Shown in pieces: positions 1 to 42,245 of a stretch of 42,245 nt of DNA. Both the position numbers and the translations under genes were made by a program. Each line of letters starts with the position of its first letter. Position 1 is the stretch's first letter. The stretch comes from an uncultured Eubacterium sp. (lineage in GTDB: Bacteria > Bacillota > Clostridia > Peptostreptococcales > Anaerovoracaceae), in NCBI GenBank assembly GCA_946555345.1, contig CAMNSS010000020.1, forward strand, positions 1 through 42,245, in the 5' to 3' direction. A model generated the notes under the pieces. The model did no database searches, was not told the origin of the DNA, and worked only from the letters and a program-made list of their open reading frames with translations.

Positions 1-53
1 CCTATGACCCTCTGCTTGTAAGGCAGATGCTCTCCCAGCTGAGCTAAGCGCCC
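1..53 (-). tRNA. tRNA-Val (anticodon UAC), 3' part outside window
   Basis: On the minus strand this reads as the acceptor 5' strand GGGCGCT, a D arm (GCTCAGCTGGGAGAGC), an anticodon arm with stem TCTGC/GCAGA and loop CTTACAA, and a variable loop. Loop bases 34-36 are TAC, so it decodes valine GUA-type codons. The window edge cuts it in the T stem, so the T loop, the 3' acceptor strand and any CCA lie outside. It may belong to a tRNA cluster continuing to the left. Confidence 0.93.
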
Positions 54-411
54 ACTTTATATGTTACCTTCTCGGCACATTTATAAACTATACAGCAGTC
101 ATTCCTTTCTGTCAAGTCTTTTTTTCGATTTATTTCGTATTTTATAACGCACATTTGATAATATCCCAATTTATTCTAGCCAAATCGGGGCTTAGCCAGT
201 CATGCAAAGGGAAAATGAAAAATAAGCGAGTCAAATGAAAATCCACGAAGCAAGCGGCTTAAAAAACCCAAATCGAGAAACCAGAAAATACCGCTTGGAA
301 ACGCAGGTACAGCAATTTAAGCCGCCGCCTGCGGATACAGCCCCAAACGTCATGCTAAGCTGCCGCACTTAAACAAAGCGGCTTCGCCGCCTGCGCACGC
401 AATCCCTATCG
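54..411. other. Spacer between tRNA-Val and yigZ
   Basis: No gene is supported here. The stretch next to the tRNA is AT-rich. The part near yigZ holds a GC-rich hairpin that may end the hflX-yigZ transcript and a weak direct repeat (GCCGCCTGCG near 322 and again near 386). Confidence 0.5.
371..390 (-). terminator. Candidate terminator after yigZ
   Basis: The palindrome GCGGC-TTC-GCCGC lies at 378-390. On the minus strand it is followed by TTTGTTTAA, resembling a short intrinsic terminator about 20 bp after the yigZ stop. The stem is only 5 bp and the T tract is interrupted, so this is tentative. The core CGGCTTCGCCG also occurs near 12.83 and 37.48 kb. Confidence 0.4.
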
Positions 412-1305
412 TCACAGCGTTCCTAAAATAATCTTGCGCCCAGTTACTTCCGCACTGCCTGACGTAACATTGGCTAAAAGAGCGACGATGCTTTCTTCGT
501 CTTCCGGCAAGGCCAGCAATTCAAAGCCCACCTTATCGGTATATTGAAGATCCTTTATAAGAAAGGCGGGCGTTGTGTTGGCGTGTGCTTTAGGGTAAGC
601 ATTGGCATTGGAACGAGCCGTAAAGTTAGCATCGACGTGAACGTCCGCGCCCGCACTCGCATGTTTTTTTGCAGCAGTATCTTTCGCCGCCTTAGCGGAA
701 TCCATCTTTTTTAACTTAACCGCCGTCTCCTGACCCGCTTTCGAGCCTGCGTTCCCAACCCTATCAGAGCCTGAACTTACAAGTCCCGCCGCATTTCCTG
801 ACACGCCTCCGGCCACATCCTGCCCTAACCCCGCAAGCCTTTCCGCAGCCATATTTTGCAGCTTTTGCAGATATGTATAATCCACCGTTACATTCATGGA
901 ACAAATTTCCTGGACGCTGCACACCTCCGCAGCCGCAAGCCCAAGCTTCGCGCTGCTGGTATATGCCCGCACAAGGCCGCCCGTTCCCAGCTTGATCCCG
1001 CCAAAATACCTGGTGACGACGACCACCACATTCGTCACGCCCTCCTTGACCAGCATCTGCACCATCGGCGCGCCCGAAGTCCCCTGCGGCTCTCCATCAT
1101 CGCTGGTCCACTGGATCTGGAATTTATCGCCGATTACCATCGCCGGTACATTATGGGTTGCATCCCTGTGTTTTTTTCGGATTGCTGCAATAAAAGCCTC
1201 GGCCTCCTCCTTGGATTCTACCGGCTTCACGTAAGCGATGAATTTCGATTTTTCGATTGTCTGTGTCGCTTCCGCTTCCCTGCGGACCGTCTTATAAAGT
1301 TCCAT
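412..1305 (-). CDS. yigZ: YigZ/IMPACT family protein with a long low-complexity insertion
   Basis: UPF0029 (IMPACT N-terminal) protein of the YigZ/YvyE type, about 297 residues from the start at 1305. The first domain is clear, with GTSGAP near residues 76-80 and TRYFGGIKLGTGGL near 98-111. The C-terminal DUF1949 half is split: it begins with YTYLQKLQ (143-150) and resumes at FLIKDLQYTDKVGFELL (248-264). Between them sit about 90 residues rich in Ala, Gly, Ser, Lys and Asn that do not look like a folded domain. Usual family length is about 200-220, so the insertion explains the excess. An ATG at 1314 is an alternative start; 1305 has GGAAGG about 10 bp upstream. The gene overlaps the hflX 3' end by roughly 14 bp, implying co-translation. 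Its exact biochemical role is unsettled in the family; a link to translation or RNA is inferred. Confidence 0.88.
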   Translation of the reverse strand: MELYKTVRREAEATQTIEKSKFIAYVKPVESKEEAEAFIAAIRKKHRDATHNVPAMVIGDKFQIQWTSDDGEPQGTSGAPMVQMLVKEGVTNVVVVVTRYFGGIKLGTGGLVRAYTSSAKLGLAAAEVCSVQEICSMNVTVDYTYLQKLQNMAAERLAGLGQDVAGGVSGNAAGLVSSGSDRVGNAGSKAGQETAVKLKKMDSAKAAKDTAAKKHASAGADVHVDANFTARSNANAYPKAHANTTPAFLIKDLQYTDKVGFELLALPEDEESIVALLANVTSGSAEVTGRKIILGTL

Positions 1306-2572
1306 ACTGGCCATACCTTCCGAAATCCTCAGCCGTAAACCGGCCCTCCAGCAGCGTCCCTTCCGCCGTATGCTCCATGGATATGATCTCCGCATTTTCG
1401 CACAAATGCGATGTGACCGCCCCTTTTGCATAAGGAATCAGCAACTTGGCATAAACCCTGCCGCCGAATATCTTCTCCCGGATTTTCGCAATCAAATCGT
1501 CCATGTTTTCCCCGGTTTTCGCCGACACATACACCGCATCGCTACTACTGGCGTCCAGCGGTTTTTCCGCCGCAATATCCATCTTATTGTAAACCATGAT
1601 CCGTTCCTTGCCTGCCGCGCCGAGCTGGCCGATGACCCGGTTCGTCACTTCGATCTGAAAATCCCGTTCCTCGTAAGCGCCATCCACGATATGAACCAAC
1701 AGATCGGCATCCTTCACTTCATTCAGCGTGGATTTGAACGCTTCCACAAGCCCGTGGGGCAGCTTGCTGACAAATCCCACCGTATCGATGAGGATGAACT
1801 CGCTTCCGGGTTCCAAAAAAATCCTGCGGTGCTGCGTATCCAGCGTGGCAAAGAGCATATCCTGCGATTTTACCGTTTTATCCTCCCTGCACGTGTGTGA
1901 GAGCAGCCAGTTCATGATAGCGGATTTTCCCGAATTGGTATATCCCAAAAGCGCCACCACCGGAATGCCGGACTTCTCGCGGCCTGCGCTTTGCACCGAC
2001 CTGGTCCGCTCGATCCGCTCCAGTTCCGCCTTAATATCATCGATCCTGCCCGCGATGTGCCGCCTGTCGGTTTCCAGCTTTTTCTCGCCCGGTCCTCTCG
2101 TGCCAATGCCGCCGCCAAGGCGCGACAAAGCCTTGCCAAAGCCTGTGAGCCTCGGCATCCTGTATTGCAACTGCGCCAGCTCGACTTGGAGCTTTCCTTC
2201 CCTGGACGCAGCCCTGTTTGCAAAAATGTCCAAGATGAGGATGGTCCTGTCTATCACCCGCGCCCCTGTCGCTTCCTCCAAATTCCGCAGCTGTACCCCG
2301 GACAGCTCATCGTTAAAAATGACCGTATCGACCTCCATATTGGTGCAAAGCTCCGCCAGCTCGTCCACCTTGCCTTTTCCGATCAGCGTAGCCGTATTGG
2401 GTTTCTCAAGCGACTGTACAAGGCGGCCCGCAACCTCTACCCCGGCGGCCTCCGCAAGCCCTGCGAGTTCCTCCATGGAATGGGAAATGTCTTCCCTCGT
2501 TTGAAGCCCCACCAGAATGGCCCGGTATGCTTCATCCTTTATAATTTCGTTGTTTTCATTAAATCTAACCAT
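1292..2572 (-). CDS. hflX: GTPase HflX
   Basis: Ribosome-associated GTPase that in other bacteria splits or rescues stalled and heat-damaged 70S ribosomes. It is 426 residues, typical for the family. An N-terminal HflX domain comes first, with the signature GGGIGTRGPGEKKLE near 153-167, then a TRAFAC G domain: P loop GYTNSGKS (210-217), DTVGF (263-267), NKMD (329-332) and SAKTGE (350-355). The start at 2572 has AAGGATG upstream. It is read before yigZ and overlaps it. The spacer between it and yunB contains a 25-bp degenerate tandem repeat. Confidence 0.96.
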   Translation of the reverse strand: MVRFNENNEIIKDEAYRAILVGLQTREDISHSMEELAGLAEAAGVEVAGRLVQSLEKPNTATLIGKGKVDELAELCTNMEVDTVIFNDELSGVQLRNLEEATGARVIDRTILILDIFANRAASREGKLQVELAQLQYRMPRLTGFGKALSRLGGGIGTRGPGEKKLETDRRHIAGRIDDIKAELERIERTRSVQSAGREKSGIPVVALLGYTNSGKSAIMNWLLSHTCREDKTVKSQDMLFATLDTQHRRIFLEPGSEFILIDTVGFVSKLPHGLVEAFKSTLNEVKDADLLVHIVDGAYEERDFQIEVTNRVIGQLGAAGKERIMVYNKMDIAAEKPLDASSSDAVYVSAKTGENMDDLIAKIREKIFGGRVYAKLLIPYAKGAVTSHLCENAEIISMEHTAEGTLLEGRFTAEDFGRYGQYGTL

Positions 2573-2634
2573 ATCATCCTTATTCTATCATATTTTTCTT
2601 CCTGTGGCATGAAAAAATCCACTTCTATCCGCAT

Positions 2635-2734
2635 CATTTGGATATCCTCTTGCCCGTGCCACCTGAATATCATCCTGCGTATGGCATTTAGATATCTTCT
2701 GGCGCGCGGCATCTGAACATCGTCCCATCTTTAG
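2635..2734. repeat. 25-bp degenerate tandem repeat, four units
   Basis: Units start at 2635, 2660, 2685 and 2710, each beginning with CA followed by a degenerate form of TTTGGATATCCTCT. Units 1 and 3 are the closest pair. On the minus strand the units resemble the last codons of yunB just upstream (AGAAGATAT...GATGTCACGG against GATATTCAGGTGGCACGG in unit 2). This is a locus-specific array, not a known repeat family. Confidence 0.75.
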
Positions 2735-2782
2735 CTGCTAATGCTAAATAGTTCCTTATCCATGGTGTCCTAAATGTTTTCC

Positions 2783-3451
2783 CTAATCCGTGACATCTAA
2801 AATATCTTCTTTTGGAACTTCCACATAGCTATCCGGCACATCGCCCAAAATAACCGCCTCTGCAATCAAGATGGTACTGGAGGTACAAAACGTCCGGGAA
2901 GAAAAAGGGGCAAGCACTTTGATGCGGCATCCCAATTCGATATAGATCTTATATTTTGTCTGATTAATGCCCTGCGTCTCAAACTCCGTCCGAAAATCCA
3001 TGGAAGAAACGCTCATCGGCCTTATGGCAATTTCCACGTTTGGTCCCGTCTGGGAAAAAATCTTGCTTCCAAGCAGGGACCCCACCGGCACTTCATAACG
3101 ATCCTTTTCCATCTGCTGAAAAGCTTCCTGCAAATTCATGGAAAGCTGGGACATCAGGATATTGATCTCGATGGCATTCGCCTGCACCAGGTCCATCGTG
3201 CCGTCTTCTCCTTTTTGCACGGTAAAAAGGCTTTCCCGTTCCGACTCTTCCTGGAACTGCTTTGCCAGCGCTTTGTTGATCGTCCTGGAAACGATTACTT
3301 CCGCCCGCATTTTCGACACATCCTCAAGATTTGGCTCTATCAGAAGTTTTGCCACCAGGAAAAAGCTTATACAGAAAAACAGCCCGAGGACGACAAGCGT
3401 CATCAGCATTTTCCAGACAGTGTTGCGCCTGCGTGTCCTGCTCCTCCCCAT
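2783..3451 (-). CDS. yunB: Sporulation protein YunB
   Basis: Membrane-anchored protein of the YunB family, which in Bacillus subtilis is a mother-cell (sigma-E) gene needed for normal spore formation. From ATG 3451 it has 222 residues: a basic N terminus, one membrane segment (about residues 12-35, VLGLFFCISFFLVAKLL), then an exposed domain with the hallmarks VPVGSLLGSKIFSQTGP, FRTEFETQGINQTKYKIY and AEAVILGDVPDSY. The upstream TTG at 3463 is less likely because GGAGG sits 5-6 bp before the ATG. It lies alone between codY and hflX, with repeat-filled spacers on both sides. The leader has a 10-bp inverted repeat. Its presence supports an endospore-forming host. Confidence 0.88.
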   Translation of the reverse strand: MGRSRTRRRNTVWKMLMTLVVLGLFFCISFFLVAKLLIEPNLEDVSKMRAEVIVSRTINKALAKQFQEESERESLFTVQKGEDGTMDLVQANAIEINILMSQLSMNLQEAFQQMEKDRYEVPVGSLLGSKIFSQTGPNVEIAIRPMSVSSMDFRTEFETQGINQTKYKIYIELGCRIKVLAPFSSRTFCTSSTILIAEAVILGDVPDSYVEVPKEDILDVTD

Positions 3452-3472
3452 ATGCCCCTCCAAAAAACAGAA

Positions 3473-3503
3473 TTCCTGCTTTACATAATATGCAAAGCAG
3501 GAA
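3473..3503. promoter_or_regulatory. 10-bp inverted repeat in the yunB leader
   Basis: TTCCTGCTTT at 3473-3482 pairs perfectly with AAAGCAGGAA at 3494-3503 across an 11-nt loop, about 22 bp upstream of the yunB start codon. It could be an operator or an mRNA stem near the ribosome site. A sigma-E-like GCATATT lies inside it on the minus strand, but no good -10 partner was found. Confidence 0.4.
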
Positions 3504-3566
3504 CATTGTGTTCATGGTTTTGGAAACGGCACAGATGCGAAAGTTTGCCGCAGCTTACTGTAATTT

Positions 3567-3652
3567 TGCGGCAGGGCATTACATTTGGGGCATCTCGCTG
3601 CATTTCGCCGCAATCCCCTGCGCTCTGCATTTCGCCGCAGCGCACTACATTT
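3567..3652. repeat. Degenerate tandem copies of the codY 3' end
   Basis: CTGCATTTCGCCGCA occurs identically at 3598-3612 and 3625-3639. A 20-nt segment at 3633-3652 that covers the codY stop codon matches 3567-3586 at 16 of 20 positions. Read on the minus strand, a motif like AAATGTAG...CTGCGGC recurs about five times beginning at the codY stop. Spacing is uneven (about 20-30 bp). Confidence 0.7.
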
Positions 3653-4421
3653 CCATCTTTCCCAGCTCTTCCTTGAACTTAGAATTGATAATCTTAATCC
3701 GCGTTCCCTTCATGCCCAGCGAACGCGATTCGATTACCCCTGCGCTTTCCAGCTTTCGCAGGGCGTTGACGATAACAGACCTGGTAATGCCCGACCGATC
3801 CGCAATCTTGCTGGCAACCAGAAGCCCTTCCGTTCCGTCCAGCTCTGCGAAAATCTGCTGCACAGCTTCAACCTCCGAATAGGAAAGCGTGCCGATTGCC
3901 ATCTGCACCATGGCGATCTGCCGTTCTTCTTCTTCCTCTTCCACGAATTTCTTGCGCTGTATTTCCATGCCGATAATCGTTGCGCCATACTCGCCCAAAA
4001 CCAGATCCTCATCGGTAAAGAGCGGGGAATACCTGGTGAGAATCAGCGTACCCCATCTCCTGCCGCCGCCCATGATCGGAATGATCGTATGAAGCTTGTC
4101 CGAAGTATCGTAATCGTACTTAAAAATCTGCAAAGCGGCCTCTTCCGTGAGGTTTGCGGTAGTTTCTTTCACCTTCATAAATTCTTCATTGTACTCGCTT
4201 GGAAAAATCTCCGTATCCGTTTCCGCATCCGCAATGGTGGCGCTGTCCGATTTGATTTTATAGCTAACGCCGATTACTTTGCCTTTGGTGCTTGCAACAT
4301 AGACATTGGCATCCATCAGGTCGCTCAAAATCGCACACATCTCATCAAAAGAAAACGCGCCTGTAGGGCTTTCCTGAAGCAACCAGTTTAATTTTCTTAC
4401 TTTCGTTAAAATGTCACTCAT
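3645..4421 (-). CDS. codY: Global transcriptional repressor CodY
   Basis: GTP and branched-chain amino acid sensing repressor of nutrient-limitation genes in low-GC Gram-positives. It has 258 residues, the normal length. An N-terminal GAF-type ligand domain (about 1-155) starts MSDILTKVRKLNWLLQ; a C-terminal winged helix-turn-helix lies near 200-245 (ASKIADRSGITRSVIVNALR, then GMKGTRIK). The start at 4421 has GAGGTAG about 8 bp upstream. Unlike the common arrangement in one hslVU-codY transcript, a strong terminator separates hslU from codY, so codY has its own leader. That leader contains a 12-of-15 match to the CodY box, suggesting autoregulation. Confidence 0.97.
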   Translation of the reverse strand: MSDILTKVRKLNWLLQESPTGAFSFDEMCAILSDLMDANVYVASTKGKVIGVSYKIKSDSATIADAETDTEIFPSEYNEEFMKVKETTANLTEEAALQIFKYDYDTSDKLHTIIPIMGGGRRWGTLILTRYSPLFTDEDLVLGEYGATIIGMEIQRKKFVEEEEEERQIAMVQMAIGTLSYSEVEAVQQIFAELDGTEGLLVASKIADRSGITRSVIVNALRKLESAGVIESRSLGMKGTRIKIINSKFKEELGKMEM

Positions 4422-4521
4422 AAACTCTACCTCATTTGTATCATATAGATTTGAAATTTTTTACATATCATATATACACTTATTATATATTTTTTTAGCC
4501 AAGAAAACAACTACTTTTTTG

Positions 4522-4536
4522 ATTTTTCAAAAAAGT
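4522..4536. promoter_or_regulatory. Candidate CodY box upstream of codY
   Basis: ATTTTTCAAAAAAGT matches the consensus AATTTTCWGAAAATT at 12 of 15 positions, and its reverse complement also scores 12. It lies about 100 bp upstream of the codY start in an AT-rich leader that also holds likely -10-type sequences (around 4480-4495). Autorepression through such a site is known for some CodY proteins; here it is inference. Confidence 0.45.
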
Positions 4537-4860
4537 TCATTATTCACACACAATTCGCATATCACCGCACACAAACATGACACATTCCCGCTTGCATCAC
4601 GCTTGCTTTTTTGCATCACAAACAACAAGCGCTTGGGCGGTTTCGCCTGCCGCTCTTTCATCGATAATAAAGATGAGACGCCTTATGCCAAAGGCAGCTA
4701 CGGACAATGCCTTGCGTTCGCATCTTATGAACTGCGCCCTGCGTTCGCACCTTCTGCCGTGCAATGCGCCTCTATGCCGTGGCCGGCCAGGACGTTCCGG
4801 TTGCCGCCAGCCCATGCCCGGCCGTCCCCTTAACAATACCAGATACCAGCCTCATAGGAT
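4537..4860. other. Non-coding upstream part of codY spacer
   Basis: No gene is supported. It contains a 27-bp direct repeat: TGCGTTCGCA-type segments at about 4713 and 4740 (TTGCGTTCGCATCTT and CTGCGTTCGCACCTT, two C/T differences). Open frames here cross GC-rich repeats and lack ribosome sites. Confidence 0.5.
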
Positions 4861-4861
4861 T

Positions 4862-4918
4862 CAAGCAAAAAGCCCCATAAATTTCCGCTTCTGGCAGCGG
4901 AGATTTATGGGGCTTGCT
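4862..4918 (-). terminator. Intrinsic terminator after hslU
   Basis: A long near-perfect hairpin (AGCCCCATAAATTTCCGCT against AGCGGAGATTTATGGGGCT) spans this site, loop TCTGGC region. On the minus strand it is followed by TTTTTGC. It lies about 75 bp past the hslU stop and closes the topA-hslV-hslU transcript before codY. Confidence 0.9.
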
Positions 4919-4926
4919 TTGTTGGC

Positions 4927-4995
4927 TATGTCCGGCATCTGAACAGTTATGTCCGGCAATCGCTACAAGCGACAACTGTCACGCCCGGCAATTAC
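4927..4995. repeat. Short degenerate repeat at the hslU 3' end
   Basis: The core CCGGCA occurs at 4932, 4953 and 4985 in longer similar contexts (TATGTCCGGCA twice). The third copy abuts the hslU stop codon. On the minus strand the series reads ATTGCCGGGCGTGAC, ATTGCCGGACATAAC, ATGCCGGACATAGCC. The array sits between the stop and the terminator. Confidence 0.55.
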
Positions 4996-6428
4996 AGAAT
5001 ATACCGGTCGATATCCTCTGGATGTATTTTTTCAGCGAATTTCTCTTTCACGTAATCCTGATCTATCGTTATTCTTTCCTCGTCCATATCGGGAATATTG
5101 AACGAAATGTCTTCCAAAAGCTTCTCTAGTATCGTATGCAGTCTTCTAGCCCCAATATTTTCCGTCTGTTCATTCATCAGAAATGCCATCGTCGCAATTT
5201 CGTCGATCGCTTCATCCGTAAACTCGATGCCGATTCCTTCCGTTTCCAAAAGCGCTTTGTGCTGTTTGAGCAACGCATTTTCCGGTATCGTCAGGATCTT
5301 GACAAAGGTTTCCTGGTCGAGGTTTTCGAGTTCCACCCTGATCGGAAAACGCCCCTGCAATTCAGGAATCAAATCGGTCGGTTTTGCGGTATGGAAAGCG
5401 CCCGCGCCGATAAATAGGATATGATCCGTTTTCACCGGTCCATGTTTCGTATTGATTACGCTGCCCTCCACGATCGGAAGGATATCACGCTGCACGCCTT
5501 CCCTGGATACATCAGCCCCGCTCCGGTAACCCGAGCCGGAAGCGATCTTATCGATTTCATCGATGAAAATAATGCCGTTCTGTTCTGCGTTTTCTAAAGC
5601 ATCATCCGTCACCTGGTCCATGTCGATCAGATTCTGCGCTTCTTCTTCCCGCAGGATTTTCCTGGCGTCCTTCACCTTTACTTTCTTGTTTTTCTTTTTC
5701 TTCGGCGCCATATCGCCAAAGATATTGCCGATGGCAATGCTCATGCCCTCGTTTCCCATATCCAAAGTGTTCGTCTTAGGCGCATCGGTCACCTGGATTT
5801 CGATATACTGCTCCTCTAAAAGGCCTTCCTTCAGTTGCTGCCTGACCTGTTCCCTGGCCAGATCCACATCCATGTTTTCCGCCGTTGCTGTATCAGCCTG
5901 TTGCTGCTGTTCGTACTGCTCCTTCTGGCTGAGGTATCCGGCATTCCCCAAGATGAAGTCAAACGGTCCCCTGCTCTTATTGTCGGAAACATGCTTTTTC
6001 TTGCCGGGGATAATCGCTTCGATTATTTTTTCCTCCGCCAGCTCGTCGGCGATCGAATACTTTTCTTCCAGCATCGCCTGCTTGGTGATTCGGATCGATG
6101 CTTCCACCAGATCCCTTACCATGGAATCAACGTCCCTTCCGACGTAACCCACCTCGGTGAACTTGGTCGCTTCCACCTTGACGAACGGCGCATCCATCAG
6201 CTTTGCCAGACGCCTTGCGATTTCCGTCTTACCACAGCCCGTCGGGCCCATCATCAGGATATTCTTCGGCGTGATCTCTTCCCTCATCTCATCTGAAAGG
6301 AGGCTTCTTCTGTATCTGTTCCGCAGCGCGATCGCCACTGATTTTTTCGCTTCATCCTGCCCGATAATATATTTGTCCAGCTCCTGGACGATTTCTTTAG
6401 GTGTCATCTGATAAAGTTTATTTGCCAT
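4992..6428 (-). CDS. hslU: ATP-dependent protease ATPase subunit HslU (ClpY)
   Basis: AAA+ unfoldase of the HslUV (ClpYQ) cytoplasmic protease; hexamers feed substrates to the HslV chamber. From ATG 6428 (AGGAGG 6-7 bp upstream) it has 478 residues, near the Gram-positive norm. It starts MANKLYQMTPKEIVQELDKY, with Walker A GPTGCGKTEIARRL, a long intermediate domain, Walker B IIFIDEIDKI, sensor-2 region GARRLHTILEKLLED, and the C-terminal tail EDIDRYIL that docks into HslV. The ten-base gap to hslV indicates co-translation. Upstream in-frame codons to 6527 lie inside hslV and are not used. Confidence 0.97.
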   Translation of the reverse strand: MANKLYQMTPKEIVQELDKYIIGQDEAKKSVAIALRNRYRRSLLSDEMREEITPKNILMMGPTGCGKTEIARRLAKLMDAPFVKVEATKFTEVGYVGRDVDSMVRDLVEASIRITKQAMLEEKYSIADELAEEKIIEAIIPGKKKHVSDNKSRGPFDFILGNAGYLSQKEQYEQQQQADTATAENMDVDLAREQVRQQLKEGLLEEQYIEIQVTDAPKTNTLDMGNEGMSIAIGNIFGDMAPKKKKNKKVKVKDARKILREEEAQNLIDMDQVTDDALENAEQNGIIFIDEIDKIASGSGYRSGADVSREGVQRDILPIVEGSVINTKHGPVKTDHILFIGAGAFHTAKPTDLIPELQGRFPIRVELENLDQETFVKILTIPENALLKQHKALLETEGIGIEFTDEAIDEIATMAFLMNEQTENIGARRLHTILEKLLEDISFNIPDMDEERITIDQDYVKEKFAEKIHPEDIDRYIL

Positions 6429-6438
6429 GTCATGCCTC

Positions 6439-6978
6439 CTACAATTTTTCCACGGAAATATGGTCATTGGTATATACGCATATGGAGGAAGCGATTTCCA
6501 ACGACTTCCTGACGATTTCCTCTGCATTCAATTCCGTATTGTTATATAGCGCATTTGCCGCAGCATAAGCGTAATTTCCGCCTGATCCGATAGCGACAAA
6601 CGGCTGGTCCGGTTCAATGACCTCGCCTGTTCCTGAAAGAACCAGCAGATTTTCCCTGTCGGCAACGATCATCAGGGCTTCCAAATTCCGCATCGCCTTA
6701 TCGGAACGCCACAGCTGCGCCAAAGCAACCGCCGCCCTTTTTAAGTTTCCGCCATGTTCGTCCAGCTTGCTCTCAAATTTTTCCGTCAGGGAAAAAGCAT
6801 CTGCCACAGAACCTGCAAATCCCGTAATCACGGAATTTTTGTATATTTTCTTTACCTTTTTTGCCCCGTTTTTCATGATCGCGGTTTCGCCCATCGTCAC
6901 TTGGCCGTCGCCGCCGATGCAAATATCGTCTTCCCCTCTCCTGACTGCTACGATTGTTGTTGCATGAAACTGCACCAT
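6439..6978 (-). CDS. hslV: ATP-dependent protease proteolytic subunit HslV (ClpQ)
   Basis: Proteasome-beta-like N-terminal threonine hydrolase, 179 residues from ATG 6978, which has AGGAGGT seven bases upstream; the in-frame start at 6999 is therefore rejected. The mature chain should begin at Thr in HA/TTIVAVRRG. Other family features are GGDGQVTMG and the lysine-bearing AKKVKKIY, plus the GSGGNYAYAAA segment. The catalytic residue is Thr as in Escherichia coli, not Ser as in B. subtilis CodW. It sits between topA (42 bp gap) and hslU (10 bp gap). Confidence 0.97.
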   Translation of the reverse strand: MVQFHATTIVAVRRGEDDICIGGDGQVTMGETAIMKNGAKKVKKIYKNSVITGFAGSVADAFSLTEKFESKLDEHGGNLKRAAVALAQLWRSDKAMRNLEALMIVADRENLLVLSGTGEVIEPDQPFVAIGSGGNYAYAAANALYNNTELNAEEIVRKSLEIASSICVYTNDHISVEKL

Positions 6979-7020
6979 CTTGCTACCTCCTTTTCGCATT
7001 TACCACGAAATCCCAAAAAC

Positions 7021-9078
7021 TTATTCTTTGTAATCACATTCGCTGTTCGAGCATGCGTACTTTGTGTCCTTTCCTTTCTTCTCCACTAAAAGCGCGCCGC
7101 ATTTCGGACACTCCTTGTTGATCGGTTTATTCCAGTAGGATTGCGTGCAATCGGGATATCCGCTGCACCCATAGAAAAGCCGCCCTTTCTTGCTCCTTCT
7201 CGCCACGATATCCTTGCCGCATTTCGGGCATTTCACATCGATGGATTGCACGATCGGCTTGGTATTCTTGCATTCAGGATAGCCCGTGCAGGCGATAAAC
7301 GACCCGTACCGCCCATGCTTGATCGCCATCGGCTTTCCGCAGATTTCACAGGTTTCCCCCGTCAGCTCCGCTTCAAACTCGACTTTCTGGATTTCCTGGT
7401 CGGCAACATCCAGTTCGTCCTTTAACGTCCCGTAAAATCCTTCTATGACGGACTGCCACCTGACGCCTTTCACTTCAATGTCGTCGAGATTTTCCTCCAT
7501 CTGCGCGGTAAATCCCGTATCGACGATTTCCTTGAAATACTGCGTCATCATATCAGTTACTATAAACCCCAATTCCGTTGGAATCAATAGCTTTTTCTCT
7601 TTTGAAATATATTTTCTGTCCAAAAGGGTCGCTACGATCGGCGCATAGGTACTCGGTCTTCCGATATCTTTGTCCTCCAATTCCTTTACGAGGCTCGCTT
7701 CCGAAAACCTTGCCGGTGGCTGTGTGAAATTCTGCTGCCCTTCCACGCTTTCCGGCTTCAATTCCTCGCCCTTTTCCAAAGCGGGCAGCAGTTTATTTTC
7801 CTCCTTCTCCTTTGCAGAAGAATAGATCTTCAAAAATCCGTCGAAAAGCAGCCTGGAACCGCTTGCCCTGAACTTATAGCCGCCATTTGCAATCCCGGCG
7901 CTGACTGCCTTGAATTTCGCCGAAGCCATCTGGCTGGCGATAAACCTGTTCCAGATCAGCTTATAAAGATTATATTGATCCTTGGTCACGGACTCCTTGA
8001 TCGCATTCGGCTCTAAATCCACATAACTCGGGCGGATCGCTTCATGGGCATCCTGAACGTCCTTCTTGCGGTTTGTGTAAATATTCCCACCATAGTATTC
8101 CGCACCGAGGGAGGCCATGATATAGTCCTTTGCCGCAGCCCTTGCTTCATCGGAAATCCTGACGGAATCCGTTCTGATATACGAAACCAGGCCGACCGTC
8201 CCCCTGCCTTTTACTGCCACGCCTTCATAGAGCTGCTGCGCTACCATCATCGTTTTCCTGGTGGAAAAATTCAGCTTGTTCGCAGCGTCCTGTTGCAAGC
8301 TGCTGGTCGTAAACGGCGCTGCCGCTCTCCTGCTTCGTTCCTTTTCTTCCACATCCTGGACAAAATACCGGCCTTGTTTCAGCTCTGATAAGATCTTATC
8401 GTTTTGCATCTTGTTTTCTATCGTCAGTTTCTTGCCTTCGTATTCCGCTAGCTTAGCCTGGAACGTCCGCTCCTTCTTAAATTCAGCGGTAATCGTCCAA
8501 AATTCCTGCGGCTTGAAATTCTTGATTTCTGTCTCCCGGTCGCACAATATTTTCAGCGCTGCCGACTGGACGCGCCCAGCGGAAAGCCCCCGCCTGACCT
8601 TTCTCCACAAAAGCGGGCTGATCTGATAACCCACTAGTCTGTCCAAGACCCGCCTCGCTTGCTGTGCGTCCACGAGGCTCAAATCGATTGGCCTTGGATT
8701 TTTCACCGCGTTTTTTACCGTTTTTTCCGTAATTTCGTTAAAAATAATACGACATGGCGCATCTGCGTCGATTCCCAGCAAAAATGCTAAATGCCAAGAG
8801 ATTGCTTCGCCTTCCCTATCCGGGTCTGTCGCCAGATAGACCTTCGATGCATTCTTGGCCTCTTTCTTCAATTCTTTTATGATATCCCCCTTACCCCTGA
8901 TGGATATGTATTGAGGTTCAAAGTCATTTTCGATATCAATGCCTAATTTGCTCTTAGGCAAGTCACGCACATGGCCAACTGACGCAATCACCTTATAATG
9001 CCCGCCCAAAAACTTGCCGATGGTTTTTGCCTTTGATGGTGATTCCACGATTACCAGTATTTTTTTAGCCGCCGCCAT
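7021..9078 (-). CDS. topA: DNA topoisomerase I
   Basis: Type IA topoisomerase that relaxes negative supercoils. It has 685 residues. The Toprim domain begins KILVIVESPSKAKTI, has the catalytic Glu near 12, and ATDPDREGE at 83-91. The active-site tyrosine is Tyr300 in SYIRTDSVRIS. The C terminus carries three four-cysteine zinc modules (CEICGKP...CTGYPEC, CPKCGKD...CSGYPDC and CPKCGAL...CSNSEC), the usual Firmicutes arrangement. The start has AGGAGG nine bases upstream. It lies 59 bp after dprA and is likely transcribed into hslVU. Confidence 0.98.
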   Translation of the reverse strand: MAAAKKILVIVESPSKAKTIGKFLGGHYKVIASVGHVRDLPKSKLGIDIENDFEPQYISIRGKGDIIKELKKEAKNASKVYLATDPDREGEAISWHLAFLLGIDADAPCRIIFNEITEKTVKNAVKNPRPIDLSLVDAQQARRVLDRLVGYQISPLLWRKVRRGLSAGRVQSAALKILCDRETEIKNFKPQEFWTITAEFKKERTFQAKLAEYEGKKLTIENKMQNDKILSELKQGRYFVQDVEEKERSRRAAAPFTTSSLQQDAANKLNFSTRKTMMVAQQLYEGVAVKGRGTVGLVSYIRTDSVRISDEARAAAKDYIMASLGAEYYGGNIYTNRKKDVQDAHEAIRPSYVDLEPNAIKESVTKDQYNLYKLIWNRFIASQMASAKFKAVSAGIANGGYKFRASGSRLLFDGFLKIYSSAKEKEENKLLPALEKGEELKPESVEGQQNFTQPPARFSEASLVKELEDKDIGRPSTYAPIVATLLDRKYISKEKKLLIPTELGFIVTDMMTQYFKEIVDTGFTAQMEENLDDIEVKGVRWQSVIEGFYGTLKDELDVADQEIQKVEFEAELTGETCEICGKPMAIKHGRYGSFIACTGYPECKNTKPIVQSIDVKCPKCGKDIVARRSKKGRLFYGCSGYPDCTQSYWNKPINKECPKCGALLVEKKGKDTKYACSNSECDYKE

Positions 9079-9137
9079 GAAAATGCCTCCTTTCCTTATC
9101 TACGTTTTGCTTACAGTATTTGATTATATGTATAATA

Positions 9138-10016
9138 TTACCCTTTTGCAATAAAAATTTTCCCCAGAGATGAGAAAACGATACCTTTTAATTCCATGAT
9201 TGTCACAATACCGGTAACATAGGCTGGCGGTTTTCCTAATTTTTGGCAGATTTCATCCATGCCCATTTCGCCATGCTGCTGGAGGATATTAAAAATTTTC
9301 ATTTCCGTACCACCGAGCAGCTTTTCGGCTTCTTTTCGCTCTATGGCGTCAAGTCCCATCACCTCCAGGACATCGGCAATGCTTACGATCGGCCTGGCGC
9401 CGTCCTTAATCAGCTTATTGCTGCCCAAATTATATGCGCTGTCTATATTGCCGGGCAGCGCGCATACCTCCCTGCCTTGCTCTGCGGAAAGTTCTGCCGT
9501 AATCAATGCGCCGCTGTTATTCCGCGCTTGTACGACCACTGTAATTTCGGAAAGCCCGCTGATAATCCTGTTTCGCTGGGGAAAATGATACCGTTGCGGC
9601 TTCGTTCCAGGCACATATTCGGAAATCACCAGCCCGTTTTCCTCAATTTCTCTCTTGATTCCTTCGTTTTCCTTCGGGTAACAGACATCCACCCCGCATC
9701 CGAGTACCGCGATGGTGCTACCAGCGACTGAAAGAGCGCCCCTGTGAGCGCAGGTATCAATCCCCCGCGCCAGGCCGCTGACCACCGCCACATCCCGTTC
9801 CGCAAGCCTTTTGGCAATTGCCACCGCCATGCTCCGCCCATACTGGGTCGTATTTCTTGAGCCGACAACCGCCGCACAGCGTTTTCGCAAAAGCTTGATG
9901 TCGCCTATGTAAAACAGCTCCTGGGGAAAGTCCCTGATTTCCTTTAAAAGAGCCGGGTAGTCTGGGCTGCCTGCGCTGATCCGCCCGATCTCCTGTCCCA
10001 TCTTTTTTCCATTCAT
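9138..10016 (-). CDS. dprA: DNA processing protein DprA, short form
   Basis: RecA-loading protein of natural transformation that binds incoming single-stranded DNA. From ATG 10016 it has about 292 residues, beginning MNGKKMGQEIGRISAGSPDY. The Rossmann core is complete: AAVVGSRNTTQYG, SGLARGIDTCAHRGAL, GCGVDVCYP, FPQRNRIISGLS and ALPGNIDS. A C-terminal winged-helix (DprA_WH) region follows (about 225-290). The usual N-terminal SAM/HhH domain of 60-80 residues is absent, and the upstream frame has nothing like it. An ATG at 10028 is an alternative start; GAGAGG lies just before it. Its neighbour comM also acts in transformation. Confidence 0.93.
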   Translation of the reverse strand: MNGKKMGQEIGRISAGSPDYPALLKEIRDFPQELFYIGDIKLLRKRCAAVVGSRNTTQYGRSMAVAIAKRLAERDVAVVSGLARGIDTCAHRGALSVAGSTIAVLGCGVDVCYPKENEGIKREIEENGLVISEYVPGTKPQRYHFPQRNRIISGLSEITVVVQARNNSGALITAELSAEQGREVCALPGNIDSAYNLGSNKLIKDGARPIVSIADVLEVMGLDAIERKEAEKLLGGTEMKIFNILQQHGEMGMDEICQKLGKPPAYVTGIVTIMELKGIVFSSLGKIFIAKG

Positions 10017-10028
10017 GCCAACCACCAT

Positions 10029-10394
10029 TCCTCTCATTTCACGCAGGCACAAAGCACAATGAGAATGTTTGCGGCATATCCCTTTCCGTTCGGCTTCCTG
10101 CGTTTTTGCGCAGGCACAAACTATAATAAGAACGCTTGCTTTGCATATCATCCGTTTTCATATCGTCCCTTGCGGGCATACCTGCGCCATCCCAACGCCC
10201 CATCATCACAAACAGCCGTTTTGCTCCGCAACTGCATTTGCATCAAGCGAGAACGCCTTGTGCGCTTTGGGTTCCAGCATCAAACGAGTGCGCTTGATGC
10301 CGTCCCGTCCCGATCACTGGATAAATGCGTTTTTGCCATCAAGATCCCCCCGCTATCAAATTGCCCGGGCTGCCTGCTGCCTAACCGCCCCATA
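10029..10394. other. comM-dprA spacer
   Basis: No gene is supported in this unusually long gap for the pair. It contains a degenerate direct repeat, CGCAGGCACAAA at about 10041 and 10111, each followed by similar 28-bp sequence ending GCATATC. Another pair reads GCGCACTCGTTTGATGC and GCGTTCTCGCTTGATGC on the minus strand. No terminator was identified. Confidence 0.5.
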
Positions 10395-11924
10395 TCAAAC
10401 GGTCAGCCTGTTTTCATCCCCGTCAGAAATCCGATACCGCAAAGCTTCTGCAATATGCTGTTGTTCGATTAATTCGCTGGATGCAAGATCCGCAATCGTC
10501 CTCGCCACTTTCAAAATCCTATTATGCGCCCGCATCGTCAGTCCCAGCTTATCATAAGCAATCGACAGAAACGTCCTGCACGCCTCGTCGAGACGGCAAA
10601 ATCGTTCAATCCCCCATTCATCCAGGCTTCCGTTATCACGATACCGAAACCCTTGATAGCGTTCTTTTTGTATTTCCATCGCTTTTCCTGCTTGTTTCCT
10701 CATATCGGCTGATGATAATGCGTCCTGCCGCATACGCTCCAGGGCTTCCTTCGGGATCGGCGACATCCTGATGTGCATATCAATCCGATCGGAAAACGGG
10801 CCTGTCAGCTTGCGCCGATATGCCTCAAGCTGTCTTGGCCCACAGCTGCATATTTTCTTCTCATCCCAAAGATAGCCGCATTTACATGGGTTTGCGGCGG
10901 CTACCACCATAACGCTGGAGGGAAAAACAACCTCTTCGTTGTTGCGGGTAATGCGGATGCACCCTTCTTCAACTGGCTGACGCATCGCATCGATCGTCTT
11001 CGTATCGAACTCACCAAACTCATCCAGAAAAAGCACACCTCGATGCGCAAGCGAAAGCTCTCCTGGCCGTGGACGCTTTCCACCGCCCAGCATACCAACA
11101 TAGGAAATCGTATGATGCGGGCTTCGGAACGGCCGCCTTGCGATAACCGGGCGATCCTCTGCCAGCAGGTCCGCCACGCTGTATATCCCGGTAATTTCAA
11201 TTTTTTCTTCATAAGATAAAGGCGCCATGATGGTAGGAATCCGTTTCGCAATCATCGTTTTGCCACATCCCGGCCCACCCATCAGCAGCAGTCCGTGATT
11301 GCCTGCTGCACCGACCAACACAGCACGTTTTGCCGCCTCTTGCCCGATCACTTGGGAAAAATCCATGTCCCAATCCATCTCATCCGTCCTTTTCTTTCCT
11401 TTGTAAAACGGCAGTCTTTTCTTCCCGGTAATATGATCTGCAATGCCGGAAAGATCAGTTGCGGCTAAGATGTTGATATCTTCGAGAATGGATACCTCCT
11501 CCGCATTGCCCTGCGGCAGCACGATATTCTTAATGCCTGCTTTTCGCAGACTCATAGCAAGGGGAAGCGCACCTTTGATACGGTTTAGTTTTCCATCCAG
11601 CGACAGCTCGCCAAGAAAAGCTGTATCCATAAGCGGCAAGCTTCCCCACTTTAGCGACAAAATCCCGATCGCAATCGGCAAATCAAAGTGGCTGCCTTCT
11701 TTCGGTTTTCCCGCTGGGACTAAATTGACCGTCACACGTTCCTGCGGAAATGGGTATCCCGAATTTAAAACCGCCGGCTTGATCCTGCTACACGATTCCC
11801 GAATCGTTGCATCCGCAAGCCCTACCACGGTAAACGAAGGCATCCCCCTGTGCAAGTCGGTCTCTACCACGACAGGGCTTCCTTCTACGCCTGTCAATGT
11901 CGCCGTCTTTATTTTCGTCAGCAT
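10395..11924 (-). CDS. comM: YifB/ComM family AAA+ ATPase (Mg-chelatase-like)
   Basis: ComM-type helicase that promotes branch migration during DNA uptake recombination in other species. It has 509 residues, normal length. An N-terminal ChlI domain (about 1-170, with GMPSFTVVGLADATIRES and ERVTVNLVPAG) precedes the AAA+ module: Walker A GGPGCGKT at 216-223, a strand-loop FRSPHHTISY and Walker B GVLFLDEFGEF. A C-terminal Mg_chelatase_C region follows (SARAHNR-like motif LTMRAHNRILKVARTIADL). The start has GGAGA about 8 bp upstream. It is read between yraN and dprA. Confidence 0.95.
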   Translation of the reverse strand: MLTKIKTATLTGVEGSPVVVETDLHRGMPSFTVVGLADATIRESCSRIKPAVLNSGYPFPQERVTVNLVPAGKPKEGSHFDLPIAIGILSLKWGSLPLMDTAFLGELSLDGKLNRIKGALPLAMSLRKAGIKNIVLPQGNAEEVSILEDINILAATDLSGIADHITGKKRLPFYKGKKRTDEMDWDMDFSQVIGQEAAKRAVLVGAAGNHGLLLMGGPGCGKTMIAKRIPTIMAPLSYEEKIEITGIYSVADLLAEDRPVIARRPFRSPHHTISYVGMLGGGKRPRPGELSLAHRGVLFLDEFGEFDTKTIDAMRQPVEEGCIRITRNNEEVVFPSSVMVVAAANPCKCGYLWDEKKICSCGPRQLEAYRRKLTGPFSDRIDMHIRMSPIPKEALERMRQDALSSADMRKQAGKAMEIQKERYQGFRYRDNGSLDEWGIERFCRLDEACRTFLSIAYDKLGLTMRAHNRILKVARTIADLASSELIEQQHIAEALRYRISDGDENRLTV

Positions 11925-12007
11925 TTCATGTTCTCCAATCCCTCATCTTCCCCCTAAAACCCTGTTATCATAATCCGTTTCATATTTTAAAACGGGCTTT
12001 TACGCAT

Positions 12008-12087
12008 CCGCCATATGCGCAGAATGCCCAAAGCAGCTATCCTGGCGCTTCTGCCATTTCTTCCTGTCTGCCATATGCCCAAAATGC
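12008..12087. repeat. 60-bp-offset direct repeat downstream of yraN
   Basis: CCGCCATATGCGCAGAATGC at 12008-12027 and CTGCCATATGCCCAAAATGC at 12068-12087 match at 17 of 20 positions. The second copy lies just 3' of the yraN stop codon. A weaker similarity to the yraN coding end (GGCATATAGAATGCG on the minus strand) was noted. Confidence 0.6.
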
Positions 12088-12089
12088 AT

Positions 12090-12428
12090 TCAAAAAGCGC
12101 ATTCTATATGCCTTGCAACGACTTCGACTACATCAAAGCTCACCGTTTCCGGCACGTACCCCTTCTGCCGAAGATCCTTTAAATAGCAAACGGCTGTCCG
12201 CCTGATATGCGCCTGTTTCCTGGCGTCGACAGCCTCACAAGGCCTGCCGTAATGATCGCTGCGCCGCATTTTTACTTCCACAAAACTGATCTTGCCATCC
12301 CTGAAAGCGATGATATCGATTTCTCCTAATTTACAGCGGTAATTGCGCTTCAAGATGCGATATCCCTCTGCCTTGAGCATTTCAACCGCTGTATTTTCGC
12401 CAATAAGCCCCAGTTCCTTGTTATTCAA
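12090..12428 (-). CDS. yraN: YraN family (UPF0102) nuclease-like protein
   Basis: Small protein with a PD-(D/E)XK-type fold; no established substrate. It has 112 residues, usual for UPF0102. Conserved elements are LGLIGENTAVEML at the N terminus, GEIDIIAFRDGKISFVEVKMR (positions about 35-55 with the Asp and Glu-x-Lys of the nuclease fold) and the downstream lysine/arginine-rich helix. The start codon is TTG at 12428, supported by GGAGG five bases before it; no better ATG exists. It is the first gene of the comM-dprA-topA block, with a good promoter about 100 bp upstream. Confidence 0.9.
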   Translation of the reverse strand: MNNKELGLIGENTAVEMLKAEGYRILKRNYRCKLGEIDIIAFRDGKISFVEVKMRRSDHYGRPCEAVDARKQAHIRRTAVCYLKDLRQKGYVPETVSFDVVEVVARHIECAF

Positions 12429-12532
12429 TCCAGCCTCCAGCCCTGCTTTTCGAGCATTTATTTTCCAATGTTTTAAACGTCCTGTTTTCTAGTATGCATC
12501 GTCGGTTTCAATTTCTATATATTTACATTTTT

Positions 12533-12561
12533 ATAGTAATATGGTTTTTATTGGTTGTCAA
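12533..12561 (-). promoter_or_regulatory. Sigma-A promoter for yraN
   Basis: On the minus strand TTGACA (12561-12556) is followed after 17 bp by TACTAT (12538-12533). Transcription would start about 100 bp upstream of the yraN TTG. This is the best-looking housekeeping promoter in the window. Confidence 0.65.
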
Positions 12562-12819
12562 GATATTTTTCCTATATTTTCAATAATATTCCTTTTTACA
12601 TGACCCGTGCACTAACACAAAGCAAAGAACGAAAAACTGTCCGCCTCTGGGCTCTTTTCCCTTCACGCACCGTGTTTTCCAAGGCAAAGCAAACAGGCTA
12701 ATCGGAAAGAACCACCATAAGAATAAATGGGAAAGGCTGATCCAAATACCACGAGCTTGAAGCGGCACGGAAAGCAATGATCAAATGCAAAAGAATACGG
12801 AATGGCAATAAACCGCTAG

Positions 12820-12900
12820 AATAAAGCCGGCTTCGCCGATCCTTTTTCAGCGGCGGACTTTATTGTATTTCGTCATATCGCTTACAGCGATATTTCCTGC
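12820..12900. repeat. Dispersed palindromic element, copy 1
   Basis: Outer arms AATAAAG (12820) and CTTTATT (12858) enclose the small hairpin CGGCTTCGCCG (12828-12838) and the string TCCTTTTTCA. It is followed by a perfect 8-bp stem ATATCGCT-TAC-AGCGATAT (12875-12893) and TTTCCTGC. The same modules, CGGCTTCGCCG plus TCCTTTTTCA and an ATATCG...TATTTCCTGC hairpin, recur at 37436-37670. A weaker relative may lie at 26640-26680. Confidence 0.6.
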
Positions 12901-12903
12901 GTG

Positions 12904-12960
12904 ATAAAAAAACAAACCATGTATAAATGAAACAAACAGTTCCATATGATACATGGTTTT
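12904..12960 (-). terminator. Terminator-like hairpin downstream of cof
   Basis: AAACCATGTAT (12914-12924) pairs exactly with ATACATGGTTT (12949-12959). On the minus strand the stem is followed by GTTTTTTTATC, a good T tract. The 24-nt loop is long. It would end the transcript of the MBL, restriction remnant and cof genes. Confidence 0.5.
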
Positions 12961-13104
12961 AAGCGCCAAGTTCCGTGCTTTTGGCCATTCCGCCCCCCCC
13001 CGGCCGCTTTTTTCCGGGATCGCTTCCTAGCTGTTTCTTCTTCATCCAGCTCTCATTCGGCCAGCTTCACCGATTCATTATCCGCCCTTCTGCGCTACAA
13101 GTTC

Positions 13105-13196
13105 CACCCGCCATAACGTTCAACTTATGCCATAATGATTTCATCTGCCATAATATTTCACCTGCGCCCAAACAGTGTCACCCACTATGGCGTTCA
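13105..13196. repeat. Tandem degenerate copies of the cof 3' end
   Basis: CACCCACTATGGCGTTCA (13179-13196) includes the cof stop codon. CACCCGCCATAACGTTCA (13105-13122) matches it at 14 of 18 positions, all four differences being transitions. Two more related units lie between them (TATGCCATAATGATTTCA and TCTGCCATAATATTTCA), giving about four units spaced roughly 18-38 bp. Confidence 0.75.
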
Positions 13197-14029
13197 GCCC
13201 CTTCCCCTTTCAACACGAATTTTTCCACTGCATCCGCCACGCCATCCGCATCATTAGGCGGCGCAATGTATTTTGCCACAGCCTTCACCTCGTCGACGGC
13301 ATTTCCAACCGCCACCGGAAAACCGCAGGCCCGCAGCATCGCAATATCGTTCGGGCTGTCCCCTGCAGCCATCATCTCGCTGCTATCAATCCCAAGAAGC
13401 CTTCCCATCTGGCGCAATGCTTCCGCCTTGCTGGTCGTCGCCCCGCCGATTTCCAGGTTATGCGGAAAAGAGCTGGTGATCGTCGCCTCTGGTATGGTGA
13501 GGAGTTTTTCACGCATCGCCGGCTTTTCGCTGATATCCTCAAAATTGATATTGATGTTCTCTACACTGCCTTTATGATCCAGCATGAATTGATAGATATC
13601 GTCCACGGGATTGCGCGTCGTTAAAATGTATTCCACATCGCGAAAGCTCTTCCCGCTCCGCTCCACCTGGCGATAATATTCACCGTCGATATAAGCAATG
13701 CCCTTGACGAAGCATTCGATAATATAAGGATATTGTTTCAAAAGCGCCACGGAATGTTCTGTCGCCAAAGGAGACAGGCAGTTTTCATAAAAGGTCTTAT
13801 TTTCTGCAAGATCCGTAATCGATGCGCCGTTTGAAGTCAGCACATAGCGGATTGCCTCTATTTCAAATACATCCGCCGGAAGGGCGGAAAACGGCCTTCC
13901 CGTTGCGATCACGATATTGACCCCCTGCTCCGCCGCCTTTTGCAAAGCCGCCCGGTTTCGTCTGCTTATTTCCCTGTTATTGTTGATGGTTGTCCCGTCA
14001 AGATCCAGTGCGATTAATTTGATCGTCAT
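13178..14029 (-). CDS. Cof-type HAD-IIB family hydrolase
   Basis: Haloacid dehalogenase-type phosphatase of the Cof subfamily; substrates in this group are usually sugar phosphates or nucleotides and cannot be fixed from sequence. From ATG 14029 (GGGGAG about 7 bp upstream) it has 283 residues. HAD motif I is LIALDLDGTTI (Asp nucleophile near 9-11), motif II ATGRPFSAL, the cap domain occupies about 85-190, motif III lysine is in TTSKAEAL and motif IV is GDSPNDIAML. Its ATG overlaps the TGA of the truncated restriction gene (ATGA), so translation may be coupled. Confidence 0.93.
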   Translation of the reverse strand: MTIKLIALDLDGTTINNNREISRRNRAALQKAAEQGVNIVIATGRPFSALPADVFEIEAIRYVLTSNGASITDLAENKTFYENCLSPLATEHSVALLKQYPYIIECFVKGIAYIDGEYYRQVERSGKSFRDVEYILTTRNPVDDIYQFMLDHKGSVENININFEDISEKPAMREKLLTIPEATITSSFPHNLEIGGATTSKAEALRQMGRLLGIDSSEMMAAGDSPNDIAMLRACGFPVAVGNAVDEVKAVAKYIAPPNDADGVADAVEKFVLKGEGAERHSG

Positions 14030-15012
14030 ATTTTTCTCCCCGCTCTCCTGTCTTCTGTAAAGCACAATCTTTTCCTTGTATCCGCCATACGAATTACCAT
14101 ATTGACCACATTACGAGGAGTAAAAAATTGACCTTGCGCACCTTTTAATGACGGGCCAATAAAAATCTCAAATGCCTCACCAACAGCATCCCGCGAGCTA
14201 TCTTTAAGACTATATAATTGTAATTCACCTACAATATATTTAAGGCATTTAGCGTCAATAATTATAGTATCCGCAACATCTATCACATCATTATATTGTT
14301 TCTTGACTCGCTCAAAAATCCCTAAGATCCTCGTGCTTACATCCTCATCTTTTTCATTTATCCCCGCCCTAAACTTCACAGTATCATCCGGACGAGTAAA
14401 ACGTTCGTCATAGATTTTGCAAAATATAAGATTAATAATCTGTGATGCGAACACCTCATCACGCGTTATCCCAACTGCATTTGCCGCCAAATAATTTCTT
14501 ATTGTTTTAAACGTTGGTTTAAGATTCTCTGCTGGCCGCAAATCTTTTCGTTTGAATTTTCCAATATCTTCAACTCTTTCACCAAAGCATGGAATATTAG
14601 GAATTTCTTCAAACAAAATCTTGCCATCCTTCTCAATCTTCTGCAAATAAAGCCTTTCTTCACCATTAAACCAAACCCCTAAATATGCCTTAGAAAAACG
14701 TAGATAATCCTCTAATTGGCTTCTTCCATCTTTTCTATTCTTTTTCTTGCATTCAACAATAATATAAGCTGTATCTTCCGTATGCTCTGGACTTGTAAAA
14801 ACAGCAATATCAACAGGATATTCCTTTTTCGTATCTGAAGGGCGGATTTTTACCCTGTATTGAGGCCGAATATGCACATACTCTTTCGGATATCCATAAT
14901 CATCTACTAAAATTTTTGTAAAAGGCTGAACCGCTTCAATTTCTTCGGGCGTTTCTTTTACCTGCAGGCCAGAAATATAATCAATTATATAACCTTCCCT
15001 AATATCTTCCAT
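14026..15012 (-). pseudogene. Truncated restriction-modification protein: HsdR_N nuclease domain plus start of an N6-adenine methylase
   Basis: The 328-residue product starts with an HsdR_N-like PD-(D/E)XK domain: PVDIAVF with Asp68, then IIVECKKK with Glu87 and Lys89, so the nuclease motif looks intact. A helical linker follows and then the opening of a type I-like methylase (EIFIGPSLKGAQGQFFTPRN, about 284-303). The frame stops near residue 309, before the SAM-binding and NPPY motifs, and ends in about 19 residues that are cof leader read in another frame. The gene is visibly more AT-rich than its neighbours, suggesting transfer. It is probably the stump of a fused restriction enzyme cut by deletion. 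Whether the N-terminal nuclease half still acts is unknown. The start has GGGG about 10 bp upstream. Confidence 0.8.
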
Positions 15013-15108
15013 CTTTTATCTTTCCCCTCAGTACCAGCAACTTCTCATAACTTCAAAATGCCGCCCCGCATTTTCCTTCTTTTATTACGGCGGCTCGTCT
15101 CCTGCCAG

Positions 15109-15705
15109 TTACTTTCCTTCCACGATATCCAGAAACTCCCTGTTAATCTGGCGCACCTTTTTCATCGTGCATCCATCCGCATGGCCCGGATAAATCGTAA
15201 TATCGTTGCCCCATTGATTCACCTTATTTAAAATGCTATCCCGCATTTCCGCAGGCGAGCCGCCCTCAAAGTCGGTCCTGCCCAAATCGACATCAAACAC
15301 GGTATCGCCCGTAAAGCATACCTTGCTCACCTCGCTCAAAAAGCACACGCTGCCCTTCGTATGGCCCGGCGTGCTGACCACAGTAACCGGCTCTCCTTCA
15401 AGGTCGATCACATCGCCATCCGCCAAGTACACGTCCACCGGCTTTTTATACGGATCGCAATCGCCCGTATGTAGGTACACCGGGCAACCAAACACTAATT
15501 TAATCCGCTCCACTGCGCCCACATGGTCGTAATGATGGTGGGTCAGCAAAATCCCGCGCAGGTTAAGCCCGTGCGCCTTGACGTATTCGATAAATACCTT
15601 CGGATTGTATCCCGGGTCAATAATATAGCAATCGCCCCCATCTTGATGGTAAATCACATATCCGTTGCTTTCCAGCATACCGCCGATAAATCTCTTTATT
15701 TTCAT
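15109..15705 (-). CDS. MBL-fold metallohydrolase (glyoxalase II-like)
   Basis: Metallo-beta-lactamase fold hydrolase of the hydroxyacylglutathione hydrolase-like group, 198 residues, cytoplasmic. Metal ligands are visible: THHHYDHVG (the HxHxDH motif, residues about 55-63), STPGHTKGSVCF, FTGDTVFDVDLGRTDFEGG and the final IYPGHADGCTM. Proteins of this size in Clostridia act on thioesters or are of unknown substrate. The start has GAGGTG about 7 bp upstream. It is 96 bp before the restriction remnant, and may share its transcript. Confidence 0.92.
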   Translation of the reverse strand: MKIKRFIGGMLESNGYVIYHQDGGDCYIIDPGYNPKVFIEYVKAHGLNLRGILLTHHHYDHVGAVERIKLVFGCPVYLHTGDCDPYKKPVDVYLADGDVIDLEGEPVTVVSTPGHTKGSVCFLSEVSKVCFTGDTVFDVDLGRTDFEGGSPAEMRDSILNKVNQWGNDITIYPGHADGCTMKKVRQINREFLDIVEGK

Positions 15706-16116
15706 AAAGCACCTCTTTCCTATCTTCGTTTCAATCCAATCGGTTTATCCTGGGCCAGTCGGCCTGTCTTGGCTCTATCTAACCGATTCATTCTGAGCCA
15801 GCCTGCTCCATCCGTCGTTCCCTATTCAGCCCGTCTTGACCGTTTCCGGTCTTTCCCTAGCAAGTTTGCCTGTCCCTGATCAAACTGTTTCTATCCAGGC
15901 TGGCTCTATTTGGCCTTTCCCTATCCAGCCCGCTTCTTCCCCGCCTGGCCATCTTTACCCGGCCGCCCGTCCGGCTTCGTCCAGTTCGACCGTTTCCGGC
16001 CTTTCCCTAACCAGTTTGCCGCCGCCCGGTCTTCCCGCCGCTCCCCAGCCGGGCCGCCCCTGTCCTGTCTCTATCCGCCCCTGCCTAAGCAATATTTTAA
16101 TCTATTTTGTGGCTTC
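15706..16116. repeat. Pyrimidine-rich spacer with 150-bp-offset degenerate repeats
   Basis: No gene is supported between the divergent MBL and trkA genes. The top strand is rich in C and T. A 33-bp segment at 15838-15870 (GACCGTTTCCGG start) recurs at 15988-16020 with three differences. Shorter relatives of TTCCCTATCCAGCCCG occur near 15817 and 15916. A long frame through this part continues into trkA but has no ribosome site or protein-like composition. Confidence 0.65.
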
Positions 16117-16145
16117 TTGCAATTATATGTTGAATATCCAATAAT
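16117..16145 (+). promoter_or_regulatory. Candidate trkA operon promoter
   Basis: TTGCAA at 16117-16122 and AATAAT at 16140-16145 are separated by 17 bp, giving a leader of about 58 nt before trkA. Confidence 0.4.
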
Positions 16146-16174
16146 TAGTGGTAAAATTAATGTGTTTGGATATT
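16133..16174. promoter_or_regulatory. 9-bp inverted repeat over the trkA promoter
   Basis: AATATCCAA (16133-16141) and TTGGATATT (16166-16174) are exact reverse complements 24 bp apart. The left arm overlaps the candidate -10 and the right arm lies just past the start site, a plausible operator pair. Confidence 0.4.
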
Positions 16175-16209
16175 ATAACTATAATGCAGATGATGCGAGG
16201 AAGACAAAA

Positions 16210-17580
16210 ATGAAAGTAGTTATCGTAGGCGCAGGCAAGCTGGGGATGAAGGTGGCCGACGCCCTTTTAGGGGGCGACCACGCAGTAACCATTATCGATA
16301 CCGACGACAGCCTGCTTCAAAAAATCAGTTCGCAAATCGACGTCATGACAATCAATGCCAGCGCCAAGGAAACAAGAGTATTAAAAGATTTAAACATAGA
16401 CACTTACGACTTTCTCATTACCACCACCGGAAATGATGAAACCAACATCGTAATCGCCGCATTTGCCAAAAAACTCGGATGCAGCAAAGTGATCGCCAGA
16501 GTCCGTGATCCTGAGCATATGCAGCAGATCAATTTTATCAAAGAAACCATGGGGATCGACCACATCGTAAACCCCGACCGCGGTATCACGGTCGAAATCT
16601 ATAAATACCTGGCGGAAAAATATTCCCTCAGCAACGGGATTTTTTCCAGCGGCAAAGTCTCCCTGATCGAATTTGACACAGAAAAATACGAAGAGCTGAT
16701 CGGCCTTGCGATGACGGACATCCCAAACGTACTGCCGAATATGCTCATCGTCGCCATTTCCAGAAACGGCAAGGTCATCATTCCGCACGGTTCGACCGTG
16801 ATCCAGGAAGACGATGTTCTTTACGTGATCGGGGAAAAAGAACCGATCTTCAAGCTCAATAAACGCGTACACGAAAAAGGGAAATACACGGATCTGCAAA
16901 AGGTCATGATCATGGGCGGAGGCAAAACAGGGTTTTATCTGGCTGAAATGCTGGAAGAGTTCGGCGCTGCCGTGAAAATCATCGAAAAAGAAAAAGAACG
17001 TTGCCACTATTTATCCACTCATCTTGAGGATGCGATGGTGCTGCATGGCGATGCCACAGACTTGACATTGCTGGAAGAAGAAAACCTCGACCTGATGGAT
17101 GCAGTCGTTACGGCAACGGGCTTCGATGAAGATAACCTGCTTTTAGCGCTGATGGCCAAACAACATGGCGTAGAAGACGTGATCGCTAAAATCAGCAGAG
17201 AAAGCTATGTAGAGATCATTTCCGCCATGGGCGTGGACATGGCGCTGAACCCGCTGGATATTACAGCCAACAACATCATCCGATTTGTACAGAGCTCGAA
17301 ACAAGTTCTTTCGTCGCAGTTAATTCAGGGACAAGCTGAAATCATGGAAATCATCGCTACTCCTTACATGAAAATCCTCGAGACACCGCTCAAGGATCTG
17401 GAACTGCCGGAAGGCATTATATTCGCTGCGATTCACAGAGGCACCGACGTCATCATCCCACATGGCGATACGGAAATCCTGGAGGACGACAAGGTGATCC
17501 TCCTCAGCCTGCTGAGCAATTTATCTACTACGGAAAACCTCCTGAAAGACACGGGAAGATTCGGGTTTCTAAAAAAATAG
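16210..17580 (+). CDS. trkA: Trk potassium transporter NAD-binding subunit TrkA
   Basis: Peripheral, cytoplasmic gating subunit of the Trk K+ uptake system. From ATG 16210 (GAGGA eight bases upstream) it has 456 residues with the full duplicated architecture: RCK-N (MKVVIVGAGKLGMKVADAL, Gly-rich nucleotide loop), RCK-C, a second RCK-N (KVMIMGGGKTGFYLAEMLEE) and a second RCK-C. The acidic residue closing the second nucleotide site (IIEKE) is present. Ten bases separate it from the first trkH, so the two are co-transcribed. The in-frame extension back to 15910 is repeat sequence and is excluded. Confidence 0.97.
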   Translation: MKVVIVGAGKLGMKVADALLGGDHAVTIIDTDDSLLQKISSQIDVMTINASAKETRVLKDLNIDTYDFLITTTGNDETNIVIAAFAKKLGCSKVIARVRDPEHMQQINFIKETMGIDHIVNPDRGITVEIYKYLAEKYSLSNGIFSSGKVSLIEFDTEKYEELIGLAMTDIPNVLPNMLIVAISRNGKVIIPHGSTVIQEDDVLYVIGEKEPIFKLNKRVHEKGKYTDLQKVMIMGGGKTGFYLAEMLEEFGAAVKIIEKEKERCHYLSTHLEDAMVLHGDATDLTLLEEENLDLMDAVVTATGFDEDNLLLALMAKQHGVEDVIAKISRESYVEIISAMGVDMALNPLDITANNIIRFVQSSKQVLSSQLIQGQAEIMEIIATPYMKILETPLKDLELPEGIIFAAIHRGTDVIIPHGDTEILEDDKVILLSLLSNLSTTENLLKDTGRFGFLKK

Positions 17581-17590
17581 CAGGTGATTT

Positions 17591-19054
17591 ATGAATTTAA
17601 ACATTCAATCCATATTTAGAATAATCGGCGCCGTACTGCTCGTAATCGGCATTTCCATGCTGCCATCGGTTTTCGTGTCCCTGCTATGCGATGAGCCTGC
17701 GGTTTATATACCGTTCATCTGGACGATGCTGTCCGCACTGCTCATCGGCGCTGTTCTTACAAAAACTTGCAAAAGCCACATGAAGCAGCTCAAAGTGCGG
17801 GATGGATTTCTCATCGTAAGCCTGTGCTGGCTGATTGCCGGCATCCTCGGCGCTGTTCCCTTTGTCGCAACGGGAAGCATTCCCAATCCAGCGGATGCGT
17901 TTTTTGAATCCTGCTCCGGTTTTTCCACCACGGGTTCTTCGATTCTCTCCGATGTAGAAGCGTTGCCAAAAGGAATCGTTTTTTGGCGTTCTTTCACGCA
18001 TTGGATCGGGGGAATGGGAATCCTCATCTTTGCCATTGCATTAATGCCCTCCCTAGGCATCAGCGGCCAGAATATCGCCGTATCGGAAACTCCCGGTCCT
18101 TCACTCGATAAAGTTTCGCCCAAGATGACCGACACGGCTAAAATCCTCTATGTGATTTACCTGCTCTTTACCGTGCTGGAAACCATCCTGCTGATGCTCG
18201 GCGGACTGAACCTGTACGATGCGCTCGTGCAAACCTTCGGCACGGTGGGAACCGGCGGTTTTTCCAATTACAACGATGGAATCGGTCACTTCGGCAGCAC
18301 GTATGTGACAGTGGTGATCACTGCGTTCATGGTGCTTTGCGGGGTCAACTTTAATCTCTTTTATTTTAGCGTAAAACGCGGCTTCCGGGTATTCTGGCAG
18401 GATTCGGAATTTAAGCTCTACCTGTTTTTTTTCGCTGCGGCCTCCGTATTCCTGACAGCGGCCTTGCTGATCGGCAAAACGTATTCTTCCTTTACCGCTG
18501 CCCTCACCGATTCCGCCTTCCAAAGCGCATCCATTTTGACGACAACGGGCTTCGCCTCCCCAGACTATGAAACCTGGCCAACCATATGCCAAGTGCTGCT
18601 CCTGCTTTTGATGTTCATGGGGGGCTGTTCTTCCTCGACCAGCGGAGGCATCAAAATCGTCCGCATTTACGTGCTGTTGCAACTGATCCGGCGGGGAATT
18701 GCGACAAGGCTTCATCCAAACGTGATCGAAAACATAACCTTAAACGACAAAAAAATGTCCAGCGATACGGTTTCTGCCATCGCCAGCCATATGTTCTTAT
18801 ATTTCGTCCTGATCTTCGCAGGTGCATTCGTCATATCGTTTGAAAACCTGGATCTGATGACATGTTTTTCATCGGTGATCACCTGCCTTGGCAACATCGG
18901 CCCCGGCTTCGGCGCCATCGGCCCGACCGAAAATTTCGCAAGCCTGTCGGATCTTTCCAAGGCATTTCTTTCCATATATATGATCGCGGGAAGGCTGGAG
19001 CTTTTCACCCTATTTATCCTGCTGACGCCGAGATTCTGGAACAGCAATCATTAA
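17591..19054 (+). CDS. trkH: Trk potassium transporter membrane subunit TrkH (first copy)
   Basis: K+-translocating membrane subunit, 487 residues, with the four pore-loop repeats of the superfamily. The filter segments read SGFSTTGSS, GTVGTGGFS, ILTTTGFAS and CLGNIGPGFG, each with the key glycine. Hydrophobic helices fill the intervals and GGCSSSTSGGIKIVR marks the conserved arginine-containing loop after the third repeat. The start has AGGTG six to seven bases upstream. It precedes a second, clearly different trkH by 14 bp; both share one trkA. Confidence 0.96.
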   Translation: MNLNIQSIFRIIGAVLLVIGISMLPSVFVSLLCDEPAVYIPFIWTMLSALLIGAVLTKTCKSHMKQLKVRDGFLIVSLCWLIAGILGAVPFVATGSIPNPADAFFESCSGFSTTGSSILSDVEALPKGIVFWRSFTHWIGGMGILIFAIALMPSLGISGQNIAVSETPGPSLDKVSPKMTDTAKILYVIYLLFTVLETILLMLGGLNLYDALVQTFGTVGTGGFSNYNDGIGHFGSTYVTVVITAFMVLCGVNFNLFYFSVKRGFRVFWQDSEFKLYLFFFAAASVFLTAALLIGKTYSSFTAALTDSAFQSASILTTTGFASPDYETWPTICQVLLLLLMFMGGCSSSTSGGIKIVRIYVLLQLIRRGIATRLHPNVIENITLNDKKMSSDTVSAIASHMFLYFVLIFAGAFVISFENLDLMTCFSSVITCLGNIGPGFGAIGPTENFASLSDLSKAFLSIYMIAGRLELFTLFILLTPRFWNSNH

Positions 19055-19068
19055 CGGAGGATACGGAT

Positions 19069-20538
19069 ATGCCCGACATAACCATTAACTACAAAGCCAT
19101 CGCCAAAATCCTTGGCGTGATCATTTTCATTTTAGGAATCTCCATGGCGATTCCCTGGATCTATGCGGAAATAACGCAAGATGCCGCCACTGCCGCAGGG
19201 TTCCGGCTCTGTGCGCCCGCAACCCTCTTCACAGGTGCGTTAATCGCCTTCTGCATCAAGGGCCAGCGTGCAAAGTTCAGGTCGCGCGAAGGTTATATCG
19301 TCGTGGCCGCCTGCTGGGTGATCGCCTCCCTGATCGGCGCGTTCCCCTACTATCTTTCAGGCTTTGCGGACAATTTCATCGACGCATTTTTTGAATCCAC
19401 CTCCGGGTTTACAACCACGGGATGCACGACAATCGATAATGCCTTCCCCACGAAAAGCCTTCTTCTGTGGAAAGCGATTTCAAACTGGCTGGGCGGCATG
19501 GGAATCCTGGTATTCGTTATTTCCATACTCCCCGCCCTCGGGATCAACGGGCAGATGATCGCCCGCGCCGAAGCGCCCGGTCCTGTCCTGGAAAAAATGA
19601 CGGTAAGGATGAGCGACTCGGCTAAAATACTGTATCTCACCTACTTCACCTTTTCTATCGCAGAATTTATCCTGCTGATGCTATCGGGAAAAATGCCGGC
19701 GTTCGACGCAGTTGTCACAACTATGGGCAGCATTAGCACGGGCGGGCTTTCGGTACATCCGGAAGGAATCGCCTACTACGACAGCATTTATATCGAAATC
19801 ATCATCTCTGTTTTTTGCATCCTGGCATCGCTGAATTTCGTGCTCTACCATTACCTGGTCACAAAAAAAGCGTCTTATTTCATCAAGGATATTGAACTGC
19901 GCGCATACCTGATCATCATCGCTGCCGCCGTGAGCCTGTGTACCATCGGTCTGATGGCTGCAAGCAATGACAGCTTCGGCTCTGCACTGCGGGATTCATT
20001 CTTCCAGGTCGTCAGCATGGCCACGACCACGGGATATACCAGGTCTCCTTACACCATCTGGCCTTCCGCATGCCAAGTCATTCTGCTCACCCTGCTGTTC
20101 ATCGGAGGCTGTGCGGCCTCCACCGCAGGCTCGATCAAAGTCGTCAGGGTGCTGGTTATGCTCAAACTGATCTGGCGCGGCTGTTTCAAGCGAATCCATC
20201 CCCGCTCCGTAGTTGCTGTAAAACTCGGGGACAATGCCGTGTCCGCACCTGTCGTTTCCGGCATTACCGTATTCATCCTCACTTATATGATGATACTCCT
20301 TCTGTCCTCTTTCCTTCTTTCATTGCAAGGACTGGACATGGAAACCACCATTACGACTGCGCTTGGTATGCTATCCAATACGGGAACAGGATTTGGCGAA
20401 ACAGCGTTAATTGGAAACTATTCGATGTTTCATCCTGCGTTAAAGCTATTTTTAAGCGCCCTGATGATCGTCGGCAGGCTGGAACTTTTCACTATCATCA
20501 TCGTCTTTACCAGCAATTTCTGGGGCAAAGACAGATAA
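19069..20538 (+). CDS. trkH: Trk potassium transporter membrane subunit TrkH (second copy)
   Basis: Second TrkH, 489 residues from ATG 19069 with CGGAGG eight bases upstream. Its filter segments are SGFTTTGCT, GSISTGGLS, ATTTGYTRS and SNTGTGFGE; the loop is GGCAASTAGSIKVVR. It differs from the first copy throughout, so it is an old paralogue rather than a recent duplication. Differences around the filters (Gly-Cys, Ser-Ile-Ser) may alter affinity or ion preference, which is inference. Codons upstream to 18862 lie within the first trkH and are not used. Confidence 0.96.
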   Translation: MPDITINYKAIAKILGVIIFILGISMAIPWIYAEITQDAATAAGFRLCAPATLFTGALIAFCIKGQRAKFRSREGYIVVAACWVIASLIGAFPYYLSGFADNFIDAFFESTSGFTTTGCTTIDNAFPTKSLLLWKAISNWLGGMGILVFVISILPALGINGQMIARAEAPGPVLEKMTVRMSDSAKILYLTYFTFSIAEFILLMLSGKMPAFDAVVTTMGSISTGGLSVHPEGIAYYDSIYIEIIISVFCILASLNFVLYHYLVTKKASYFIKDIELRAYLIIIAAAVSLCTIGLMAASNDSFGSALRDSFFQVVSMATTTGYTRSPYTIWPSACQVILLTLLFIGGCAASTAGSIKVVRVLVMLKLIWRGCFKRIHPRSVVAVKLGDNAVSAPVVSGITVFILTYMMILLLSSFLLSLQGLDMETTITTALGMLSNTGTGFGETALIGNYSMFHPALKLFLSALMIVGRLELFTIIIVFTSNFWGKDR

Positions 20539-20787
20539 TTTCCCCTTGCTTCGGGAATCCTATTAAGCAAAGAACAGGATCTTTGCGAAGGAAAAGCCAT
20601 AGGGAAGTCCCGCAAGGAAGTTTTTATGCATGGGAACGGTTAAGGCTGGGTGCGTGAACGGTCGCTGAACGAGACCGCGTCGCGCAAAACGGCTTCCGCT
20701 GAAAAATGTTTTCAACAGAGAGCCGACCGGCGCGAAACAAGAATGCCTTCAAAAAAGATCCCCGCAAACCACGAGGTTAAGGAGAGC
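20539..20787. other. trkH-CBS spacer
   Basis: No gene or clear terminator. The sequence is open in the CBS frame back to 20650, but without a good ribosome site. A small stem CGGTC...GACCG occurs near 20658-20676. A c-di-AMP riboswitch, which can precede K+ transport genes, was looked for and not recognised. Confidence 0.4.
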
Positions 20788-21456
20788 ATGATGAAAGTCA
20801 AGGATTTAATGAGTACCAACATCGTATGCGTAAGCGAAAGCGCCACCGCATCGCAAATCGCCGGACAGATGAGAAAGAGCAACATCGGAAGCCTGCCCGT
20901 ATGCGACCAGAACAACCATATCAAAGGGATCATCACGGACAGGGATCTGGCGCTGCGCGTCCTCACCCGGTACGAAGCGAAACGCAATGCGGCGACAAAA
21001 AAGGATACCGCAGGCAAGAACAAGAAAAACGGGAACGGAGAACATACAGCCGCCCGAAGCGAGCGCAATGGGCAGAATAACAGAAAACGGGAAAACGCCA
21101 CTGCCTCCCACGGAACAAATGACAGCAACAAACAATCCAATTGTGCAAACAGGCACAACGAAAAGTCGATCATTCCAAATGCAAGCGGCGAAATAACTTT
21201 CAAAAACGCCGCTGAAATGACGGCTGCCGAAATCATGACCACAAACCCCGTCGTCGTTTCCCCAAACGCCAACATCCACGACGCCGCCCTGCTCTTCGCC
21301 GCCCATAAAGTAAGAAGGCTTCCTGTCACGGAAGCCTCCAAAGTAGTCGGCATGCTTTCCCTCGGTGATATCGCTGTAAAGCCGATCTATATCGACGAAG
21401 CCGGGGATGCGCTTTCCGCCATCAGCCTTGCGGACGGCCTGCAATCAGGAAATTGA
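20788..21456 (+). CDS. Two-CBS-domain protein with a low-complexity linker
   Basis: Paired CBS motifs usually bind adenine nucleotides and gate a partner. Here the first CBS (about residues 1-60; VKDLMSTNIVCVS, GIITDRDLALRVL) and the second (about 138-200; AEIMTTNPVVVSP, RRLPVTEASKVVGMLSLGDI) are separated by about 70 residues rich in Asn, Lys, Arg, Glu and Thr (about 62-130). A normal linker is far shorter. The start is ATGATG at 20788/20791 with AAGGAG before it; the second ATG has the better spacing. It follows trkA-trkH-trkH on the same strand, suggesting a role in K+ homeostasis (inference). Its last 35 bases overlap the 3' end of rnr on the other strand. Confidence 0.85.
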   Translation: MMKVKDLMSTNIVCVSESATASQIAGQMRKSNIGSLPVCDQNNHIKGIITDRDLALRVLTRYEAKRNAATKKDTAGKNKKNGNGEHTAARSERNGQNNRKRENATASHGTNDSNKQSNCANRHNEKSIIPNASGEITFKNAAEMTAAEIMTTNPVVVSPNANIHDAALLFAAHKVRRLPVTEASKVVGMLSLGDIAVKPIYIDEAGDALSAISLADGLQSGN

Positions 21457-23425
21457 TTTCACACCTTTCCAAATCCACATAATCGACCACGATGGCCACT
21501 TCATCGCCAAGTTTATATGTTTTGCCCGTACGCCTTCCGATGAGGGCGTATTTTTCTTCTATATAATCGTAATAATCCTCACGCAAATCATGGATGCGCA
21601 CAAGCCCTTCTATTGTATTTTCCAGTTGCACATAAATGCCAAAGCTCGTTACGCCGCTGATGATCCCTTCAAACTCCTCCCCTACATGATAACTCATGTA
21701 CTCTGCTTTTTTCAGCTTTTCCACTTCCCGCTCTGCATTGACCGCCTGCCGCTCCATCACCGAAGACTGCTCTGCCGCCTCTGCCGCCCGCTTGCGAAAA
21801 TGCTTGGTGATTCTCCCTGCCTGGCCATCATGAAGCCATGCTTTGATAATCCTGTGTATCATCAGGTCGGGATATCTTCTGATCGGGGATGTAAAGTGGC
21901 AATAATACTTTAACGCCAGCCCGAAATGCCCTTCGCAGGCCGTGCTGTAAAACGCCTTTTGCATCGAACGCAGGGTTACGGAATTGACGACGTTTTCGGT
22001 TGTCTGTCCCCGCACCTGTTCCAATACTGCGCTGACCGCTTTGGGATGGATGCTCTCAGCATTGCCCCTGACGATGATCCCCAAGCTCCGCAAGAATACT
22101 TTTAGCTGTTCCATTTTATCCATGGCCGGTTTTTCATGAACCCGGTAAACAAACGGGGTTTCCATCCAATAGAAATGTTCTGCTACCGTTTCGTTGGCAA
22201 GCAGCATAAATTCCTCGATCAGTTTATTGGCGCTCCGTCTCTGCACGATTCCGATATTAGACGGAATGCCTTTTTCATCCAACATGATATACGCTTCGTC
22301 CAAGTCAAAATCCAGGCTGCCGCGCGCATACCTGTTTTTCCGCAGCGTGGTCGCCAGGTCATTCATCAGGAAAAGATCTTCTTTGATATGCGCATACCTG
22401 TTTGCCATCTTCTCATCATTCTTTTCCAGCAGGTCGGAAACATCATCGTATACAAGGCGTTCCTTCGAATTGATCACGCTTTCATAAATTTCGTGGCCAG
22501 CCACTGTGCCGTCAGGCGTAACCTCCATATCGACAGAAAGCGCCAGCCTGTCTTCATGCGGGTTTAAGCTACAAATCCCGTTGGAAAGCGCCTTGGGCAG
22601 CATCGGAATCACCTGGTCGATCAGGTATACGCTCGTACCCCGTTTCAAGGCCTCCTTGTCAAGCGGTGCATCCTCCTTCACATAGTGCGCCACATCAGCG
22701 ATGTGGACGCCCAGCAGATAGTTTCCATTCTCCATCCGCTCTATGGACACGGCGTCATCGAAGTCCTTGGAATCAGCGCCATCGATGGTAAATATGTTTT
22801 TACCCCGCAAATCCCGCCTCGCTTTGAGATCCGCTTCCCGGACGCCCTGTTTGTAAACGGCTTTCGCTTCGGCTGACGCCCGGCTGGGAAAGGTTTCCCG
22901 CATACCATAACTTCTGGCAAGCGCCTTGATATCGCCGCCCGGCTGCCCTGCCCGGCTGATAATTTCAGTCACCCTGCCTTCCGCGCTGTTATGCTTATCA
23001 GGATATCTCGTAATTTGCACAACGACCTTATCGCCTCGCCTGGCGCCGGAAAAGTCCTTCTTCTTCACAAATACATCTTCCCGGTACTTGCGGTTTTCCG
23101 GCACGACAAACCCGAATTTCTTGCTTCTCTGAAATGTTCCAACCACTTCCGCAGTCTTCCTTTGAAGCACCTTCGTAACGATCGCCTCGGGCGATTTCTG
23201 CCACAGATATTCAGGCAGCAGGTCGATCTCGACCTCATCGCCATCCATTGCGCCCTTCATGGAATCAGATGCGATGAAAATGTCCTGTTCCCAGCCTTCA
23301 CAGCTGACAAACCCAAATCCTTTGCGGTGCTTGGATAATGTCCCTGCCAATATATGTTTCTTTTTCTTTCCCATTATATGTTTTTTCTTTCCTGCCGTTT
23401 CTTTCCTGGCATTTTTCTTTGCCAT
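21422..23425 (-). CDS. rnr: Ribonuclease R
   Basis: 3'-5' exoribonuclease of the RNase II/R family that degrades structured RNA. From ATG 23425 it has 667 residues. A basic N-terminal tail precedes the cold-shock OB folds (LSKHRKGFGFVSCEG; FQRSKKFGFVVPENRKY). The RNB catalytic centre has the aspartate cluster DGADSKDFDDAV and continues with GVHIADVAHYV and FTSPIRRYPDLMIHR. A C-terminal S1 domain (GISGVTSFGIYVQLENTIEGLV-like, about 585-660) closes it. The start has GGTGG about 8 bp upstream; a longer in-frame start at 23527 falls in repeats. The gene usually found next, smpB, is absent; instead it runs tail-to-tail into the CBS gene. Confidence 0.96.
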   Translation of the reverse strand: MAKKNARKETAGKKKHIMGKKKKHILAGTLSKHRKGFGFVSCEGWEQDIFIASDSMKGAMDGDEVEIDLLPEYLWQKSPEAIVTKVLQRKTAEVVGTFQRSKKFGFVVPENRKYREDVFVKKKDFSGARRGDKVVVQITRYPDKHNSAEGRVTEIISRAGQPGGDIKALARSYGMRETFPSRASAEAKAVYKQGVREADLKARRDLRGKNIFTIDGADSKDFDDAVSIERMENGNYLLGVHIADVAHYVKEDAPLDKEALKRGTSVYLIDQVIPMLPKALSNGICSLNPHEDRLALSVDMEVTPDGTVAGHEIYESVINSKERLVYDDVSDLLEKNDEKMANRYAHIKEDLFLMNDLATTLRKNRYARGSLDFDLDEAYIMLDEKGIPSNIGIVQRRSANKLIEEFMLLANETVAEHFYWMETPFVYRVHEKPAMDKMEQLKVFLRSLGIIVRGNAESIHPKAVSAVLEQVRGQTTENVVNSVTLRSMQKAFYSTACEGHFGLALKYYCHFTSPIRRYPDLMIHRIIKAWLHDGQAGRITKHFRKRAAEAAEQSSVMERQAVNAEREVEKLKKAEYMSYHVGEEFEGIISGVTSFGIYVQLENTIEGLVRIHDLREDYYDYIEEKYALIGRRTGKTYKLGDEVAIVVDYVDLERCEINFLIAGRPQG

Positions 23426-23732
23426 ATGATTCCACCGTCCTGCGTTGTTATCAGCCGACGCTGCCGCTAGCTTTATGCTCGCTGGCTTGTACTCACCGGC
23501 CTCACACTTACGGGCTTGCATTGTCATTCGCCTATACTGTTGCCAACTTCCGTTGGCTGCCTCATGCTCGCTGGCTTTCGTTGTTGACAGATGATGCTTT
23601 AACTGACCTTACGTTTCCGCCAATTCGCATCGCTATCAGCCAATGCTTTTGCTAACACCCTAATTATACTTGTTAAAAACATTGTACAGCATAAAAGGTG
23701 GCAATGCCACCTTTTATCCATTTTACATTTGA
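23426..23732. other. rnr upstream spacer with degenerate repeats
   Basis: No gene is supported. ATGCTCGCTGGCTT occurs identically at 23475-23488 and 23564-23577, 89 bp apart. A second pair (TATCAGCCGACGCTGCCGCT-like and TATCAGCCAATGCTTTTGCT-like) lies at the edges. The lipoprotein terminator occupies the right end. Confidence 0.6.
23691..23717. terminator. Bidirectional intrinsic terminator after the lipoprotein gene
   Basis: ATAAAAGGTGGCA and TGCCACCTTTTAT form a perfect 13-bp inverted repeat around one base. Either strand gives a stem running into TTTTAT. It lies about 16 bp past the lipoprotein stop and isolates that gene from rnr. Confidence 0.85.
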
Positions 23733-24032
23733 TTAATTATTATTTTTTGCCTTCGTGGCATCGTCTCTGTCGTTTCCATCAACGACATCTTCTACATCAT
23801 CGACAGCGTCTTTCGCATCATCCGCCATGTCGTCGGTCACGGAATCGCCCTTGTCATTTCCATTGGTGTCTCCATCGTTCGTTCCATTGCCATTATCCAT
23901 ATCTGCGTTTTCTTCCGTAACCGTTCCATCATTGGCATTATCATCTACTGCATCATTGCTATTTCCGCATCCAGCAAATGTCAAAAGGGATACGCAAAGT
24001 GCTGCTGCCAAAAAGATTCTGAAATTTTTCAT
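23733..24032 (-). CDS. Small acidic lipoprotein
   Basis: Predicted secreted lipoprotein of 99 residues. Residues 1-22 are a signal peptide (KNFRIFLAAALCVSLLTFAG) ending in the lipobox LTFAGC, with Cys22 the lipid attachment site. The mature part is almost entirely Asp, Asn, Gly, Glu and Thr with a later Asp/Ala helix-like stretch (DDMADDAKDAVDDVEDVVDG) and a basic end. No family is recognised; the low complexity resembles Ca2+-binding or wall-spanning spacers, which is speculative. It has its own promoter with a palindromic operator, and its own terminator, so it is a single-gene unit. Confidence 0.8.
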   Translation of the reverse strand: MKNFRIFLAAALCVSLLTFAGCGNSNDAVDDNANDGTVTEENADMDNGNGTNDGDTNGNDKGDSVTDDMADDAKDAVDDVEDVVDGNDRDDATKAKNNN

Positions 24033-24078
24033 CTCTTTTCTCCTCTCTTGTTTTCTTTTTTATTATTTGTAGTTTCTG

Positions 24079-24122
24079 ATAAAATATTGCAAAAGACCAG
24101 TGTCAATTTTTTGCAATATTTT
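24079..24122 (-). promoter_or_regulatory. Lipoprotein promoter overlapped by a 14-bp palindrome
   Basis: A perfect TTGACA (minus strand, 24106-24101) is followed after 16 bp by TTTTAT (24084-24079). AAAATATTGCAAAA (24081-24094) and TTTTGCAATATTTT (24109-24122) are exact reverse complements, flanking the -35 and covering the -10. That placement is typical of a repressor operator. Confidence 0.55.
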
Positions 24123-24138
24123 TGAAACGGAGTTGTAA

Positions 24139-24189
24139 ATGAAAAAGAGTTATTTAGAGAAAATTGCCCTTGCTTTTCTCCCATTTTAA
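24139..24189 (+). CDS. Possible 16-codon peptide, divergent from the lipoprotein
   Basis: ATG at 24139 has CGGAG seven bases upstream and opens a frame reading MKKSYLEKIALAFLPF and TAA. It begins 17 bp past the shared palindrome. It could be a leader peptide, or chance. No homologue is recognised. Confidence 0.25.
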   Translation: MKKSYLEKIALAFLPF

Positions 24190-24365
24190 AAGAAATCAAC
24201 TAAAACGAAAGAAAACGACCCGTTTTTACGGCAAAAGATGCATCGCTTGCCCTATTTCTCTCTATTTTTCCCTCAAAAAACGATTTTTCAAAATATCCAG
24301 GGAATCGATGCTGAAAAATTGATTCAGGAAGGCGAATCGCTAAGCGCCAGCGGAAACCATAAATC

Positions 24366-24393
24366 AAAATCCGGGGCGGTTGCCCCGGATTTT
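24366..24393 (-). terminator. Intrinsic terminator of hppA (distal hairpin)
   Basis: AAAATCCGGGGC (24366-24377), loop GGTT, GCCCCGGATTTT (24382-24393): a perfect 12-bp stem followed on the minus strand by TTTTGATTTA. Confidence 0.85.
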
Positions 24394-24403
24394 ACCTGCA
24401 ATC

Positions 24404-24432
24404 TAATGCGGCATGAAAACCATGCCGCATTA
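24404..24432 (-). terminator. Second hairpin after hppA (proximal)
   Basis: TAATGCGGCATG (24404-24415) and CATGCCGCATTA (24421-24432) form a perfect 12-bp stem with a 5-nt loop, 10 bp before the main terminator in transcript order. It lacks a T tract and may protect the 3' end. Confidence 0.6.
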
Positions 24433-24465
24433 TCCATACGCTTATTAAAATGCATTGCGAAATGC

Positions 24466-24527
24466 TTGGAAGCTGATCAAGCCGCCAATGCTTGCAAGCA
24501 TTAGAAGCTAATCAAACCGCCGATGCT
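24466..24527. repeat. Tandem duplication of the hppA 3' end
   Basis: The last 27 bp of hppA including its stop codon (24501-24527) recur at 24466-24492, 35 bp further downstream, with 23 of 27 identities. The four differences are all A/G transitions. The stop codon TAA has become CAA in the copy. This is the clearest case of a pattern seen at several genes here. Confidence 0.88.
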
Positions 24528-26519
24528 TACGAACAATGGTGCGAATACCAGTGATACGATCGTCATCAGCTTAATCAGGATGTTAATGGACGGACCGGAA
24601 GTATCCTTGAACGGATCGCCTACCGTATCGCCTACAACGGCAGCCTTATGAGGGTCCGAACCCTTGCCGCCGAAATGTCCTTCTTCGATGTACTTCTTCG
24701 CATTATCCCATGCACCGCCTGCATTTGCCATCATCAGAGCCAGCAATACGCCCGATGAAAGCGCGCCGGCCAGAAGTCCGCCCAGAGCCTCAACGCCCAG
24801 CAAAATGCCAACTGCCAGCGGAGCAACGATTGCCATTAATCCCGGAATTACCATTTCCTTCAGTGCAGCCTTCGTGGAAATATCAACGCAATTTGCGTAG
24901 TCAGGCTTGGAAGTTCCTTCCATGATGCCCTTGTCTTCCCTGAACTGTCTTCTTACTTCTTCAATCATCTGGTTCGCAGCCCTTCCAACGGAATTCATCG
25001 TCATGGCTGAGAACAGGAACGGAAGCATAGCGCCGATAAACAATCCGATAATAACGATCGGATCAAGCAGATCCATCGCGCTGATCTGAGCAACCTCTGC
25101 AAAGGATACAAACAGAGCCAATGCGGTCAGCGCCGCAGAACCGATTGCAAAGCCTTTGCCGATCGCCGCAGTCGTGTTTCCTACGGAATCCAGCTTGTCG
25201 GTAATCTCTCGCACGGAATCAGGCAGTTCAGACATTTCTGCGATACCACCCGCATTATCGGACACCGGACCATATGCATCAACTGCAACTGTCATTCCCG
25301 TCGTGGACAACATACCGACAGCAGCCAAAGCGATGCCGTATACGCCAGCAGCATAATAAGCGGCGAAGATACCTACTGCGATGCAGAGGATCGGCCATAA
25401 TGTTGACATCATGCCAACGCCCAGGCCACTGATAATCGTCGTTGCAGAACCAGTCTGCGACTGTTCCGCAATCTTCTTAACGGATTTATAATCGCCCGAA
25501 GTATAGATTTCCGTAATCTTACCAATCGCAATGCCGACGATCAGGCCTGCGATAATGGCAATCGCATAACGGAAGCTGCCCAGCATATAATAGGACAATA
25601 CTAATGTAGCGATTACTACGATAATACCTGCTATATAAGTACCCATATTCAAAGCGCTGGCAGGATTCGATCCTTCCTTGCCTCTTACCATGAAGATCCC
25701 GATCAGCGAAGCGATGATGCCGATTGCTGAAAGGACCAATGGGAACAGCGCCGCAGTCGTTTCATTAAACATGCCGCCTGAATTAACAGCGGCAACAGAC
25801 GCCAAAGTAACAGCGGAAATAATCGAGCCTACATAAGATTCAAACAAGTCAGAACCCATACCAGCAATGTCGCCTACGTTATCGCCTACGTTATCTGCGA
25901 TAACAGCAGGATTTCTCGGATCGTCTTCCGGAATACCAGCTTCTACCTTGCCAACCAAATCAGCGCCAACATCGGCAGCCTTCGTATAGATACCGCCGCC
26001 TACCCTTCCAAAGAGCGCCATGGAAGAAGCGCCAAGGCCAAAGCCTGTAACGCATTCCATCACGGTAGCCAAATCCAGAGCGCAAAGGATTACGCCAAGC
26101 CCCAGAAGGCCGAGGCCCGTTACAGCAAGACCCATGACAGCGCCTGAACGGAATGCCACTTTCAGGGCCAGGTTCATGCCAGATTCTTTTGCTGCACATG
26201 CAGTCCTTACGTTGCCAAGCGTAGCAACCTTCATGCCGAAAAATCCAGCTAACACGGATAACAATGCGCCGCATACATAAAGCACGCCTGTGATTGGCTT
26301 AATGAAGATTGCAATCAGTGCGAACAGTACAACGATCACGATGATCATGATTTTGTACTCTCTTGAAAGAAATGCCATAGCACCTTCCCTTATGTACCCT
26401 GCAATTTCTTTCATTCTGTCAGTGCCCTCGTCAGCCTTCCCAATCCAGGAAGCTAAGCCGATCGCTACTGCCAGGCCAATTATTGCCGCTATAACGGCAA
26501 GAATTGCTAAAACATTCAT
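24501..26519 (-). CDS. hppA: Membrane-bound, K+-dependent pyrophosphatase, probably Na+-pumping
   Basis: Integral-membrane ion pump that couples PPi hydrolysis to cation export. It has 672 residues with about 16 hydrophobic helices. Catalytic loops are present: [34 protein letters not shown] and [26 protein letters not shown] has Ala where K+-independent enzymes have Lys, so K+ dependence is expected. In helix 6, [11 protein letters not shown] has Glu at the position of Na+-pumping enzymes and Gly where plant H+-pumps have Glu, so Na+ transport is likely (knowledge of the family; not proven here). The start has GGGAGG about 10 bp upstream. It is flanked by a structured leader and by a double terminator. 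Confidence 0.95.
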
Positions 26520-26554
26520 TTTAAAAATACCTCCCTCTCATGCCGCACAAGCAG

Positions 26555-26609
26555 ATTTGACATGATAAGAGGCGTCAGTGACACCTCTTAATTTACTCAT
26601 TTGACATGA
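26555..26609 (-). promoter_or_regulatory. Hairpin flanked by direct repeats in the hppA leader
   Basis: TAAGAGG (26566) and CCTCTTA (26584) with inner GTCA/TGAC form an 11-bp stem with one mismatch. The 11-mer ATTTGACATGA occurs on both sides (26555-26565 and 26599-26609). It lies 45-90 bp upstream of the hppA start. There is no T tract, so it is more likely a binding site or leader structure than a terminator. Confidence 0.4.
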
Positions 26610-26639
26610 AATATTAAATTAATTTGATTAATGAAAAGC

Positions 26640-26986
26640 TTGCCCGCTGAATTCTTTTCAACGGCGAACTTTTTTAAACTCCTTTATGCTGTCCCGCATT
26701 TCCACGGGAAACCTGCGGCCAACTGCCAGCAGCCCGCATACGCACGGGACATCCACCGCTAGCCATCACAACCGGCCATCAAGACAATTACCGAAGCATT
26801 CCGCATATTCACAAAGCATTCCCAGCCGCCAATCACGCTGTCCCGGATGTCCATAGGGCATTTCCAGAAACTGCCAGGCCAGCCATCGCACATCCTGCTC
26901 GTTAATAATTATTACACCGCTACGCTACGAACGCTTTTATTGCCAACGATGCAGGCATTTCCTTCTGTAGTTGTACGGTGTTAAGC
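26640..26986. repeat. hppA-secG spacer with 149-bp-offset repeat
   Basis: No gene is supported. GCTGTCCCGCATTTCCA (26688) and GCTGTCCCGGATGTCCA (26837) begin two diverged copies of about 45 bp, both ending near AACTGCCAG. The first includes TTTCC-ACG-GGAAA, a motif also found near 34.77, 34.84 and, imperfectly, 36.95 kb. The left end weakly resembles the dispersed palindromic element. Confidence 0.55.
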
Positions 26987-27217
26987 CTACTCCAACGCCA
27001 CCAAAACAAGCGATAATACGATAAACAATACTGCTGATACCGTTGAAATCCTGCTCAAAATCGCATCATACCCTTGGCTCTTTTTCTTGCCAAAAAGCTG
27101 TTCTGCTCCGCCTCCGATCGAACCGGATAATCCTGCGCTATTGCTGGATTGAAGCAGAATACTGATGATCAGGATAACGCTTGCGAACGCAAGCACTATT
27201 TTAAGAGCAATACTCAT
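26987..27217 (-). CDS. secG: Preprotein translocase subunit SecG
   Basis: Small membrane subunit of the Sec translocon, 76 residues. Two hydrophobic helices (about 4-24 and 55-75) flank the conserved loop LLQSSNSAGLSGSIGGGAEQLFGKKK. The start has AAGGAGG eight bases upstream. In many Firmicutes secG stands just before rnr; here hppA and the lipoprotein gene lie between them. Confidence 0.95.
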   Translation of the reverse strand: MSIALKIVLAFASVILIISILLQSSNSAGLSGSIGGGAEQLFGKKKSQGYDAILSRISTVSAVLFIVLSLVLVALE

Positions 27218-27608
27218 TTCTATTCCTCCTTATACTCTAACTTCTCAAGTTTATCACAGCGTTTGTCAAAAATCAACAAATTTGATTTCCTAAATTGCGC
27301 ATTTTTGCGTACTTTTATGCGGCAACAGTTTAGCCAAGGCAAGCTGCTATCGATCTGCTAGGGTATTTCCGCAAAACCACCTTGTGAGCCATCATCGGCG
27401 TGCCAAGCCAAAGGCTTGTCAAAATGCTTTTCATCCGATGCGGCTCGCACACACCCGGACAGCGCCCATCCTGGACGGCGCATCACACACCTGAACGGCG
27501 CGCCTGCTTCTGCGTGGCCGTTTCAAAATACTTTTCACCCGCCGTTCGGGACTTGCCTGCCGCACATTCGTTCAAAACGCCCCCACAACGCTCCGGCCTT
27601 CCCTCAGT
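27218..27608. repeat. eno-secG spacer with degenerate repeats
   Basis: No gene is supported. TCAAAATGCTTTTCATCCG (27419-27437) and TCAAAATACTTTTCACCCG (27523-27541) match at 17 of 19, both differences transitions. Between them a smaller repeat built on CACACACC and GGACGGCGC recurs. No terminator was found for eno. Confidence 0.6.
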
Positions 27609-29053
<1,445 letters not shown>

Positions 29054-29127
29054 TCCTCCCAGAACCAGTTGAGAAGCGGCTGTCCCTTAGAATCAATTCT
29101 TTTCCTAAAAGACCAGTTCAAAAAACT

Positions 29128-29877
29128 TTAAAAATCAATGATTTCCATGAAATCTTCCGCTTTCAGGCTTGCGCCGCCCACCAGCGCACCGTCGATTTCA
29201 TCCATATTCATGATTTCCGTAGCGTTCGCCGGTTTGACGCTGCCGCCATACTGGATGATGACCTCATCAGCAGTATCCTCATCGTACATCGCAATCAGCG
29301 TGCTTCTGATAAAGGCGCACATTTCCTCCGCCTGTTCTGGCGTTGCGGTCCGTCCCGTCCCGATCGCCCAGATCGGTTCATATGCAATCACCAGCTTTTT
29401 CACGCATTCCGCATCGATGCCGCCAAGGTCTGCCGCAAGCTGTTCTTTCACGATGTCAAACGCCTTGCCCGCATCCCGCTGTTCAAGGCTTTCCCCCACG
29501 CACAGGATTGGCCGGATGCTTCCCGCAAAAAGCTTTTTCAACTTCTTGTTTACCGTCTCGTCGGTTTCCGCAAAATACTGCCGCCGCTCCGAATGCCCGA
29601 CGATGCAAAAGTCTACGCCGATTTCCTCCAGCATAGCGGCGGAAATTTCCCCGGTGTAAGCGCCTTCCTCTGCAAAATGCACGTTTTGCGCGCCCACCTT
29701 GACGCCCGTTCCCCGGAAGGCTTCCACCAGCGCTTCCAGATTGGTAAAAGGCGCGCAGATTGCCGCCTGCACGTCCGTTCCCTTGTAAAGGACTTTCAAT
29801 TCCTCTGCAAAAGCCAGCGCCTCGGCTTTCGTCTTAAACATCTTCCAGTTGCCTGCGATCAATGGTATCCTCATCAT
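29128..29877 (-). CDS. tpiA: Triosephosphate isomerase
   Basis: Interconverts dihydroxyacetone phosphate and glyceraldehyde 3-phosphate. It has 249 residues forming a TIM barrel: GNWKMFKT (active-site Asn and Lys), the catalytic His in [11 protein letters not shown], the catalytic Glu and flexible loop in [18 protein letters not shown], and GGSVKPAN with [10 protein letters not shown] for phosphate binding. Its start overlaps the pgk stop (ATGA), giving tight coupling; a second ATG follows directly. Confidence 0.98.
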
Positions 29878-31058
29878 TTATCCTCCAAACACGCTATGCC
29901 AGGCAATGCCTTGCCCTCCAGAAATTCCAACGAAGCGCCGCCGCCGGTTGAAATATGCGTCATTTTATCCGCATACCCAAACTGCCCTGCCGCCGCCGCC
30001 GAATCACCGCCGCCGATGATCGTCGTCGCACCGCTTTCCGCCAAAGCCTTTGCGATTGCCTTCGTGCCTTCGGCAAACGCCGGCATTTCAAACACGCCCG
30101 CAGGGCCATTCCATACGATGGTTTTTGCTTCCGCAATCGCCTCTTTATAAATGGCTATCGTCTTCGGCCCGATATCCATGCCCATCATGTCAGATGGCAT
30201 TTTATCCCTGTCAAAGACGGCTTTCCCGCTGTCAGCTTTAAATTCCTTCGCACATACCGTGTCCACAGGAAGCATCAGCTTCACGCCCGTTTTATCCGCT
30301 TTGTCCATCAAGTCCTTCGCTAGATCGATGCTTTCCGCATCCAGGATGGACGTACCGATCTCATAGCCCATCGCCTTGAAAAAAGTGTAGCTCATGCCGC
30401 CGCCGATAATCAGCGCGTCGACCTTTTTCAGCAGGTTTTCGATCACCGGGATCTTGTCCGCCACCTTTGCACCGCCCATGATAGCGACAAACGGCCTTTC
30501 CGGTGATTCCAGTGCATCGCCCAAGAACTTAACTTCCCGTTCGATCAGAAAGCCCGAAACGCTCGGCATATATTTTGCCAATCCCGCCGTGGAGCAGTGC
30601 GCCCTGTGCGCAGTCCCGAAGGCATCGTTGACGAAGAGTTCCCCCAGCGCAGCGAGCTGCCCGGTAAACGGTTCTTCGTTTTTCGTCTCTTCTTTCCGGT
30701 ACCTGACATTTTCCAAGAGCATGACTTCGCCTGCACCAAGCCGATCGACCGCAGCTTTGACCTGGTCATCCACAACCACATCCGAGGCAACAAAGAGAAC
30801 ATCCTTTCCCAGAAGCTGCGACAGCCTGTCTGCCACCGGCTTTAACGAAAACTCTGGCTTTGCTTCCCCTTTCGGCCTTCCCATGTGCGACATCAAAATG
30901 ACCTTCGCACCTTGTTCTTGCAAATACTGGATCGTCGGCAACGCAGCGGTGATCCGGATATCATCGGTAATTTTCCCGTCCTTCATCGGGACGTTAAAAT
31001 CACATCTGACTAAAACCTTCTTCCCCGATACATCGATATCCCTGACTGTTTTTTTCAT
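29874..31058 (-). CDS. pgk: Phosphoglycerate kinase
   Basis: Transfers phosphate from 1,3-bisphosphoglycerate to ADP. It has 394 residues, usual for bacteria. Family marks are [63 protein letters not shown] and the C-terminal [13 protein letters not shown] and [15 protein letters not shown] nucleotide segments. The start has AGGAAGG about 11 bp upstream. It is 81 bp after gap and overlaps tpiA. Confidence 0.98.
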
Positions 31059-31139
31059 TTCAACAAAACCCTTCCTTTTTTAATAATCGACAGCCGGACA
31101 TATGCCGACTGCCTGAAATTATTTTTCCTTATTTATGTA

Positions 31140-32156
31140 TTATGCGTTGTCTACGCTGTACATATGCCTGATCAGCTCCAGCACTTTCACGGAATAGCCG
31201 TATTCGTTGTCGTAAAATGCAATCAGCTTGAAGAATTTGTCGTTGAGCTGGATGCCTTCCCTCGCATCAAAGATCGACGTGTTCGGATCGCCGATGAAAT
31301 CGCTGGAAACGACTTCGTCATCAACATATTCGATCACGCCCTTCATGCTTCCTTCTGACGCTTCCTTGATTTTCTGGCAGATATCCTCGTAGCTTGCGGA
31401 TTTTTTAAGCTGGACATTCAGGTCCACGAGCGATACATCATTGGTCGGCACACGATATGAAATACCCGTCATCTTTCCTACCAGGGAAGGGATTACCAAA
31501 CCGACCGCTTTCGCTGCGCCTGTCGTGGATGGGATGATGTTGCCGAAAGCCGACCTGCCTGTTCTCCAGTCCTTTAACGAACGTGCATCCACTACCTTCT
31601 GCTTGGCGGTTGCCGCATGAATCGTGGACATCAGCCCTTGCTCGATGCCCCAATTGTCTTCAATTACCTTGCAAAGAGGAGCCAGGCAGTTTGTCGTGCA
31701 GGATGCATTGGAAACGATATTCATATCGCTTCTGTAGGAATCGTGGTTCACGCCCATGACAAACGTAGGCGTCGTCTTGTCTTTAGCAGGGGCGGTAATG
31801 ATAACCTTCTTCGCACCCTGGTTGATATGTACCATCGCTTTTTCCGTCGTGTTGTAAGCGCCCGTTCCCTCAACGATGTACTCTGCGCCGCATTTGCCCC
31901 ATGGAATATTGGCTGCGTCGCTTTCACTGTAGACCGGAATCCTTTTCCCGTCTATGATAAGCCCTTCATCATAATACCCCAGCTCCTTTGGAAAACGTCC
32001 AAACACGGTATCGTATTTCAGCATATACACCATGTACTCTTTGTCCGCATTACGAACGTTGATTCCTGCGATTTCAATTTCAGGCATATCCATTGCCGCA
32101 CGGATTACAACACGCGAGATACGTCCGAATCCACTGATACCGATTTTAATTGCCAT
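31140..32156 (-). CDS. gap: Glyceraldehyde-3-phosphate dehydrogenase, type I
   Basis: NAD-linked glycolytic dehydrogenase, 338 residues from ATG 32156 (GAGGAGG 8 bp upstream). The Rossmann start reads [15 protein letters not shown]; the more common residue after GRI is Gly, here Ser. The catalytic cysteine is in [13 protein letters not shown], followed by [32 protein letters not shown] and WYDNEYGYS-like [12 protein letters not shown]. It opens the gap-pgk-tpiA-eno series, 124 bp after rpoN. The usual cggR repressor gene does not precede it. Confidence 0.97.
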
Positions 32157-32220
32157 TTTGATTTCCTCCTCAAAATACATTGATACTTTATTGTTAATTA
32201 TCTATAACCTTTTCAGGTTA

Positions 32221-32287
32221 ATAACGCTTTTAATAATATTTTTGAATCATTCCCTTAATGGCGCTTTCTGATAACGCCTTTTAATAA
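32221..32287. repeat. Short tandem copies of the rpoN 3' end
   Basis: On the minus strand the last bases of rpoN, GGCGTTATTAA with stop TAA, are followed at once by AAGGCGTTATCAG, then GCGCCATTAAGG, and about 50 bp on by AGCGTTATTAACC. On the plus strand ATAACGC-TTTTAATAA (32221) and ATAACGCCTTTTAATAA (32271) match apart from one inserted base. Confidence 0.6.
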
Positions 32288-33741
32288 CGCCTGCGCTTAG
32301 ATGAGGATAAAATGTGAAGCTCATCCCTGTACTTTGCCACCGTCCGCCTCGAAATGCTGATATCCTTTTCCTTGAGCAGCTCCACCATGTCCTGGTCGCT
32401 GTATGGGGATTTCGTATCTTCATGCTCCACGATTTCCTTGATAAATTCCTTGATGCTGTTGGAGGAGATTCCCTCCCCGCGGCCTTTCGACACGCCGGCG
32501 GAGAAAAAATATTTGATTTCAAAAACGCCCCTCGGGCATTGAAGATATTTACCGCTAACAGACCTGGAAACGGTCGATTCGTGAATGCCGACTTCTTCCG
32601 CGATATCTTTTAGCGTAAGGGTCTTTAAATGCTTGCCGCCTTTGTCAAAAAAATCCTTCTGGTATTTTACAACTGCATTGACCACGTTATAGATCGTCTG
32701 TTTTCTCTGCTCGATGCTCTTGATGAGCCACAAAGCGGAATTGAACCTGTCTGACAAATATTTTGACAACGCATCATCGGTTTCCGCCTGGTTGAGCAAG
32801 TTCTGGTAATACGAACTTACCATGAGCCGCGGCGCGCTGCTGTCATTCACCGTCACCGTATATTCGCCATCCACCTTCTCAACGATCACGTCGGGCGCGA
32901 TGTACTTCGTGTCCGTCTGCGAGGCAAAGAGCCTTCCCGGCTTTGGCTCTAATGTGCGGATCATATCGCTCATATCTTGAACTTCTTGAATCGAAATTCC
33001 CATATCCCTGGCAACCACGCCAAGCCTGTTATCGGCAAGATCTTCCAAATGCTCTTTTAAGACATTTTCAAAGGTTTCGGTCAGCTCGCCCATCTGGCGC
33101 AGCTGTATTGCCAGGCACTCCGCCAGATTCCTCGCACCCACGCCGATCGGATCAAAACCATGTATGATTTCCAGCGTTTTCAAAACTTTCTCTTCCGATA
33201 CCTCGTTAACCTTGGCGATTTCCTCCACCGTGGAGGTCATGTAACCGTTTTCATCGAGGGATTCTATGATATACCTGCCGATCCTGCGGCAGCTTTTTTT
33301 CTGTGTGGCAAATTGCAGCTGGAACATGAGATGCTCCGGCAAAGTGATATCGGAAGTTACATACCGCTCATAAGTATTTTCCCGGTCCTCCGAGTTCTGC
33401 TCCTCCCATTGCCTGTAGCTGATATCGTCATACTGCCGGTCCTTGATATATTCCTTCCAATCGAAGTCGTCATCCCCCGTGCTGGCGGAGGCGTCTTTTT
33501 CGCTTGCAATCTGGACAGCAGAGGCATCGCCGCCTGCTTCCTGGATCATTGCCTCGCCATTTTCCGCCGGTTCCGCTTGTTCCTGCTCCAGGACAGGGTT
33601 AACCAGAAGCTGCTCCTGTACGTAAGCATCCAGCTCCTGTGTGTTAAACTGTAAAATTTGTATCGCCTGAATCAGTTCAGGCGTCATTACCAGCTTTTGC
33701 GCCTGTTCAATCGTCAGATCATAGCCAAGTTTCATGCTCAT
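32281..33741 (-). CDS. rpoN: RNA polymerase sigma-54 factor
   Basis: Alternative sigma factor that needs an AAA+ activator. From ATG 33741 (GAGGTG about 6 bp upstream) it has 486 residues. Region I is glutamine-rich (QKLVMTPELIQAIQILQFNTQELDAY split motif), region II is acidic, the core-binding region follows, the helix-turn-helix lies in TLKDIAEEVGIHESTVSRSV, and the RpoN box SRRTVAKYRDEL ends the protein. No sigma-54 promoter was convincingly found in the window and no activator gene is present. It sits directly upstream of gap. Confidence 0.97.
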   Translation of the reverse strand: MSMKLGYDLTIEQAQKLVMTPELIQAIQILQFNTQELDAYVQEQLLVNPVLEQEQAEPAENGEAMIQEAGGDASAVQIASEKDASASTGDDDFDWKEYIKDRQYDDISYRQWEEQNSEDRENTYERYVTSDITLPEHLMFQLQFATQKKSCRRIGRYIIESLDENGYMTSTVEEIAKVNEVSEEKVLKTLEIIHGFDPIGVGARNLAECLAIQLRQMGELTETFENVLKEHLEDLADNRLGVVARDMGISIQEVQDMSDMIRTLEPKPGRLFASQTDTKYIAPDVIVEKVDGEYTVTVNDSSAPRLMVSSYYQNLLNQAETDDALSKYLSDRFNSALWLIKSIEQRKQTIYNVVNAVVKYQKDFFDKGGKHLKTLTLKDIAEEVGIHESTVSRSVSGKYLQCPRGVFEIKYFFSAGVSKGRGEGISSNSIKEFIKEIVEHEDTKSPYSDQDMVELLKEKDISISRRTVAKYRDELHILSSSKRRRY

Positions 33742-34196
33742 CGAAAACACCTCGAAACTGCGTGATAAGCTAGGGGGTTAGGGGATGCAGCTGTACGGCG
33801 GCTTAAAAACCTGATACCCCAGCCGTGCGGCATTCTTTCTGCGCCGCATTCGAAAAACCTGCGCCTTAAAGACCTGCGGCAGGTTTTGCCGATGCGGCGG
33901 ATTTTGCTAAAACGTCTGCTTCCCTGCGGCAGCGCCGTATTAAATCCCTGCGTTCATTCTAACGAGCAACGCCCCGCCTCAACGGGCAGAATCGCAAACG
34001 CGAGTTTCAATGAACGCTTCCTTGCGGCAGCGCCGCATTAAATCCTTGCGTTCATTATAACATACCTTACGCCAGTACAGGGAAAATTTTTACTGCGAAG
34101 TTCTTCTCTATTTGCCTTGTTCCCGGCCTTCTGATCCCTCGCCACTGCCTTTCTTCCGCCCTTTCACCGTCCCTTCCCTGCCGCCCGGCTTCCGGC
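33742..34196. repeat. trmL-rpoN spacer with a 45-bp direct repeat
   Basis: No gene is supported. A 45-bp sequence at 33919-33963 recurs at 34017-34061 with 41 identities, three of four differences being C/T transitions. Both contain GCGGCAGCGCCG and GCGTTCATT; an inverted AATGAACGC lies between them (34010-34018). The left part has a further series built on CCTGCGGC. Confidence 0.75.
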
Positions 34197-34667
34197 TTAT
34201 TCAAGCGCTGGAAAGCCCATCTGGCGCAGTGCCTCAAAGAGAATGATATTGACGGAATTTGCCAGATTCAGTGAACGCAATCGCGTATCCTTCCCCATGG
34301 GAATCCTGATCGCATTTTCCGCATACGCTTTGATCAGCTCCTGCGGCAATCCCGCCGTTTCCTTTCCAAACAAGATCATATCGCCATCCCGGTAACTGAC
34401 ATCTGAATACCGCTTGCCGCCTTTGGTCGTCGCCAGGAACATCCGCCTGCCTGCATATTTTTCCAAAAAAGCATCCAAATTTTCATGAACTTCAAGGTTG
34501 ATGTACTGCCAATAATCCAGCCCGGCTCGTTTTAAATGCTTGTCATCCGTCTCGAAGCCTAACGGCTTTACGAGATGCAACACGGACTCCGTCACCACAC
34601 AGCTTCTTCCGATATTGCCCGTATTGGGCGCAATTTCCGGCTCTACTAAAACGATATGAATCGGCAT
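34197..34667 (-). CDS. trmL: tRNA (cytidine(34)-2'-O)-methyltransferase TrmL
   Basis: SPOUT-class methyltransferase that modifies the wobble base of leucine tRNAs. From ATG 34667 it has 156 residues: AGGAGG is seven bases upstream of this ATG but touches the ATG at 34673, so the later start is chosen. Features are HIVLVEPEIAPNTGNIGR, GLDYW, and the knot segments ILFGKETAGLP, RIPMGKDTRLRSLNLANS and ILFEALRQ. It is a single gene, convergent with nothing and flanked by repeat spacers. Confidence 0.95.
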   Translation of the reverse strand: MPIHIVLVEPEIAPNTGNIGRSCVVTESVLHLVKPLGFETDDKHLKRAGLDYWQYINLEVHENLDAFLEKYAGRRMFLATTKGGKRYSDVSYRDGDMILFGKETAGLPQELIKAYAENAIRIPMGKDTRLRSLNLANSVNIILFEALRQMGFPALE

Positions 34668-35160
34668 TTTCATCCTCCTTTGGGTTTGCGATTTGTGTTT
34701 TGCGCGTTATCCTTGACGGCAATTCCGATGGTACATCCTGATTTGCTGATAATTCTATTGTACGATTTCCTGCGGGAAAGTCAATATCTGGAACGCATAT
34801 GACGGCGTGATTTTGGTCATCGAAACAGAGTGATTTCCCACGGGGAAACCAACACCTGGAACACCACAAAAGTGCAGCAAAAACTGGAAAGAATGAATAA
34901 AAAACGGAAAGAAACGCCCCGAAATGAAAATGGAAAGCCGCAAGGCGCCCTCACATCACAAAGCCCCGCACTGCGCTTTCCCTCTCATGCACCTCTGGCC
35001 TGCCCAATCAGCCGGCTCCGCCCGCCACGCTTTTCCCAATCAGATTGCAGATGGGCATTTCCCAAAGCGCAACATACGTTTTGACAGCCAAGCCGCCCTC
35101 TGGCTTCACCCAGCTACAGCCTCATCCCGCCGCTGCCTTTGCCAGAATCACAAAAAAAGG
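34668..35160. repeat. trmL-hom spacer with 68-bp-offset repeat
   Basis: No gene is supported. A 34-bp sequence at 34764-34797 (GATTTCCTGCGGGAAA start) recurs at 34832-34865 (GATTTCCCACGGGGAAA start) with 25 identities; eight of nine differences are transitions. Each copy contains an inverted repeat TTTCC...GGAAA. A shorter pair on CCCAATCAG lies near 35005 and 35036. Confidence 0.65.
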
Positions 35161-35189
35161 AAGACAAACCCCAAACTTTATTATATAAT
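35161..35189 (+). promoter_or_regulatory. Candidate hom promoter
   Basis: AAGACA (35161-35166) and a perfect TATAAT (35184-35189) are 17 bp apart, in a strongly AT-rich stretch about 50 bp upstream of hom. No T-box or other leader structure was recognised. Confidence 0.45.
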
Positions 35190-35237
35190 AATATGTATTA
35201 TTGATTTATAACATTTGATTTACTACGGAGGTTGCCA

Positions 35238-36212
35238 ATGAAAACAATAAAAATCGGATTGCTCGGTATGGGAAATATCGGAACCGGTACTTATAAAACG
35301 CTCGAAATGAACCGGACGGAAATCGAGTCCACGCTTGACCGGAAGGTTGAAATCGTTAAAATCCTGGAAAAAGATACGGAGCGGGACAGGGGCATCGCCG
35401 TGCCGAAGGAAAAATTCACGCAAGACCCGGATGAAATTTTCAACGATCCCGAGATCGACATCGTAATCGAACTTCTGGGCGGAATCGAACCTGCCACGTC
35501 GTTCATGCTGGCAGCCATGGAAAAAGGCAAGCACGTAGTAACCGCCAACAAAGCGGCGATTGCGGCAAACTACCACAAGCTGATGGATATCGCCAAGGCT
35601 AACCACATCGCATTTAAGTTTGAAGCGAGCGTAGGCGGCGGCATCCCGATTCTGGGGACGCTTTTAGGGCCGCTCCGCGCGAACAAATTCCACGAGGTGA
35701 TGGGAATCTTAAACGGCACGACCAACTACATCCTCCACATGATGACCAAGGAAGGCATGGACTACGACGTCGCCTTAAAGGACGCACAGGCGCAGGGCTT
35801 TGCAGAAGCAGACCCGACCGCCGATGTAGAGGGAATCGACGCGGCCAACAAGCTGACGATCCTCATGGCGCTCATGTTCGATAAATACGTCGCTCCCGAA
35901 GATATTCCGACCACGGGAATCACGGGCATTACCAAGGAAAAAATCGAGGAAGCGCATTCCAATAAATGCAAGATCAAGCTGATCGCCCACGCCTGGAAGG
36001 ACGATAACGATGAAATCAAGTACGAAGTCCGCCCGATGTACATCAGCGAAACCCACCCGCTCGCCAACATCAACAAGGAATTTAATGCGGTTTTCGTAAA
36101 GGGCAATGCGGTGGACGACGTGATGTTTTATGGAAAAGGCGCAGGCCCGCTTCCGACCGGGAGCGCTGTCCTCGGCGATGTGATCGATATCGCTAAAACC
36201 GTTCTAAGGTAA
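35238..36212 (+). CDS. hom: Homoserine dehydrogenase lacking the ACT domain
   Basis: Reduces aspartate semialdehyde to homoserine, the branch to threonine and methionine. From ATG 35238 (ACGGAGG six bases upstream) it has 324 residues. The NAD(P) domain starts IKIGLLGMGNIGTGTY; VVTANKAAIA, FEASVGGGIPI, GILNGTTNYIL and QGFAEADPTADVEGIDAANKL are the catalytic segments. The protein ends with GAGPLPTGSAVLGDV, where many homologues continue with a regulatory ACT domain of about 80-100 residues. It may therefore escape threonine feedback (inference). The SEC-C gene follows after 28 bp. Confidence 0.96.
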   Translation: MKTIKIGLLGMGNIGTGTYKTLEMNRTEIESTLDRKVEIVKILEKDTERDRGIAVPKEKFTQDPDEIFNDPEIDIVIELLGGIEPATSFMLAAMEKGKHVVTANKAAIAANYHKLMDIAKANHIAFKFEASVGGGIPILGTLLGPLRANKFHEVMGILNGTTNYILHMMTKEGMDYDVALKDAQAQGFAEADPTADVEGIDAANKLTILMALMFDKYVAPEDIPTTGITGITKEKIEEAHSNKCKIKLIAHAWKDDNDEIKYEVRPMYISETHPLANINKEFNAVFVKGNAVDDVMFYGKGAGPLPTGSAVLGDVIDIAKTVLR

Positions 36213-36240
36213 TCACGTTTGAAAGACAGGAGGAAGACAG

Positions 36241-36738
36241 ATGACATTATATGAAGAATGGAAAGACCTGATCGGCAATCAGACAGAGGAGACTTTCCAA
36301 GAATTTTGGGAAGAATACAGCGGAGCGGAAACGAAGCTTTACAGCGCGATTTTGGATGAGCCTGCGAAAAAAATCACGGGAACGCTGGGAGAGCTCGCCA
36401 AGGAACACGAAATACGCCCTGTCATTTACATGGGATTTCTGGACGGCATCAACGACAGCCTGAAAAAAGGCAACGATTTCGAGAATTTCGATGAAAGCTC
36501 GCAGGTTGAAATCGAGATCGAGCCGGAGACGCTGTTTTACAATATGCTGGCGGCGGATGCGGAATACCTCTACGGGCTGCCGCAGTGGGAAGGCATCTTA
36601 GGCATCGATAAAATGAAGGAAATCGTCAAAGCGTACAAGAAATCAAAGACAGTGGTAAAAGGCAAGAAAATCGGCAGGAACGAGCCATGCCCTTGCGGCA
36701 GCGGCAAAAAATACAAGCACTGCTGCGGGCGGAATTAG
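36241..36738 (+). CDS. SEC-C motif protein of unknown function
   Basis: Cytoplasmic protein of 165 residues. The first 140 are mainly helical and acidic with no recognised fold; the C terminus is a SEC-C zinc motif, [17 protein letters not shown], like the tail of SecA and many accessory proteins. The start has AGGAGG about 5 bp upstream. It shares a transcript with hom and ends before a good terminator. Function cannot be assigned. Confidence 0.88.
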
Positions 36739-36849
36739 GCGCCGGGCTAGTGATCCGGATTAATATACCGGACCAATACGCCAAGACAGTGTACGAGCCT
36801 GTACGAATCTCGAAGGAAGCAAACAGGCAGTTGACTGGAATAGCCTTAC
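36739..36849. repeat. 13-bp and 10-bp degenerate repeats after the SEC-C gene
   Basis: CCGGATTAATA (36755-36765) and CCGGACCAATA (36768-36778) are 13 bp apart with two T/C differences; the SEC-C 3' end (GGGCGGAATTAGG) is a possible first unit. GTACGAGCCT and GTACGAATCT follow near 36791-36811. Confidence 0.45.
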
Positions 36850-36897
36850 AAACTCTGTATAAACGAGCATTTTTATCTCATTTATACAGAGTTTTTT
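36850..36897 (+). terminator. Intrinsic terminator of hom and SEC-C genes
   Basis: AAACTCTGTATAAA (36850-36863) pairs perfectly with TTTATACAGAGTTT (36881-36894), followed by TTTTTT in total. The 17-nt loop is long but the 14-bp stem and T tract are convincing. Confidence 0.85.
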
Positions 36898-37435
36898 GAT
36901 TGCAACCCCATTGGCCCAAGCCGTTTAAATGACAAACAGCCCCGCTTGGCGATTTCGCAAGGGAAACCAGCAAATAAATTTCAAATTTTCTCATTACACA
37001 GCAAACAAATACATGGACTGCCTGCTGATTTCCCGCACAACACCCATGAAGCCCCATGAACGCTGTATTTTCCAAGAAAAAATAGCAAAATATACAGAAT
37101 TTGAAGGTTTTGCACCATATGCTAGGCCCGTCCGCATATTGGGCTTGCCGCACATTGAACCTGACCGCATACCAGACTTGACTGTACATTAGACTTGCCG
37201 CCCCGCACCCTCCGGCAATTTTCGACAATTTCGATAATCTTAAAGGTATTGTAAGAAAATATCAAAAATTATGTGATACAATAGAGCCGTATGGGACTGG
37301 CAGAAAAAGAGCGCCGTGTTTTTTCCATGCGCTCTAGGGAAGAATAAAAAAGTGCGCAAGGCGGAAGCAAAGATTCCTTTGCACATATATCGCCCACTTT
37401 GCGGCGGCGCTTTGCAAAGCGCTTTCTTTGAAACA
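36898..37435. other. Non-coding spacer, left part
   Basis: No gene is supported; short frames here have no ribosome sites. At 37132-37197 a 16-17-bp unit is repeated about four times (CCGCATATTGGGCTTG, CCGCACATTGAACCTGA, CCGCATACCAGACTTGA, CTGTACATTAGACTTG). AGAGCGC...GCGCTCT (37308-37335) is a further inverted repeat. GATTTCGCAAGGGAAACC (36951) resembles the repeats near 34.8 kb. Confidence 0.55.
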
Positions 37436-37670
37436 TAAGAAATATCGAAATCGGTATTTCTTACGCTATAGCAAAATCGGCTTCGCCGTTCCTTTTTCAA
37501 CAGCAAACTTTGTTGATATTCCCTGAGTATTCACTGAATACTCAGGACAAGCCCCGGGTTTCACTGGATACTCAGGACAAGCCCCGAGTTTCACTGGATA
37601 CCCAGGACAAGCCCCGAATTTCACTGGATACCCGAGACAAGCAGGAAATATCGAAATCGGTATTTCCTGC
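37436..37670. repeat. Dispersed palindromic element, copy 2, split by a tandem array
   Basis: Two hairpins share the core ATATCGAAATCGGTAT: TAAGAAATA/TATTTCTTA (37436-37463) and GCAGGAAATA/TATTTCCTGC (37641-37670). Stem changes are compensated (A-T in one, G-C in the other). Between them lie CGGCTTCGCCG (37478-37488), CCTTTTTCA and four 30-bp units. The modules match those at 12820-12900. Confidence 0.65.
37531..37650. repeat. 30-bp tandem repeat, about four units
   Basis: Units of exactly 30 bp start at 37531, 37561, 37591 and 37621 with TCACTGGATAC and continue CTCAGGACAAGCCCCG with few differences; the last unit decays at its end. There are no spacers, so this is not CRISPR. The perfect palindrome GAGTATTCA-C-TGAATACTC covers the left edge (37525-37543). 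Confidence 0.85.
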
Positions 37671-37712
37671 ATAATAAGCAAAACAAAATAAAACGAAAGC
37701 GGAGTATTGGAT

Positions 37713-38426
37713 ATGACGGATTTAAAGAAACGGATTTTAATCGTAGACGATGAACAGGAAATATGCGATTTGCTGGAAGCATACCTTTCAAACGAAGGCT
37801 ATGAGGTGCATAAATTCTATGCCGCAAGCGGCGTTTTAGAATATCTGGAGAACAATAAAATCAATATGGCGATTCTGGACGTCATGCTGCCCGACATGGA
37901 TGGTTTCACGCTATGCCGAAAAATCAGGGAACGACATTTTTTCCCCATCATCATGCTCACGGCGAAAATCGAAAGCGCCGACAAAATCAACGGCATCACC
38001 ATGGGTGCGGACGATTACATCACCAAGCCTTTCCAGCCGCTTGAGCTTTTAGCCAGGGTAAAAGCTCAGTTCCGCCGAATCGAAATCTACAACCAGTCGA
38101 TTGGACAGGAAGCCCAAAACGAGCAAGAAGAGTATCACGTGCGGGGGCTTGATATCAATGCAGCAGAGCATATTTGCAGCCTTTACGGGAAAACCATTTC
38201 CCTGACTCCGACGGAATTTGAAATCGTTTTGTACCTGTGCCGCCACCTTGGGGAAGCCGTGTCCACAGAAGTCCTGTTCGAGCAGGTATGGGGCGAAAAA
38301 TACCTGGACAGCAACAATACCGTCATGACCCATATCGCACGGATTCGTGAAAAGTTCAACGAAAACGCGCGGAAGCCAAAATGGATCAAGACCGTCTGGG
38401 GAATCGGCTACAAAATCGAAGAATAG
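37713..38426 (+). CDS. OmpR/VanR-type response regulator
   Basis: DNA-binding response regulator, 237 residues from ATG 37713 (GCGGAG eight bases upstream; the TTG at 37707 is less likely). The receiver domain has the acidic pair in ILIVDDEQE, the phosphorylated Asp in MAILDVMLPDMDG, Thr in IIMLTAKI and Lys in YITKPFQP. The C-terminal winged helix shows LTPTEFEIVLYLCRH and NNTVMTHIARIREKF, then KTVWGIGYKIEE. It is closest in type to VanR. Its kinase gene begins 176 bp later, a longer gap than usual. The palindromic element immediately upstream may be regulatory. Confidence 0.95.
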   Translation: MTDLKKRILIVDDEQEICDLLEAYLSNEGYEVHKFYAASGVLEYLENNKINMAILDVMLPDMDGFTLCRKIRERHFFPIIMLTAKIESADKINGITMGADDYITKPFQPLELLARVKAQFRRIEIYNQSIGQEAQNEQEEYHVRGLDINAAEHICSLYGKTISLTPTEFEIVLYLCRHLGEAVSTEVLFEQVWGEKYLDSNNTVMTHIARIREKFNENARKPKWIKTVWGIGYKIEE

Positions 38427-38602
38427 AACTCCAGAAGCGTGCATGAACAGGAATGGCGCTAATGCAGGCCAGGACCTAGATGCCGCGAGATCCGCTCCAA
38501 GGGCGCAAGCAAAAATGCATTGATTGCAATGCACCGTACCTGCCTGAATGTCAATTTCGAGATTACGCACAAACAGAAACTACAGGAAAACAGGAGGAAA
38601 CC
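38427..38602. other. Spacer between response regulator and kinase
   Basis: A 176-bp gap where such pairs normally touch or overlap. It contains the hairpin TGCATTG-ATTG-CAATGCA (about 38515-38532). The kinase frame is open through part of it but without a ribosome site. Confidence 0.4.
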
Positions 38603-39976
38603 ATGCAGGAAACCATAAAACATAACGTGGCAAAACGGCTCGTCTTCCGCTTGCTGGGTCATATCGGCATATACGCCACCGTAATGCTTTTAATATCCGG
38701 AATCGGATATATCTGGGGACACAGCCAGATATGGTATTACGGTACGTTTGAATATGCATTTTTCTATGCAGTCCAGCAAAACTGGCTATCCCTGTTCCTG
38801 TTCTGCCTGATCGCTGGCTGCCTCGTCATCGCAGGCCTGCACATCGCTAAATTCGCAAAGATCCTGGAGGAAATTACCAAAGCAGTCAACGACATTTTCA
38901 ATCGCAAAACCACATATATCAAACTGCCTTTGCAGCTTCATGAGGTAGAAGCCCAGCTCAACCAAATCCTAAACGAAATGCAGCAGGACCGGCAAATTGC
39001 TAAGGAAGCTGAACAGCGGAAAAACGATATGATCGTATATCTCGCCCACGACCTGAAAACGCCGCTTACATCCGTCATCGGGTATCTGAACCTGCTCTGT
39101 GACGAAACAGAAGTCAGCGCTGAACTGCGCCAGAAATACCTCGGGACTGCATTAAAACAATCCGAACGCCTGGAAGAATTGATCAATGAATTTTTTGAAG
39201 TGACAAAATACAATTTTTCCAATACAGTGCTCACCATATCCCGTGTAAATCTATCGGTAATGCTCGCCCAGCTTATCTATGAATTTGAGCCGATGTTCCG
39301 CGCCAAAGGCGTCACCTGCCAGACCGATATCGCACAGGATCTGTACCTGCAATGCGACATCGAAAAAATGGAACGGGTATTCGATAATCTTTTAAAAAAT
39401 GTCTGCAACTATTGTTACGAAAACTCAACCGCTTTCCTAAGCCTTAAGAGAAACCCTGCCGGGAATGCACTGGTTTTCAGCGTGCAAAACGCAGGCAGGA
39501 CGATCCCGCAGGAAAAGCTTACGCATCTATTTGAGCAGTTTTTCAGAATCGATTCCTCCCGCAGCAGCAAGACTGGGGGAACAGGCCTGGGACTCGCTAT
39601 CGCTAAGGAAATCATCACCCTCCACCACGGAACAATCACCTGCGAGAGCGCAGATGAAACTATCACCTTTACCGTAACGCTACCCTGCGGCTCTGGCCGA
39701 AATGTCCTTGGAAATTCCGCGCTGGAAGGCACGGCGGCGGTAAATGCGAAACAGGGTGACACTGAAACGGGAAATCGCAAGCGAAGAAACGATGAATTGA
39801 AAAACACTGGGGCAAACGAAATAAAAAACGCTGGACGGGACAAAACAGCAGAAGACGCCGCAACAATTAACGAAAAACCTGAAAAGCAAGCTGACCGGCG
39901 GCCATACGGCTGGCAGTCCGTCTACAATGAATCCCCGCAATCCGCCGCCAAAAACAAAAATAAAATAAATTCGTAA
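38603..39976 (+). CDS. VanS-like sensor histidine kinase with a low-complexity C-terminal extension
   Basis: Membrane sensor kinase, 457 residues from ATG 38603 (AGGAGG six bases upstream). Two membrane helices (about 13-37 and 60-82) enclose a short external loop, followed by a HAMP-like coil. The dimerisation box VYLAHDLKTPLTSVIGYLNL carries His149 and is of the VanS type. The ATPase domain has DNLLKNVCNY (N box) and TGGTGLGLAIAKEI (G box). After the kinase core, residues about 363-457 form an unusual tail rich in Asn, Lys, Ala, Glu and Thr. No vanH, vanA/B or vanX genes are nearby, so glycopeptide resistance should not be assumed; the adjacent C39-like protease is a candidate target. Confidence 0.94.
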   Translation: MQETIKHNVAKRLVFRLLGHIGIYATVMLLISGIGYIWGHSQIWYYGTFEYAFFYAVQQNWLSLFLFCLIAGCLVIAGLHIAKFAKILEEITKAVNDIFNRKTTYIKLPLQLHEVEAQLNQILNEMQQDRQIAKEAEQRKNDMIVYLAHDLKTPLTSVIGYLNLLCDETEVSAELRQKYLGTALKQSERLEELINEFFEVTKYNFSNTVLTISRVNLSVMLAQLIYEFEPMFRAKGVTCQTDIAQDLYLQCDIEKMERVFDNLLKNVCNYCYENSTAFLSLKRNPAGNALVFSVQNAGRTIPQEKLTHLFEQFFRIDSSRSSKTGGTGLGLAIAKEIITLHHGTITCESADETITFTVTLPCGSGRNVLGNSALEGTAAVNAKQGDTETGNRKRRNDELKNTGANEIKNAGRDKTAEDAATINEKPEKQADRRPYGWQSVYNESPQSAAKNKNKINS

Positions 39977-40088
39977 GAAAACAACCATAAAAAATAAAAA
40001 AACCTTCCCGCCCTGCCTGATATACTTCCGGTATGGCAATACGAAACTATCATAGGGAACAATTGCAAAGATCGGAGCAGGAGGAGTT

Positions 40089-41051
40089 ATGCGCAGACAG
40101 ACTGATTGGGGAAAAAAAGGCAGACACAAAACAGCAAAAGGAAATTGGCAAGCAGGACAACAAATTGACTACCAAAACGATTGGCAAACCAAGCAACAAA
40201 CCAGCCATCTGTCAGAATACGCATACAAGCAATGGCTAAACCAGCGAATCGGATGCCAAAGCGATTGGCAGACCCAACAGCGAACTGGACATTTTGCAGA
40301 AGATGCATACAAGCAATGGTCAACGCAGCCGCTGCAGCAACAGCCAAGAATGCGAACCAATACACGGGCAGGAATAAAATCAAGGCGAAAAATGAAAAAG
40401 CGAAGCAACAAAACACTGCTTCGTACTATTTTAATCATTCTTCTTATAATCGGGGCAATCGGAAAATGCTGCGCAGGAATCTTCGCCCCTCCCAATGACA
40501 AAAACTACGACGAACAGATTAACATATCCAGCGAAGTCAACAAAGGGGAGATTCCCGCCTTCCTGCAAAACGACCCCCGTTGGGGCGACAAACCATACGG
40601 CAATAACACGATGGCAGAGAACGGATGCGGTCCGACCTGCCTGTCCATGGTATACTGTTCCCTCACAGGAAAAGACACATGGAATCCTTATAACCTGGCT
40701 CGCAAAATGGATGAAGAAGGGTATTACGTGAACGGTAGCGGGACTGCATGGCTTGCAATGACGGAACTAGCCAATGAAATCGGGCTGAAACCATACGAAG
40801 TACGCTTTGAAGAAAGCGCTATCACAAGCGAATTGGAAAAAGGAACGCCAATTATCTGTTCCATGAAGCCAGGGGATTTTACAACCAGCGGACACTTTAT
40901 CGTATTAACTGGCATCGATAGCCTCGGAAATGTAACGGTTCAAGATCCCAACAGCAAGGACAACAGCAGGAAGACCTGGCTGCTCAAAGATTTGATGCCG
41001 CAAATCAGCAATCTATGGGGATATGAAGAAACATCGGTATTCTCTTTTTAA
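40089..41051 (+). CDS. Membrane-anchored C39-like cysteine protease with tandem repeats in its N-terminal tail
   Basis: 320-residue protein; the start has AGGAGG about 6 bp upstream. Residues 1-108 are hydrophilic and basic, with a 28-residue tandem repeat (NDWQTKQQTSHLSEYAYKQW and SDWQTQQRTGHFAEDAYKQW, starting near 30 and 58) and a partial NWQAGQQ before it. One membrane helix follows (about 110-126), then an external C39_2-type domain: FLQNDPRWGDKPYG, the likely catalytic Cys180 in ENGCGPTCLSM, His269 in SGHFIVLTGI and Asp286 in VQDPNS. By the positive-inside rule the repeats face the cytoplasm. It lies 112 bp after the VanS-like gene. Substrate unknown; action on wall peptides or secreted peptides is conjecture. 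Confidence 0.86.
   Translation: MRRQTDWGKKGRHKTAKGNWQAGQQIDYQNDWQTKQQTSHLSEYAYKQWLNQRIGCQSDWQTQQRTGHFAEDAYKQWSTQPLQQQPRMRTNTRAGIKSRRKMKKRSNKTLLRTILIILLIIGAIGKCCAGIFAPPNDKNYDEQINISSEVNKGEIPAFLQNDPRWGDKPYGNNTMAENGCGPTCLSMVYCSLTGKDTWNPYNLARKMDEEGYYVNGSGTAWLAMTELANEIGLKPYEVRFEESAITSELEKGTPIICSMKPGDFTTSGHFIVLTGIDSLGNVTVQDPNSKDNSRKTWLLKDLMPQISNLWGYEETSVFSF
40178..40345 (+). repeat. 84-bp in-frame tandem duplication inside the C39-like gene
   Basis: CGATTGGCA at 40178 and 40262 begins two consecutive 84-bp units that both continue through GCATACAAGCAATGG. The length keeps the frame, yielding the 28-residue protein repeat. Confidence 0.85.
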
Positions 41052-41360
41052 CAGCATTCCGGTAAGCTGTTCATAAAACCGCATATACTTTCGCCATTGC
41101 AACATATGGTACATTACAGAGTCCCAACAAATCCCCAGCAAATTTCTCGGGGATATCTAACGGAAGCCCTGCATATAGCACAATAAAGCGGGCATAAATA
41201 CAGAATGGCGCCATTCGCTACGCTGTACCGCCACACTGCTATTTTCCTAAGCCAGCGCCGCCGGTTTCCGCAGGACTCCGCAGGATCACAGCTATGCAGC
41301 CGCCAGACTGTGAATCCCTGCCTGCGCCGCTGCCAGCCACACCCGCAAAGCGTCCCAGCG
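41052..41360. other. Spacer between C39-like gene and nth
   Basis: No gene or clear terminator between these convergent genes. GAATGGCGCCATTC at 41203-41216 is a perfect 14-bp palindrome. Short repeats such as TGCGGAGTCC and TGCGGAAACC (minus strand, near 41265-41285) are present. Confidence 0.5.
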
Positions 41361-41996
41361 TCATGAAACGCCTGCCTTTTTGCAAAGTTCTGCAATCGCG
41401 CACGACTCACACGCAGGATTGCGCGCGTTGCAACAGTTTCTGCCATGAAAAATCAAGCTGTGATGGGCTTCCGTCCATCTGTCTTCCGGCAAAACCTTCA
41501 TCAGCGCCAGCTCAGTCTTCAAAACATCCTTTTCCGACACAAGCCCGATCCTGTTCGATACCCTGAACACATGCGTATCCACGGCAATGCGTTGCTGTCC
41601 GAACCCGACCGAAAGCACCACATTGGCAGTCTTGCGGCCAACACCCGGAAGGCTCACAAGATCATCATACCGATCCGGCACTTGCCCGCCAAACCGTTCC
41701 TGTAGCTGCTGCGCCAGCGCAATGATATTCTTCGACTTGGTTTTATACATGCCGATCGTTTTAATGATATCAATAACATCCTGCTGCTGTGCTTCTGCCA
41801 GCTCTACAGGCGTTGGATATGCCGCAAATAGCGAGCCTGAAATTCTATTGACGCTCTTATCCGTCGTCTGGGCAGATAACACGACCGCAATCAGCAGTTC
41901 ATATGTATTCCGGTGGGTGAGCGCACATTCCGCTTCTGGATACGCCTCCCGCAGCTTGTCTAATATTTCTATCGTTTTTTTCTTTGAAAAAGCCAT
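41361..41996 (-). CDS. nth: Endonuclease III
   Basis: DNA glycosylase/AP lyase of base excision repair for oxidised pyrimidines. It has 211 residues, the standard length. The helix-hairpin-helix reads LPGVGRKTANVVL with the catalytic lysine, the catalytic aspartate lies in AVDTHVFRVSNR, and the C terminus has the 4Fe-4S cluster ligands C-x6-C-x2-C-x5-C (CNARNPACESCAIAELC). The start has GGAGG about 7 bp upstream. It is convergent with the C39-like gene. Confidence 0.97.
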   Translation of the reverse strand: MAFSKKKTIEILDKLREAYPEAECALTHRNTYELLIAVVLSAQTTDKSVNRISGSLFAAYPTPVELAEAQQQDVIDIIKTIGMYKTKSKNIIALAQQLQERFGGQVPDRYDDLVSLPGVGRKTANVVLSVGFGQQRIAVDTHVFRVSNRIGLVSEKDVLKTELALMKVLPEDRWTEAHHSLIFHGRNCCNARNPACESCAIAELCKKAGVS

Positions 41997-42245
41997 ATCA
42001 GTTCCTCCAATTAATGATCATCGCCCAAAACCATCCGCCTAGATTATACCACGCCGTTATCGGTTATGAAAGCGCCGTTAAAGCAGAACCATCTTTCAAA
42101 CTTTCAAATATAATCCGATTATGAATGTGGCTCTCTTGGTTTGTCCGCTTGCCTTCCCCATAAAATGATCCGGCCGCTGCTATTCCATTACCTTTTTCAA
42201 GCCGCTTCTGTCCCACAATTTCCAAGCCGCCCCTTTCCTCCTGTC
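41997..42245. other. Region upstream of nth
   Basis: No gene is supported to the window edge. GCGCCGTTA-like segments recur near 42053 and 42072. A promoter for nth is expected here, but no pair of boxes stands out. Confidence 0.35.

What the first reader, a model, noticed from the sequence alone, without database searches (positions are those of the whole stretch)
2635..37650. Most intergenic spacers carry their own degenerate tandem repeat
Direct repeats were found by eye in the spacers at about 2.6, 3.6, 4.7, 4.95, 10.1, 12.0, 13.1, 15.9, 23.5, 24.5, 26.75, 27.45, 28.95, 32.25, 33.95, 34.8, 36.76, 37.15 and 37.55 kb. Unit length ranges from about 13 to 150 bp and the sequence differs at each locus, so this is not one mobile family. 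It looks like repeated local duplication followed by decay. A genome-wide habit of spacer duplication, possibly from replication slippage or faulty repair, would be unusual in Clostridia.
Basis: seen in the sequence. Interest (0 to 1): 0.8.

Follow-up and report, generated by a model that had tools for sequence, protein, structure and literature searches.

The report
Gene spacers swollen by decaying duplications
In this bacterium the DNA between genes has grown to several times its length in sister species, apparently in good part because short neighbouring stretches were copied in tandem and then mutated, which is unusual because bacteria normally keep such spacers short.

Summary
In 442 kb of this 2.85 Mb genome (nearest named kin by RpoN: Candidatus Allocopromorpha), 82 of 228 spacers carry a direct repeat stronger than all 100 local-block shuffles, against 25/353 in 13 other genus genomes and 3/87 in 7 genomes of the order. 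For spacers of 250 bp or more: 68/134 against 16/102. Mirror repeats: 4/228. Copies differ mainly by transitions (599:397; shuffled about 203:436), so they are diverged true duplicates. Sister genomes have much shorter orthologous spacers (210 bp against 22-25; 366 against 43 or less; 165 against 16-24), while short operon gaps show no such growth. One duplication copies the end of a pyrophosphatase gene, stop codon included, into the spacer. My reading: lineage-specific spacer growth by local tandem duplication and decay. The molecular cause is unproven: MutS, RecJ, PolA and XseA are present; no SbcC or SbcD was found, but SbcD is also missing in sisters with few repeats.

The parts
2573..2782 (.). 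Spacer between the YunB and HflX genes with a 50-bp-lag direct repeat (2635-2675 / 2685-2725, 78% identical); 210 bp here, 22-25 bp in G009, G022, G023
3594..3653 (.). Short direct repeats before the CodY gene (3594-3612 / 3621-3639, 89%; best local lag 20, ends 3633/3653)
   Evidence: local p 0.002
4713..4762 (.). 27-bp-lag direct repeat; spacer 4383-4991 is 609 bp here, 224-280 bp in the three sisters
   Evidence: (p 0.008); start read from the sequence
10029..10394 (.). Spacer with a gapped 69-bp-lag direct repeat (ends 10080/10149); 366 bp here, 43 bp or less in the three sisters
12007..12087 (.). 60-bp-lag direct repeat (12007-12027 / 12067-12087, 86%); spacer 11925-12089 is 165 bp here, 16-24 bp in the three sisters
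12818..12911 (+). Family A element without middle module (a + c' hairpins)
13128..13165 (.). 17-bp tandem repeat x2.2
15836..16081 (.). 150-bp-lag direct repeat (15836-15931 / 15986-16081, 67% over 96 bp); spacer 15679-16161 is 483 bp here, 125-166 bp in the three sisters
24461..24530 (-). 35-bp tandem duplication across the stop codon of the H+ pyrophosphatase gene: 24496-24530 holds the coding tail (like that of four relatives read), 24461-24495 the decayed spacer copy
26732..26891 (.). 146-bp-lag direct repeat; spacer 26520-26986 is 467 bp here, median 128 bp (max 190) in 49 relatives
27413..27541 (.). 104-bp-lag direct repeat (25-bp arms, 80%); spacer 27197-27608 is 412 bp here, median 133 bp in 40 relatives (1 longer)
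28911..29127 (.). Spacer between the enolase and triosephosphate isomerase genes with several degenerate units of about 28-33 bp (unit length read by eye); 217 bp here, median 26 bp in 50 relatives (2 longer)
33918..34061 (.). Two copies of the family C hairpin (33918-33963 / 34016-34061, 91%, lag 98); spacer 33742-34196 is 455 bp here, 119 bp in G009, median 91 in 47 relatives (4 longer)
34668..35237 (.). Spacer with a 68-bp-lag direct repeat near 34.8 kb (ends 34796/34864); 570 bp here, 237 bp in G009, median 163 in 37 relatives (1 longer)
37000..37300 (.). Tested segment with a degenerate 17-bp-lag tandem repeat (ends 37182/37199)
   Evidence: p 0.002
37336..37440 (+). Family B hairpin element
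37439..37690 (+). Family A element c-a-b(4)-c, the middle hairpin multiplied
   Evidence: 37465-37675 folds at z -5.3 against shuffles
37521..37641 (+). Four tandem b modules (30-31 bp hairpin units)

Best explanation
Shown: the repeats exceed chance; the two copies are true duplicates (transition-rich differences); most best pairs abut or overlap; the same spacers are short in sisters; at least one copy was made from the end of a gene. Inferred: the insertions are nearly neutral and survive where no operon or gene is broken; inside genes mostly in-frame repeats survive. Inferred as molecular step: strand slippage or misaligned re-annealing during replication or repair, fed by older degenerate repeats, with loss of the usual balance between duplication and deletion. 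A second layer, BOX-like hairpin elements (family A) with a variable number of middle hairpins, sits in the same spacers and may be multiplied by the same process.
For: Excess of direct repeats over dinucleotide and local-block shuffles without mirror excess: 80/228 and 82/228 against 4/228. Rare in sisters: 25/353 spacers in 13 genomes; spacers >=250 bp 68/134 against 16/102, Fisher p 1.4e-8. Transitions:transversions 599:397 in the repeats, 184-222: 414-452 in three block-shuffled sets; over gapped alignments 1255:969 with 0.50 expected from composition. 54 of 82 best pairs abut or overlap; identity 0.62 to 0.91 (5-95%), as expected for repeated input over time. Orthologous spacers many times shorter in G009, G022, G023 and shorter at five spacers in the RpoN-linked loci, while short operon gaps do not show the growth. 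Duplication across a stop codon; 19/411 spacer-flank comparisons show a direct copy against 4/411 reverse-complement. TRF rows inside genes are mostly of period divisible by 3 (22/28 rows).
Against: Only 11.2% of spacer bases lie in detectable repeats, so duplication as source of most extra DNA is an extrapolation. TRF rows in spacers also show some excess of periods divisible by 3 (17/33, p 0.04), so a few may be missed or dead coding sequence; rows can describe one array twice, so both counts are rough. Repeat DNA is 48.8% GC while spacers of 8 of 9 sister genomes are 35-42%, so the seeds were not simply AT-rich spacer. One relative has a longer spacer at 23985-24500 (643 against 516) and the gaps at 31059 and 32181 are only mildly longer here. 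No repair gene tested explains it. No strain comparison shows ongoing change.
Confidence: 0.78

Rival explanations
1. Chance or base-composition artefact of long, locally biased spacers.
For: Autocorrelation with distance is reproduced by shuffling in 20-bp blocks; 3 of the 19 named sites are not significant.
Against: Self-alignment scores beat all block shuffles in 82/228 spacers; mirror control 4/228; transition-rich differences; genus spacers of equal length show far fewer.
Confidence: 0.02
2. Most repeats are dispersed mobile hairpin families (BOX/REP-like), multiplied and decayed beyond recognition.
For: Families A, B and C sit in the spacers; 31/228 spacers share an element with another sampled spacer, no hits for one shuffled set; the strongest window array is the middle hairpin of family A; 46 family A model matches in this genome, 0-5 in 30 others of the genus. 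Only 15.5% of the genome was compared, so more families may exist.
Against: 66 of 197 spacers without a family partner carry significant repeats; significant inverted repeats are not more common than in sisters (25/228 against 38/226 over nine genomes).
Confidence: 0.15
3. The repeats are regulatory arrays (protein-binding or RNA-structure sites) kept by selection.
For: One array repeats TATAAT-like boxes about every 26 bp (L116 7863-8076, read by eye); family A middle hairpins keep pairing through changes on both sides in 6 of 11 pairs.
Against: Most spacers share no element with another (197/228); three sisters have the same neighbours with far shorter spacers; copies decay in a transition-rich way. 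The a + c' structure has little covariation support (3 of 20 pairs; covariation term +0.29).
Confidence: 0.05
4. Spacers are dead genes whose internal repeats were in-frame protein repeats.
For: 17/33 TRF rows in spacers have a period divisible by 3 (p 0.04); one window 'spacer' array (40158-40329) is in an ORF.
Against: At several window spacers the sister genomes have the same neighbours and no room for a gene between (for example 22, 43 and 16 bp in G009); the one extra gene here (14026-15012) is separate. Spacer translations were not searched against proteins.
Confidence: 0.05
5. Loss of the SbcCD hairpin nuclease caused the repeat growth.
For: No SbcD match and no SbcC-like match (best 30.7 bits, in a 1185-aa frame that I take to be SMC; genus members that have one reach 124-151 bits) in this genome, which is 96% complete.
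Against: SbcD is also missing in G022 and G023, which have few repeats, and present in G046. Eight of the 18 other genus genomes searched also lack a strong SbcC match (some are incomplete). Permissive at most.
Confidence: 0.07

Closest known systems
Ehrlichia ruminantium noncoding tandem-repeat expansion (PMC10710844, two passages seen; the primary papers it cites, Collins 2005 and Frutos 2006, not seen)
   Same: Low coding density from long spacers, with tandem repeats in noncoding DNA as the place of size change.
   Different: There about 64% coding and an active process of expansion and contraction; here a clostridial genome, 79% coding in the sample, units mostly different at each spacer and mostly decayed, strain variation not tested.
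BOX elements of Streptococcus pneumoniae and S. suis (PMC3049150, passages seen)
   Same: Family A: conserved outer hairpin modules around 0-4 tandem middle hairpins, in spacers, many copies in one genome and few in relatives.
   Different: Another class of bacteria; homology to streptococcal BOX not compared; no terminal inverted repeat, target duplication or transposase shown here.
Variation of the 16S-23S rRNA spacer in Clostridium difficile (PMC3090617, listing and start of abstract seen)
   Same: Spacer length variation in a clostridium; the listing shows that the paper uses the terms slipped-strand and direct repeats.
   Different: One locus type; here a large share of spacers over the sampled genome.
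REPIN elements (PMC3116915) and intergenic TAACTGA direct repeats of Beggiatoaceae (PMC4679880); listings and starts of abstracts seen
   Same: Repeated sequences in bacterial spacers.
   Different: Those are recurring sequences; the main effect here is local, with different units at most spacers. A REPIN transposase was not sought.

Membership tests
Ehrlichia-type expansion of noncoding tandem repeats | Tandem repeats in spacers that are not one sequence family | tested here: met
Ehrlichia-type expansion of noncoding tandem repeats | Spacers longer than in relatives | tested here: met
   (window spacers only)
Ehrlichia-type expansion of noncoding tandem repeats | Copy number varies between strains (active process) | not tested
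   no second strain of this species was compared
BOX-like element (family A only) | boxA-boxB(n)-boxC layout with variable number of tandem middle modules | tested here: met
   read by eye: copies with 0, 1, 2 and 4 middle modules
BOX-like element (family A only) | Stem-loop forming modules | tested here: met
   (z -5.3); on 15 of 18 located b units: 80.6% of cells paired, 6 of 11 pairs with changes on both sides, covariation score reached by 0/500 shuffles, but number of pair types no higher than shuffled (13 against 13.1); module a + c' has weak covariation
BOX-like element (family A only) | Many dispersed copies in one genome | tested here: met
BOX-like element (family A only) | Terminal inverted repeats and target-site duplication | tested here: inconclusive
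   flanks read by eye, none obvious; no empty site compared
BOX-like element (family A only) | Sequence homology to streptococcal BOX | not tested
   streptococcal BOX letters were not compared; the only Rfam match in the window at gathering score is a tRNA

The most novel reading that the evidence does not exclude
One bacterial lineage has changed its indel balance over the whole chromosome, from the usual deletion bias to tandem-duplication bias, so that junk-like spacers grow as in some eukaryotes; its replication or repair machinery would reveal what normally keeps bacterial spacers short.
Probability: 0.3. Interest if true: 0.85.

Novelty: new variant of a known kind. Interest (0 to 1): 0.62.

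Why it matters
Bacteria are thought to keep spacers short by deletion bias and selection (general knowledge). A genome that differs from close sisters by widespread spacer duplication, with copies from about 95% down to about 62% identity, makes the question of what sets bacterial spacer length testable, by comparing replication and repair genes and strain-level indels with those of its sisters.

Tried and rejected
Autocorrelation by lag looked like a smooth excess out to about 90 bp but was reproduced by 20-bp block shuffles; dropped. A first self-alignment with soft gap costs gave long chained alignments; gap costs were raised before the counts used here. Repair genes: MutS, RecJ, PolA and XseA are present over their cut-offs; no SbcC or SbcD found, but absence does not track the trait. 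MutL, RecA and others were not searched. Rfam on the window gave only a partial tRNA; a permissive search of 36700-37720 gave two matches far below their gathering scores (mir-1641, ncS025), taken as chance. Literature: in the listed results I saw no report of this in Clostridia other than two C. difficile rRNA spacer papers, nor in Allocopromorpha; most lists were short parts of what matched and the library holds open papers only.
Full report
What was tested. The window is a whole 42,245-bp contig (G000:C20) of a 2,845,458-bp assembly in 36 contigs, 96% complete. Its first-listed RpoN match among named genomes is Candidatus Allocopromorpha excrementigallinarum at 76%, a value shared with two MAGs without genus names; Anaerovorax matches at 63-71%. 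I added 400 kb of the same genome, on contigs known from family A hits, called genes with a hexamer model of my own, and kept spacers of 60 bp or more; spacers touching a fragment end were dropped. That gave 228 spacers in 442 kb, coding density 0.793, median spacer 297 bp.

Is it more than chance? For each spacer I took the best gapped direct self-alignment with lag 8-200 and compared it with 200 dinucleotide shuffles: 80/228 reach p<=0.01. The same test on mirror repeats gives 4/228; inverted repeats give 25/228, against 38/226 in nine sister genomes. With shuffling only within 16-bp blocks (lag 20-200, 100 shuffles) 82/228 beat all shuffles. The 13 other genus genomes sampled give 25/353 and 7 genomes of the order, of much lower GC, 3/87. 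By length: under 150 bp 3/42 against 6/175; 150-250 bp 11/52 against 3/76; 250-400 bp 27/57 against 8/50; 400-700 bp 24/45 against 3/29; 700 bp or more 17/32 against 5/23. G019 is a useful control: its called spacers are long (median 535 bp, coding 0.726) yet 3/33 pass. G046 gave 5/14 in its first two stretches and 6/50 with five more; G008 gave 1/14 and then 0/20 on a rerun with one more stretch and fresh shuffles.

Are they real duplicates? In ungapped blocks of the 82 significant spacers there are 599 transitions to 397 transversions, against 222:452, 204:443 and 184:414 in three block-shuffled sets, 215:337 in 82 own spacers with p>0.2, and 81:122 in the 25 significant spacers of relatives. 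In 54 of 82 best pairs the copies abut or overlap, in 10 they lie more than 50 bp apart, and 59 contain an indel; identity runs from 0.62 to 0.91 (5-95%). Lags of the 156 pairs spread from 14 to 250 (my limit), densest at 30-44 bp, with no single period (no formal test). TRF gives 33 rows in spacers, periods 12-104.

Have the spacers grown? Against G009 (best GAPDH match, 92% identical), G022 and G023, lengths extrapolated from tblastn ends are: 2573-2782, 210 against 22/25/25; 3410-3644, 235 against 177/154 (none for G023); 4383-4991, 609 against 280/224/237; 10029-10394, 366 against 43/-37/-3; 11925-12089, 165 against 16/24/19; 12429-13177, 749 against 356/143/165; 15679-16161, 483 against 125/166/166; in G009 also 33742-34196, 455 against 119, and 34668-35237, 570 against 237. 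Short gaps: 10 against 10/10/11; 42 against 52/36/36; 59 against 58/54/54; 10 against 16/40/40; 14 against 23/16/14; in G009 28 against 44, 81 against 37, 100 against 32. Two values (20539-20742, 23522-23732) rest on partial gene matches and are set aside, as is the first gene pair in G009. In the RpoN-linked loci (80 fetched; n is the number that could be measured): 26520-26986, 467 against median 128 (n 49, none longer); 27197-27608, 412 against 133 (n 40, 1 longer); 28911-29127, 217 against 26 (n 50, 2 longer); 33742-34196, 455 against 91 (n 47, 4 longer); 34668-35237, 570 against 163 (n 37, 1 longer); 31059-31139, 81 against 38 (n 66, 22 longer); 32181-32280, 100 against 51 (n 71, 14 longer); 29863-29873, 11 against 23 (n 67); 36213-36240, 28 against 34 (n 56); other pairs had four values or fewer, among them 23985-24500, 516 against 643 in one relative.

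Where do the copies come from? At 24461-24530 a 35-bp tandem duplication spans the stop codon of the H+ pyrophosphatase gene. The inner copy is the coding tail; the four relatives read (L023, L024, L026, L031) end near there and, by eye, show no second copy in the 60 bases read; the outer copy has lost the stop codon. Across the sample 19 of 411 spacer-flank comparisons show a direct copy of gene-end sequence, against 4 of 411 for the reverse complement; in four sisters 2 of 222 direct and 3 of 222 reverse-complement. Inside genes TRF gives 28 rows (some describe the same array), 22 with a period divisible by 3; four of the six others lie at gene ends. This fits duplication acting also in genes, with selection removing frame-breaking copies, but spacer rows too show 17/33.

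What else is there? All-against-all comparison links 31 of 228 spacers, with no hits for one shuffled set. Family A has an outer module a, zero to four middle hairpins b, and an end hairpin c or c' (modules assigned by eye). A covariance model of a + c' finds 46 matches in this genome, 5 in G009, 2 in G023, 1 each in G003, G022 and G044, and none in 25 other genus genomes; among 118 genomes of the order only this one and G064 match (stricter filters). Structure: for a + c' 3 of 20 pairs show changes on both sides and the covariation term is unfavourable; for 15 of 18 located b units 6 of 11 pairs do, with the covariation score above all 500 shuffles but no more pair types than shuffled. The array 37521-37641 is four b modules. 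This is the layout of pneumococcal BOX elements (PMC3049150, passages). Family C makes the 33.95-kb repeat, family B lies at 37336-37440. Families do not carry the main effect: 66 of 197 spacers without a partner have significant repeats.

Cause. Slippage or misaligned re-annealing is the ordinary route to such duplications (general knowledge). MutS, RecJ, PolA and XseA are present. No SbcC or SbcD was found, but SbcD is also missing from G022 and G023 and present in G046. So none of the repair genes tested explains it.

Known parallels and limits. Ehrlichia ruminantium has low coding density with active expansion and contraction at noncoding tandem repeats (PMC10710844, passages). 15.5% of the genome was examined; gene calls are mine; the relatives are unnamed and many are fragmented, which can hide repeats; no second strain was compared.

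Noticed in passing
window 40158-40329: 84-bp (28-codon) repeat inside the ORF 40089-41051, a C39-like peptidase by Pfam: an in-frame repeat.
   Followed up: partly
L116:7863-8076: Several degenerate units of about 26 bp, many with a TATAAT-like box, read by eye (own genome, C2).
   Followed up: no
window 14026-15012: A protein with a restriction-enzyme N-terminal domain (HSDR_N_2, weak N6_Mtase) with no match between the same neighbours in the G009, G022 and G023 stretches.
   Followed up: no
window 26630-26690: By eye, a possible decayed family A outer module; not among the BLAST or covariance-model matches.
   Followed up: no
window 36850-36897: Terminator-like palindrome with arms like AAACTCTGTATAAA; similar palindromes in spacers of L111 and L115.
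   Followed up: no
G019 (L186-L190): A genus member with very long called spacers (median 535 bp, coding 0.726) but 3/33 with repeats; real or a gene-calling fault.
   Followed up: no
G000 as a whole: At 2.85 Mb the assembly is larger than all 30 other genus genomes listed (1.1-2.3 Mb), many of them incomplete.
   Followed up: no
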